Below are positions 1-64,000 of a stretch of DNA of 64,000 nt, piece by piece (the first letter of the stretch is position 1; the number at the start of each line of letters is the position of its first letter). Below the pieces are notes generated by a model. It was not told the origin of the DNA. It was given only the letters and a program-made list of their open reading frames with translations, and searched no databases. The translations under genes and the position numbers were made by a program. Source of the stretch: Heligmosomoides polygyrus polygyrus (Eukaryota > Nematoda > Chromadorea > Rhabditida > Heligmosomidae); assembly GCA_947396885.1 (NCBI GenBank), contig OX377201.1:7178934-7242933 (forward strand), read 5' to 3'.

Positions 1-6
1 ATAGGA

Positions 7-193
7 ACCGCTGATATCGGCATGGCGCGTGAGTTATGGGTATCGGCGAAACTTAAGCCTCTGGCTCTCACGTACACAATTTTTATGTCAAAATGGACAC
101 CTTTTAATAACATTGGATACTTTTAAAATAAAAGTGAACACTCTTTCAAGCAAGCCGATACCCATAACTCACGTGGTCATGTCGATATCAGTG
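7..193. mobile_element. Small foldback element
   Basis: Arms of about 45 bp (CGCTGATATCGGCATG...GGGTATCGGC and its reverse complement) enclose an AT-rich centre with TGGACACTTTT-like words that recur in the 36.9-37.8 kb foldback. A related arm fragment (GCTGATATCAGCATGG) occurs at 52.29 kb. Confidence 0.55.
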
Positions 194-291
194 GTTTCTC
201 TCCTGTCTTATCGCCCGACGGCTGAAGTATGAACGAGCCGATGAGTTGGGTTTAGGGGTGGTGACCGAGAAAATGTCAAATAACCTGGAGT

Positions 292-577
292 GGGGGCGTG
301 TAGCGCAGTCGGAGGAGGCGCGACTGTCGCTTGCACCCGATACCAGGTTCCTCGTTCGGATTCCCCGCCCAGGCCAACCAAACCTTCCATCCCTCCTAGG
401 TCGGTGAAATGGTACCAGACTTGTCTGGGAAGGATAAAGCGCTGACTTGTTCATCGGCTGGTCACCATTGTATGGCCAAATACGCATTAAAGTTGCCTCC
501 ACGACATCCCGTAGAAGTAGAATGCGTGGCGCATTCCAAAAGGGATTGAGTAACGCCGTCCTTTATCCTTTATCCTT
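292..577 (+). mobile_element. tRNA-derived SINE, full copy 1
   Basis: Starts with GGCGTGTAGCGCAGTCGGAGG (A-box-like TAGCGCAGTCGG) and has a B-box-like segment in GTTCGGATTCCCC. The body is the window-wide consensus and ends in (TTTATCC)n. The 11-bp TAACCTGGAGT is duplicated at 281-291 and 578-588, which fixes both ends and shows retrotransposition. Confidence 0.9.
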
Positions 578-588
578 TAACCTGGAGT

Positions 589-1443
589 ACTTGAAGGGAT
601 GTAGTTTCAGGCATTCGTTCGCCACAGCTCCAGGAGAGGATATGTGTCCGATGACTGCGCTCGTGTAGATATAATCAACTGCACGTTGAAGAGCTGTGTC
701 TCATCTGGCTCATCACAAATGTCTACTACTTCCTATCCCTATAAGGATAGTTCTGTCTCGTGTGCTACGAAGTGAATTGCCTATGACTCTCTATCTCCTG
801 CTCTCCTGGTGGCACGTGTGTGAAGATGGCGTACACATGTGCAGTGCAAGTTCCTGTCGCATCGATTTTTTGTGCTGAAAATCGCTAGTTGTTGTTGTTT
901 GAAACAGTCGGGTCTTCGATAACTGTCTATGATGTTATTCTATGCTAGAAATTCATTAAAGATTTCTTCGAAGGAGTGTTTTTGTCTTCTGTATGCGAGG
1001 CATGTCCCGCTTAACTGCTGTCTCAAAGTTCACCTCACTTTTCGTGATTTTTGGTCTGGCCGCCGTGATTTCGTGGGCACTTATTCTGTAGACACGCGGT
1101 CTGTGTCTGTCTGCCGAGGCGCCCCGGCGCTATCAGACGGAACCCGTTTTATGCGCACTGAGACTGGTTTCCTTCGGCTTTTTTCCACATGGTGGCTTGA
1201 TATCTCCTAATTTGCGTTCATTCTACAACATGATGTGCTTAAGTAACTTGTTCTGATCCTTCTAGCAGTCCTTTGTTTTCCAGCGGTTCTTGGATGTTCT
1301 CTTTATCTATAAACGTAGTTTCTTTTTGTCGACAGTTTTGCTTTCCATCCGTTGAAGAAAATTCACTGAAACCTCGACATAATCGTTATCGCCCTTTCGC
1401 TGTGCGTTATCTAGTTGCCTAGTTTAAGCGCATTCCTTTCCAC
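589..1443. other. Upstream region of GFRP, no feature recognised
   Basis: No supported exon, RNA gene or repeat was seen. Open frames here (up to 93 codons at 929-1210) lack splice or family support. The GFRP promoter or trans-splice site should lie near its 3' end. Confidence 0.4.
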
Positions 1444-3776
1444 ATGCCCTATTTGCTAATATCTACGCAAATTCGCCTCGAAATTGGGCCAACGTTCGTC
1501 GGTGACAGCGAAAGCGACCAGGAGCTAATGGAACGGCTACAAGCGAAACCGTCAAGGCAGCTTGGCAACGAGTTCGTCGTGAGTTTCAATGAAGTTTCAA
1601 TGAATTCTTCCTTTATTTCCTTTTTTTACGATGATATCCCGCTTGTGAGATACTAACGAGACTGTGCTCTTGGATGGGAGTCGAACTTTTATCCTCTGCA
1701 TTCCTTCTTGAAGATGTATTTATACTTTGCGGGTGACGACGTGAGTCGAAATTCGCGTTGAACAAATTGAACAATAGATAATGATAGAGAACAAAGGACG
1801 GCGTTACTCAGTCCCTCGTGGGGTGCGCCACGCATTCTACTTCTACGGGATGTCGTGAAGGTGAACTAAATGCGTATTTGGCCATGCAATGAGTTGGTGG
1901 CCGGCCAGCTAATGGACAAATCAGCGCTTTGTAATTCCCAGACGAGTCTGATACCAGTTCGGTAACTCCGGAGGGAAGGAAGGCTTTGTTGGCCTGTGCG
2001 AGAATTCCGAGCTAGGAACCTAGTGTCGGGTGTACGTGAGAGCCAGCACCTCCTCCAACTGCGCTGCACCCGCCCTGTCATAATGAATGCACGGTATTGC
2101 TCGGCAGTCCACAGGAGTACGGATCTCGAGTGGCATTAGGAGTCCATCAGAAGTTCGCTTCAGGTGCGAGCGAATCAACCCTTTCATTTCTCGGGAGGTG
2201 GATTGCTACAACAATTGTCTAGGAAGGATAAACACTGACATATCCATCCATTGGATTCCGCAACTCAGTGTATAGGTCGAGTCGATGAGGGATAAGAGAT
2301 AAATGTCAATGAAGATCAATCCTTAAGATGCACCTCGCCTTCCACTTCAACGTGATGTCGTAGAGGCATCCGGCATACACATAGAAATGTTGTGGTCATT
2401 CGGTGGACAAATCACTGATTTTTCTTTTACGGACATGTCTGGCACGATTTTACCGACGCCGAAGAGATGGAGAGTGTGCTTGCTCTGGGCGGAGATCTGA
2501 ACCAAGAATCTGGAATTGATTACTCGCGACAGTCGACGCGTCCTCCTACTGCGCCGCCACGACCCTTATAGGCCCTTGCACACTCGACAGCGGCGGCGGC
2601 GGCAAATGCTCAAGAATAAGGCAGTGACATTGATGTCGCTGTCCTATACTTGAGCATTTGCCACTGGTGCTGCCGCTGCCTCTGCTGCTGAGTGTGGGGC
2701 AGAGCCTTGTATGCAAGTATTTCCAAAAATCTATTTCGGGCATGACCTCGCATTCCATCAGCTTCCTGCAAGCTATGCCAGCACTACGTAAAGAATACCC
2801 GTTTGACCTTTTTCTCACGGTGCAAGCGGCTGCAGAAGTAACTCTTCGGTCAGATTCAACGCTAAGCAACCTGATTCAGCAATGTGTAGGTTAGGATGGA
2901 TTTTAAGGCTCAATTGAGTTGTAGACGCATGGATTCCTTGCTCTTTTGATTTCAAAACGTCGGCTGAGGGATGAAAGATTAAAGGCCCTCACACACTTCT
3001 GCGGCAACGTCACGCGCCGCTATGGTTAAGGATAGGGCAGCGGCAACGCCGCAGAAGTGTGCGAGGGGTGACCTCGGTCATTCCCTTTTGGGATGCGTTC
3101 TACTTCTATTCATTTTACTTATGTTCCATCCATTTTAATTCAAAAGGGATGTCGTGGAGGCTATTTGAATGAGTATTTGGCCATACAATGACTTGCGATG
3201 GCCAGCTGATGGACAGGTCAGCGCTTTATACTTCCCAGAAGAGGCTAGTACCAATTCACCTACTCCAGAGGGAAGGCTTGTTTGGTTTGGTGGTAACCCG
3301 AACTAAGAACTTCTACCGCGAACGCGCGCGGCAGCATACGCCACTTCCAATGCGCCACCACACCACGTGCTTTCGGTCAAATGCGCATCCATGTGCATCC
3401 ACCACATCCGTTGAAGGTTGGATGAGTACTACGCTGTCCACAAAGCACGAACTGATTCGAAAATTTGATCAGTAGGTAGAGTTTACCCCCCCCCCCTCCA
3501 GGCATCACCTATATTGTGCAGAGCACCTTGTAGTTGTCCTTTATGGTTTCCAAGGTGAGCAGAGGATATGGTTTTGAATGCTGTGTATTTTTCATTCTTT
3601 CAGTTACATTCTGCTATTTACTGCGTTTTCTCCACAGATTACGAGTCATTCAGGAGTACATGACGTCGCTGACCCCTCGACAAGTGTTGAACATATTGGA
3701 AAAGGAGGGTTGGAAAGTGATTGGCATGGCTGGAATTGGTCAGACGTGCGCTTGGACGTTACATAGAGATGACTGA
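1444..3776 (+). CDS. GCHFR: GTP cyclohydrolase I feedback regulatory protein (GFRP)
   Basis: Two exons, 1444-1578 and 3654-3776, joined in phase 0 across a 2.1-kb intron (donor GTCGTGAGT, acceptor CATTCAG), give 85 residues plus TGA, about the length of animal GFRP. The protein opens MPYLLISTQIR, a family hallmark, continues with an acidic SDQELM segment and LGNEF, and ends with GMAGIGQT...WTLHRDD, matching the conserved C-terminal strand and GVGQT turn. In animals GFRP binds GTP cyclohydrolase I as a pentamer and mediates BH4 inhibition and phenylalanine activation, in the cytosol. The start is the first ATG of the block and fits the family N-terminus exactly. An in-frame extension past the donor (to 1656) lacks the conserved C-terminal half and is rejected. 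The intron holds diverged SINE copies. It is the first gene of the proposed operon; a C. elegans-style name would be gfrp-1. Confidence 0.93.
1792..2078 (-). mobile_element. tRNA-derived SINE copy 2
   Basis: Reverse-strand copy running from the AAAGGACGGCG tail side to the tRNA head (GCAGTTGGAGGAGG). It lies in the GFRP intron and is moderately diverged. Confidence 0.75.
2338..2566 (-). mobile_element. tRNA-derived SINE copy 3, strongly diverged
   Basis: Recognisable blocks are GATGTCGTAGAGGC, ACATGTCTGGCACGA, and a tRNA-like head at 2530-2560. A second decayed piece, + strand, lies at about 2181-2272 (GTCTAGGAAGGATAAA). Confidence 0.55.
2984..3068. mobile_element. Palindromic MITE fragment, CTTCTGCGGC type
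   Basis: The ends AGGCCCTCACACACTTCTGCGG and CCGCAGAAGTGTGCGAGGGG are inverted. The element is related to the one at 4451-4593. Confidence 0.6.
3073..3345 (-). mobile_element. tRNA-derived SINE copy 4 with internal insertion
   Basis: The body matches (CATTCCCTTTTGGGATGCG..., GGATGTCGTGGAGGC, TTTGGCCATACAATGACTTGC). About 40 bp of AT-rich sequence containing a second TTCAAAAGGGATGTC junction interrupts the tail region. Confidence 0.65.
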
Positions 3777-3843
3777 TGTTTTGTTGTTGTGTACTAATTA
3801 GTCGCTGTATCATTCCACGTGCCTTGCCTTACCTTTCTTTGTA

Positions 3844-3849
3844 AATAAA
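3844..3849 (+). terminator. Poly(A) signal of the GFRP gene
   Basis: AATAAA lies 68 nt after the GFRP stop codon. It precedes the next trans-splice-like acceptor (ending 3949) by about 100 nt, the usual intercistronic distance in nematode operons. Confidence 0.75.
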
Positions 3850-3940
3850 AGTTCTATGCTCTATTCATCTACATTGTCACCATCATTTCAAGTGCTGATC
3901 TGAGCAGTAGGCGGCGTTATCTCTTCCATAACTCACATTT

Positions 3941-3949
3941 TTCGTTCAG
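3941..3949 (+). promoter_or_regulatory. Probable SL2-type trans-splice acceptor for the COA1-like gene
   Basis: TTCGTTCAG follows a T-rich stretch and has no matching upstream donor in the intercistronic gap. It sits 100 nt after the GFRP poly(A) signal and 82 nt before the COA1 ATG. That spacing suggests operon processing; spliced-leader use is inferred, not seen. Confidence 0.55.
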
Positions 3950-4031
3950 GAAGTTAGCCGTTAGCCGCACTGGATGAGCTAGCATACAGTGTGGGCAGCC
4001 TTCAAGTCACCGTTAGCCTCCTTGCTGTTCA

Positions 4032-7000
4032 ATGGTGAGCACAACTTCGGTAGTCTCTTATTTTTCTCATTTTGGTTCTCACTCAGGTTCAAACGGCCAC
4101 GCTAGTGAAGCTGGCAGCTGGTGGGTTTCTGGTCGGATCAACAGCGCTATACTTAGCTCAGAAATCGGTGCAGAGAAAAGTCAGAAGACTCCCTCACTAC
4201 GTGGAGAGCTTGGAGATTGTCGCCCATCATGACCGAGCCAAGGTAATCTTATTCGCTTTCCTGGTGACTAAGGTTGCGGATTAGGACCTGTTCATACTTC
4301 GCGATGGTAGCGACGGGAGTGATTGGTTGGTCAGGCAAATCATATGTCGATTCTAGCCAAGCAATCGCCCGGCAAAAATCGATACGTATTATTTGCCTGG
4401 GTGGCCAATCGCTCTCGTTGCTCCCGTCGCGAAGTCTGAACAGGCACTTAAGGCCCCCACAGAGTTCTGCGGCAGGGCCGCGGCCCTATGCTTAACCATA
4501 GGGCAGAGACGCAGAGCTCGCCGCCGGCGGCGTCCCTGCCATATCCTTAACCATAGCGGCGAGCGGCGTTGCCGCAGAACTCTGTGGGGGCCTTTAGGTG
4601 CTTAGCGAGCGTCTCGAGGCGTCGTGCTGAATGCGCGATAAGTAGTCGAGGTTCACGACAGCTATGAATAACTTCAAGGTACGAGGGAAAAGTGGCGAGT
4701 ATATAAGGTTCTATAGAAGCCCTTGAATGCCGCCGTGGGTCGATATTCAAGTTTCTCGTGAGTTTTTGCAGTGCATTACTGACTCATTTTTTCGAGAAAT
4801 TAATTTCTTTGGAGCATTAGGTGGAATTTATACTACTGTCGCTAGGAATTGGCTCTCGCAACGCCGGGCCGCCCGGCGACTGTAAATGAATAAGTATAAA
4901 TATCGCCTTATAGGATCTATTATTTTCTGAGCAGAGTTGCCGAACTGCTAGGAGGAGTTTCATAGTCCGGAGGGAAATTTCCCCTCGCTATGACTATTGA
5001 GAAGACAATTAGTAGACTAATGGTTTCGGAAAAGAAATGTATAGAGTTCTCTGTTTTGAGAATCACGAAGAATTCCATAAGAGCCAGATACGCTGCAGAT
5101 GTGTAGACCGCCAGTGGCGGTGCCGGACATTACCCACATGTGTTGCGCTTAGCGTGTACAAAATATCCGTGACCATTAGTGTACATCCTTGCTGGATGAG
5201 AGATGGACTTGTTGAAGCTGTACGTATTGAAGAAAGCTTCTTGGTGAAAAAAGGTTTGTCTCGCGAATTCTTTTAGAAGAAGCCTATTCGAAAGTTTGTT
5301 ACGTAGATCTGAAGCTTGTTGAATAGCATTATTGTTCTGCATGAACTGCTCCATTGTTTCTTTTGGCACTATTGTACTTTCGGGACACCAGAGGTCGATG
5401 AGAGGTCGAAAGAAAAATTTCTACCCAAACTTCGCCTGGGGCTTATTTGGGGTGCTGATCACGAATTTGACATCCTTTTTTGAAATTTCGGCCGATTAGG
5501 TTATAGTGCGTAGCGGTGACTAAGGGTGTCGAGGTCATAATCACCGGTTCCGCCCAAACTTTGCCTATGGGGGTTATTTGGGGCGCTGATCACGCATCTT
5601 ACATCCGTTTTTCGTTTTACGCTGAAGTACAGTAGGTTATAGTAGGTACCGGTGCCTAAGATACGACAACCTGTTTCGCCCGAATTTCGCCCAGTAAGGA
5701 ACGCTTGGGAATATTTGAACAAGTATCTCAACTTTGCACAGTAGGCGGCATCTAATCAGCTTCTAAGCGGTTGACGTCCGTCCTGTGCACCAACCTCAGG
5801 AACGATCTGCCACTTTCCCGTTCAGATATTCCGAATAGCCACTGGTGTCGGCGCACCCAGCGCCCTCTATTGACCTCCTCTTAGTCACACAAGTTTCATC
5901 CAGTTCGACCGTGACCCCAAACCCTCCAAGAATCGGGATATTTCTTCGGAAATACTCGCAACAATCATCGCGGAAGTATTGTTCTACCGTGCCCTACCGT
6001 AATCGTCCAAAACTTATAAGACTTATAACTTAAAACTTAACTAATCGTTATCAGTACCCGAAATAACCCCCCTCCTCCTAGGCGAAGTTCGGGCAAAATC
6101 GGTAATTATGACCTCGGCAGCCTTAGGGGTCGTTTAGTGTGCGCGCGACGCGCGACGTGATGCATCTGTAGTGGCCAAATTGATCGAGCGACGCGACTGA
6201 TCAATTCGGTCACTACACATAGCATCGCGTCGCGCGTCGCGCGCACACTAAACGACCCCTTATTACGCGTAGCTACCGTAACCTACCGTAATCGGCCGAA
6301 ATTTCAAAAAGAGATGTCAGATCCGCGTTTCTGAAACTGTGTTCGTTTCCTAGCGTGTTGTCTCATGCAAACGTAATAGACATTAACATCAACATTAAAC
6401 TATTATATCTTCCTCTAATAGCCGCTTGTGAAAAAAGGGGCTTTTTAAGCTCTACTAACACGAAGAAAGAGGTCTGTGTTAGAAGAATGATGGTGTAGTA
6501 GAGTAGGGCACTATGTAAAAGGAAAGAAATAAAAGTAAAGAAGCGGTAGTAAAAAAAGCGAAGAATTTTGAAAGTGAAATGGCCTAAATATAGTGCACTT
6601 AAGGCATTGTCTAATTACTGCAAAATGATCTCGGCTTTCATAACCACATAAAATATCTCTTGAAGAATGAAATTTCAGGATGCACTAGGGCCGCCTATCC
6701 AGATTGGCTCAGTAGACCTAGCAGACCGTCGCCACAATTACGTAGGGAAGACTACTAGCATGGTAAGTGAGCTGCCTATGTCTCTTTGTGATTTCTTTGT
6801 TGGACCTTCTTGAAGGGCTAAAGCATGAATACTGGAGTTATTTGGTGCATTTGTGTGGTGCGCCACGCTTCTACTTTTATGGCATAACCGTGGAGACATG
6901 TTCGCCTATACAATGACTTTCGGTGGCTAGTCGTGAATGTTTTGCCTTCCGCACACAAGTTCGTAGTCCGGTATTTGTCGAGTTTGTGAAGGATTGAAGG

Positions 7001-8633
7001 CTTATTTGGCCTGGACGGCACCCAGAACTTTTCCTTTTTCAATTCCGGGTTCGTGAGACAGGTGGTCCTCCTCCGATTGTACTACGCGGACCCATATTAG
7101 CGTAGAGCAAATACATATTATCTTCACATACATAACGCATCCTATAAAAGGTACCGATTCACACATAATTATAAACGGCGGATATCAGGACCGGCTCACC
7201 GTACCGCAGTGCGGCTCGCGCCGAGCGCCATCCTAGATTAGAGATCGCGTCGGCGTCCACGTTGACATTCTCTTGTAAGCCCGCTATTGCCCTTTTGCCT
7301 AGCGGGTCGTAGTGCAGTGGGTAGTGGAGTTGCTTCATGCGACCGATATCGGGGGGTTCGGTTCTCCTGCGTTGTGACATTCTTGCAATTCAACTGATTA
7401 TCTGAGATTTGAGAGGTTTCGACGTCTACCAAAATTGAGCGCTTTTTTGCGCATTGCTTCAGCCGTGTGCGCTTCGCCGCTCTAAGAGCGCAGAACCCAG
7501 CCGCGAACTTCCCCTGAGCGACGAAAGCACGCACACACCCTGGGGCCGTATGCTCGTCTTCCCCCGTTGGGGGAAAATCAATCAATATCAGCATATTATA
7601 TCACGCCCCAATCCCCCATTGGGGGAGACTCGGGGTAGACGAGCATACGGCCCCTGGAGTCCCTTCCCTAGCCTGATTCTGCGATTGCATAAAGGACGCC
7701 TCATCCGGCGCCTAAGGTTACGGTGAGCCGTCGTGATATCCGCCGTTTATAATCCTGTCTGATTCACACCAAGCTTCACCTGTTCTGCATTAGGGTTTTC
7801 TGTAAATTTTTGGCCCTGATGTTTTACCCTGGACTTAGAGAGAATGAATAGAACGCCTACGTTTTTTGTGGGTGGCATCCTTTGTTTATTTTGACTGTTG
7901 TTGTTGTTTTGGCTTAGTTTGTTGCACGAAGCCTATATTGACCCTTCCAATAAACATCGAAGATCTTGTAAGAACGTAGAATCCTCACGATGGGCGCATC
8001 GTAGCGCAGTCAGATAAGGCACGGCTTGTCGCGTGTACTCCCGTTCCAGTTTCCGTGTTTAGATTTCCCGCCCACGCCAACCAAGCCAAGCCTTCCATCC
8101 CTCCGGGGTCGGTGACTTGGTACCAGACTTGTCTGGGAAGGATGAAGTGCTGACTTATTCATCGGCTGGCCACCGTAAGTCATTGTATGGCCAAATACGC
8201 ATTCAAATCGCCTCCACGACATCCCGTAGCAGAATAATGCGTGGCGCACCCCAAAGCGATTGGTTAACGCATCCTTTATAATCGATTAAGCCTGCAGTGG
8301 ATAAATCACATTCCTCTGTGTGGATTGTGCCCTACTCATTGCTGCTGCTTCAAAGTCTGACGTTGTTGTAGTTGCGGATACCAGTGACCGGAAAGATAGC
8401 GGGTGGTTATATGGACGTGATGGCTGTCAGAGAAAATGAGACCTCGCCTTTTGTAACGGCAAAGATAAGGTCAGTGGAGAGTATTTCTATACCAAACGCT
8501 ATGAAGCGCGTAATCCATCAGCTTCGTTTCCAGACTAATCTTGGACGATTCCGCAGTTTCTATCTATGACACCGGGAAATGGAAAGATGTGGTTGCCGAC
8601 AGTGCCACAAAGACAGCTCAGGGTCACCAATAG
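4032..8633 (+). CDS. COA1: COA1-like mitochondrial respiratory-complex assembly factor
   Basis: Four exons: 4032-4034 (ATG alone), 4087-4242, 6679-6762, 8372-8469 plus 8534-8633 as the split last part, with introns of 52 bp, 2.4 kb, 1.6 kb and 64 bp. All phases agree and the total is 146 residues, the size of human COA1. Residues about 8-28 form one membrane segment followed by a basic RKVRR stretch. Then come D-ALGPPI-QIGSVDL-DR (about 54-72), LRIPVTG and a strand-rich C-terminus, the order seen in the COA1/Tim21-like family. COA1 acts at the inner mitochondrial membrane in assembly of complexes IV and I. The start is forced by the donor directly after ATG (ATG|GTGAGC), because reading on into the intron gives an unrelated frame. 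The gene lies second in the operon. The large introns carry two MITEs, a MULE-like element and SINE copies. Confidence 0.85.
4284..4447. mobile_element. PIF/Harbinger-like MITE, TGTTCATACTTCGCG type
   Basis: Terminal inverted repeats GGACCTGTTCATACTTCGCGA / TCGCGAAGTCTGAACAGGCAC are flanked by TTA at 4281-4283 and 4448-4450. It lies in COA1 intron 2, directly beside the next MITE, the two sharing one TTA. Confidence 0.75.
4451..4593. mobile_element. PIF/Harbinger-like MITE, CAGAGTTCTGCGGC type
   Basis: A near-perfect palindrome with ends AGGCCCCCACAGAGTTCTGC and its inverse, TTA duplications at 4448-4450 and 4594-4596, and a GC-rich interior. Confidence 0.75.
5371..5700. repeat. CTGATCACGAA repeat family, array 1
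   Basis: Successive units carry GGTTATTTGGGGTGCTGATC, a 'gacatcc' word and a GGTTA-GGTA word. The same words recur at 17.88-18.9 kb and at 24.77-24.99 kb. The family is not recognised. Confidence 0.6.
6126..6259. mobile_element. PIF/Harbinger-like MITE, TTTAGTGTGCG type
   Basis: Palindrome with ends GGGGTCGTTTAGTGTGCGCG and its inverse, TTA at 6123-6125 and 6260-6262. A relative is embedded at about 55127-55256. Confidence 0.75.
6851..7098 (-). mobile_element. tRNA-derived SINE copy 5, diverged
   Basis: Keeps GTGCGCCACGCTTCTACTTTT, ATACAATGACTTTCGG and a tRNA-like head (CCTCCGATTGTACTACGCG). Confidence 0.6.
7165..7760. mobile_element. MULE-like non-autonomous element with 9-bp duplication
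   Basis: Inverted ends of about 35 bp (ATTATAAACGGCGGATATCA and its inverse) are flanked by GATTCACAC at 7156-7164 and 7761-7769; 9-bp duplications are typical of Mutator-like elements. It contains a tRNA-like segment (7308-7375, B-box-like GGTTCGGTTCTCC) and a nested 105-bp palindrome at 7545-7655. A related right half lies at 16570-17015. Confidence 0.6.
7991..8276 (+). mobile_element. tRNA-derived SINE copy 6
   Basis: Head GGGCGCATCGTAGCGCAGTC, body GTCTGGGAAGGATGAAGTGC and tail ACGCATCCTTTATAATCG. It lies in COA1 intron 3, 96 bp before exon 8372-8469. Confidence 0.8.
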
Positions 8634-8717
8634 TTTTTCTTAGGATTTCTGATTATGTGTTTGCTTCTCTATGCACCTATTGATTCTAGGAGTTGTCAGT
8701 ACTGATTTGCTCAATGA

Positions 8718-8723
8718 AATAAA
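8718..8723 (+). terminator. Poly(A) signal of the COA1-like gene
   Basis: AATAAA lies 85 nt after the COA1 stop (8631-8633) and 114 nt before the acceptor that starts the TMEM68-like transcript. Confidence 0.7.
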
Positions 8724-8828
8724 CCATTAATCACGTCCACTTTGTGTCAGAAGGAATGTATGTGTTCGTACACATGAATACATTTGTTAATTGCCGTTAT
8801 TATTAGCATCCTCTAATGTTCTGATTTG

Positions 8829-8837
8829 TCGCAACAG
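8829..8837 (+). promoter_or_regulatory. Probable SL2-type trans-splice acceptor for the TMEM68-like gene
   Basis: GTCGCAACAG ends at 8837, 16 nt before the TMEM68 ATG at 8854 and 114 nt after the COA1 poly(A) signal. The polypyrimidine tract is weak, so the position rather than the sequence carries the inference. Confidence 0.45.
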
Positions 8838-8853
8838 AGGGTGGACCTGTGGA

Positions 8854-11800
8854 ATGGCTATATCCAGCCTCATCCAAGCAGTACAAGGTAGGTCTGCTTC
8901 AATTATTCGAATTGCATCTGAAGGATCCGTGCCCTTTTAGACGTAGCATGGCCTGAATTTCTTCAACCACACGTAGAAGTGCTTCTGTTGTGGATCACGT
9001 GGGCGGTGGATTATATCGATCTGGACTATTTGGAAGTTAGTGTTGTGATTCATTTCGAGGGTAGAATTTGAGAGAAGGTCCGTGGTTATTCGAAGTGCTC
9101 TGCAGGGACGCCAGTATTATTTTTTTGTTGTTGAAGTAATACTCAGTGGTTCTAATAGAGAATGCTTGCACTGTGCGGAAGCGCGTCAGCCAGTCAGAAG
9201 TGATCATTCACGCCCGCTTTGGGTGAAGCCACTGTTCGATGGGGTCCAATACTGTGATTGCCGCGCGCGTTCCTACCAGGGTTGTGCGTTTAACGGTTAA
9301 CGATTTAGCGGTTTACCGGTTTCACTGGCATTTTCGCTATAAATTCTTTTAACGAAAATTTTTGGTAATTTCTCAAATTTACCGGAAAATTTAACGACTC
9401 TTACCAAAGTTCGCTATCATGCACTTTTTTCTGAAGTATCCGGTTTTGCTCCTTGCACAGCTAAATGTTTCCAAAAAGTAGTAGTTGAAGGTGAAAGTCA
9501 TTCTTTCATCGATGGAAAAGATGACGATTGTAATAATTAAATTGATATTTTAAATAAATAAATGAACAAATAAATAATTTCAAAAAACAGTTAGACTGTT
9601 ATTCCAAAAGAAGTATAACAGTATTAGATCGAATGTCGAATGTTCCAGAAACGTTTTTGTAGAGCTTCAACAAAGCCTTTATCTTTTCTAAAGCATCCAC
9701 AATATAGATAGTTGTACTTGTACGTTGTTGCGCTTCTGATGGTTGTGTTTGTTGTAGGATGTTCGTTGCTTTTAGGGCGTTGTTTGTTTTAGAATGAAAT
9801 ATGAAGTGAAGTTGATATGGTATACTGAACGTGATTGTATGGCTCTCGCTTTTACTACATCACCGCCCCTTAAAACTAGTTATTTTTGAGGAAATATTGA
9901 AATTAAAAAAATGAACGGATTTACCGAATTTACCGGAATTTACCGACGAATTTTCGCGTTAAAAATATGCAGTAAAAAATTTGCCGGCCGCATGTTAGCG
10001 CACACCCCTGGTTCCTACCTCACCGTGAAGACTACATTGCCGACAAGTACCCATTCTGCCACTCAGGTCTTGTAGTTTGCTTAAGAAACATAGAGGCATC
10101 CATGCAAGCGGTATAGTTGACATTATTTGAAGCGAGCATACCATCATTCAGGAATCGATTAGTTTGTAACTTACATTTGTTCTTGGTTTCGCATACTCAT
10201 TTTCGTCACTGTGTTGATGGCAGTTGTTGGCAGTTTCCCGATATTGCTCTGTTGACGTCTAGGAAGCCGCTGTAGCTATAAGTCTATCAGTTTTCAGTTA
10301 CTAGTGGAATTCTTTCTGGCCTTGCGCTCAGTTCAGTTTTTGGGCTATAGTTTACTTATAGTCTCGCGAAATTTTCGAGTATTCGAATGGTTTCGAATAT
10401 CGAAAAGTTTTGAGCATTCGCAATCGAATATATTCGAAAATCTTAAAATCGTTAGTTCCGTGAGCTTCATGGGTGTAACTTTGACCTTTCAATAGTGAAG
10501 TTCGACTTGGTCAATTCTTTATTGACAACGTTTCGGGCTGTAAGCCCTTCTTCAGGTCTAAAAACAGTAATATTGCACATCTTTACAACAACACTTTACA
10601 AACAAATAGCGACCTTTCCAGACAGACCTGGGAATCACAGGGAGGAGGAGGGGCCGGGGATGTTCAGTGGTGCATTCAACGCACTCCTGGCTCCTCCTCC
10701 TCCCTGTGATTCCCAGGTCTGTCTGGAAAGTTCGCTATTTGTTTGTAAAGTGTTGTTGTAAAGATGTGCAATATTACTGTTTTTAGACCTGAAGAAGGGC
10801 TTACAGCCCGAAACGTTGTCAATAAAGAATTGACCAAGTAGAGCTTCACTATTGAAAAGTCAAGTATTCGAAAATCGTTGTTTTTCTGAATATCCGAATT
10901 CGAGCACATCCGAAAAACGCTATTTTTGAACACTCGAGTTCGAATACATTTGAAAGTCGCGATTTTTCTGAATATTCGAATTCGAATATTCAAATTCGAA
11001 TGAAAATCATTCGAATACCTACTCCAATGGGTCATTGGAGCATGAGTGTAGGATATAGTGAGAGAGGAGATGCCTCCAGTGTTTAGGTCTCTGTCAATTC
11101 TCCGGGGTCAGTAAATTACAAACATGCTTTTCTTGGAGCGGATATCACTGCATTTTCCATCAAATAACTTTCACTGCACAGTGAATACACGCATTCTAGG
11201 AAACAGTATGATATCACGTAGGAGTGGAGGGCGTGGTTCATTATAAAGTTGCTGACTGTCCTTGGTCTTTAAATCTTTTCTGTTTCGTGGTACTGGTGTG
11301 ATAGGATATTCGTTTTTTTTCGAGTGTTTTTTTAAAGTGGATCAATCTAAAGCCTCGGTTAAACGCCAGAACTAAAGTAATGGCATGTGCTAGGATGTGC
11401 CTAGTAATTAACGTCTTCTTTCATCACGAAAGCTTGTCGAATTGAAAATAACTTGCAGGATAGGCGAAGAATCAGTCAGCGTTTTGTCCCAACAAGGAAA
11501 TCTGTGCGATTCAGTGGGTGTACGAAAATGTGTACAGAACCAGAGATTGAAGGAACGTGTTTGTTCTGTGGTAGCCAGATGAAGGGCGCCTCAACGTGGG
11601 TTGGGATCAGTTCCGCCCTGCCATCGTTGTCCATGGTGAAACAACCAACTTTGTTCCCCTTTACTGATTAAGATGAAGGGCTTAGCTAGGTTATCTGTGA
11701 GAGGAGGCGCTTAGTATGGCAATCGGAGGAGGTGCCTGTTGTTGTCTACATCCCGAGTCAGGGTGTTGGTTCGGGTTTCCCTCCTATGCCAACCAAGCTT

Positions 11801-14800
11801 TCTACCCTCCTGTGCGGTAAATCGCCGTTCTTCATCCGTATCCTTATCTTTTGTGAGCAGTTAAGATACCGCATTTGGGAAGGACACTCTCCTTTGCATT
11901 GTGAATTTGTTGCTTTTAGTGTATACCTTTTCCAAAGACGTTCTTAATTAAGCCTTACTGAATCTCTTGATTTACAGTTCTTTCATTAACCATTGGGTAG
12001 TATTATTTGACAGTCAAGTGTTTTCTTTGCCAGTGGACCATTTCAATCGTTCTGGCACTCGTTTTTTGTCCCACATCGTCACCAGAACAAAGTTTCCTTC
12101 TTATGCGCTTCTGAACGTTTAGGTTCTTTCATTTTCGCTTCACATTATCTCTTGAGGCAAATAGGATCCACTATTAGGCACCACTTCTGGGGCCGGATCC
12201 ATCAACGACTACCTGTGAGTATAGGAGGTAGAGATACCCACGATGAAGCCTGCTTCTCTGACTCTTGCCTTATCTCCACTTGTCTCTTATGTTATCTCTG
12301 CCCCTTATGCCCCATATACCCACGGGTTTAATTGTTGATGAATTAGGCCACTGGTGTTCTCTTGACATCCCGCGGAATCCAGTCGGTAACGGCTCTCGTC
12401 CAGCGGGTGTGTGCGAAGCTAATTTTTGACAATTTGGCCCACGCGACAGCTACTCTGATCTTCGAACGTCCAGTCAAAAGACGACACGTCGTCGAAATGT
12501 TAGACTATGAATAGAGGTCCGCCTATAACCCTCGTGTAGCAAGGTATATTTTAACAATAAGAATATGTTTTCAGTGTTATCTTAAGTGATGTGATATCTT
12601 GTGAGCGTATGTTATGGTTATGAGACGTGAAATGAATGGTGTATGCCTTCATCGCTGTTTATGTGGCCTTTGGCTGCCCATGATTGCAATCCTCGCCCTG
12701 TACATCGTATGTTTTGTCCCTCATTGATCCGAAAACTGATATTTACTTTGCTCGTCTGAGAAAGATACACATACACAATGGCTGCTGAAGGTCCGCAAGA
12801 ATCTCGGAAGATGCTGGAGGATTGAATATGTGGAGTCTGCACCGTTCCTTGATTTTTAAGCTTTAATCCTTCCTTAAACGGTTTAAATTTGGAATATTTT
12901 AAATGCTCAACTCTTCCGGGACAGTTAAATTGGTATTAGACTCATCTGGGAAGGATAAAGCGCGGATTTTAGCGGCTACCGCAAGCTGCTAGGTAGGGCA
13001 AATATGCATTCAGACCGCCTCCACGTTATCTCGTGGAATTACGGTGCCCGGTGTACACAGGAAGGGCGTTCACAACAACGAATTTGATTCGTTCAGTCTA
13101 TTTCCTCCGATAAAGATAAAAAAATCATCGTTTTCCAGACATGGATGAATTCGAAGAGGTTTTTTCAATAGCTGTGACCCGCAGTACTTCATAGGAGAAG
13201 CCTTGCTGAAAACGCATACACATTAGTGAGCGCCGCAGTCTATTGCACATTGAAAATGGGTTCTTCCCACTTTTCCATTAACGGCGCAAAAAGAGCGAAG
13301 CGCAAATAAAACGTGCGGAATCGATAGCCGTTGCTCGATTAGAATTAATCCTTAGGCAGCTGCACCACATCGGCGGTCAGCCGTCTACGGTCCTACTTAT
13401 TTGCTATCGACGTGCAAAGGTTCTGACCTTAATCAAATATCATGGTCAGAAGTGTTCGCGTTCTGCCGATACAGCCTTCCGTTGGTGGAATATTGATTGG
13501 CAGCGCTTCAGCATGTTTCGTAACGTTTTAATGCTTCATGTTTCTCGCTTTTCGAAGGCAGCGCGCTGTCGAATATAACGACGTGCTTGATATTACTGTT
13601 TAATGTTGCGGCCACGGGTCTCTCACCATGTGATTCCCCTTCACCTTTGCGGCGTTTCGCTGCATGAGCATACGTACCTCTCGGACTTTGTTTACAAAAT
13701 TTTGAAATTGTAGAAATGCCGAAGAAGTAGCTTTTCATAGCAGATGTGGAAGCAGAGCTGTGGCGTTGCTTTAGTTTAACATAAAGGATGGTGTTAATCA
13801 ATCCATTTTTGGATGCGAAATGCATTCCACTTCTACGGGATGCCGTGAAGGGAATTTGAGGGCGTATTTGGCCTATGCAACGACAGGTGGCTGCCAGCCG
13901 ATGGACAAGTCGGTGCGTTATCTTTCCCGGACGAGTCTGGTACCAATTCATCGACCCCAGAGGAATGGAAGGCTTGGTTGGCATGGGCGGGAAATCCGAA
14001 CCGAGAATCTGCTGTCGGGTGCACGCGACAATCTGCACCTCCTTCGACTGCGCTACACGCGCTCTTTCACACGCACTTATAGGAGTGAAAATTTCAACTT
14101 GTTTGACATGAAATCAGATGTGGAAACTTTTGAGCCACAGGTGTCATGGTTAAGGTGCACGAGAGATTAAGCTGCAGCTAAGCAAGTTTGGTTCCACTAC
14201 AATTTTATGTCACTTGATGGATGTAACAAAGTGGTGCCATGAGTCACCATTCCTTTTTTGTTGCCACGTTCCTCCGAGTGCGCCATGAAAGGTTTAGATA
14301 GGGTGGTGTCAAACGTTTTTTTTTGCGCCAGTGATACGGCTGACTCGTTGTTCGCCTCCTTGATGCCGTTATCATCTCTTATCTCGTGGGGTTTTCAACT
14401 GACCAAAGTTGGCCATGTTTCTGCAGGCATATGAATCAGTCATTCTTAGCTATTACGTAGGTCTAGCAATTTTCATTGTAGATGTTCTACACTGTGACAT
14501 TTCACCACGACATTGTAACGTTCTTCACTGACTCGTGGCGTTTTGGAGGCAAACGACTTTACGACCTTTGCACGACTGTCGATGGCAACTTGACCTTTAA
14601 CGAGGTAGTCGAATGTCTAAGTGTGAATCTTTTACGGGAAGGGCAAAAGGTAGGATCGCTTATATTACCTGAAGGCGCACTGCCTTCACACGACCGATTC
14701 ATGAGTCGCACCCACACCAGACAATTAGCCATCCCACGTCATCTCTTTTGAGCGCAGTTCTAGTCCGGGAAAGGGACACCACTGTGAAACACACAACGCT

Positions 14801-17800
14801 ACGTGGTGGAGTGGTTCACTCTGTATTCAATGAATATCCGCCTACGTCAGAAATGATCCAGCAGAAGCGCACCCTGTGAAGGTGCCACAAATGGAGAGTA
14901 ACCTGCTGGAAAACGGACTTTTTTCAAGCTGGGGCGGATTCATCAACGACTTACGTAACTCTAAAGGCTCGAGCGCACTTCGCTGCCTTTGCTGCGGCAG
15001 GAATGATAAAGGATATCAGAGGCAGCAGCTCGATGATATCCTTTATCATTGCTGCCGCAGCAAAGGCAGCGAAGTGTGCTCGAGCCTTAAGGGAGAATTG
15101 TAAGCTTATCAAGCGATTTGGTGAGCGATAAGCCGCGTTGAAAGCTTAGATAACGCGGCTTATCGCTCATTATATCGCTTGATAAGCTTACAAATCTCCG
15201 TTAAAGTTGCGTAAGTCGTTGATGAATCGGGCCCAGCTTGGTAAAAAAAAGTCCGTTTTCGAGCACGTTACTCTCCATTTGTGGCACCTTTACAGGGTAA
15301 ACCCTTCGCTGCCTCTTTGTCCCGCTATCCTTCAGTGTGCTGGGCTCACATGTTGTATTTGTGTGATTGTTTATTCTTTCTTGCTGCCGTTAGCAGATAG
15401 AAGCGATGATGTCGGCCTTGGTTTACTCCCCATGGTATACCTCGGTCAAATAACAGTTCACTTATATAGACAGTCATCGATTTGCGGTCTATAACGATTG
15501 ATAGTTATCACTAGAGTGATTAGTTCGCTGCGAGCATTTGAGACCTCATTTCTACTAGTGCACTCATCAACTACGTTATACTCGTTTCGAATTAATATTT
15601 GTGTATCAAGGTTTTTTCTCTACAGTAAGTTCGTCTACAACAAGACAATTAGAATTCTCAGAGACGCAAGTGTAGAGATGAGAAGACCCACTTTTTCTTT
15701 TCAACATCTGGCAGCTTTACCGTATTCGAAGTAGGCTTAGTTGCCTGAAGGTGCAATCCCTGTCAGGGGGGGGGGGGGGCAGTCCATTATGAATTGGTAA
15801 CGATAGCTACGCATGTGTGCATACAACATGCAATACAACATATGAATGCCTTAACTTACCTGATCCCCTCCCTTGGAAATGTCCGAGTGTTCCGCTGACA
15901 CATTGAAAAAGTTTTAATATGGGACTATGCACGGTGGACGAGGGGGGAGGGCACTATGCACTGCAGCACGGTTGTGATCCAAAACTCTATTTGCTTTGGA
16001 AAGAAATCGCAAACCGCTATGCACTAATTGATTAACGTAATAACGTTGCTTTAACGTGTTTTCGTGGTTTTGTAGTTTTGTAATTGTTACAGGTTTCTGT
16101 TCAATTTGCTGTGTTTTCATTACTCCCTCCCCCCGACTAGGAAAGCAATTTAGAAAGCTGATTTTGGTATTGGAAGGACAGCAGTGGATAATGTAAGCAT
16201 ATTTATACGTATTCATATGTTGTGGTGCATGTTGCATTTCTTTAGAAGTTGAAATGGACTGCCCCCCCCCCCCCCTGACAGGGATTGCACCCAAAATAAG
16301 ACCTTAACTAGAAAAATTCACGAGGAAAAAAAAACGAAAAAATTGCATTTGTTTTCGTCGCAGTTGTAAGCAGGCAATGTTATGTGTCCTCCTCACCATG
16401 TTAGATCCTGGTTATAACATGTCAGGCTGAGGTCCACACGCGGTATGCGGCTTTATGCGCCCTACTCTACATGTTAGACCCTGGTTATAACATGTCAGCC
16501 CGCGGTCACCACGCGGCATGCCTCCATTGCGTTGCGCTGTGCCGGCCGAGACGGTTGTATAACCGCTCTCTCACCAATCTGGTCGTAGTGCAGTGGGTAG
16601 CGAGGTTGCTTCATGCGAGGGATGTCGGGGGTTCGGTTCTCCTGTGTCGTGGCATTCTTGCATTTCATATATCTGAGATCTGAAAGGTTTCGACGCCTAC
16701 ACATTTCGCACTTTTTGCGCAGTGTTTCAGCCGTATGCGCTTCGCCGCTCGAAGGTGCAGAACCCAGCCGCGGGCTCCCCCTGAGCGACAAAGACAGTTT
16801 CCATACAAGCATCTTGTATGGCACATAGAAGAGCACAGAACCCAGCCGCAGACTTTCCCTGAGCGACGAAAGCAGTTTCCATACGAGCAGCTCTTATGGC
16901 ACACCCTGGAGTCTCTTCTCTAGCCTGGTTCTGCGATTGCACAAAGGATGTCTCACCCGACGTTTTGTTTAAGGTTACGGTGAGCCGGTCCTGATATCCA
17001 CCGTTTATAATTTTGTAAAAGGATTGAGTAACGCCGTTCTTTATCCCTTGTTTAGAGTAAAATAAAGTTTTTGCGATTGGTGATTGTATTTCGCGCTCCT
17101 TTTCAAAAAAGCCCTCGGACTTTTCAAAGCGTTGGTGTAATCCGTTTCTGCCTGCTGAAATAGAACTGATTGCCTTATGTTGAACTGTTCTATTCGCGTT
17201 CATTTTCAACTTGGTCTTCCAATGTCACTTGTTAAACGTTTGTTTTCATTTTTGGGCAAGAATTAGTATGATTCTATTGTTATGTTGGATACATGGCCGC
17301 TGAATTTGGTTCAGAATGCGTTAAGTAATGAATGGAAAGAGGTAACCGAATTGGCTTTCCGCAATTCCTGGTGATGACCATGCAAGTTGATTAAACAAAC
17401 GGTTTTTAGTACCTGCTATGGCTGTTTCTTCCGATCATCATCGTCTTCGTGTTACCCATCTTTCTGGTGTTCTTCATTTATGGTTGTGTGATATTCCTTC
17501 ACATATATGGTCTTCGTCATCGGATTCGAGAAGCATATCATACTAGCTATTGGAATGGTGCTCGCATTGCCATCACGTCGTTCTGGGATGCGGTTGGACA
17601 CGTCTGGCATGGTAGGTACCTTTGATAACTGTTTGTTGAGCGTTTTTTCAAGTCTTTTTGCTTTTTTTTATTCCGTTTAATGTTTCTTTCTTTAGAAAGT
17701 AATATTTAACGTTGACCTGAGAAACCCCCTCGCTGTAATCTTAATTCAGAATGTTTTTTCACAGCTGCACTTAGTTTCTGAGTTTTCCATTCCTTTCATG

Positions 17801-20800
17801 TGGGCTAGCTTCAGCATAAAAAGAAAGTAAATATTCTTCTCCACGTTGGTGGATCTTTCATCCTCTATTTGACAAGAAACTTCGGCACTATTGTACTTCT
17901 GAGACTCCAGAACTTGAGGAGAGGTCGAAAAATTTTTTCTCCCAAACATCGCAGGGGTTTGTTTGGGCTGCTGATCGCGAATTAAAAAAGGACGCCACAT
18001 TCGTTTTTGAAATTTCTGCCGGTTACGGAAGGTTACGGTATGTACGTGTGTAACTAATGCCTATGTTATACCATCGCTTACCCCGACCGAAGCCCAATGA
18101 TAACCTTCCATATCGATCGTGCGACGCGATGAATCGATGTGGGAGCTTATCATTAGGCTTCGTTCGGGGTGAGCAGCGGTATAACATAGGCCTAAGGCTA
18201 TCGAGATTATAATCACCGGTTTCACCCAAAATTCGCCCAGGGGGTTATTTGGAGGGCTGGGCCGGATTCATCAATGACTTACAGCAATCAACAGAGGAAA
18301 TTGGCCGAAATCCCTGATGGCGCGGCTTATTAAGCGATATGGCGATAAACCGCGCTAGCAGGAATAATTTCTCGGTTAGACTGCTGTAAGTCGTTGATGA
18401 ATCCTGCTCCTGGTCGCGAATGTGACATCCGTTTTTTGTATTACACTGAAGTACGGTAAGCCACGGTATGTACGGTTGGCTAAGGTTATGGTCTTCGATT
18501 TCGCCCGAACTTCGTCTACAGGGGTTATCTGGCATGCTGATCACGAACCTGACATTCATTTTTGTTATTACGCCGGAGTACGGTAGATTACGGTAGGAAC
18601 GGGTAAGGAACGCTTCAGGGTGGATTCCTGAAGGTACATTGAATATCCAGGGCTAAATCGGTGACCATGACCTTACTCACCCGTGCCTACCGTAGTTGGA
18701 AAACATTCGAAAAACGGATGTTAAATTCGTGATCAGCACCCTAAATAACCCTACTGGCCGAGGATTGGGCGAATTTTTTTTGACCTCTCCTCGTCCTTTG
18801 GAGGCGTGGAAGCACAATAGTACCGAAACTTCCCTAATGCGCTTATTTGGATTTGGAGTTCTGAGGTCGGTTTCACGATTGGTAAGGTAATGGGCTAATG
18901 GTACAGAATAATTTTATCAACAGAGGATAGTGGGCAGAGGGCAGATTTGGTCTTCATGATATTATGATATAATTCGGTGAACGATATAATTTTACCCCAC
19001 CATTCACCCACCTTCACGCTGCTGTGAATTCCAGGGGTCGGATTCATCAACGACTTACATAACTTTAGCAGAGAAAATTACAGCGGAAAACCAGATAACG
19101 CGGCTTATCAAGCGATATGGTGAGCGATGAACTGCGTTATCTGAGTTTTCCGCTGTGAATTCTCTGTTAAAGTTATTTAAGTCGTTGATGAATCCTACTG
19201 CAGGTCACATAACCCTGGGTAAAGTCGATAATGGATCCGGCCTCTGGTGGTTGGGTGAGATGCCATGTTTTCTGACATTGATTGATACTTCCCCAGTTTA
19301 TCACAAGACAATGATAAAAGCTCTTTCCTTCGATATCGATAGATATTTCGGCGGAATACTGGTTTGGTGGTGTGAAGATATGACGATTTTTTTTCTGGTC
19401 GTATTTTAATGCTAGAGTTCACTATTCTAGCACAATCCTAGGCGCAGGCAAGTCCAACCGAGGGAAACGGAAGTGGTCCATTTGATAGTCTCATAAAAAT
19501 CTTGGAAAGAACAAAACGCATGCAACATAATGTACAAACTTGAGGACATGACAGCAGGATGAAAAGTTGACCTTTAAACTTAAACTTTAAAGGTAAACTT
19601 TTCATCGTGCTGTCCTCATAATCGCTCGATTGAATGGCGAAATTCCCTTTTGAGGTGGGGGGGGGGGGAGTAGTGGAAGAGCACGGTAGAATGAAACCAA
19701 AACTGGGTAAAATCCGAACAACTGCCTTTCGCCACGGTCAAATAAATACTCGTCTGGTCAGTATACACGCATAGACAGAACGGGCAACGGTGATCTTGCT
19801 AACGCGAAGGAGTAAGAGTAAGATTTGGATCTATCCTAGTCGGGAGGGGCAACTCTAGAGTGACAGTTGAGTTCGTACCGTCATGCTACATCACCACCTC
19901 AGCTGGATTTCTCAAAGAACAGTCAATATCGTGGGACATCACATATCAAACTCAAGAGAGAGAATGGTGATTGCGAACACCATGTGCCCTTCTCCGACGG
20001 ATAGATCCTTAAGTTGTTATAAGAATGTCAGGTGCACCCCACGCCTATCACCGATTGAACCTGCACCCAATCTGAATATTTTATTTTAACAGGCTGTATA
20101 TTGAAAATATCCGAGCCTACCATTGTCAACACCCACGAAAACTGTATTGTGATGAAATTTTATTGATTTTACCCGGTGTTTTAAGGATCGGTTGAAGTTT
20201 GAATATTTTTTTTACTTCTTAGTGCTTCTTTTTGTGAAGCTAAGCGAGTTTTTAAGTATCGGAGATGCTTGAGCGCCTATGAACAAAGTTCACCTTTTCA
20301 GGATATGAACTACATGGTATTGAGAATGTGCCGGATGACGGGTCTGCCCTCTTCATATATTATCACGGCTGTCTTCCCTTGGATGTTTACTACCTCATCG
20401 CTAAACTAGTCCTTCACAAGAATCGCTCATTACACTGCGTTGGCGACAAGTTTATCTTCAAAATTCCAGGTACTTTTTTGTAAAGCCGCTCATTTACGTC
20501 GAAGGGCTAAGGTGTTGTCATATAGGGTGGAGTGCGATTTGCAAAGTGTTCTCGATAACAGCTGGTACTGTCGAAGAATGCACAAAAGAGCTGAAGGAGG
20601 GAAATCTTCTTTGCATTGCTCCAGGAGGTAAGTAATTATCATTTCCTCTAAGTATGTTCTAGTTCATGAATATATGTTCCTAATAGCTAGGAAGAAAGAA
20701 CAGAGTTTATGCCTAGGAGCCGCAATTTTAGAGGAATGCTCAACCACATGGACATTATCACTATTCCACATTGGCTTGAAGTCGGATGTCCGCATGCGCG

Positions 20801-23800
20801 ATTTCTTTTAACCTTCAACGTTCTGCATTTGACTTATACTTGGCCGAAACAGCCTTAGGGCCTGTTCATACTTCGCGACAAGAGCGACTCGTCGCTCGTG
20901 TGAAACAGATTTCGATTAAAACCGAGAGCGCGCCGCCGAAAAGTGTTCATACTCGAGCGCTGTCGCTGCAGTCGCTCTTGTCGCCTATTCACACTTGCCG
21001 GTTCTGCGCACGCCGGGTACGCCAGGGCCTATTCATACTTCGAGCGACAAAAGCGACTGAAGCGACTAGGGCGACGGACGTATAGTGATGTACGCCCGTC
21101 GCCCCAGTCGCTCCGGTCGCTCTTGTCGCTCGAAGTATGAACAGGCCCCTACGTGTGCTGCACTCGCTGCGTTATCGTCGCTTTCGTCGCCCGTGCAAAA
21201 CATACGAATTGATTAAATCCGAGCGCGCGCCGCCGAAAAGTGTTCATTCTCGAGAGCCGGCGTTGTCGCTGCAGTCGCTCTAGTCGCTACAGTCACTGCT
21301 GTCACCTGTCCATACTTCCCCGCGCTGCGCACTCTTTCGCTGTTGTCGCTGCTGTCGCGAAGTATGAACAAGGCGTCAGTGAACCTGATATTCTTCAAGC
21401 CAACTTTGTTTATGATTGAGCCAGTTTTTTTCTAGATTGGCAGCAGTTTACAACGTAGGTGCTTTTCCCCATGCAACCAGATCTACACCTTAAACCTTAA
21501 GGTGCCGAAGATATGCTATTTCGAGGAACCTAGGCGTCCATTCTTCATGTGAGCATTACTGTATGCTTGCTTGTACCAACATTGCTGCATCCATGGGATT
21601 TCTAGGCTACCTGCCCATCAGTTCTCAAAAAATCACATTAATTAGTCAGCTTCCTATTCAACAACGTAGAGTTTTAAGTCATTCGATCTGTGGGAATCCT
21701 TCTACATAAAACTCTAGATGTTGTCCGTTGAAGGTGTCCGCGAAGCGCTGTTCTCCGACCCGAATGTGTACGACATCTTATGGGGAAAGCGACTAGGATT
21801 CGCTCGTGTTGTGATCAATGCAAGAACGGTGAGTTTAGTTTCGTCTGCCGACAGATTCATAGTGTCATCAATACCACCGCATATTGGACTCAGATGTTTG
21901 TTACCTTGGCCACGTTTTTTTCTCCATTTTTTCTTCAAAAAAAAATCAGAATATAATGGTCTTTCTCTTTGTTGCGGTAAAATGCCGCACTGTACAGGGT
22001 GTCTCAAAAGAATGTAGACACTGTTTGAAAGGTGATAAACTGAAGAAGTCAAGGGCTCATATGAAAGCCTGCGAAAATAGAAATTTTCTGAAAAAAGCGG
22101 TATGGAGTGCGTCATGCATTCGTTAGAAAGTTTGCGTTTTATACTCGATTGATTGTGTTTGGCTTGAATACTTGTTATAATTTCTTCACAAAGTAGCCGT
22201 TTTGGTTGATTTACGTTTCTTTTAGGGTTTAAAACTTAAAAACGCACTAAGGTTTGCGGAAAATGCAGGGTATCCCAAAAAGTGCAGGTACAGTTTGAAA
22301 CGTACTAATATTGCTGCTAGTGAAGCATTTGAAGACGTTTGAGGCTCATATGAAAGCACAGAGTAACGAGATTGCTGAGACGTGCAAGTTGGCAAGATTG
22401 TGCCATGCCCTCGTCCGAAACCTGCATTTCATACTCGATTGATTGTGCATGGGCTGAATGCTTGTTACAATCTTGTTACTTCTTGGCCACTTTAACCTGT
22501 GCTTTGCTTCTTTTAACGTTATGCGTCGCCTAGTAGCTGCCATTATGCCGATTAATCTCTCCATTCAGCTTGAATGTTTCTTCATCAGTTTACTGTAAAA
22601 TGGGGCTCCTGCTCACATTTAAATCGTGTGATTTATAAGTTCGCATGTTACGTGTCTTTCACATGATCGTCAAGTTCTAAACGTTAAAAGAAGCACAGCA
22701 CAGGTTAATCTAGCCAAGTAGTAACAAGATTGTAACAAGCATTCAGCACATGCACAATCAATCGAGTCGGAAATGCAAGGTTTCAGGCAGAAGCATGGCG
22801 AAGTCTTGACAATTTGCACGTCACAGTAATCTCGTGGCCCATCGCCTTCATGTGAGTCTCAAACATCCTTGAATACTTCACTAGTTGCAATGTTGCAACG
22901 TTTCGAACACTACCCGCATTTTTAGGACGCCCTGCACTTTCCGCAAACCATAGTGTGTTTTTAAGTTTTAAACCTTAAAAGAAGCGCAAATCAATCGAAA
23001 CGGTCGCTTTGTGAAGAAATTATAACATGTATTCAAGCGAAACGCAATCAATCGTGTGTAAAATGCAACATTTCGCACGAGTGCATGGCGCATTCCGTGC
23101 CGCTCATATGTCAGAAAATTTATATTTTCTCAGGCTTTCATATGAGCTCTTAACCTTTTTAGTACCTTTAGCAAAGTTATCTCCTTTCAAACAGTGTATA
23201 CATTCTTTTGAGACATCCTGTAGTATGAATTTGTCGCAGCAATACCTTCGTATATTTTAGCCAGTGATTCCAATGTTCACCGAGAATTGTCGAGAGTCGT
23301 TCCGCACACCAGAATGGGGGCGTAGCTTCTTCCGATGGGTCTACGAGAGGACGAAAATGCCGCTGTGTCCAATCTACGGCGGCTTTCCTGTCAAGATGGT
23401 GACACACCTTGGCAAGCCGATGACGTTCGACTATGACAATGTCACTCCTGAAGAGGTGAGGCTGTATGATTTGCTACTGTTCCTTTGAGGCGCAGGGACG
23501 GTCAATATCGATTAGATCGCACAAGGGTCAATATTAATAGTTTTCTATACTGTCGCTCTACGCGTGATGAAGTATAAAGATCCTCTGAATGCTTCATAAC
23601 AATAGTAGTTGCATAGTTGAGTGATTCCTTGGAATTATAGGTTCGGCGGCAGATCAAGCGAGAAGTCCGAGCGCTGATAAGGAAGCATCAGCGACTTCCT
23701 GGCAGCATACTACGCGGTATAGCACAGCGATTCCGGTCTGAGAAAACGAAAGAGCGGGAAGTGCTGCCGGAGCAGATTGTGAGTGATGATATTGGGTTTA

Positions 23801-26187
23801 GGTGGCAGCTTTACATCATTCAGTGCTATGTTTTGGTTGCAAACACTAATCTCATTGCCCTTTTGTGAGCTGAACGTCACTCACTCACTTTCTATAAGGC
23901 TCGTGTTTGCAAACCAAAATTAGCTGTAACTTGTTCACAGATGACCCACTCAAATCATCCTCCAGCGCTGGTAAGTATTAAAACTAAAAGGTGTATGGCG
24001 AATTTTAGTAGAAAGCAGGGTGCAGCCTTGATCCCTCGAACATGATGCGCGTACATGTGGGTCTCTTGTGTGGGCTTTTGAAGCGTTTTTAATCGATGAA
24101 GTGAAACTATAGACATAGAAATCGCTCCGGGAGTGATATAGATTCGGCTAGGCATTGTTTATACCAGCACCGCTGCGCGGCGTGGGACAATGATCGCCAC
24201 AAGTATCGGTCACAGTTAGGCCTATGTTATACTTTGGCGACAGTGTTGCGCGAGCTGCTACACACTGCGTAGCACCTGTTGAAACTGTCGCCGACGTTGC
24301 CGACTTCGGCGTCGCCGAAGTTTTCTTACGCCTCAGCGACTGACCAGGATACTATATCAACGGTAGGTCGGAACGGCCCAAGTGTTGTATATGGGCAGAA
24401 CCGCCTCTCTCTGGGAAGTAACAAACTGCAGGTATCTCGACCCTGCGTAGAGTTATGGGCGACGGAAGCCGCGTGTTGGCGCCCTGTTGATTCACGTGTT
24501 CCACAGCTGACGGGCTGCGCGGAATGAGGGCTCGCATCGCGACCCAGCGCAGTGCACAGGTGACGTAGTAGGGAAGAGCTCGGGCTCGTGAACAAGGGGT
24601 CGGGGGTTTGGATCTCGCAGACTGCGCTTGTTTTGCACTTTTGTAAAATCCATGTTTATCATATAGATAATCCAGCTATGGGCACTATAGTGTGTTATAG
24701 AGCATGTTTACAGATAACATACCACTCATACTGTTAACAAGGGTGGTCCAGGAAGGGTCACCGATTTCGCTGAAACTTCGTCTTGGGGGGTTATTTGGGG
24801 TGCTGATCACGAATCTGACATCCGTTCTTCACGACTCGGCTGGATAATATAGTTACACGAAAGCACAGAATTACATTCTTAAAGTTTCTGCCGGTGTGAC
24901 AGGTAGAGACAGAATCGTGAAAAACGGATGTCAGATTCGTGATCAGCACCCCAAATAACCCCCTAGACGAAGTTTCAGCGAAATCGATGACCCTGCCTGG
25001 ACCACCCTTGTTAACGGTATGGGTGGTATGGTATATGTAAACATGCTCTATAACACACTATAGTACCCCTAAGTGGATTACCTATATGATAAACCTGGAT
25101 TTTGCAAAAGTGTAAAACAAACGCAGTCTGCGGGATCCAAACCCCCGACCCCTTGTTCACGAGCCCGAGCTCTTCCCTACTACCCCACCTGTGCACTGCG
25201 CTGGGTCGCGATACGAGCCCTCATCCCGCGCAGCCCGTCAGCTGTGGAACACGTGAATCAACAGGGCGCCAACACGCGGCTTCCATCGCCCATAACTCTG
25301 CGCAGAGTTGTATTGGGGTCGAGATACCTGCAGTTTGTTACTACCCAGAGAGAGGCGGTTCTGCCCATATACAACATTTGCGCCGTTCCGACCTACCGTT
25401 GAGATAGTATCCTCGTGAGTCGCCCCATCACTGACTATGAACAGACCCTTACACTTCGCCGCCGTAAAGCACCTCATTTGACAGCGTTTCGGGGTAGTGT
25501 ATTCGGTAAATCGCGCCGCATAATCAATGGACAATTCGCGGCGCGATGACCGGAAGTCGATAGTGATCTATTCGAGCATACACGAACGCTGTCTGAGTTA
25601 ACTAGGGGCTGGATTCATCAATGACTTAAGCAGTTTAACGGAGAAAGTACAGCCTAAATCCCCGATAGCGCGGCTTATCAAGCGATATGGTGGAACATTT
25701 CTTTTCTTTTTTGAAGCATTCCATCATATCGCTTGAAAAGCCGCGCTATCAGGGATTTAGGCTGTACTTTCTCCGTTAAACTGCTGTAAGTCGTTGATGA
25801 ATCCGGCCCCAGAAGTGTTGACTTCTCTAGAATTCAACGTATAGGAAGAAGGATCAAGGCTGCAGCTTGTGTAAGAGTACTATAACTTACCTGGTGTATA
25901 AGTCGATTTGCAGTTCAGCCTAATATGTGCCGCTTTGCCGTTTGGTTCTCTTGCTTTTATGAGATTGATGGCTAAATTCTTGGCTGTGTAGTACAGAATA
26001 ACAAGGACCAGATAAGCAGAGAGATCAGGAATTTAGCCGTCGATTGATTACTTGAACATTTTAAGGTTTCACTGGTCCAAAGGTTACTATTCTCATTCAG
26101 GAGCTGTTGAATCGATCGAATGGACAGTCGAACGGCACGGCGCCGCAAGACGACAGCCCTGGTATGACCAGTGACACGACAACATAG
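8854..26187 (+). CDS. TMEM68: TMEM68-like membrane acyltransferase
   Basis: Ten exons keep phase throughout: 8854-8887, 8941-9035, 17410-17611, 20302-20469, 20526-20627, 21734-21828, 23261-23455, 23641-23778, 23941-23970, 26101-26187. They total 381 residues, against about 324 in vertebrates. A hydrophobic segment (about residues 44-75) precedes the catalytic domain. The acyltransferase block H-G-C-L-P-L-D lies at about 132-138. GDKFIFKIPG and APGGVREAL (about 198-206) follow, then IPMFTENCRE, YGGFPVKM and KHQRLPG near the end, in the order seen in TMEM68. Family members are ER acyltransferases linked to neutral-lipid synthesis. The gene is third in the proposed operon. Introns 2, 3, 5 and 9 are large and full of foldback elements. 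The C-terminal tail (two small exons) is lineage-specific; alternative splicing from 26161 into 26369 or later is possible, so the last exon is less sure than the core. Confidence 0.9.
9277..10010. mobile_element. hAT-like non-autonomous element 1 with perfect 8-bp duplication
   Basis: Ends CAGGGTTGTGCGTTTAACGG and, inverted, CAGGGGTGTGCGCTAACATG. GTTCCTAC is duplicated exactly at 9269-9276 and 10011-10018. The AT-rich interior has TTAACGG/TTTACCGG words at both sides and no transposase frame. It lies in TMEM68 intron 2. The 8-bp duplication and CAGGG ends are hAT-superfamily features. Confidence 0.8.
10524..10556 (-). ncRNA. Hammerhead-ribozyme-like motif (minus-strand copy)
   Basis: On the minus strand CTGAAGA (10549-10555) is followed by a 4-bp GGGC/GCCC stem with loop TTACA, GAAAC (10530-10534) and GTTGTC. 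This fits the core CUGANGA-stem II-GAAA. One extra A lies between core and stem and stem III is minimal, so activity is uncertain. Confidence 0.45.
10789..10820 (+). ncRNA. Hammerhead-ribozyme-like motif (plus-strand copy)
   Basis: CTGAAGA at 10789-10795, stem GGGC/GCCC (10797-10800 / 10806-10809), GAAAC at 10810-10814, then GTTGTC ending at the expected UH cleavage context. It is the mirror of the motif at 10524-10556, and the two could also pair with each other as a long hairpin. Confidence 0.45.
11026..11703. other. Intronic stretch, no feature recognised
   Basis: It lies in TMEM68 intron 2. No repeat end, exon with matching phase, or RNA gene was seen. Confidence 0.3.
11704..11824 (+). 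mobile_element. tRNA-derived SINE copy 7, 5' fragment
   Basis: A-box side (TATGGCAATCGGAGGAGG) and B-box side (GGTTCGGGTTTCCCTCC) are present; the body is lost after the GGTAAATCG word. Confidence 0.55.
12189..12213. repeat. Solo end of the GATTCATCAACGACTTA foldback family
   Basis: GGGGCCGGATCCATCAACGAC matches the terminal repeat of the family described at 19034-19204; no partner end is nearby. Confidence 0.4.
12352..12510 (-). pseudogene. RTE-type LINE relic (C-terminal of reverse transcriptase ORF)
   Basis: The minus strand matches, with decay, the 27.8-27.98 kb relic (shared word GGAATCCAGTCGGTAAC), whose translation has the RWAGH-M-R...W-RAV-DWIPWD-KRT block typical of RTE-clade elements in nematodes. 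Confidence 0.5.
12912..13062 (+). mobile_element. tRNA-derived SINE copy 8, 3' fragment, diverged
   Basis: Keeps ACTCATCTGGGAAGGATAAA, ATATGCATTCAGACCGCCTC and CGTTATCTCGTGGAA. Confidence 0.5.
13785..14071 (-). mobile_element. tRNA-derived SINE copy 9
   Basis: Complete reverse-strand copy from ATAAAGGATGGTGTTAATC to the head CGACTGCGCTACACGCGC. It lies in TMEM68 intron 2. Confidence 0.75.
14931..15234. mobile_element. GATTCATCAACGACTTA foldback, nested middle copy
   Basis: Ends GGGGCGGATTCATCAACGAC and inverse GTCGTTGATGAATCGGGCCC. The family core GATAAGCCGCGTT...AACGCGGCTTATC remains at 15128-15166. Confidence 0.75.
14962..15095. mobile_element. Innermost palindrome, CGCACTTCGCTGCC type, TAA-flanked
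   Basis: Arms AGGCTCGAGCGCACTTCGCT and inverse, inserted in one arm of the middle foldback. TAA/TTAA flanks are like those of the other TNA-duplicating MITEs. Confidence 0.65.
15752..16290. mobile_element. Foldback element with G-tract terminal repeats
   Basis: Ends TGCAATCCCTGTCAGG-(G)n-CAGTCCAT and the inverse with a 14-C run at 16262-16275. The interior is noncoding. The long G/C tracts lie at both ends in opposite orientation. Confidence 0.65.
16395..16560. repeat. ACCATGTTAGATCCTGGTT repeat
   Basis: Two partial tandem units (16397-16440, 16470-16515) carry TGGTTATAACATGTCAG. The same family, with its upstream AAAAATTCACGAG word, recurs at 63570-63740. Confidence 0.5.
16570..17015. mobile_element. 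Right part of a MULE-like element (relative of 7165-7760)
   Basis: Contains the same tRNA-like segment (TAGTGCAGTGGGTAG...GGTTCGGTTCTCC, 16584-16640) and ends with GGTTACGGTGAGCCGGTCCT...CACCGTTTATAAT. A 60-bp internal piece (GAACCCAGCCGC...) is tandemly duplicated. A short SINE tail fragment follows at 17016-17046. Confidence 0.5.
18058..18192. mobile_element. PIF/Harbinger-like MITE, CCTATGTTATAC type
   Basis: Palindromic arms GCCTATGTTATACC... and inverse, TAA duplicated at 18055-18057 and 18193-18195. Confidence 0.7.
18258..18412. mobile_element. GATTCATCAACGACTTA foldback copy
   Basis: Ends GGGCCGGATTCATCAATGAC and inverse; inserted in a CTGATCACGAA-family unit, whose two halves (GGTTATTTGGAGGGCTG and GTCGCGAATGTGACATCC) flank it. 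Confidence 0.7.
19034..19204. mobile_element. GATTCATCAACGACTTA foldback copy, near-complete
   Basis: Ends AGGGGTCGGATTCATCAACG and inverse. The interior has AACGCGGCTTATCAAGCG and GCGATGAACTGCGTT. Related copies in this window lie at 14931, 18258, 25605, 27361, 27632, 30251, 55073 and 60493. The duplication length could not be fixed. Confidence 0.75.
19205..20301. other. Intronic stretch of TMEM68 intron 3
   Basis: Contains a short palindrome at 19537-19625 (CTTTAAACTTAAACTTTAAAG centre), a G-run at 19657-19668 and a single GGATCTATCCTAGTCGGGAG terminal word (19828-19847) of the G-tract family seen at 63469. No exon was recognised. Confidence 0.35.
20858..21374. mobile_element. PIF/Harbinger-like MITE, TGTTCATACTTCGCG type, with nested copy
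   Basis: Ends GGGCCTGTTCATACTTCGCG (after TTA 20855-20857) and the inverse near 21374. A complete smaller palindrome of the same family (21024-21149) is nested inside. It lies in TMEM68 intron 5. Confidence 0.65.
21995..23220. mobile_element. Tc1/mariner-type foldback, 1.2 kb, TA-flanked
   Basis: Arms of about 270 bp begin CAGGGTGTCTCAAAAGAATG and its inverse, with TA at 21993-21994 and 23221-23222. No transposase frame is present. A second foldback of the same style is nested inside. It lies in TMEM68 intron 6, 40 bp before exon 23261-23455. Confidence 0.7.
22266..22934. mobile_element. Nested inner foldback
   Basis: Ends CAGGGTATCCCAAAAAGTGC and, inverted near 22934, CAGGGCGTCCTAAAAATGC. 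The arms are long (about 300 bp) around a centre near 22600. Confidence 0.6.
24347..25414. mobile_element. 1.07-kb inverted repeat with a tRNA-like segment in each arm
   Basis: Two arms of nearly 500 bp (GGATACTATATCAACGGTAG... and its inverse) meet near 24880. Each arm holds GTAGTAGGGAAGAGCTCGGG followed by GGGGGTTTGGATC, tRNA-like A/B-box spacing, and a CTGATCACGAA-family unit. An outer GGCCTATGTTATAC end lies at 24220. It lies in TMEM68 intron 9. Confidence 0.7.
25605..25810. mobile_element. GATTCATCAACGACTTA foldback copy
   Basis: Ends GGGGCTGGATTCATCAATGA and inverse; arms include AGGGATTTAGGCTGTACTTT. A near-perfect hairpin of about 90 bp. Confidence 0.75.
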
Positions 26188-26708
26188 TTTCCGTATATCA
26201 TTAACAGTTTTCCTAACGTTGATCTGTGATGTTGCAAGCGCTAAGCACTTACCCTTTCTTCCATGTATCGTTGTCTTCCAACACTCCTCTTTAGGATGAT
26301 TGTATGTTGTACTGTTTGATATTCATGATTGGCATCTCACACTTAGAAGTACTGATTACAGGCAGGTCCCCGTGAAGAAGGTGTAGACGAGCTTCAAGCC
26401 GGCAGTAGAAAAGCAGAAGAAACTGTGAGAATTAGCATAATGGGAAGCTTGCGGGGTGTTTATTCGTTAGTTCTGGAGCTGAAGCAAGTCCATCCACGCC
26501 TTCAGGCCAGGTGCTGTCTCAACATAGGGTGTACAACGAGAATCAAAGACCTTTCCGATTAGGTTCGTGCTCTTGCAACGAGAATCAAAGGACGTTTCCG
26601 AATAGGCTGCTGCTTTTTCTACCAGCTTTTGCAGATATTGTACATATTGAGTCGCTTTAGGCTTTCACCTGTGATTCCTTCAAGGATTTTCCTTAGCTTG
26701 CTGAAAGC

Positions 26709-26714
26709 AATAAA
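26709..26714 (+). terminator. Possible poly(A) signal for the TMEM68-like gene
   Basis: AATAAA is the first good signal after the TAG at 26185-26187, implying a 3' UTR of about 0.5 kb unless extra 3' exons exist. Confidence 0.4.
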
Positions 26715-26891
26715 CGGGATTATCTTTTACGTATGTTGAAGTAGCGCGTGGAGCTGTCCTCAGCTGAATCATTCCTCGTCCCGTCGATCATAGAGTTGCT
26801 GCAGCTGGCGCCAGCAATGTCTCCGCGCATCCCTACCGCGTGCCAGAGTACTCCAATGACCCTCCTCTCTCGATTAACACGAAGAGCGTCA

Positions 26892-27098
26892 GGGTCTGTT
26901 CATAATTCGCGATAAGAGCGACTGGAGCGACTGGGCGACGGATGTAGTGTGGTGTACATAAATAATTACGCATTTCACACTACATTCGTCGCTGACGGAG
27001 TGTGGAGTTCGCAGTTATTTACGTACACCACACTACATCCGTCGCCTCAGTCGCTCTTGTCACTCTTGTCGCTCTTGTCGCGAAGTATGAACAGGCCC
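26892..27098. mobile_element. PIF/Harbinger-like MITE, TGTTCATACTTCGCG type, TCA-flanked
   Basis: Ends GGGTCTGTTCATAATTCGCG and inverse, TCA at 26889-26891 and 27099-27101. The centre repeats CACACTACATCCGTCG in both orientations. Confidence 0.7.
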
Positions 27099-27360
27099 TC
27101 AGGTGCAAGTCCAGTCGTGGGGTTGGTGTCAACCTGATGCTGTCGTGCAGATCAATGCATCCTCTGCGTCAGCTTACTGCCTATTGTCACGTCATGTCCT
27201 TACGCGTCCCCTGACCCGGACGAGTGCGCGTCGACTCCGTGACCATGCCTAGAGCGCAATTGTTTGGATCCGCTCCTGGTTTTGTTCTATTCTGCCAAGT
27301 TATCTCACCTTTACCCTTCATCTAGGAGGACAGTTCCAGGTATCCATTCGACCGATTACA

Positions 27361-27498
27361 GGGGTCGGTTCATCAACCGTTTACCGCCTTCTAACGGTGA
27401 AGATACCGCCAAACCTGATGCTCATGAATGTCAATATCAGGGGGTTTGGCGGTATTTTCACCGTTAGGGGGCGGTAAGCGGTTGATGAATCTGGCCCC
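27361..27498. mobile_element. Foldback variant, GGTTCATCAACCGTTTACCG type
   Basis: Palindrome with GGGGTCGGTTCATCAACCGT and inverse; the same end style as the GATTCATC family but a different interior (GGTGAAGATACCGCC). Confidence 0.65.
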
Positions 27499-27499
27499 A

Positions 27500-27985
27500 G
27501 GAGTGGAGAGTAAAATGTGAGCATGGTTGTTCCATGACTCTTGTGAAACTTTGAGGAGGACCGCTCCCATTGAACTTGCACCGAGCGTCATACTGTTTGT
27601 CGATATGAAGAAGTTCGACCAACACGTTGATGGGCGCCTTCATTAACGATTTACAGAATTTTAACAGAGAAAATACAGCCGAAATCCCTGATAGTGCGAC
27701 GAATGGTTCACCATTTCGCTTGATAAGCCGCGCTATCAGGGATTTCGGCTCTATTTTCTCTGTTAACTTGCGTAAGTCGTTGATGAATCCGGCTCCTGAT
27801 GTTCTCTTGGCATCCCACGGAATCCAGTCGGTAACAGCTCTTGTCCAGCTGGTGTCTGCGAAGCGCATTGCGTGGCCGGCCCACCTAAGTTTCGACGTCT
27901 TATCCCGTGCGACAGCGTCTCTGATCTTCGAGTGTCGACGAAGCAAGGAACTCCAGAGGCCTCTCACTTGTGTGAACCGCGTCAT
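27500..27985 (-). pseudogene. RTE-type LINE relic split by a foldback
   Basis: The minus strand encodes KLRWAGHAMRFADTSWTRAV-TDWIPWDAKRT, the conserved C-terminal block of RTE-clade reverse transcriptase ORFs. After the foldback at 27632-27796 a related tail continues (FFISTNSMTLGASSM...). It is truncated at both ends. Confidence 0.6.
27632..27796. mobile_element. GATTCATCAACGACTTA foldback inserted in the RTE relic
   Basis: Left end decayed (GGGCGCCTTCATTAACGAT), right end GTCGTTGATGAATCCGGCTC. TGATG occurs on both sides (27628-27632 and 27795-27799) and may be the duplication. Confidence 0.65.
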
Positions 27986-28088
27986 ATATAGAAGCTACAA
28001 GCTGGTTTTTTTTACTCAATACTTAGCAATACTTGAAATTTTATTTAAAATTAAATTAATTTTAAATTAGAACAATTCGCATCTATAA

Positions 28089-29916
28089 GGCCTATGGTAT
28101 ACTCCCGTCCGCTGCCGCGACGCGGGAGTGCACAGCGACGCGATGGCTCGCGATGCGCGTCGCGAGCCGTCGCCGTCGCTGAGGGTGACATAGGCCTATG
28201 GCATACCGCCGGCGACGAATCCAGCGACGAGAGGAGCGAAGCGACGGGGGAACTGTGGTTTCAGCGACGGCGGTGTTGGGCGGGGGCGAGAATTTGCACT
28301 GGAGCGCGGTTAGTGACGCTTGCGTGCGTGAATGCGTGGTGCAAAGGGTCGGGCGACAGCTGGTCGCCGTGCAAAGCGCAGCGACGACCGGTCGCTGGCG
28401 GTATGCCCCCTCTCCCAACGACACGCACTACCGACGTGGCAGCGACAACCGGCAAGCGCGCGCTCTCTCCCCATTGTTTCTGACAGGTCCCAACACGAAT
28501 GGTCGATTACTTGTCCGTTGGCAGTGCCGTCGCCGGACTCGTCGCTGGTGGTATGCCATAGGCCATAGTTCGCGCAGTTCTGCAGACGGAGACTTTTGTA
28601 GAAGTTTAGCGAATCAGCTGATTCAGTGCTTTTTTCCGGATTCCTTGTTTTCTCAGCCTTTTCGTTCGTGATTTCGCGTTTTTTCCCGTTTTATCGCCTT
28701 CTGATCCGTATGCCGTCGTGGGGTTGTTGCTTTCAATGGTATTTCGTGGATGTCGTGTTACAAGGGGGTTTCCGTCATGCCTGTGTCGACTCATGCATTT
28801 CTTTTGTTCCTCATGCACTTGTCCGGCACAGAAATGTGGATTTCTGTGCCGTCGAGGAGGTTCACAGGCGAAAAAAATGCGAGAATCGGCACAAAAGAGG
28901 GGGAAAGCGGCCTAGAAAAACATCTCATCCGAAAAGCAGCCGTTCAAGCCGTCGAAAAAACCCAAAATGACTCTAGCCACGACGAAATCTCTACGAGAAG
29001 AACAACAGAGACACCACATGACCACCCAACATCACCAGACGTGTGTTGAAATTGCTGTGGTATGGTCACGAACCAAGGAAGTGTCGAAATAAGTGAGTGG
29101 AAGTGCATAGAATAGGGCATGACAAGCGCTCCCCTCTCCGCGACCATCGCAGCCCGTCGCTCGTCGCAGTGCACTGCACTGCGACGAGCGACGGGCTGCG
29201 ACAGGGGCAGACATAACTCCAACGCCGTGCGAACCCCCCTGGCGTCGCGCACGGTGCGCGGCGAAATTGGACGAGTTGTCGCGGTCCGATGCTTCCGAGA
29301 TGCGGCACGCCTTTGCCTTATTTCAACGTTTCTTGGAAATGGTATATGAATGTGGTTTTAACAGGATGATCAGCGACAGTTATACAGGAATCCTGGTCAT
29401 GTGGATGGTCTCTAGCGGCAGTATTTGCCATCTACAACTTCTTCGGGCAATTTTAGCCGTGATTATGGTTATGTTACGGAAAAAGGTCACTATCACCCAT
29501 TCTCAGAATAATTGTCCTACTGCAGACTGTTGCCTACCACATTCTGTGTGATTTCAAGTTCCTTGCTAGAGATGTGGTCTGAGAGCTTAAACACTGAGAA
29601 CATCCTCGTGCTCCGCGGCTAACCATGCGTCGCTGAGCGCACGTCCGCGTTTCAGCGCCGCGATGTCGCACGCGGATAGCGCACGACGTCGCGTTGGAGT
29701 TAGGTCCTGGAGCCGGGCTGCGACGGTCGTCGCACGGGAGGATGTTTCAATCCCGCGACGCGGAGGTATAACACCCCTCTGCGACGCATCGCGGTAGCGA
29801 TGGCGCGTCAACTGACAACCGCGCCCCACTGCGCCGTCCGCCACTGCAGCGAAGGCGCGCCGTTGACAGTTGCCCCGCGCCCATCGCTGGAGCGACGCGG
29901 TAGTATACCATAGGCC
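28089..29916. mobile_element. GC-rich palindromic complex, GGCCTATGGTATAC type
   Basis: Outer ends GGCCTATGGTATACTCC (TAA 28086-28088) and inverse GGTAGTATACCATAGGCC (TAA 29917-29919). Inside lie separate palindromes at 28089-28195 and 28193-28564 and a GTCGCTCGTCGCAGTGCACT hairpin at 29140-29200. Long GC-rich frames here are by-products. Confidence 0.6.
29365..29415 (+). CDS. Candidate 3'-terminal exon, unassigned
   Basis: After a good acceptor (GGTTTTAACAG) the frame reads DDQRQLYRNPGHVDGL then TAG. The same frame continues past the TAG as RQYLPSTTSSGNFSRDYGY... to TAA at about 29508. It lies inside a GC-rich 1.8-kb palindromic region, so it may be fortuitous. Confidence 0.22.
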   Translation, partial: DDQRQLYRNPGHVDGL

Positions 29917-30250
29917 TAAGTCATCTCCTCCATGCAGATTTTTTATTTTCATGAAAAACGACGGATTTGAATACGACTCTCTAATCATATCGGACGTCGC
30001 GGCAGAAGGAATTGATTTTTTTATCATCAAGACTCGAAAATTCATGGGGAACAACATCATTTCCTACCCTAGTCTCCTTGAGGTAGAAAAGTATTTATTT
30101 CTGTAAGAAGTCAAGGCATCGGTAGCGATTCTGTGAGATTGATTTTATGAACTCCTCAAAAATCCTTGCAAATTGTGGGGAAATGTTGTAAATTTTGAAA
30201 AACACCTAATTTGTTATCCATATCATTGCTGTAATGTCGAGGCCACACCA

Positions 30251-30420
30251 GGGGTCGGATTCATCAACGACTTACATAACTTTAACAGAGAATTCACAGC
30301 GGAAAACTCAGATAACGCGGCTTGTCGCTCATCATATCGCTTGATAAGCCACACTACCAGGGATTTCGGCTGTAATTTTCTCTGTTAAATTGCTCTAAGT
30401 CGTTGATGAATCCGGCCCCT
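30251..30420. mobile_element. GATTCATCAACGACTTA foldback copy
   Basis: Ends GGGGTCGGATTCATCAACGA and inverse GATGAATCCGGCCCC; it lies about 120 bp before the first found exon of the unidentified gene. Confidence 0.75.
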
Positions 30421-30538
30421 GGAAGCAGCAACTTATTAAGAGGTACACTGATTACCTAAAAAGTCGAAAAAATTAACGAGAATACTCTCTGAGAACGACG
30501 TAAACGTACTACCCTAATTCAAGCTTGACCTGACCTAG

Positions 30539-33500
30539 AAACACGTACATAACTGGAGCATTCGGAGATGCTCGTTCCGTTGAGCAAGAATGCGGCAATG
30601 GAAACTCTTCAATTTCTCATGAACATCGTCTCCGTACGATTCAGCTGCAGTCCAACGTTCCCACACAATCGAAGTCGGCCAGCTTTCGCTCCGCTTTGCT
30701 TGTGATTGCCCTGTCCGATATTAAGGACACCTGTTCGTTCCACAGTTTGAGTAGAGGGCTCTATCTTGTATCAGTCAAATTGATAATGCCGTTGTTCTTA
30801 CGGTTGGTCAGTTGAACTCATAAGCTGCATGCTACTCGGTTGTGTTCTTCTCAGTGTTGTGGTTACAGTATGTTCGCAGCCTTCAGGTCAGGCTTGCCGC
30901 CGTCAAGTGGCTTCATTGAGACACAATGTAGCGCTAACGGAAAACTGAGAGCTTTAATTTCATAGAGCATGAACTCCAGGCTGTGTTGAAAGCGTGCACG
31001 AAGTTCCACCAGATGCGGATGAGTCTTATTTTGTTGTGACGAACAAGAGCGATGACCTGGTGATAGAGAATAAGTATCGGCTGTTAGTACGAGTAAGTTC
31101 ACAAACTGCGATAATATGTCACCGGCACCAATCTGTAGGTGTAAGCCGATTCGGGTGGTTCAGCTTATAAGGGTAAGGATAAATGGTAAAGTACGACATT
31201 ACTCAATCCCTTTTGGGAGGAACGCATTCTATTGGGTTGTCCGGAAAATTTTTAGAGTAAATGCATGGTAATATTCAAAACAACGTATCCTTGCCAGCTG
31301 AAGTTGCGGTGGGCCGGACTTAGGAGATTTGTATTTCTTGTCCTGTATATGTAACTGTCAGTAGCATGTGCGGCATATCGTCTTCTGTTCCTAGTGGTGC
31401 CTTCGCAATGGACGACAAGAAGATGCTCTACCGACCACCTCTCCTTCTACAGCACCGCTTCGGCCGATCCGCGAACGAGGCCAATCGCTTTCTACAGGAG
31501 ACAATGAAGGAGCAAGCCCCCTCTCAGGCAACGTGCTTCGATTAGTACCGGAAGTTCGACAACGGTGACAAATCGCTCGAGGATTCCCGACGCACAGGTC
31601 GACCACATATGCATAACTGACAGCTCGTACTCTCCTTCTGCGGTGTTCGACCTGATCTTTCTGTACACGAATTTCAGACCTTACAAATGCTTCTAAGCCC
31701 ACAGTACACGATGTTCTTCGGTCTTCTAGCAAAGTCGCGAAGTTGCCTCACATGCTTCGACACCTCCCAACAAACGGAAGCGTGTAGATACCTGCACTTC
31801 TCTCCTCAACCGTCCCCGCACATTTGCTTGGATCAACTCGATCGTCACGATGGATTAATAGTATTGCGTCTACGACAATTTGGTGCGTCCTCTCGCAAGC
31901 ACAGGGCGGACTTCGATGAGTGCCCCCAACTATAGCCGAAACGTCTTGATTATGACAAGAAGGAGTTGCTTTCTTTCTGGTGGGACATCAATGGCCCAGT
32001 GTTCTAGGAATTGGTTCCTACCGGTTCCATGGTAGACTTGAACGTGTTCTTTGCTCAGCTGGAGAAAATGGGCGAGATCCTACGTAATCGCAACCCCAGA
32101 AGAGGAAAAATTCTTCTTCTCATGGATATCGCCAGACCTCACACAGCAAAGAATACGCAGAAGAGATTGGAGGAACTCGGGATTGAACTGGTGCCCCATC
32201 CACCGTACTCATCTGATCTTGCACCCAGTGACTACCACGTTTTCCGGTCGCTGCCGTCTTTCTTAGCTGGAGAAAAGTTCGCAAATCGGGAGGAAGTCAA
32301 AAGTGGTGTCAACAACTTCTTGCTGTCCAAGTCTCCGGAGTTCTCCGCTCGTGGTATTCGCTCTCTACCGGAAAGATGGCAATATGTGATAGATCATAAT
32401 GGTGAATATCTTGTTGAAGATAGTGGTTGCTAATAAAGATATTAACTACACATTGTTCCCTGACATTAGTCTAAAAACTTTCCGGACAACCTAATACCTC
32501 TACGGGATGCCGGTGGGACGATTTGAATGCGTATTTCGCCATACAGTGACTTGGCTGGCCAGCCGATGAACATTCCAGCGCTCTCTTTCCCAGACGAGCC
32601 TGCTACCCGTTCAGCGACCCGGAGGGATGGAAGATTTGTTGGCCTGGGAGTGAAATCCGAACCAGGAACCTGGTATCGGATGCACCCGAAAGTTGGCACC
32701 TCCGACTGCGCTCCACTCGCCCTAGATCCAAGGATAAATCAGATAATGGCTACTAGCTATACTGAAAAGTTCAATCTCAATGGGGGCCACTCCATACTCA
32801 CGTCCAATTCTACATAGAGATGAATATTTGCCACATAACATGTCTACCTGAACCCCTACTGCGGCTATTGCAGTCATCTTCCTGAGATAAAGAAGTAATT
32901 TAGACGAAAAAACGTCGAACGAAAAGGTGAAAAAAGGCGCGTCGACATGTTCACCGTGGCGATACGTACAGGGATAGCCGCGCAGTGGCCGTGGGTCGAA
33001 ACGTGGAGCCCGCAGACATCGCCACGGTGAACCTGTCGAAACACATGCGTTCCGGCCCGAGGCAGCCGTTCCTCCCCCCTCATTGGGATTGAAACTACTG
33101 GAAGTTGAGCCGCTGAGAGCCGTAAGGTAAGAGCGCCATCTCACAGAAACATAGCAAGTCATCGTGTTGGACTTGGACAGCATGGAGCAATGGCCACGGG
33201 TGCTTTACAGGGTGCACCATAAATATGGGTCACTCAATAAAACGCAAATTACTCACGCAGAATTTATCAGGGAACAGCGAAACTTCCCCAAGATTTTACT
33301 AACGATCTAGTTAACACGCAAAATGGATATCATTCAATATGATCTCTGATAGCACGAATCACAACCTGCAGACGCTTAGAATAGGACTTAACGAAGGCAC
33401 GCATAGTTCCTTGCGGAACTTCCTTGGCGCAACGATACTACGGGGGGAACATGATATCTATATCAGGATAACAGGATATAACTAAAGGTTCTTCTGGCAT

Positions 33501-36500
33501 CATTCCTATTCATTCATGATATGGGATCATTATCTCATAGAGCAAAGCAATGCTCAGTCACAGACAAAACCATGGTCCAGTGGGACCAATGGTTTCGAGA
33601 AGTGTAAGGAACATACTTTTCAAAATGAATGCAATAGTGAAACGGGCTAGAAATGATCCAGCCTGATCGAGATCTCACTGCGGTATAAGCACATTCGTTT
33701 GTACACGGAAGGCTGTCTACCGCGGGAGTGTCCGGGGTAGACAGCCTTCCGTGGTGCAGTGTACTGCGCAAGGCTGTCTTCTCGCGTTGACGTTTTTAGA
33801 GCGCGGAAAGACAGCTTCCCGCAGTGCACTGCACGAATATGGTATACTGCCGCGGACACTCCCGCGCTAGTGTGCCATATTCGGTAGACAGACAGCCTGC
33901 AACACGGAAGGTGAATATAGGAAGGTGAAGATGCAGGGTCTAGTAATAGGCTGTCTACCGCAGGACGCTCCTGCGGTAGACAGCCTATTACTGGACACTT
34001 CATCGTCCCCGGCAGTGATCCACGGAGAGTGATGTGGTTGGGCACGACAACTGACCAGGTGAAGAAAAAAATGACACTGAGGTGTCGCAACGTTGATACG
34101 TGTCAATTGCAACGTGCACTACACGTTCATACGTGTCAAGCCCAGTGCGGCGTGGCCACGTCAGTTTATTCAAAGCCTATATTGAAAGAAATGGAGAAGG
34201 AGAGGGGATATTCTGTTCCCCGTAGAATCATGGCGCTGCTTCCTTCCATGCTTTTTTCAGTGAAGACTTCAATCCTCGAATCGTAGTGCGCCTTTTAGCG
34301 CAGGCTTTTTCTAACAGAACAGACCAACGCAGCAATCGATAAGAATCAAATCTTACGAGTTTGTCGGCCATTCAGAAGCAGGGATGAAGTTGGGAAGATT
34401 CCTCGCGAACCACTCCTGAGTCTTGTTGGACTTATGAGCGGGTGTGCCGTCCTGTTGAAAAGTCCATGTTTTATTTCCAAAGTATTCTTGAGCCCAGGGA
34501 AGCAACTTCTTCATCAAAATGTCGTTCACGTAGACATTGGTGTTGACCTTGGCTCCTTTTTCAAAGAAAACCAATCGTTTCCGTTCTGTGGCGCAAACTC
34601 CGGCCCAAACCATCAGAGAAGCTGCATGAGAGTTTCTGTGAACGATGTCAGCATCCTCACCACTTTCAACCAATAGCCGCGAGTTTTGGCGATAAAAGAC
34701 TGCTCAATTGAGAAAACTTTCTTATCGGTGCAGAGCGTCGTGCAGTGGTCATGCTGCTCGAAGAGACTTCGACATTTTTTCTTCCATCTCTGCAGGCGTC
34801 AGTCCGTGCAGTTAACGGAACTCGTAGGGGTATAGTCCAAGTTCATTCTTAACCAACTCTTTTATTCTCATTGTTGTATTTATTTATTTTATTTATTCAA
34901 TACACCGAAGGTGTGCCCAAGCATTACTATTAAAAAAGTCAATCGCAAGTGCAAGAATTGACGCAGTTTGGCCAGAAAATCAAACGAAAACAAAAAATTA
35001 CAGACGCAAGGAACATACAAACACTAATACACTAACGGTAAGTACATCAGCACACCACAAACCCATCGTAATCTCATTGAAAATATTAGGTACCCGTTAA
35101 ATAGTACCGAAAGGTTGTTACCCGTAAGTTATAATGCCTAGAACTAGCCCGGTGGTTAAATGCACGTAAGTGGAGTCGGCGCCAGTGGGGTCAGCGATAT
35201 CGCATCTCGATCCAATCATGTACAACCACGTTCACAACACACAAGTTGTCTCGCAGCAGTTCCACAGCAGGGGTTATCCAGCGCAACTGACGATGCCATT
35301 CCAACGCGGGCCCATGATGGGACCTAATTAAGCTAAATACGTACGCTGGGCACTGGCCCTATGGAAGCAACTACGCGTCATAACAACTTGTAACTGGTGA
35401 ACGCGTCTTGCACAGAATTCCTTATCCAGGATGTAGCAAAAGTGGTGAAGTGACGATTGAGCAACATACCCCAGTGACATGCAACGAGCCAAGAGCTGGA
35501 CTTTAGGGATGAAGGAAACGGATGACACGATAAGCAGAACTCTTGACGGGAGTGTGGCTAGCTGGAACATAGATCACAGAAAGGGTGAGCTAAGCTACGC
35601 ATACTGCAAAACGACTTCGAGGCTTATCCGAGACAGGCATATGAAGGGCTGCGGTAAGAAAAGTTAAACAGTAGAAACGAGAAGAAAATGAACCATGATT
35701 CAACGTCGCCTAGAACAATTACTCAATTCTAAGTAATCGAAGAAGATCCAAATCATTAAGTTTCCTCTTAAATATTTTACTCGATTCCAATGTCTGGATA
35801 AGCGAGTATCCAGACATTGGAACCATCTTGCACATCGATGGAAGACGTTATTATTATATATGTTACCGTATCTCCGATGGGATAATCTAGGATAATCAAT
35901 AATAAAGGAACGTCGTCTTGTCCCAGAAGAACGGAACACGTAGCTGATACGTTGAGTCCGGATGCCATCTTTCCCATGCTGCGGCCTGGATTCCGCTTGA
36001 TTTGTTCTTTCACGATTTTTTGAAGACTGCTGGTAGCTACGGATACCGGGCTGCCAGGGCGAGCACGGTGAACAAGAGACTTAAGCTCCGCAGAGCGATA
36101 GAATGTCGTCTTGTGCAACTTCAACAGACGAGCGATGTTAAAAAAAGGTCCTGCTCTTCTCGGATCCAAGATTGCGCCTCTTTGACAACAACTCTTTACC
36201 ATTTCTGATAGGAGCAGTGTGGAGATGCAAAAAAACCCACTATATACGGTTAAGAATGACAAGTAGAATCCGAAGAAATAATGAGAACACAAAAACGTTT
36301 ACAAACAAATACAAAAAACGACGCGCGACAAAAATGGCCATATTTATGGCGCACCCTGAGGATTTGCTGTGGATGTGAATCATTTTGAAAACCATGATAT
36401 CGCTTCAGAGCTTACAAGGAGGCGAGTCCGTTGTCGTCGGTGACAGTGCTAAAGGAATGGGAGCGGTGGTGCTGCGCTACAAAAGGTTTGCATGCCCCAT

Positions 36501-39500
36501 CAATACCTTTTGCAGTGAAAATTAAAGCAGAGTAGCAGGGAATGAATGTTACCTTCAGCGACAACACGTCTGAAGTTATATCAACGTGCAGCCTGCCGGC
36601 ACATTACTTGCTTTCTAAGCCGAATCGGAAGCACCGCCGAAACCTCGAATTTACATGTGGACCCGACTACGACCGCTCAAGGTCTGCGTCCTTCCAGATG
36701 CGCAACAGCTCCAAAGCATATGACGGGGATTTGTTAAATGCCGAGTATTCAGAGGTTTTGTCGTTGCAAAGACTGCAGCTGATGTCAACAGTCACTGGCA
36801 GGACGGGTGAGTGCAGCCCTCATCTCAACTGTCCTAACACTCCCATGGCCTTTGAAGTATTTATACCATTTTCACGTCGAATTTGGACACTTTTCAAATC
36901 GAACTGGACACTTTTCGGGTCAATTTGGACGCTTTTAAGCTGGTCTATGAACTTTGAATTCAAATTAGACGTCTTACAAATTTAAAAGAGCTGTTTACAG
37001 GTTAAACTAAAGGCTCTCCAGGATGGTTAGAATAATTTTTCGTATTTTTTGTTCAAGGAAAAATTTAGTGTAACTTTCTTCGAAGTTTTAATTTACTTCC
37101 CAATAAGAGAACACATAGTTTGAAGTTTCATAATTTTTTTGAGGAATACAATGAATTAAAGCTTGTTTAGAAGAGCGGAAAGGCGGCCATTTTACATTGC
37201 CAAAACAGAGATCGCGCCATGACCCCGCTCGAAACTTCGCGATTTTTATTCGATTGATAACAAAATATTTTATATTGCCAAAACAGAGATTGCGCCATGT
37301 CCCCGTTCGAAACTTCGCGATTTTTATTCGATTGATAGTAAAATTTCTGTTTGCATGCAGGTTTCAACCTGAAAGCGGTGCAGCACAAACAATTGCAAAA
37401 AACACACATGTCCTCACTGTCTTGCCGCATGTAAGCAGTATTTACGCTATTAATCCCATATGCGTTGCGTTTAACTTTTGGAGTACATGACGCGAACCAG
37501 GTCTTTGATGCAGGACATGATTGCAGACTTGCTGGTCCTTAATACAAAATTTAAATTATTATACTTTTTCATAAAATAAAAATTTTATAAAATTATTTCA
37601 CTCATTCGGCAGCTAAAGTAAAAAAAATCAAAAAAGTTATTCTGAGCTTTCCTTGAACAAAAAAAGTATTCTAACCATCTTGAAGATAGTTTAACCTGCA
37701 AGAAGCTCATTTTGATTTGGAAGTCGTTTAGTTTGATTTCAAAGCTCATAGGCCAGCTTAGAAGAGTGTCCAATTTGACATGAAAAATGTCCAATTTGGT
37801 TGGAAAAGTGTCCGATTCGACCTGAAAATGGTGTATATCAAGGGTGCACACAAATTTATGTGCGAATTTTTTTTAACGAAATTTTTAAAGGAAAATTTTC
37901 GTAAATTTCGTTAAAAAATACAGCTGCAAACTATTATTTCAAGTGAAAAAATCGTGGGAAATGTCATTCGTTTAAGCTCCAACAGGTCAAGAGCTAAAAT
38001 TCAGGGAAGAGAGTATAAAAAACCGGAGAAAGATGGGTTTAAAAAATTCACTATCTTCCATCCAGCTAGGGTGACGGTGAACTACTCTGACCACATCATA
38101 AGGCTCTGAAGAAGTCGACAAAGCCGAAACGTAAGCCGAAATAAAGCAGTGCAAAACTGCAACCTAAAATAAACAATTCAGTATCAACAAAGTGTAGATA
38201 GCAAAATAAATAAGCCTTTGGCAACATATTATCTACACGATGTTGAAGGAGAACAGGTACGGAATTACAATTCAAAATAACGGTCTAAGTGGGCTGCTTC
38301 TCGCATCTCACCGGCGAGGTATCTTAAAATGTGCGATCAGGCAGACCCCGGAGTTCCCCCTTCCTAGCTTTTTGCGAAACAGTTTTGAGTGACTGTTCTA
38401 CGAGGATATACAGCCTCGATGCGGGCACCAGCCCACTAGGTACAGAAAGAATTCATAAAAATAGCTAGGGTGACGGTGGACTATTCTCACCATATCATAA
38501 GGCAATTAAAAGTCTATCAATGGAATGTTAGCACGCTGTCGAACGCACAATTTTCGCGTATTTGATGCGTGGGAACAATCCATTTTTTGCAACGTCGGGA
38601 CCGTGACACGACACGTGTCACATGATCCCTTAGTGCCGAAAAGGTGTGACACGTCGTTAACGCTTCAAGATAGAGGAAAAGTAGATCTTCAAGTTTTTGT
38701 TGTTAATGTTTTTCTAGGGCGCGTGTAGCGCAATCGGAGGAGGCGCCGGCTGTCGCATGCACCAGATACCAGGCTCCTGGTCCTGGTTCAGTTTTCCAGC
38801 CCAGGTCAACCAAGTCTTCCATCTCTCTGGGTCGGCGAATTAGTACCAGACTTGTTCGGGAAGGATAAAGCGCTGGCTTGTTCGTCGGCTGGCCACCGCA
38901 AGTCATTGTATGCCAAATACGCATTCGTATCGCCTCCACGACATCCCGAAGAAGTAGAATGCGCTGGCGCATCCCAAAAGGGATTAAGTAACGCCGTCCT
39001 TTATCCTTATCCTTATCCTAACGTTTTTTTAAAATTGTTCGGAATACACCGAGCGATCGAAAGTATTCTCTCCGACTGCTCCAGGAGGCGAGCAAAAGTG
39101 ATAAGCAGCGCCAAGTGAGGATAGGCATATAATAAGAGGTTGTGAATTCGTTGACGTGCTTGGGGGACTGGCGAAAAAATTTCTAGCTCCAAAATGCATT
39201 TTTTCCAAAAATTCAAGTTCACCACGAAGAAAAGGTATGAGAATGACATGAAAACATGAAAATTGTCTTGCTGATTCCAACAGTCTAATAGTTTTTCAGG
39301 AACAGTCCTATTTGGGAGGATGAAGCCTGCAACATTAATGAAGGTTAAGGGTAAAAGTGATAAACTTACAGAGGAAAAAATCCGCTAAAAATTCCGTTAA
39401 ATTTCTAAAAATTTCCGTTAAGTCGTTAAGCCAGATTTTAACGAGAAATGCCGTTAATTCGTTAAATTCGTTAAATCGTTAACCGTTAAGTGTGCACCCC

Positions 39501-42500
39501 TGGTATATATGGCACTGGGTCTTTTTGTGCTGCGACTACCACCATACGATCTCTGTTGGAAAACGCAAAACTCGCTAGTGATCTACTGCTTTGGACTGCG
39601 CCACGCATTCTGTTTCTGTGGGAGGAAATAGGAATAAAATGATAAAGCTCGGCATTAGCCGATCTGCTCGTAGGGTGCGCCGTGCATTCTACTTCATCGA
39701 GATTTTGTGAATGCCAATTGATTGTCCATTTCGCCCAGACCTGGTGAGACCTTAATCTTTTGGGATAGATCTGGGTGCAGGCTACAACCGGAGCCTATTA
39801 AGACTACGCTACATGCTCCTAAACCAGTGAACTACACTAAATAAGACAACGTTTGAGCCGTCCTTGGTGTCAATTCCAGATTTCGATAGGATTCAGTCCG
39901 TAGCTGTTCGCCTCTAGGCACAAGTTCGTCGCCTTGTGCATACTGTGGAACAGAATTTGTGATGACTGTCCAATATACTTGTGTCCTTCCAAAATTTTTT
40001 CGAATAAACGAATAATCGAATATATTCGGTTTCATGAAAAACCGAATATTCAAATATATTCGAATTTTGGGCCTCATCGAATATTCGAATAATGAATATT
40101 AGAATTTATTCGAATATTCGTTCGAAATTATTCGATTCGGTCCGAAGTATACTGTCCACCCATCAACACATTGGTCTGGTTACCACTCTAAACGATCAAT
40201 TCCGAGCAAAAGTCGATAGATCCGATCAATAATGGCGATCAGTGGACATGGTGTGTAAAGTCTGTCCATCTCCCAGTGCTGTCCCCTTTGGCGACTATGA
40301 TCAAACAACTTACATGGAGCATGCATGAGCTGTATAGCATACAGTAAGCATTAGAAAAATGGAAGGATCAGTTAAGTACATCATATGCCCAAGAATTAGA
40401 TTTAAATACCAAGGTCAAAGTTCGACTCGATTATGCGTAACTGCGTATCGTCACATTTCAATAGTCGACGCGTACTCTATAGGAACAGAAGCATTCACTG
40501 CGGTCCCGTTCCTTCACCACATTAGCATTGAGCCAAAATGTACTGCATTGCAAAAGTATTTTCAGAAGTTGCTTTTCATCTAGCAGAGATCTTGCTGTGT
40601 GGATACGCGGGAACTCTGAAGCCGCTCCTGACGAAGACTTGGCGAACTTGTTTAATGAAGTCTTTGTTGAAAGCGCCTATCCCGTCGTCAGCAAGTATGT
40701 CTGCTCCAATACTCAACTTATTCCAGTATCGTTGTTCGTTAGTCGTTTTAAGCAAAACCCATAAGCTTTGACGTGTGATAAATATCCTACTGCCGGATAC
40801 AGTGCGTTACAAAAGTATGTATTCACTCCAAAATTTGCCCTCATCTTATTTCGCGTTCATTTCTGCATGTCCGCATAGCTCCACTAGATTCCTCGTGGTC
40901 GAAAACACTAGGTTGGCAACTAATTTCGTGGACTCTCAATAATCTTCAGCAAAAGTCTTTATTAACAAATAACTAATTACAATCTTTAATCAGAATAAGA
41001 TCCCTCGGAACGCAGAAGTGCTTCCCATATATCAGGTAGGTGATCTATACCACGGCCATAGAATTATTGCGCTTTTAAGGCCAAGAATCTTTGGAGGTGC
41101 ATTTTGTCCCGGTCCACATTATTAAATCGTCTTCCAACCAGGAAGTACTGTACCGAACTAAAAATGTGGCAGTCACTCGGCGCAAGGTCTGGGCTGTAAG
41201 GTGGATGAGTTTGACGCTCCCAGTCAAGGTCTTCTATTTTTGAGGCGTCCGGTTCGCTACGTTCCCTCCGTTTGGTGGTGTCAAGAAGGTATTAACTTCT
41301 GGGAGCTCGTCAAGAACGGTTCCAGCATTAATGCTGTAATCTACTCTTCTCAACCTGGCCGCGCGCAGGCTGAACTCCGCTGGAATCGGTTCAGACAGAT
41401 TTTCAGGAGCGGAATTATCTATCAGCAAGACAACGCCAGATCACACGTCACGGAGAGGGTCAAGCGTGGGGTTCGATTTTTGCCGAAAATTTACAACCCC
41501 CCCCCCCTCCCAGAGCGGATCTGGTACGACCCTCCCCCCTTGTGTAGACCACCGTTTTAGTTCCTATCCGCATTGATTTTTTAAAATTTTTTATGCAATT
41601 TTTGTACCCTTTAATAGGTCCTTCTTTCCAGATGCAGCGTCGACTGTATCAGATTAGCTCAAGAAAGAGGACAACTGTTTGATTTAGTAATTTGTTAGAA
41701 AAAACGCTGATAAAGGTTTTGTGTATGTAATTTTCTGATAATAATATCTTGTTTGTTTACAGTTGAAAATAAAGCACTTTTGAGAGCAGTTGTCGAATTA
41801 ATCACAACGAGTTCAACTTTTCAGGCTTTCTGAGCATCTCGTGAATCTCGGGACATTTTTGTACGTGAAGGAGCAACATCTGCATTCGAAATTGTACTCT
41901 ATACAATGCAGATTGTAAATTGCTAAAGCTGACTTAAGTGCTTTATCCACAACATTTTTTAGACACTCTCGGAAGCGATGACGGAATGGCAACCGGAGGA
42001 TGGACTTGTCACGGAACTAATTTTCTCTCTTCTGCTGGAAACAGCATCAGAAAGTGAACTTGTACCCAATAAAATTTTAAGCCCCCGTTTGACACATGGC
42101 AATAAAACCTGTTTTTCTGAAACGATCCTTTGTATGAACAGACGCTCCGATTTGTGTCATTTGCCGAAAATTTTCGACACCGTTAATCACATGGAAGCAT
42201 GGATCCTGCTTTTTAAAGCGTAGTATCCACACTTCTTATTGTTTTAAAAACTCTGTAAATTTTTCAGAGACGTTGAACAAACTCCGAAATATGGTAGGTT
42301 ACGTGGAGCCATTGCGTTCGCCGATATCATCGATGGAGACTGACGGTGGCCTTCCCGCGGAAAATTTTTCAATCTTCTCAAGGAAAGAATACGCGAGAGT
42401 GAAATTGTGCTTCATGGATTTTTCAGTCATGAGTACTACACAGTAAAAATCTGAGCTTCTTCGCAGCGATCTCCGATATGATTAGGGCTGATCGCATTTA

Positions 42501-45500
42501 AATTTTTCGCTTTTCAAGAAAAATTAATTAATTTTTACCTGATGCAGATCACCCACACAGTAGAAATCTTGCCAAAAAACGTTTCAAGTCTTGTTCAATG
42601 CACAGTGTAAAAATCATGGTTTCCTGAAACGAATAGACGAATTGTATCGACCTCTGATCGATATGGCACCGTCGTCATAGGAGCGACGAAATTCGACATT
42701 CGCAAAAATGACCATAACTCGGTAAGTTTTCCACAATTTTAAAAAGCCAATGGCTTTTTAAAAACTACAAGAAAAGTTGTTTCATACGGTGTGAAAATCT
42801 GTTTTCAAAAACTAGATCTTTATAGGGGGCGGAGGCCTTCGATTTTTGAGCGAAAAATTGAAGTGATTTTGTATAGATAATTATATCCCGGTAGGTTTTT
42901 CGAATTTTGAAAGATTTAATAGCTTTTAAAAAACTAGAGAAAAAGCGCTTTCAAACCATATAGAAATTTCTTTTCATCAGGGAGGTCTTCATAGGGGGCG
43001 GTAGGGGTTCGATTTCTGGTCCATTGTTGCAGAAATACGTGCCAAAAATCGAACCCCCCTCGCCTCGTATGAAGACCCCTTTTTTGAAACCGGTTTCTAT
43101 ATGGATGGAGAGCACCTTTTCTCTTTTTTTCAAAAAGCAATTGGGATTTTGAATTTCAAAAAATTAACCAAGTTATGATCAAATTTGTGAAGAACGGCTC
43201 GCAGACTCTCCATCGTCGACATTGGAGTGATTTCATAAAAATGATCATAACTCCGTTCATTTTTCGAAATTCAAAAATCACAATTGCTTTCTGAAAAATA
43301 GNNNNNNNNNNNNNNNNNNNNNNNNNNNNNNNNNNNNNNNNNNNNNNNNNNNNNNNNNNNNNNNNNNNNNNNNNNNNNNNNNNNNNNNNNNNNNNNNNNN
43401 NNNNNNNNNNNNNNNNNNNNNNNNNNNNNNNNNNNNNNNNNNNNNNNNNNNNNNNNNNNNNNNNNNNNNNNNNNNNNNNNNNNNNNNNNNNNNNNNNNNN
43501 NATGAAGATCTAGTTTTCGAAACCGATTTTCACACCGTATGAAACACCTTTTTCTAGTTTTTAAAAAGCCATTGGCTTTTTAAAATTGTGGAAAACTTAC
43601 CGAGTTACAGTCATTTTGCGAATGTCGAATTTCGTCGCTCCTATGACGACGGTGCCATATCGATCAGAGGTCGATACAATCTATTCGTTTCAGAAAACCA
43701 TGATTTTTACACTGTGCATTAAACAAGACTTGAAACTTTTTGTGGCAAGATTTCAACTGTGTGGGTGATCTGCTTCAGGTAAAAATTAATTTTTCTTGAA
43801 AAGCGAAAAATTTAAATACGATCAGCCCTAATCATATCGGAGATCGCTGCGAAGAAGCTTAGTTTATGATTGTATATTAATCACATCTTGAACTCTAAGT
43901 TGGTACAGTTTTCACTTTCTGATGCTCTTCCTCCAGAAGGTGGAATTTTTTTTGCCGCAAGAAGTCCGTCCTTCAGTGGCGATCGGTGATATCGGAAAAC
44001 GCAATGGCTCCACGTAACCTACCATATTTCGGAGTTTGTGCGACATCCCTGAAAAATTCACAGAGCTTTTAAAACTGTAAGAAGTGTAGGTTCTACGCTT
44101 TAAAAAGCAGCTTGTAAAAATAGCGGCTTCCATGTGATTAACGGTGTCGAATTTTTTTCGGCAAATGGTACAAATCGGAGCGTCTGTTTATACAGAAGAT
44201 TGTCTCACAAAAACACCTTCTATTCCCTTGTGTCAACCGGTGGGTTAAAACTTTATTGGGTACAACTTCACTTTCTGATGTTGTTTCCAGCAGAAGAGAG
44301 AAAAATAGTTCCGTGACAAGTCCATCCTCGGTTGCCATTCGGTCATCGCTTCGAAGAGTGCTTCCAAAAAATCTTGTAGGAAAAGCACCTAATTTTCCTT
44401 AGCAATTGACACTTCAAATTTTATAGACTGCAATTTAGGACGTAGATGTCGCTCGTTCAGGCAGAAAACTGTCGCGTCCATGACTTCCTGAAAAAACTGA
44501 AAAATGGAAAGTTCTCATTGACTCCAAATCTGCCGGCGGAAAATCTTTATTTCTAACGAGTAACACAATCATCATTTGAAACTTGTTATAATAATTTTTA
44601 CAACTTTGCGGGACGAAGGAGAGACTCCACACCTTCGTAAGCATTCCTGGAAAAAAACAACTTATTAAGAATTAAAAAATCACCAAAAAACCTGAAGAAT
44701 AAGAGAGAATCCTCTGCCAAAACCGGAAGAGCACGACCCCCCCCCCCTTCAGACGAGGCCACAGCACGACCCCCCTTCGATTCCCGAACCTCAAGCTTGA
44801 CCCTGGTCACGAATCGGAAGCTTCAAGAAATCGAGGGAGCGCCTAACTCACCCACCTTACAGCACAGGCTGTGCGCCAAATGACTAGCACCTTTATGGCA
44901 CGCTGCAGCCCTTCTTGGTTGGAGGACGATTTATTAATGTGGACCATGTCAAATTGCACCTCAATGATTCTTGGCTTCAAAAGCACAAGAATTCTACAGC
45001 TGTAGGATAGGCCAGGTAGCTGATAAATGGGAAGCAGTCCCGCGTCCAAACAGATCTTACTTTGGTTGAAAACTGTCATTTGTTATTTGTTTATGAACAC
45101 TTTTGTTGAAGGCGCTTGAGAGTCCACGAAATTAGTTGCCAACCTATTAGGTAGCCGTTCGCTTTCAGAAATTTTTTCGTCTCACACGAGAATCAGACTT
45201 TTTCAAAGGAAATTGGTTGAAAATTGGTGTTTCAAAAGTATGTATTCACTTGTGAAAAACAAACTTTTTACTAAATTCAAAAGTCGATCGGACCAACATT
45301 ATTTCGTATTATTCATGCTACTGACAAGGTTCTTTATGGTTTTGTCTTTGCTGGTGTCCCGTGTAATCAAAATCGCAAACACGTCATTGAACTGTCGATT
45401 ATTCGCGTAGACTCGTCGAACCACGATCTCCCAATGTTCTCCATTGGGTTGCTGCCAGAAGAACAGACCGGCCAGTCCATTACTTGAATATTGTGACGTG

Positions 45501-48024
45501 GAGCCAATCTTTGGTCAACCTGCACACATGGACTGCAGTGCTGCCCTGCTGCAGAACATGTGTCTGCCGTCTTCTGCCTCTCAAGAAAGGCATAGGGCTA
45601 GACTCCACTACACCTTAACACACCAGACTATCCATGCGACACGACATAGGACTAAGCTTCAGCATTCCGGCGCTGAACAAGACGACAGCTGTCACTAATG
45701 AACCGCCTCAAAAGTTGCGACGACAGGGAAATCTCGTAGGTCTCTCCGTTAATGTCGGTATCCATCGGCGACCATCCAGATTAAATTTCTTTCATGTTTA
45801 CCAACGGAAAAAACCTAGTCTGGATGTCCCCATGAATACCGACATTACTGGAGAGACCTGTGAGAAGTCCCCGTACTCGCAACTTTAGAGGCTGTTCATT
45901 AGTGACAGTGACCGGCTTTGCAGCAGCCGAATGCTGAAGCTTAGTCTTCCGTTGTGTCCCGTTGTGTCGCATTGTCAGTCTGGAGTGTCAAAGTGTACTG
46001 GAGTCTATCCCTCTACCTTTCTTGAGAGGCAGAAGACATCAGACACATGTTCTGCAGCAGGGCAGCGCTGCAGTCCATGTGTCTAGCTCGACCAAAGATT
46101 GGCTCCACGTCACAACATTCAAGTAACGGACTGAATAGCCTGTGCTCCTGACTGCAACCCAATGGAGAACATATTGGGATCGTTGATCGGCGAATCTACG
46201 CGAATAACCAACAGTTCAATGACGTGGTGGTTTTTGATTACATGGGACACTAGCGAAGACAAGATCGTCCAGAACCATGTAGCACGAATAATACGATGCA
46301 TGATGTTATACGAAATAATGTTGGTCCGATCGACTTTTGAATTTAGTAAAAAGTTTGTTTTTCACAAGTGGATACCTACTTTTGAAACGCCAATTTTCAA
46401 CCAATTTCCTTCGAAAAAGTCTGATTCTCGTGTGAGACGAAAAAACTCCCTGAAAGCGAGTGATCACCTATTAGGCTCTAACGAAATAAATGGCAGTGAA
46501 CCACTGTAAATTTAAACAGTTAATATCTCGGCTTCTACCAAGTTTATTAATCGAAATAAAAACCTTCTGATTCTACACATCTTTGCCAACGTGACACAAG
46601 CTTTTTTATCCCATTAGCATAAAAATCAAAAGTTCTGGAATTGACGAAATCTTCGAAGACGCTTTCGGCATCCTGTTGGTATTTGAATATTTTCCCTACC
46701 AAGAAGTCGCCGAGATGCTTGAAGAAATGGTACATAGTCTGTTGGGGAGAGGTCGGAGAAAACGGAGGATGTGGTAGAGTTTCAATGCTCAGCTCATTCA
46801 ATTTCTGCAACGTCATTCGTGCTACATGGGGGCGAGCATTGTCGTGCAGAAGGAGAACTCGCCTTCGGTTTACCAAGGCCGGCCGGATATCCTTCAACTT
46901 TTTCATCATTTCTTCAATTTCAATGCAGTACTTCTCTGCCGTGATGGATTCACCGGGAGGGAGGAAGCTGTGGTGAATAATTCCCAGCAAACACCACCAT
47001 ACTGTCACCATTACTTTCTTTCGGTGCAATTCCGGCTTCGCAAAAACCTTGGGGCTCTCATCGCTGTCCACCCACTGTGCCGATCGTCGCCTGTTGTCGT
47101 ACATTATCCATTTCTCGTCACAGGTTACGATGCGATCAAAGAATGGCTCCGTTTCGTTCCGTAGAAGCAGTGCGGACGAGATCTCATATCGTCGGTTTCT
47201 TTGCTCCTCAGACAGCTCGTGAGGCACCCATCTTTCCAGCTTTTTGGTCTTTCCCTTTTTCCTTCAGATGCCGGGCAGCTGTGTTGTGACTGACGCCAAG
47301 AACCTTCGCTGTCTCCGTGGTACCTTTGTGTGGACCCTCCTCTACCACATCTCTCAGCTTGTCCTCATCAACATCACTATGCCTCCCACGACCTTCAAGT
47401 TCTTCCAAGCTCTCATCTCCATTCCGGAACTTCTGATACCAACGATACGCCGTCCGAATTGTGGAACATCCTTGACCGAATGCGGCGTTGATCTTCTCGT
47501 CCGCCTCCTTAGCTGTAGTGCCCAGCTTGAGTTCATACAAGTAAATGCCTCGGATTACCCTTTTGTCCATCTGCAAAAAAGTCAATAAAACTCTAAAGTT
47601 TTCCCACTTTTACATAGAAAATTTGGTACTCTCCGGTAGAGCAAAGTTTGCGCTTCTAAACGATATGCCACATGTTACGGTTTGTTCTTGATCAAACGCG
47701 TAAAGACGCGCCAAAAAATGGCGCGAGCCAGTGCCATTTAATTCGTTACAACCTAATATTTTCGACTACAAGGAATCTAGTGGAGGTAGCGCGGAGCTGC
47801 AGAAAGGAACGCGAAACAAGATATGGGCACGTTTTGGCGAGGATACATACTTTTGAAACGCATTGTATTAAAAAGTAGCTTTCAGTGCCCAACGCTACAT
47901 GCTGTACGTTTGCGCGACGGCCGGGTTTCTTCTCGGCGAGCTGGCCATTGTGGTATCCATTCGGCTGCTGCTGCGATTCACTCAAAACAAACGATCCACG
48001 TCGTCTGTAGCATCTCGAAGATAG
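30539..48024 (+). CDS. Unidentified multi-exon gene ending in a single membrane segment (5' end not found)
   Basis: Eight exons agree in phase: 30539-30802, 30855-30886, 30980-31092, 36409-36485, 36559-36806, 40465-40555, 40587-40694, 47886-48024. They give 356 residues plus TAG; nothing upstream of 30539 was found, so the N-terminus is missing. The first part includes TYITGAFGDARSVEQECGNG and HSLSRGLYLVSVKLIMPLFL. The middle reads SYFVVTNKSDDLVIENKYRL and GGESVVVGDSAKGMGAVVLR, then a basic, serine-rich stretch. The last exon holds one hydrophobic segment (YVCATAGFLLGELAIVV) followed by a short basic tail, suggesting a type I or tail-anchored membrane protein. I do not recognise the family. 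Introns of 52, 93 and 73 bp are normal. The 31-bp intron 40556-40586 is suspiciously short, and the 5.3-, 3.7- and 7.2-kb introns are filled by transposons. Individual exons could be wrong. Confidence 0.5.
31168..32735 (-). mobile_element. tRNA-derived SINE copy 10, split by a mariner
   Basis: 31168-31231 carries the tail side (AAGGATAAATGG...ACTCAATCCCTTTTGGG...CGCATTCTA) and 32495-32735 continues exactly with TACCTCTACGGGATGCC through to the head. The mariner at 31232-32494 interrupts the consensus at CATTCTA|CTTCTACGGG. Confidence 0.8.
31232..32494 (+). mobile_element. mariner element, 1.26 kb, decayed
   Basis: Terminal repeats TTGGGTTGTCCGGAAAATTT and inverse of TTAGGTTGTCCGGAAAGTTT are flanked by TA. 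The transposase starts at about 31408 and is broken by stops and frameshifts. The C-terminal half is intact at 32011-32433 with LLLMDIARPHTA and HPPYSSDLAPSDYHVF, so the last two catalytic Asp residues of the D,D34D type remain. It was inserted into a SINE. Confidence 0.85.
33690..33995. repeat. Cluster of GGCTGTCTACCGC palindromes
   Basis: Three hairpins built on GGCTGTCTACC and its inverse, including 33947-33990 (TAGGCTGTCTACCGCAGGAC) and an outer pair with GCGGGAGTGTCC, nested inside the Tc1/mariner element. Confidence 0.55.
34860..35930 (-). mobile_element. Retroposon-like insertion with A-rich tail
   Basis: Read on the minus strand the segment ends ACACCTTCGGTGTATTGAAT followed by (AAATAAA)n, like a LINE or derived retroposon 3' end. 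It separates the two parts of the Tc1/mariner transposase. No confident RT domain was seen. Confidence 0.35.
36861..37837. mobile_element. Foldback element with TGGACACTTTTC words
   Basis: Arms of about 210 bp: TATACCATTTTC, TTGGACACTTTTC words and AGGATGGTTAGAATA are repeated inverted at 37660-37837. A tandem duplication fills the centre. Confidence 0.6.
37186..37341 (+). repeat. Tandem duplication, about 78 bp unit
   Basis: TTGCCAAAACAGAGAT-GCGCCATG...CGAAACTTCGCGATTTTTAT is present twice in direct order with few differences. Confidence 0.75.
38064..38505 (+). repeat. AGCTAGGGTGACGGTG direct repeat, Penelope-like
   Basis: A word of about 45 bp (AGCTAGGGTGACGGTG-ACTA...CATCATAAGGC) occurs at 38064 and 38463. 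After the first, CTGAAGA...GCCGAAACG...AATAAA resembles a degraded hammerhead/Penelope terminal repeat. Confidence 0.35.
38718..39018 (+). mobile_element. tRNA-derived SINE copy 11, inside hAT-like element 2
   Basis: Complete copy from GGCGCGTGTAGCGCAATCGG to a (TTATCC)3 tail; the flanks AATGTTTTT / AACGTTTTT suggest a short duplication. Confidence 0.8.
39592..39835 (-). mobile_element. tRNA-derived SINE fragments, two decayed pieces
   Basis: Two tail-side pieces (GCGCCACGCATTCTGTTTC; GTGCGCCGTGCATTCTACTTC) in the same orientation with weak downstream body similarity. Confidence 0.45.
39985..40145. repeat. TTCGAATA-rich cluster
   Basis: More than ten TTCGAATA/TATTCG words; the same motif family surrounds the palindrome at 10.4-11.0 kb. 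Confidence 0.5.
40911..45144. mobile_element. 4.2-kb composite foldback with mariner ends and an assembly gap
   Basis: Terminal repeats GGTTGGCAACTAATTTCGTG and its inverse are TA-flanked (40909-40910, 45145-45146). Decayed mariner transposase C-terminal sequences lie just inside both ends in opposite orientation (minus at 40985-41225, plus at 44850-45105). A plus-strand piece is at 41268-41455 (WWCQEGINFWELVKNG, IYQQDNARSHV). Internal arms from 41455 and 44800 are inverted copies meeting at the N gap. Confidence 0.7.
43302..43501. other. Assembly gap (200 N)
   Basis: Exactly 200 N lie at the centre of the inverted repeat, so the gap probably hides the palindrome apex and its true size is unknown. 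Confidence 0.95.
45150..46468. mobile_element. TA-flanked foldback, 1.3 kb
   Basis: Arms of about 640 bp meet near 45825. Left end GGTAGCCGTTCGCTTTCAG; right end inverse of GGTGATCACTCGCTTTCAG. Shared arm words include CGTCTCACACGAGAATCAGA. No transposase frame is present. Confidence 0.65.
46471..47756 (-). mobile_element. mariner element, 1.29 kb, transposase frameshifted
   Basis: Terminal repeats TTAGGCTCTAACGAAATAAA and inverse of TTAGGTTGTAACGAATTAAA, with TA on both sides (46469-46470, 47757-47758). The minus-strand transposase is nearly complete. HTH domain 47585-47208 (YELKLGTTAKEADEKINAAF, HNTAARHLKEKGK); catalytic domain 47227-46547 (TCDEKWIMYDN, LLLHDNARPHVA). One frameshift near 47230 splits them. 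The third catalytic Asp is lost: the usual PSDYH reads QQTMYH. It is recent but inactive. Confidence 0.9.
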
Positions 48025-48090
48025 CTCTCTCGAGGCTATTCAGTTATCGTATAATAGTTTCCGAATTCACATTCAGTTCAGAGTACGAGA

Positions 48091-48096
48091 AATAAA
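48091..48096 (+). terminator. Poly(A) signal after the unidentified membrane-protein gene
   Basis: AATAAA lies 66 nt after the TAG at 48022-48024, supporting that exon as a true 3' end. Confidence 0.6.
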
Positions 48097-48729
48097 GCGT
48101 GAAGGGTTTAACTGTGTCATGTGTTTGAGACGTCGAACAGCTTAGCGTGAGACATATTAGATTGTAAGGAAAGTCCTGTCAGTTCTCCTAATACTTGCAA
48201 CATCGACAGAGGAGTGCGGCGCATAATCGTTTTCAGATTACGTAGAAAGCTTATTTTCTCGCCGAGTTGTGGCTTATTGAATACCAGACGTTCAGCGGCC
48301 TCGCGGCCGCCAAACGTCTGGTTGGGGACTTCGCCCCCAAACCCTCGAGTATAGAACACCCCCACCGTGTTCTTTTCTTCTTTAGGCCCCTTACTTTCAT
48401 TTCATTCTCCGAAGTACATGTTCTACTAAGTTCTGAGGAACACACTGTGAGAGTCTCAATCCAAAGTGCTTAATCTGCGGAAACATAAATGAAACCAATG
48501 GGTGTCGGTAGACCGCTCGATACCGTTAGCTGTCCGACTGCAATCATGTTTCTCCGATAACTTTAACCATTCTCCTTATCCTCACTCTCAACCCCGCCAA
48601 TACCCATTACACATGTGCGGAATGAAATAAAAAATAAATAAATAAAGGCGTGGTGAGAGTCAAGTACGCGCACACTTGTCGAACGAAGCCTTTAAAAAGT
48701 CTTCTCACGAATGCTGTGCAAAGTATGAT

Positions 48730-49810
48730 CTATGGAACGACTTCTGGATCTGGACGCACATTGTACGACGTCTGGGTCACGTGTTCTGAATCCGGACGCA
48801 TGTGGATATCGTCTGTGATACATATGTTGAGCCCCAACGCACGTGTAACGACGTCAGCAGCACGTCTTCTGATGCATGATACCCGTTGGACGATACTGGT
48901 AAAAATCATGGTCCACCCTTACTGGTCCCCTTCACTGCCCCCCCCCCCCCTTCAGTGGTCCCATCTTCACTGGTCTCCTTTACTGTCTCTCCCACCCCCT
49001 TATACTGGCTCCCTCTTCATTGGTTCTCCTTCACCACTCCCCCCCCCCCCCCCTCGCTACTGGTTCCACCTTTGCTGTCTCCCCTTTTCTGATCCCTTTT
49101 GCTGATCCCCTCTTCACTGGTTCCTCCTCTCGCCCCGTTACCGGTCCCCCTCACCGGACCCTCCCCTGCAGCGGTCCCCCTTAGAAGTACCCTCTTCACT
49201 GGTCCTCCTTCTTTCCACTCCCCCCCCCATTACTGGATCCTCCCTGCAGTGGTCCCCTCTTCACTGGTCCCCCTTCTTTCCACTCCCTTCTCCCCATTAC
49301 TAGACCCTCCTTTGCTGGTCCCCCATTACTGATCCCCCTTCACTGGTCACCCATCGGTGACATGTCGTCTGAACCGGGACACCCGTTGCACGATATCGAT
49401 GAGACCGTTTCTTAACCCAAGCATCCATTCCGCGACATCGGTGGCACCTCTTCTGAACCTAGACACTCACTGCGCGACATGGGTGATGCAACTCCTGTAC
49501 CCCGACTCCTGTGGAACGACGTCGGTAACACGTCTTTTCAAACCGTTCGTCCTTTGCGCGACATCGGTGACACGTCGTCTGAACCCGGACACCACTTGGG
49601 CGACATGGGTGACTCCTCTTCTGTACCTAGACACCCACTGCGCGACATGCGTGACACAACCCCTGAACCCGGACCATGATGAACGCCGACGGTGAGATGT
49701 CTTCTCAACCCAGACGCCCTTTGCGCGACATCGGTGACACGTCTTCTGACGCACCCGACACGACGTGGGTCACACCTCGTCTCAACCCGAACGCCTGTCA
49801 CTCGACGTCT
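48730..49810. repeat. 42-bp minisatellite, interrupted
   Basis: Units of about 42 bp follow GGTGACACGTCTTCTGAACC + CGGACACCC-TTGCGCGACATC, about ten units at 49350-49810 and about four degenerate units at 48730-48900. A pyrimidine tract separates the two blocks. Because 42 is divisible by 3, frames stay open on both strands. Confidence 0.8.
48908..49345 (+). repeat. Pyrimidine-rich low-complexity tract
   Basis: About 440 bp of irregular CTTCACTGGTCCCCC-type repeats with C runs up to about 14, strongly strand-asymmetric (C+T on +). Confidence 0.8.
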
Positions 49811-49821
49811 ATGAAAGGCCA

Positions 49822-49890
49822 GATGGACCGACGGAAGGATGGATGGACAGACGGACGGACAGACGGACGGACAGACGGAAGGACAGACAC
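49822..49890 (+). repeat. (GACGGACA)n microsatellite
   Basis: GGACAGACGGACGGACAGAC units, slightly degenerate at the left end. Confidence 0.85.
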
Positions 49891-49929
49891 AACCGCTTAC
49901 TCTTTTATATATAGTAGGATTAGTCACGA

Positions 49930-50674
49930 AAACTGACAGAACTTCCTTGCATCCTAATATTTCTTACGCTTAGCAGTTCGATTTTCTTGTTTAATTGTCG
50001 AGTGTTGTATTCAAGAAACCATAACTCGGCTTAGAAAGCAGCCTTACGCAAAAGCTGAAAATGTTTAAATGTGTGCCATCCTCTGCCGATGTGACGGGGG
50101 GGGGGTAATGGTAAGAGATCGAATTTCCTAAAAATCTCATGAATTAATCCGCTTGAAGTCATTGAAGGCGAAATCGTCATTATATTGTTTCCCCAATTAA
50201 CGCACGGATGTCCGATAAACACACGCATTTAGGACTAGGTTTGGTGGTTACATTTCACTACGAAGATCTTCGATCTAGAATTCGTTCAAGTTTTACATGA
50301 GGATCCTTGGAACGTGCGCAGAAGGGTCGTCATACAATAAGTATCGGATCGCTGCCTTTAATAGGTTTCAAAATTGACAGCTCCAAATAGGCACATATTT
50401 CTCCTAGATGCCCTATAGGAGTGGGTGGTAGTAGTTAATTAATTAAGCTAATGTATATTGGGTTAATTTCAAAGCGAAATAACGGATTTGTATGACTGTA
50501 GATCTCCAGACCGCTTCGGATGAATTTCAGTTGTGCAAAACAGACTTCAACAAAAAGAACCCCTGAAGGCCCATAGATAATAGGTATGCTCTGATCCAAG
50601 CGGTAGCAACTAATCTAATGGTAAGGTATTATTTTATGCACCAAACTGTACATTAAAAAAGGAGCACTTTGAGC
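49930..50674. other. Intergenic stretch, no feature recognised
   Basis: Only a G-run at 50095-50106 stands out; no exon or repeat end was found. Confidence 0.3.
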
Positions 50675-50685
50675 ACTTTCGTCCT

Positions 50686-50972
50686 TGGTGCGTGTAGCGC
50701 AGTCGGAAGAGGTGCTGGCTGTCGCGTGCACACGTTGCCAGGTTCCTGGTTGGGATTTCCCACACAAGCCAACCAAGTCCTCCATCCCCACTGGGTCGGT
50801 GAATTAGTATCAGGCTTGTCGGAAAGGAGAAAGTACTTACTTGTTCTGGACACTGCAAGTCATAATATAGGCCAAATGCGCATCTAAAGTGCCTCTATGA
50901 CATCCTTTAAAAGTGGAGTGCGTGGCGCATCCAAAAAGGGATATGATAACGCCATCTTTTATCCTTCTATCT
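50686..50972 (+). mobile_element. tRNA-derived SINE copy 12 with 11-bp duplication
   Basis: Head TGGTGCGTGTAGCGCAGTCG, B-box region degenerate (GGTTGGGATTTCC). ACTTTCGTCCT is repeated at 50675-50685 and 50973-50983. Confidence 0.85.
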
Positions 50973-51473
50973 ACTTTCGTCCTGAGAGATGGACCTCCAT
51001 CGTTTTAGCGTCATTTCAGGCCTCATTAGGCTCTCAGTTGCTTTCTGACCATCCGAATCTGTCACGAATCGCAAGAATTTATCAGAAATGGGCTCCTTCC
51101 TTCTGATCGCTCTCCTTTGAGCTGGCACAGCTCCATTTGTCACCCTTGACTGGAGAAGATTAGATAGGCGGAATACCGTTGTATGTATGCAGCGAAAAAA
51201 ATGTAGTAATCTAGAGATGATAGGTATTCTTCGGAAGCGTAGCAAAAATAAAGGGTAGATCTTCTATTTTTTTTAAGGAGTACGGAACACTGAGTGGGTG
51301 ACTAGTTAGTGAAATTTAGTACATCAATTAATATTTAATATATCATGAGTGCGCAAAAACTGACAGTAATCTCCTTACAGCTTAGTAGAAGTACATAGAA
51401 AGTTACTGATACCAACGTCTTATTTATTTTTGACTTATCTAAAGTGTCTTAAAAGTGGAAGAATAAAGAGCGA

Positions 51474-51728
51474 CGCTAATCAATTCCTTTATGGAATCAA
51501 CCATACACTTCTTCGTCGGGAGATTCTGCAGGCGTTCTGAATGCGTACTTGGGCTACACCTTGAGTTGTGATAGCCAGACGATAAAAAAATCAGCGTTCT
51601 TCTTTTCCCAGAAATATCTAACAGCAGTTCAGGGATAGAAGAATTGGTTGGTCATGACGGAACTCGAACCAAGAACCTGGATTCGGGATGAACGATACGT
51701 CGGCGCTTGCTCCAGCCGCGCAACTCAT
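51474..51728 (-). mobile_element. tRNA-derived SINE copy 13, strongly diverged
   Basis: Order of blocks is preserved (AATCAATTCCTTTATGGAA, GAATGCGTACTTGGGC, GAACTCGAACCAAGAACCTG). The B-box-like side is better kept than the body. Confidence 0.55.
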
Positions 51729-52640
51729 GCCTGCTGAAATCTTTTCGAGTGTTTTTGTAATTGTTCTGCAGATTTTTCGTCATTAGGCCTATTCCAGATG
51801 ATTCTGGATTCCTACTCAAACCATTCAAATCGCTCTAACTCTTTGTAGCTGACACTGCATCTGTGGTTTACTAGACTTTCCCAATGAAGTGAATAATTAT
51901 GATAGTGTATCTCGTTTCACCAACTTCGTCACTAGTGGAGGGCCTGTTGAAAAGTGACCGCCAGTCATTCGTTGGAAGTCGCCATATCAAGGACACGTTT
52001 ATCGGTCCTAACGCTTCAGGCCGATAGGTCGCGTACTCGACGTCTGCGCCGTTACCACACTCTTTTGCAGTTGTCGCTAACTCTCGACTCTCTTCACCGA
52101 CGACGTTCTTTCGTTTAGGCACGGCAATCGGAGACGGGCCTATCGAAAAGTGGTCGACATCAGGCCACTCACTCACTCGATGCGATTCCTGCGACAACAT
52201 CGCAGCCTGTCCTTCTGAAACTGCACATCTCATTCCATTTGATTAAAAATACTCTTAAAAACGTTGTGCGAATTTTTCACTGATGGCCGCTGATATCAGC
52301 ATGGAACCGGTTAAGCTGAAGACCTTACTAGTAACAATGCTTTAACACTTTTGCTTAAGCCTGGAGCGGCTGGTAGAGAGGCTATATGCTGTTACAGGAT
52401 GTTTTATGTTTCACTGTTCCGAATTTATGAATTTAAAAGGTGCTCACTGACAAGGGCTCAGGAATGTTGAACTTTTTCTTGGTACTATTTCTGAACTTTG
52501 TACTTTTATTTGTTGGACTGATTTTTGGTAATCTTCAGAATCCTAGAGGTTGACAACGTAGACTACTACCAAGCCCTGAGCTAAGGGCTATTGCGTGCAT
52601 TAATTTTTAATTGTTAATTAATTCCTAATTACCAGAGTTT

Positions 52641-52934
52641 GAGGGCGCGTGTAGCACAGTCGGAGGAGGTGCGACTGTCGCGTGCACCCGATACCAGGTT
52701 CCTGGTTCGGATTTCCCGCCCGGGCCAACCAAGCCTTCCATCCCTCCGTGGTCGGTGAATTGGTACCAGACTTGTCTGGGAAGGATAAAGCGCTGACTTG
52801 TTCATCGGCTGGCCACCGCAAGTCATTGTATGGCCAAATACGCATTCATGTCGCCTCCACGACATCCCGTAGAAGTAGAATGCGCTGGCGCATCCCAGAA
52901 GGGATTGAGTAACGCCGTACTTTATCCTTTATTT
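52641..52934 (+). mobile_element. tRNA-derived SINE copy 14
   Basis: Near-consensus copy with tail TTTATCCTTT; accagagttt (52631-52640) and actagagttt (52935-52944) match 9 of 10. Confidence 0.85.
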
Positions 52935-53208
52935 ACTAGAGTTTAGCTCATGACGTTCAATTGGCACGGCGACGGACAGCGCCAAGCGGACTGGGTATCC
53001 GACCGCTACCATGCCCAGGTTCCTTCTGATCACCACTGCAACCACGTCTCTTCTATTTCAAGATGGCCAGACGAAGTGAGTAAACCAGACGAAGTGAGTA
53101 AAGCGGTTGAGTATACTGTATGCGTATTGTACAACAAAGTTACAGTCTCACTACACGGATCACTATAGCGGAGTGTGCTACCATAAAGACTGTCCAGCAA
53201 GCTCAACA

Positions 53209-54127
53209 ATGTCGCAGATTAGTGCGGAGCAGCAGCCAAACTTGCACCATGATGTAAGGATTTACGAGGCTTTTTTGAATACTAATAATACATACCTAGC
53301 TTGCTCTAGATGCGCGGTAGTGCAGTCGGAGAAGGCACGAGCTGTCGTTTGCACACGATTCCAGGTCCTTGATTCGGGTTTCTCGCCCAGGCCAGCAAGA
53401 TTTCTATGCATTCGAGGTCAATGAATTGGAATCAGATTTGATACTCCCCCACTCTAATACTTATTCCCATTGGCTAGCCTCTACAAGTCAATGTATGTAT
53501 AGGGCAAGTACGTTCATGTGCTTCTACGATTCTCGTAGAAGAGGCGTGCATGGCGCATCCCAAAGAGGATTTATAACGGCGTCCGTTATTCGTTATCTTT
53601 ACCTTATCTTTTACAAGCGAGACACGCCGTTGGACACGTCGTAGCACTTGTAAAGGATAAAAGACAACGTCAATTAACCTCTTTTGGAATGTGCCATGTA
53701 TTGCAATTCAACAGGGTGTCGTGGAGGCAAATTGAATGCGCATTTGGCATATACAATGACCTACCATGACCGGTCCATGGAGAAGTCAGTGTTTTATCCT
53801 TCCCATAGAAGGTATCATTCCGCTACTCAGGAGAAATGAAAAGCTGTAGTGGCCTGTGCGGAAAATCCGAACCCGTAGTGCTCGCGACAACCGGCGCATT
53901 ATCCGACTGCGCTACATTGCGCCCACAAATGCCGAGGTGGCCTAAAACTAGCCAAAGCATTAACTAAATAAACTCATTTTCTCTAGTATCACCATCACCG
54001 TCCAATGTTTTATGACTTCAGCCTTGCCGCTACATGGGATCTCAAGTTGGTCACTGCAGTGACGGCTGTTGCTACTACGACGAGTACAATTCACTCCAAG
54101 GTCATGTCTGCGCATCTTATCCAGCAG
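53209..54127 (+). CDS. Candidate two-exon fragment of a small Cys-rich protein
   Basis: Exon 53209-53253 (ATG, MSQISAEQQPNLHHD, donor GAT|GTAAGG) can join in phase 0 to 54022-54127 (acceptor GACTTCAG, donor CCAGCAG|GTAAGT), which reads PCRYMGSQVGHCSDGCCYYD and carries six Cys in total. A second frame of the same exon pair is also open (LAATWDLKLVTAV...), so the frame is undecided. A SINE with perfect 10-bp duplications sits 9 nt after the second donor. No family is recognised. Confidence 0.3.
53312..53600 (+). mobile_element. tRNA-derived SINE copy 15, diverged
   Basis: Head GCGCGGTAGTGCAGTCGGAG, B-box GATTCGGGTTTCTCGCC, tail CGTCCGTTATTCGTTATC. It lies between the two candidate Cys-rich exons. 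Confidence 0.65.
53650..53922 (-). mobile_element. tRNA-derived SINE copy 16, diverged
   Basis: AAAGGATAAAAGACAACGTC tail to CGACTGCGCTACATTGCGCC head. Confidence 0.65.
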
Positions 54128-54145
54128 GTAAGTGGAACAAAACGA

Positions 54146-54451
54146 TAAAAGGATAAAGGATAAAGGATAAAGGACGGCGTTATTCAATCCCCTTTGGGAT
54201 GCGCAACGCATTCTACTTCTACGGGATGTCGCGGAGGCGAGTTGCATGCGTATTTGGCCATACAATGAATTGCGGTGGCCAGCCAATGAACAAGTCAGCG
54301 CTTCATCCTTCCCAGACAAGTCTGGTACCAATTCACCGACCCCGGAGGGATGGAAGGCTTGGTTGGCCTGGGCGGGAAATCCAAATCAGGAACCTGGTAT
54401 CGGGTGCACGCGGCAGTCGGCTCCTCCTCCAACTGCGCTCCACGCGCCCTA
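54146..54451 (-). mobile_element. tRNA-derived SINE copy 17 with perfect 10-bp duplication
   Basis: Three to four GGATAAA tail units, full body and head. AACAAAACGA is duplicated at 54136-54145 and 54452-54461. Confidence 0.9.
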
Positions 54452-54529
54452 AACAAAACGAATCTATGCAAAAATGTCGGCACAGTTCTGTAGAAGATGT
54501 AATCCAGTAGGAATAACTAGTGGTAAGTA

Positions 54530-54818
54530 CGACTGTAGTGCAGTCGGAGGAGGTGCCAGCTGTCGCGTGCAATCGATACCAGGTTTCTGGTTCGGATTCC
54601 CCCCAGGACTACCAAGCTTCCATCTCTCCGTGGTCAGAGAATTGGTACCGCACTTGTCTGGAAGAGATAAAGAGCTGAGCTTTTCATAGGCAGGGCACTG
54701 AAAGTCGTTGTATGGACAATTATGCATTCAAACCAGCTCCACGATATCCTGTAGAAGTGGAATGCGTAGCGCATCCCAGAAGGAATTGAGTAACGTCGTC
54801 CTTTATCCTTTACCCTTT
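54530..54818 (+). mobile_element. tRNA-derived SINE copy 18
   Basis: TGTAGTGCAGTCGGAGGAGG head, GGTTCGGATTCCCC B-box region, tail CTTTATCCTTTACCC. Confidence 0.8.
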
Positions 54819-55072
54819 AAGCACGTCCACCGTGGCCAAAGGAAAAAAAAGGACATCAATCGAAGCGTTTAACCTCTTGCATACTTAATAGGCACCTAAT
54901 AGTAAGTATTAAGTATTTTAATAAAATTAGGTGACCTCATTAGTAAACATTTTTCAATTGTACAGAATTATGCCTATTCTTAAATCTAGGCTTTCTGCAA
55001 ATGTCAAGGTTTTAGCAACTGTTATTAAAAGTACTTGCTTCTTATCTAACACCACCGACTATCTTTCCCCAT

Positions 55073-55590
55073 GGGCCGGATTGATCAACGACTTACAGAG
55101 ATTTGACAGAGAAATTAGGCCTTCTTTAGTGTGCGCACGACGGGCGACGCGATGCCATGTGTAGTGGCCAAATTGATCAGTCGCGTCGCTCGATCAATTT
55201 GGCCTCATTGCGTGGCCATCGCAACGTTGCGCCACGACGAAGTATAAACGGGGCCTAACCAGGATACGACCATCGTGCCGCTCCGGCGCAAGTGTAAACT
55301 AGGGCTTATGGTAAGCCCTAGTTTACACTTGCGCCGCTGCGCGGAGCGGCACGATGGTCGGGATGGATATCGACCTGGCGGCGCGAAAAATCGATATCTA
55401 TGGCGATCGTGGTGCCGCGTCGCGTAGCGGCGCAAGTATAAACTAGGGCTAAGGGGTACGGTGCAAAAACCTGATAACGCCAACATTTAACCATATCGCT
55501 TGTTGATAAGTTAATTAGCGTTTTTTTTCAGGAGTTTCCGCTGTAATTTCTCTGTCAAATCTCTGTAAGTTGTTGATGAATCCGACCCCT
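55073..55590. mobile_element. GATTCATCAACGACTTA foldback enlarged by nested palindromes
   Basis: Outer ends GGGCCGGATTGATCAACGAC and GTTGTTGATGAATCCGACCC. Inside lie a TTTAGTGTGCG-type palindrome (about 55127-55256) and two AGCCCTAGTTTACACTTGCG palindromes (55260-55452). Confidence 0.65.
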
Positions 55591-56130
55591 GGTCGGCAAC
55601 TGCAGCACTCCTATTGTGAAGTCGCCAAATTTCTGACGATTCCTAGCTGATTATCCTATATAATGGTGTCGACTAGGACACTCCAAGGTCAACAATGGTG
55701 AACGTGGGATTAGTGCAGTTGCGCTACACTTAAAAAACGCCTTCAGTTTAATGACCGCTTGTAACGACTGCAGCTATGGATCAATCCTAGTCGGGAGGGA
55801 CAAACGTAAAGTGTCCATTACGTGCGTAAAAGAAAGCGCTCGCATTACAGCAGCTTAAGGTCTCGTAGAAATCTAAGCAGAGCATTGGGGACGCAAATCA
55901 CTACATGCACCCCTCCGATTAGGATAGACCCCAGCAGTAAAATGGAACACCATTTTACTGCTCACTATTCAATCGTGCACACCTCACTATTCAATCGTGC
56001 ACGTTTCGTAGCATTGTGTAGTGTGCGCTTTCTTCCTTTAATGTTACTCTGTACAAGAATGACATGAAAGCTAATTGTCAAAAACGTTTATGAATAGCGC
56101 TTGACGTTGTTGGATCATTTTGTTTTCCAA

Positions 56131-56176
56131 TAAAATAAAATAAAATAAAATAAAATAAAATAAAATAAAATAAAAT
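56131..56176 (+). repeat. (TAAAA)n microsatellite
   Basis: Nine TAAAA units in a row, 60 bp upstream of a SINE copy on the minus strand. Confidence 0.9.
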
Positions 56177-56235
56177 CATTGTGTGTGCTCAAGTATACGT
56201 AACCATAAGTAACCCCATCATAAATAAATAGATAA

Positions 56236-56526
56236 GGAATGAAAGGACAAAGGAAAACATTATTCAATCAATTTTTGGGATGCGCCATGCATTGCACTTC
56301 TACGGGATGTAGTGGATGCAATCTGAATGCGTATTTGGCCTATACCATGACCTGGCCAACCGAAGTGCGAGTTAGAAGTTTATCCTTTCGAGACAAGTCT
56401 GGCACCCCTCATCAACCACGGAGGAATGGAAGGCTTGCTTAGCCTGGGCGGGAATATAGAACCAAGAACGTGGAATTGCGTGCACGTTACAGTAGATGCT
56501 TCTTCCGGGAGCACTGCTCCACGCCC
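56236..56526 (-). mobile_element. tRNA-derived SINE copy 19
   Basis: GAAAGGACAAAGGAAAACAT tail side to GGGAGCACTGCTCCACGCCC head; an (AAAT)n run follows at 56527-56563. Confidence 0.7.
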
Positions 56527-56528
56527 AA

Positions 56529-56559
<31 letters not shown>

Positions 56560-56563
56560 ATAT
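56527..56563 (+). repeat. (AAAT)n microsatellite
   Basis: About nine AAAT units directly after the SINE head and just before the upstream ORFs of the bZIP gene. Confidence 0.9.
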
Positions 56564-56570
56564 ACACGAT

Positions 56571-56594
56571 ATGAGTAAGGTGACAACGTACTAG
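56571..56594 (+). CDS. Possible uORF1 (7 codons) upstream of the bZIP gene
   Basis: ATG to TAG encodes MSKVTTY. It starts just after an (AAAT)n tract bordering a SINE copy, so it is unknown whether the transcript begins this far upstream. Confidence 0.25.
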   Translation: MSKVTTY

Positions 56595-56691
56595 AGGTGA
56601 GGAGCGCCCATCTTTGAGACTTGAGAATTTCGAGAAATGCTCTGAAGCAATTACTACTGCTCAACACGAGACGTCGGTGACACGTGACGCA

Positions 56692-56781
56692 ATGGGCGAT
56701 GAGGTTGAGTCATCCGTACGCCGCGTTGTGCAATCTTACCGCGCCTCCATCGAGAAGTTGCAAAGGAGATGCCCTTTATAA
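56692..56781 (+). CDS. Possible uORF2 (29 codons) upstream of the bZIP gene
   Basis: The frame runs from MGDEVESSVRRVV to CPL and stops 30 nt before the bZIP ATG at 56812. The frame is also open upstream to 56578 (ENFEKCSEAITTAQ...), so it could instead be part of another exon. Regulatory uORFs are well known for ATF4-type mRNAs. If the leader is trans-spliced at the GGGCAG ending at 56790, this uORF would be excluded. Confidence 0.35.
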   Translation: MGDEVESSVRRVVQSYRASIEKLQRRCPL

Positions 56782-56811
56782 CACGGGCAGCTGGTAAAGG
56801 GACCCTCAGCC

Positions 56812-59800
56812 ATGACGCTCCTGCCGATGCTCGTGTTCCATCCCAACATTTCAGCCGTGCGCCCTTCGAATCCAGTTGTGACCTGTGATGTCGAGGTGAA
56901 CGGCAGCCCGACGGCGGCTAAGAAGAGAAGGTGAGGAGGCTCAGAACTAGTTGCCCAGTAGAAGACGATGCGTAAAGTCACAGCTTGGACGTTAATATTC
57001 GGAAACTGGACAGGTTAAGGGTACAGGGTGAGGATTTGCGGTGCATGGAGTAGTGGAAAATAGCTATCAAAACTCTAGCGCTAGGCGGGACTCGAACCCG
57101 TATCCTCTGATTACCGAAACAACACCGGTGCTTCAGTGACCTAAACCAGCAATCATGTAAAGTCATAGAAGAATAAGGCGTGACGTATCTATTGCTCCTT
57201 CTTTATTCCAAATAAGGAGCACTAATTCAAGTCAGCTTCTTTAAGGCTTAAGTGGCCGATAGGAGGTGTAGATGTTGCGTCCGATCAAAAAGCGCCGGTC
57301 ATGTAATGGAGTAGAACATTCTCTCCCGGTTAGCAGGACGCACGGGTTCGAGTCCCGCCCTGCGCTAGAGTTTTGAAGGCAACAAGGCATCATTGTAAGA
57401 TGGTCTGCTTTAGTATTGAAGGTTTTTTCAGTTTTTTAGGAAATTAAATAGGTGAGTTATCCTACAGGTATCCGGACTATAGTTAGGGTTTAAGGTAATT
57501 AAGTTTTAGGGTAGTTAAGGGTATTGGTTAAGGTTAACAAATCCGCTTATAGGATACGCCACACATCCTTCATCTCCGCGATATCGTGGAGTTGCGCATC
57601 ACGCGATTATATTGACCGGCAGAGTTCACAACAAATAAACAATATCGATCGGATGGTTGTTAGATTTGATCGATGCTTGCCTAGACTGGACTTGGAGTAG
57701 GATAAAGGATAAAGGACGGCTTTACTCAATTCCTTTTGGGATGCGCCAGCGCATTCTGCTTCTACGGGCTGTCGTGGAGGCGACATGAATGCGTATTTGG
57801 CCATACAATGACTTGCGATGGCCAGCCGATGAACAAGTCAGCGCTTTATCCTTACCAGACACGTCTGGTACCAATTCACCGACCCCGGAGCAATGGAAGG
57901 CTTGGTTGGCCTGGGCGAAAAATCCGAATCAGGAACCTGGTATCGGGTGCACGCGACAGTCGCGCCTCCTCCGACTGCGCTACACGCGCCTCTGGAGTAG
58001 GAATCACATAAATATGATGGTCGATGATCTAGCTTGACAACAAGTGAAAATGTCGATCGAAAAGCTATTATCGATCAATTTTTAACGACTTTAGCCAAGA
58101 GTTTGCCGTTGGAAGTGCGAGTCGCCTGAATAAGAGTGAACCTAAATGGCGTTAAGAAAAATGGTTCTGATTAGGAAACAGACCCGTGTGCGTACAAAGA
58201 ACTCAGGATGCGGTTTATTTTCAACACCTGCGTCGAATTTGCCACATCCCAGAGTTCATTTCCTTGGTCAGGCTCAACGTCACTGGAAAGAAACTTCTGA
58301 CGCGTAGCTCTAGCCAGTGATCAGTTCCTGCTCTACGTTGGATTGGCTTCTGATTTATGAAAAAAATAAAAAAGTAAAAAAAAACGAGAGAAAGTTAGCT
58401 CATTAGTTCCCCCTTCCCACTCACCTGTTCTGCTTACCATTTCCTAAAGAATGAGCCGTACAATTTCATACTTCAGATTGGAAAAACATGCTCTTGCTCA
58501 GCTAGTCTCTTCAGGTACGATTTCTTCGATGCTGTGGAGGAACATGAAGAGTTTAAAAGAGATCCATGCAAAAAATGTTGCGTAAGGTGGGTTACTTTAG
58601 TCCGATGTGCTATATGTATGCTACATTCCATAGCAACTAGGCATTTGTTATAGCAAAACAACTGATCAAAATGTTCCAGGTGTTATTATTTCTTTTAATG
58701 TTAAAATTTTAATTTTATTAGTCCTTCTTTGATTTTTAAAGGCTACGGTTATATGACATGATGTCCGTACTTATACAATAACCTGAACAAGTTACTGCTA
58801 AGACCGACTTACAGGCAGACCGATGGTAGCGACATTACGCTCAACTTGGAAGACCTTGTCGACATAGTCCTACTGGCTGCGAATAACTCCGCCAGTGCTA
58901 TCGAAGAGATACCAAGCCAGACTCCATCACGGCAACGTAAGAGTGTTTATATTGAGAAAGCAACCCCTCTTTTTCATCATTTACAGAGGATCTATTCTAG
59001 GTATTATCCAAGTTTTTAGGCGCGTGGAGCGCAGTCGGAGGAGGCGCCGTTCCTGGTTCGGATTTCCCGCCCAGGCCAACCAGGCCTTCCATTGCTCCGG
59101 GGTCGGTGGATTGGTATCAGACTTGTCTGGGAAGGACAAAGCGCTGACTTTTCAGCGGCTTGCCACCGCAAGTCATTGTATGGCCAAATACGCATTCAAA
59201 TTGCCTCCACGACATCCCGTAGAAGTAGAATGCGTGGCGCATCCCAAAGAGGATTGAATAACGCCGTCCTTTACCCTTTATCCTTTATCCAAGTTTTTCT
59301 AGCTGCACTTGTGAAAATTTTCTGGCATCAGCTATGATATTTCTAAAAATAACCGCGTCATGTAGTGACACGGACAAGTCGTTAATATGGCCTACATGGG
59401 GAAGCAGGAACTGGCCCGACTATTGACCCATCGAACTGACATTCCGGAGGGCATGGAGCGCGCACAGGCCAATCACCTACGAGCCCGCGAGAGAGAGCAC
59501 GTAGGTAGTGGACAGACGGTGCATGATTGGCTAGCGCGTGTCCGCCCTCCCGTAGAGGCCATATTAACGACTTGTACTTACATAGCTCTTGCACCCATGG
59601 CTTGTCATTAGGAGGGCGATCCTTGTGTAAGTATGAAGGATAAACTGATAAAGGACGGCGTCACTCAATCCATTTTGAGATGCGCCACGCATTCTTCTTC
59701 TACGGGATGTCGTGGAGGCGATTTGAATGCGTATTTGGCCATACAATGACTTGCGGTAGCCAGCCGATGAACAAGTCAGCGCTTTATCCTTCTCAGATAA

Positions 59801-60261
59801 GTTTGGTACAAATTTATCGAGCCCGGAGGGGTGGAAGGCTTGATTGGCCTGGGCGGGAAATCTGAACCAAGAACCTGGTAGCGGGTGGACCCGATAGCCG
59901 GCACCATCTTCGACTGCGCTACACGCGCCCTGCATAGGCATAGTCTCACAGAACCACATATTTTCTGTTCAGGAAGACCGGATACGCGAGAAAACAACAA
60001 GAGAGCTTCATGTCGCTATCGAGAGAAACAAAAGGAAAAGTAAGTGCTAATACCGCTTCGAAGAAATGAAAGCCCACTATTCAAATGGTAAATTAATTGA
60101 AGTTTAGGTTGCGAAACCTGAAGAAGGAATGCACCGAGTTGGAGGAGACCAACGTCATGCTCAAAAAATTCGTTGCTAATCTCGAAACTGAGGTGGCCGA
60201 GTACAGAATGAAGATTGCTGCGCTCCTCAAGTCTGCTCAGTCGAATTCGGGGCATGTGTAA
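56812..60261 (+). CDS. ATF4/ATF5-type bZIP transcription factor
   Basis: Five exons, 56812-56930, 58477-58581, 58815-58936, 59973-60039 and 60108-60261, join in phase to give 188 residues plus TAA. Residues about 121-138 form a bZIP basic region containing NNKRASCRYREKQK, which has the N-K-x-A-[AS]-x-R-Y-R-x-K pattern of ATF4-like proteins. The zipper follows with strict heptads at L142, L149, L156, L163, Y170 and L177. An acidic-hydrophobic stretch (LNLEDLVDIVLLAA, about 84-97) may serve activation. ATF4-class factors drive amino-acid and stress-response genes in the nucleus. The exon 3 acceptor is a tandem CAG-GCAG; using the second acceptor would shift the exon 2 frame to IGKTCSCSAS..., which is also open, so exon 2 frame is the least certain part. 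The start is the first ATG in the open frame after 56788. Introns contain SINE copies at 57.7, 59.0 and 59.6 kb. Confidence 0.75.
57077..57148 (-). tRNA. tRNA-like sequence or pseudogene (minus)
   Basis: The minus strand has a perfect T-arm (CGGGTTCGAGTCCCG) and an A-box-like TAGGTCACTGAAGCA at normal spacing. The acceptor stem is poor and the CCA-side flank GCGCTAGAGTTTTGA is shared with the copy at 57293, so it is more likely tRNA-derived than a functional tRNA. Confidence 0.4.
57293..57368 (+). tRNA. tRNA-like sequence or pseudogene (plus)
   Basis: A perfect T-arm (CGGGTTCGAGTCCCG) and five acceptor pairs AGCGC/GCGCT. The D-arm lacks a clean A-box and the anticodon stem (TCC/GGA) is weak. 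It lies in bZIP intron 1, opposite in orientation to the copy at 57077-57148. Confidence 0.4.
57703..57992 (-). mobile_element. tRNA-derived SINE copy 20 with perfect 10-bp duplication
   Basis: Near-consensus. TGGAGTAGGA is duplicated at 57693-57702 and 57993-58002. It lies in bZIP intron 1. Confidence 0.9.
59018..59284 (+). mobile_element. tRNA-derived SINE copy 21 with 14-bp duplication
   Basis: The head has a deletion of about 25 bp between the A- and B-boxes. TTATCCAAGTTTTT is duplicated at 59004-59017 and 59285-59298. It lies in bZIP intron 3. Confidence 0.9.
59636..59932 (-). mobile_element. tRNA-derived SINE copy 22
   Basis: GATAAACTGATAAAGGACGG tail side to CGACTGCGCTACACGCGCCC head; no clear duplication. 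It lies in bZIP intron 3. Confidence 0.85.
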
Positions 60262-60492
60262 ACACTCTCGTGACAAAATGTACATATTTTGATGATAATG
60301 TAGAAGTGTCTTCATATCTGAGTCGTTAGTAATATCATTTATTGGTTGCTGGTTTAGTGATTTGATTATTACTGGATAGAACTTCAGCCTAGAATGCAAT
60401 AGCCTCGTGGGACTGAAAGTCGTTGAATAGTTCATCGGTTTTGATTACCTGCTGTGGGGTCGGTCCAGTAGCCATTAAATGCGCGTCGTCTT

Positions 60493-60660
60493 GGGGCCGG
60501 ATCATCATCGATTTACAGCAATTTAGCAGAGAAAATTACAGCCGAAATCCCTGATAGCGCGGCTTATCAAGTGATATGGTGAGCGATAAGCCGCGTTATC
60601 TGAGTTTTCCGTTGTGAATTCTCTGTCAAAGTTGTGTAAGTCGTTGATGAATCCGACCGC
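60493..60660. mobile_element. GATTCATCAACGACTTA foldback copy
   Basis: Ends GGGGCCGGATCATCATCGAT and GTCGTTGATGAATCCGACC; interior GCGGCTTATCAAGTGATATG as in the other copies. Confidence 0.75.
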
Positions 60661-60904
60661 TGGTCTTACATGGATATTTTCGGCGAAACTCAGTTCTATG
60701 GACCTATAGTGTTTGGTAAATCTGCAATAACGTTGTTTAGTAAATCGTTTTTTCTTGTTATGAATCTAGTCCCTTGTCTATTGCATTTAAGTTGCCAAAA
60801 AGAAAATTCCTTGGCTGATTCTTCTCACGTTGGCCGCGTTACGAACATCCTGCGATCGAAAATTTTTCGCCGACGTGCGGTCGGACAAGAAGGCAGGTCA
60901 GCTC

Positions 60905-62660
60905 CAGGGTCAAGCGTGGGGTTCGATTTTTGCCAAAATTTACGACCACCCCCCCCTTCCCAGAGTGGATCTGGTATGACCCGCCTTTGTGTAGACCACC
61001 GTTTTATTCCTATCCGCACCGAATTCTTTAAAATTTTTATGCGATTTTTGTACCGTTTCATAGGTCCTTCTTTCCAGGTACAGTATCGACTGTGTCAGAT
61101 CAGTTCAAGAAAAAGTGCTACTGAATAACTGTTTGATTTAGTAAGTTGTTAGAAAAAACGCTGATAAAGGTTTTGTGTATGTAACCTTTTGATAATAATA
61201 TTTTGTTTGTTTACTGTTGAAAATAAAGCACTTTTGAGAGTACTTGTCGAATTATTCACAACGAGTTCATCTTTTCAGGCTTTCCGAGCATATCGTAGAC
61301 ACGGCCCATTTTTGTACCTGAAGGAGCGACATCTGCATTCGAAATTGTATTCTATACAATGCCGAGTGTTAATTGCTAAAGCTGACTTAAGTGCTTTTCC
61401 TACAAGATTTTTGGAAGCGCTCTTCGGAGCGATGACGGAATGGGAACCGGAGAATGGACTTGTCACGGAAGTAATTTTCTCTCTTCTGCAAGAAACAGCG
61501 TCAGAGTTGTGCCCAATAAAATTTTATTCCCAGTTTGATACACGGCAATAAAACCTGTTTTTTTTTTGAAACGATCCTCTGTATGAAGAGTCGCTCCGAT
61601 TTGTATGATTTGCCGAAAATTTTCGACACCGTTAATTACATGGAGGCCGCTATTTTTACAGCCTGCTTTTTAAAGCGTAGAACCCACACTTCTTATTGTT
61701 TTAAAAGCTCTGTAAATTTTTCAGAGATGTCGCACAAACCCCGAAATTGGTAGATTACGTGGAGCCGTTGCGTTCGCCAATATCATCGATCGCCACTGAA
61801 GGTGGCCTTCTCGCGGAAAAATTTCCTATCTTCTGAAGGAATGAACACACGAGAGTGAAATTGTGCTTCATGGATTTTTAAGTCATGAGTGTTACACAGT
61901 AAAAAGCTGAACTTTTTCGCAGCGATCTCCGATATGATAAGGGCGTATCGTATTTAAAATTTTCGCTTTACAAGAAAAATTAATTTTTATCTGAAGCAGG
62001 TCACGCATGCAGTAAAAAACTTGCCACAAAAAGTTTCAAGTTTTGTTCAATGCACAGTGTGAAAATCATGGTTTTTGAAAGGAATAGATTGGATCGACCC
62101 GTGGTCGATATGCCACCGACGTCGTAGGATGGAGGCCTTAGATTTTTGTACGAAAAAAATTGAAGAGATTTTGTATAAATAATTATATTCCGGTAAGACT
62201 TTCGAATTTTAAAAGAGTTAATAGCCTTTTGAAAACTAGAGCAAAAGCGCTTTCGAACCATGTAGGAATTAGTTTTCAACAGGGAGGTCATTATAGGGGG
62301 CGGTGGGAATTCGATTTTTGGCACGTATTTCTGCATGCATTGGGCGCGTGTAGCGCAGTCGGAGGAGGCGCGACTGTCGCGTGCACCCGATACCAAGTTC
62401 CTGGTTCGGATTTCCCGCCCAGGCCAACCAAGCCTTCCATCCCTCCGGGGTCGGTGAATTGGTACCATACTTGTCTGGGAAGGATAAAGCGCTGACTTGT
62501 TCATCGGCTGGCCACCGCAAGTCATTGTATGGCCAAATACGCATTCATGTCGCCTCCACGACATCCCGTAGAAGTAGAATGCGCTGGCGCATCCCAAAAA
62601 GGATTGAGTAACGCCGTCCTTTATCCTTTATTTCTGCATGGACCAGAAGGCTAAGGCTTC
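60905..62660 (+). repeat. Third copy of the internal repeat of the 4.2-kb composite element
   Basis: CAGGGTCAAGCGTGGGGTTC through TTTTTGGCACGTATTTCTGC parallels 41455-43060 in the same order (TGTGTAGACCACCGTTTTA, GTTAGAAAAAACGCTGATAA, GAATTTTTCAGAG words). It is not flanked by the mariner-like ends here, so it is a repeat in its own right. A SINE splits its right end at 62338. Confidence 0.7.
62338..62628 (+). mobile_element. tRNA-derived SINE copy 23, near-consensus, perfect 12-bp duplication
   Basis: GGGCGCGTGTAGCGCAGTCG head, tail TTTATCCTTTA. TATTTCTGCATG is duplicated at 62326-62337 and 62629-62640. It is inserted in the repeat copy at 60905-62660. Confidence 0.93.
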
Positions 62661-63281
62661 GTGAAAAGAAAAAAAATCATCGTCTCATCGAACTCGGGGC
62701 TGCGCAGGCGCGACGGCTACACGCCGCTGTCAGAAAACCGATGTTATCGGAATTGTGCAACGTTGAAACCATTTAAATGAGGTGTCGATCTGATGCTTTC
62801 CAGCAGCGGGAATCATAATATGGGTCAGTTTCAACATGTCGTCCGTAAGCTGGGATAGGATCTTTTACAACTATACTTGTAAGGTGTGAATATTGCAGTT
62901 CACTAGGTTGAGAGAAAAAAGACAAAATGGACAAAAGGGTAATTGGCGGGTGCGGGGTTGTTTCATTTACTTGTGATTATCACATGAAAATTTTCGAAGG
63001 AAGATAAGACTTGTTGATACGGATGGATGAACATGCACTCGACTTCCTCAAATCATATCATAGCGAGACAGCAATTGTTTGCATTACTCTTCAACCAAGT
63101 TTCATGGATGTGGTGCTTTCCGGTTAGCTTCGAACATGGAGCGATTGGTCACAATACCTGTGCTCCTTGTTGTACTTCTTAGGGATCTATTAAATGGTTG
63201 CAACTACAAAGTGGGTTAGCGTCTTGATTTCTGTTTTCGTCTGTATTATTGAAGTATCGACAAAAACCGTTATTAGTACAG

Positions 63282-63409
63282 CCGCCTTCTGATAATGATG
63301 TTTTCTTCGGAACTGTTGAGTATGGAGAAGACCAACGTCAGAAGAGAGAAGCTGCTCAATGGGACTGGATTCGGATAGAAATTGCATATGATCCGACAAC
63401 TGTGAACAG
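63282..63409 (+). CDS. Unassigned internal exon
   Basis: An exon-like block runs from acceptor TTAGTACAG to donor AACAG|GTATTA, 128 nt, with 42 codons open in one frame (PPSDNDVFFGTVEYGEDQ..., ending IAYDPTTVN plus a split codon). The composition (charged, aromatic, no stops) looks coding. It lies downstream of the bZIP gene and would belong to a gene extending past the window. No family is recognised. Confidence 0.4.
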
Positions 63410-63468
63410 GTATTATGGACTTTTTTAATGGTGATGTGAAATATTTCTGCTACAACCTAGAATGAATC

Positions 63469-63897
63469 GGATCTATCCTAGTCCGGGGGGGGCCACATAA
63501 CTAAAGACTATGTAAAAAATGGACCTGGGACTTACCGAGCGACTCCTACAGAGCACGATAGAACCTAAACCAGAAAAATTCACGAGCAAAAAAAAACACG
63601 AAAAAATAAATGTATCCGCCGCGGTTGTAAGCGTGATGTTATGTGCCCTCCTCACCATGTCCTGGTTCTAACATGTCAAGCGGTGGTCAGCACGCGGCAC
63701 GACTCCATTGTGTCGCTCTTTGTCCGCCGATACGGTTGTCAAACCGCGGCGATTTCATTTTTTATTTATCCGTTCGTTTTTTCCTTTGTTTTAGGTTCCA
63801 TCGTGCTCCGTAGGAGTCGCTCGGTAAGTCCCAAGTCGATTTTTTACTTACATTTTAGTTATGTGGCTCCCCCCCCCCCCCGGACTAGAATAGATCC
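63469..63897. mobile_element. Foldback element with G-tract ends, GGATCTATCCTAGTCC type
   Basis: Ends GGATCTATCCTAGTCCGGGG and inverse with a 12-C run (63870-63881). Inner arms CCACATAACTAAA and CCGAGCGACTCCTACAG... are inverted. The centre holds the ACCATGT-TGGTT repeat also seen at 16.4 kb. Solo ends occur at 19.83 and 55.78 kb. Confidence 0.65.
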
Positions 63898-64000
63898 AAT
63901 GAATCTATTTAAAACGAAATAGGTTTTAGTAAATGTGGCGATATTATGCGAAAGCATTTTGAAGTATAGTTTCTCCAACGCATGTGATGTGAAAGCTCCT

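What the first reader, a model, noticed from the sequence alone, without database searches (positions are those of the whole stretch)
292..62628. Abundant tRNA-derived SINE family with (TTTATCC)n tail
About 23 copies on both strands share a 290-bp consensus with A-box TAGCGCAGTCGG, B-box GGTTCGGATTTCC and a TTTATCC tail rather than poly(A). Several have perfect duplications of 10-14 bp (for example 281-291/578-588, 54136-54145/54452-54461, 59004-59017/59285-59298, 62326-62337/62629-62640). Nematode SINEs are rarely described. Copies range from near-identical to strongly decayed, implying long and recent activity.
Basis: seen in the sequence. Interest (0 to 1): 0.75.

Follow-up and report, generated by a model that had tools for sequence, protein, structure and literature searches.

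The report
Recently active SINE in strongylid nematode
This is a family of about 290-base parasitic DNA elements that copy themselves through RNA in a parasitic roundworm genome; it is a genuine, recently active family of a known general kind whose unusual seven-base tail seems to help it pair with its landing sites.

Summary
Confirmed: a discrete 278-bp SINE body with a (TTTATCC)n tail, in 28 pieces (19 aligned over 200 bp) on both strands, about 10% of the window; a reversed-window control gave none. The four cited duplications are exact. The host assembly (656 Mb; probably Heligmosomoides, inferred) holds 10,322 exact matches of one 24-mer (reversed-pattern control 0). Window density is about six times the mean; a crude estimate is 33,000-43,000 copies. 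Three copies on three large contigs have identical bodies: recent activity. Of 37 young copies, 30 carry duplications of 9-18 bp (11 of 1332 swapped pairings). These start with TA in 17 of 30 and overlap the tail (55 bases against 10.9 expected), which fits target-primed reverse transcription primed by pairing with the tail. tRNA origin is only partly supported: tRNA models do not match, but the head aligns end to end with a host tRNA-Arg (p about 0.002). No partner LINE was found; 21 LINE loci with readable 3' ends have other tails. New observation: the body holds AAGGATAAAG, a 10-nt perfect complement of the tail (2 of 4000 shuffles); function unproven, pair changes inconclusive. Verdict: new member of a known kind.

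The parts
62326..62337 (+). 5' target-site duplication TATTTCTGCATG of the least diverged window copy
   Evidence: exact match to 62629-62640
62342..62631 (+). Least diverged SINE copy (1.7% from consensus)
   Evidence: 5' end GGGCGCG taken from young copies
62351..62362 (+). A-box-like TAGCGCAGTCGG
   Evidence: sequence; consensus position 8
62403..62415 (+). B-box-like GGTTCGGATTTCC (departs from the usual B box as I recall it)
   Evidence: sequence; consensus position 61
62480..62489 (+). Internal box AAGGATAAAG, perfect complement of CTTTATCCTT in the tail
   Evidence: 2 of 4000 shuffles reach 10 nt
62620..62631 (+). (TTTATCC)n tail
62629..62640 (+). 3' TSD, overlapping the tail by TAT
292..588 (+). 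SINE copy, 4.3% diverged, with 11-bp TSD 281-291/578-588
1783..2075 (-). SINE copy, 17.4%
2170..2273 (+). SINE fragment
2316..2556 (-). SINE copy, 29%
3078..3312 (-). SINE fragment in two aligned pieces
6851..7018 (-). Decayed SINE fragment in two aligned pieces
8001..8279 (+). SINE copy, 11%
11719..11822 (+). SINE fragment, perhaps the 5' part of the copy continued at 12915
   Evidence: link is inference
12915..13041 (+). SINE fragment
13781..14064 (-). SINE copy, 14.9%
17017..17049 (+). Solo 3' end next to the end of a terminal-inverted-repeat element
31179..32722 (-). One SINE copy split by a 1,263-bp mariner at 31232-32494 with duplicated TA
38717..39018 (+). SINE copy, 7.8%, tail with TTATCC units
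39590..39735 (-). 3' fragment(s)
50688..50971 (+). SINE copy, 17%, TSD ACTTTCGTCCT
51459..51724 (-). SINE copy, 30.9%
52643..52932 (+). SINE copy, 2.8%; shares GCGCTGGCGC and CATGTCGCC with 57700 and 62342 (young subfamily, my reading of the alignment)
53312..53596 (+). SINE copy, 30.2%
53651..53916 (-). SINE copy, 23%
54148..54449 (-). SINE copy, 5.2%, TSD 54136-54145/54452-54461
54534..54818 (+). SINE copy, 15.1%
56242..56507 (-). SINE copy, 19.2%
57540..57591 (-). SINE fragment
57700..57991 (-). SINE copy, 4.9%, young subfamily, TSD TCCTACTCCA
59018..59290 (+). SINE copy, 5.4%, internal deletion, TSD 59004-59017/59285-59298
59647..59930 (-). SINE copy, 8.9%

Best explanation
This is a SINE: a non-coding, about 290-bp retroposon of a strongylid nematode, probably Heligmosomoides. 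Shown: a discrete element whose young copies start at GG(G)CGCGTG, variable-length target-site duplications, a variable (TTTATCC)n tail, over 10,000 exact genomic matches of one internal 24-mer, and copies identical in body on different large contigs. Inferred: RNA polymerase III transcribes it from internal A and B boxes, probably of tRNA (Arg-like) descent; a LINE-encoded endonuclease and reverse transcriptase nicks the target so that the duplication usually starts with TA; the nicked strand pairs with UUUAUCC units of the RNA tail and primes reverse transcription there. Slippage on the 7-nt units would set the tail length.
For: Copies and control; divergence range and no TTTT run in the consensus; TSDs in 30 of 37 young copies against 11 of 1332 swapped pairings, lengths 9-18; tail/TSD overlap 55 bases against a null mean of 10.9 and maximum 40 in 5000 draws, TSD start TA in 17 of 30; 10,322 exact 24-mers, reversed-pattern control 0; 3 of 38 copies equal the young consensus and three bodies are identical as strings, 1 similar flank pair among 74 flanks; head against host tRNA-Arg(TCG) p 0.002; template slippage on a non-poly(A) tail is described as likely for UnaL2 in PMC3747384 (passages seen).
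Against: No tRNA model matches the head. The B box is off consensus. No LINE with this 3' end or tail was found among 30 RVT_1 loci (they reach only 1.5 kb beyond the RT domain) or three further downstream stretches. No transcript data. TSDs were taken as the longest exact match, which favours overlap with the tail; the null copes with this only in part. The 37 copies were chosen for similarity to one young copy, so the TSD figures hold for young copies only.
Confidence: 0.88

Rival explanations
1. A SINE whose head is not tRNA-derived (another Pol III promoter, or a LINE 5' fragment), with the A-box match and tRNA resemblance being convergent.
For: No tRNA covariance match even at E<=10; ARAGORN 0; A-to-B spacing of 53, longer than in ordinary tRNAs by my recall; a non-SINE window 80-mer scores as high against the tRNA (48266, 38.5 against 36.5).
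Against: The A box is canonical by recall. The head aligns end to end with host tRNA-Arg(TCG) (Markov p 0.002), and the best-scoring GC-rich places in the window include the heads of two SINE copies (38718, 53852). The head's RNA fold closes GGGCG/CGCCC like an acceptor stem, z only -1.65.
Confidence: 0.2
2. Non-autonomous DNA transposon (MITE) rather than a retroposon.
For: Short, non-coding, with flanking duplications.
Against: TSD length varies from 9 to 18, the tail is variable and one-ended, and the ends show no terminal inverted repeats (sequence, not tested by a tool).
Confidence: 0.02
3. 3' ends of a LINE, copied by 5' truncation.
For: Non-LTR-style tail and TSDs.
Against: Young copies begin at nearly one 5' end and are flanked there by the TSD. 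None of the RT loci whose end could be read ends in this sequence; the SINE copies in L078, L101 and L115 match the element over almost its whole length.
Confidence: 0.03
4. The tail-to-target overlap is an artefact of choosing the longest TSD.
For: TSDs were defined by longest exact match, which can absorb matching tail bases.
Against: 55 bases seen against a null mean of 10.9 (maximum 40 of 5000 draws); nine window copies picked by me gave 18 against 2.8, with the same bias.
Confidence: 0.1

Closest known systems
tRNA-type SINEs mobilised by RTE- or CR1-clade LINEs (table in PMC3747384; passages seen)
   Same: Pol III-like boxes, TSDs, non-poly(A) short-repeat tail, probable stringent 3' recognition.
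   Different: tRNA source only suggested and no partner LINE found; 7-nt TTTATCC tail complementary to a box inside the body.
UnaL2 (PMC3747384; passages seen)
   Same: Tail of short repeats (TGTAA in UnaL2) with likely template slippage.
   Different: Different repeat and host.
SINEs of AviRTE in birds; AviRTE itself is shared with filarial nematodes (PMC4844689; passages seen)
   Same: SINEs riding on an RTE LINE that is also found in nematodes.
   Different: Those heads are tRNA-Glu, 5S, 28S or GC-rich; sequences not compared here.
HcRep/TcRep repeats of Haemonchus and Teladorsagia (PMC3156134; passages seen)
   Same: Abundant short repeats in related strongylids; over 3000 BLASTN matches reported there.
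SINE entries of Strongylida repeat libraries (PMC13195028, section 6 and passages; PMC4053716, passages)
   Same: SINEs are a named class there; H. contortus was given 2 SINE families. This family may already be in the curated Heligmosomoides library.
   Different: No description of its anatomy in what I saw; supplementary libraries could not be read.

Membership tests
SINE (general) | Short, non-coding, dispersed on both strands with unrelated flanks | tested here: met
   5205 forward, 5117 reverse; 1 related flank pair among 74 flanks
SINE (general) | Variable-length target-site duplications | tested here: met
   30 of 37, lengths 9-18; control 11 of 1332
SINE (general) | 3' tail of simple repeats of variable number | tested here: met
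SINE (general) | Pol III transcription from an internal promoter | tested here: inconclusive
   A box canonical, B box off consensus, no TTTT in the consensus; no expression data
SINE (general) | 3' end shared with a partner LINE (stringent type) | tested here: inconclusive
   none among 30 RVT_1 loci (21 with a readable LINE tail, 3 unclear, 6 LTR-like by frame length) nor 3 further stretches; 36,619 RT candidates exist
tRNA-derived SINE | Head matches a tRNA model or gene | tested here: inconclusive
   models not matched; host tRNA-Arg(TCG) p 0.002, Arg(CCT) p 0.005, Lys(TTT) p 0.015 by local alignment; only three isotypes available
Known SINE superfamilies (CORE, V-SINE, Ceph, Meta and others; names recalled) | Conserved central domain | not tested
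   no SINE library on hand
HcRep/TcRep | Sequence similarity | not testable with these tools
   accession sequences not held

The most novel reading that the evidence does not exclude
The SINE carries its own complement to its tail: AAGGATAAAG, about 1.4 units of the complement of TTTATCC, the layout of a telomerase-like template (analogy recalled). It may lock the 3' half of the RNA into a closed domain in which any tail unit can sit, placing the reverse transcriptase. More boldly, it may template or renew the tail repeats. Together with TA-started targets that pair with the tail, the tail would act as a self-maintained targeting sequence.
Probability: 0.15. Interest if true: 0.75.

Novelty: new member of a known kind. 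Interest (0 to 1): 0.45.

Why it matters
SINEs of nematodes are annotated in repeat libraries but little described. The listings showed no paper on this family; that is the open-access library only, long lists were cut (20 of 103 papers shown, 20 of 514), and supplements were not read. A recently active family with clean insertion sites would give population markers for a parasite model. The tail/target overlap makes target-primed initiation testable, and small RNAs bound by the secreted Argonaute exWAGO are reported to come from SINEs among other transposons in Strongylida (PMC13195028, passages seen).

Tried and rejected
Partner LINE: RVT_1 search of the own genome, 30 loci clustered and their ends read, three further stretches. 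On checking I found that loci on the minus strand had not been turned; one search repeats the step with strands set. Of 30 loci, 6 look LTR-like by frame length, 3 show no clear end (L084, L092, L103), and 21 end in (TAA)n, (GAT)n, (GAA)n or ACAATT-like repeats. No locus holds TTTATCC twice in a row on either strand. Of the further stretches, L114 ends in TA repeats, L115 in (GAA)n, L116 has no clear end. In one search the SINE head was aligned to a tRNA-Lys on the wrong strand; that result is withdrawn and replaced, which raised the case for tRNA descent, so I lowered the rival 'head not tRNA-derived' from 0.3 to 0.2. Tail arrays of 6 or more units lie at 4 sites, 3 of them at SINE copies. 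Of the 150 longest window reading frames none matched an RT in Pfam at E<=0.01. External relatives: viral contigs four patterns, 0 hits, genome contigs 0. The antisense frame of the SINE found no protein at E<=0.001. The IL4_i_Ig Pfam hit (best E 0.0006 among 150 frames) was not among the 20 frames looked at singly and is taken as chance. CpG sites: 0.160 changes per site against 0.131 elsewhere. Nematode splice-site enrichment gave no signal. Box-tail pair changes: of 45 changed cells in 58 copies 22 still pair and 23 do not, inconclusive; 12 duplicate loci were left out before that count. The fold of the single copy 62342-62631 does not use the box-tail pairing, the consensus with three tail units does, pairing probability 0.92. 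A first version of that test failed and was rerun. The genome count with 3 mismatches and the subfamily counts did not complete.

Full report
Observation. A consensus of the 19 long copies (287 nt with part of the tail) finds them and further fragments in the window, and nothing in the reversed window. My hand-set list of 28 pieces covers 6,330 bases, 9.9% of the window. A copy at 31179-32722 is interrupted by a 1,263-bp mariner with a duplicated TA, so the mariner came after the SINE. Twelve of 19 copies lie within 12.5 kb (simulation p = 0.001; the span was chosen after seeing the data).

Host. The whole assembly answered once the service was up: 656 Mb, the window lies on contig C39, and six contigs of 97-112 Mb make up 631.7 Mb. 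A window reading frame has its only hit in Heligmosomoides polygyrus (32 of 39 identical), although that stretch may itself be a repeat. PMC13195028 (section 6) gives 649 Mb for H. bakeri. Heligmosomoides is therefore likely, by inference.

Abundance. One exact internal 24-mer occurs 10,322 times (5,205 forward, 5,117 reverse), and its reversed control 0 times. The genome mean predicts 1.0 in 64 kb; the window has 6 (Poisson P 0.0006). Scaling by copies per exact match gives about 33,000-43,000 copies. This is crude, because it rests on 6 matches in one window.

Age. Divergence from the consensus in the window is 1.7-30.9%. Among 38 young copies (37 fetched of the best 40 genome matches, plus the window's own; the two matches on small contigs C483 and C741 were not fetched), 3 equal the young consensus, and three loci on C39, C27 and C1 have 278-nt bodies identical as strings. 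CpG sites change little faster than others.

Insertion. In 37 young copies, 30 have an exact TSD of 8 or more at the expected place (lengths 9-18), against 11 of 1332 swapped pairings. The 5' end is mostly GG or GGG before CGCGTG, sometimes with a few extra bases. TSDs start with TA in 17 of 30. The first TSD bases often also fit the next bases of the tail: 55 bases in total, null mean 10.9, maximum 40 in 5000 draws; nine window copies gave 18 against 2.8. This is what priming of reverse transcription by pairing between the nicked target strand and the repeat tail would leave. Choosing the longest TSD inflates the figure somewhat, and 8 of the 30 show no overlap at all.

Promoter and head. The A box is TAGCGCAGTCGG at consensus position 8 and the B-like box starts at 61. 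No TTTT occurs in the consensus. ARAGORN and Rfam at gathering and at E<=10 give no tRNA in the SINE stretches searched. Against three host tRNAs, the 80-nt head aligns best with tRNA-Arg(TCG), over almost the whole tRNA: score 36.5, Markov p 0.002, window 80-mers p 0.0013; Arg(CCT) p 0.005, Lys(TTT) p 0.015. In a scan of GC-rich window 80-mers the best places against this tRNA were heads of SINE copies (38718, then 53852), but one place that is not a SINE (48266) also scored 38.5. tRNA descent, perhaps from an Arg tRNA, is thus likely but not proven.

Tail. The longest complement of the tail in the body is AAGGATAAAG, 10 nt; 2 of 4000 Markov shuffles reach 10. A consensus with three tail units folds with this box on the tail (mean probability 0.92); the single copy with fewer units does not. 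The counts of pair changes do not decide.

Partner. With strands set correctly, 21 of 30 RT loci show a LINE 3' end, in (TAA)n, (GAT)n, (GAA)n or ACAATT-like repeats; 3 are unclear and 6 look LTR-like. Two further stretches end in TA and GAA repeats, a third is unclear. In L077, L078 and L115 a SINE copy sits at or beside the LINE tail, which fits the TA-rich targets. No partner with TTTATCC was found; the sample is a small part of 36,619 RT candidates.

Conclusion. An ordinary kind of element, well supported as a SINE, little described in this worm group, recently active, with a tail that matches both its landing sites and a box inside itself. The last point is the part worth testing.

Noticed in passing
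G000 C39:54.28-54.67 Mb (loci L009-L020, L022-L038): Tandem array of tRNA-Lys(TTT) genes, one per about 196 bp (14 tRNA calls in the 3,073 bp of L030, 13 of them Lys and 1 read as a stop-type), a tRNA satellite; 62 of the 63 scored tRNA matches of the genome lie here.
   Followed up: partly
L021 (G000 C27:39031941-39035013): Array of tRNA-Arg(TCG) on + and tRNA-Arg(CCT) on - strand, 15 genes in 3,073 bp.
   Followed up: partly
window 7156-7765 and about 16581-17016: A second repeat with roughly 45-bp terminal inverted repeats (7156-7203/7719-7765) and a tRNA-like interior (GTAGTGCAGTGGGTAGCG ... GGGGTTCGGTTCTCC); its end abuts a solo SINE 3' end at 17017.
   Followed up: partly
window 46547-47609: Mariner in two reading frames (- strand); the 3' one is 95% identical to an unnamed database protein and 69% to the next.
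   Followed up: no
window 10616-10728 and 14959-15204: Long palindromes that fold as hairpins, giving many sub-threshold microRNA matches; likely MITEs (inference).
   Followed up: no
G000 C39:24832820 (L109): A TTTATCC microsatellite of over 200 bp with no SINE on its 5' side but a SINE 3' fragment downstream of it.
   Followed up: no
L077, L078, L115: SINE copies inserted at or next to the (TAA)n or GAA tail of LINE copies.
   Followed up: partly
window 48266-48345 (+): A GC-rich stretch outside the SINE copies that aligns with host tRNA-Arg(TCG) at score 38.5.
   Followed up: no
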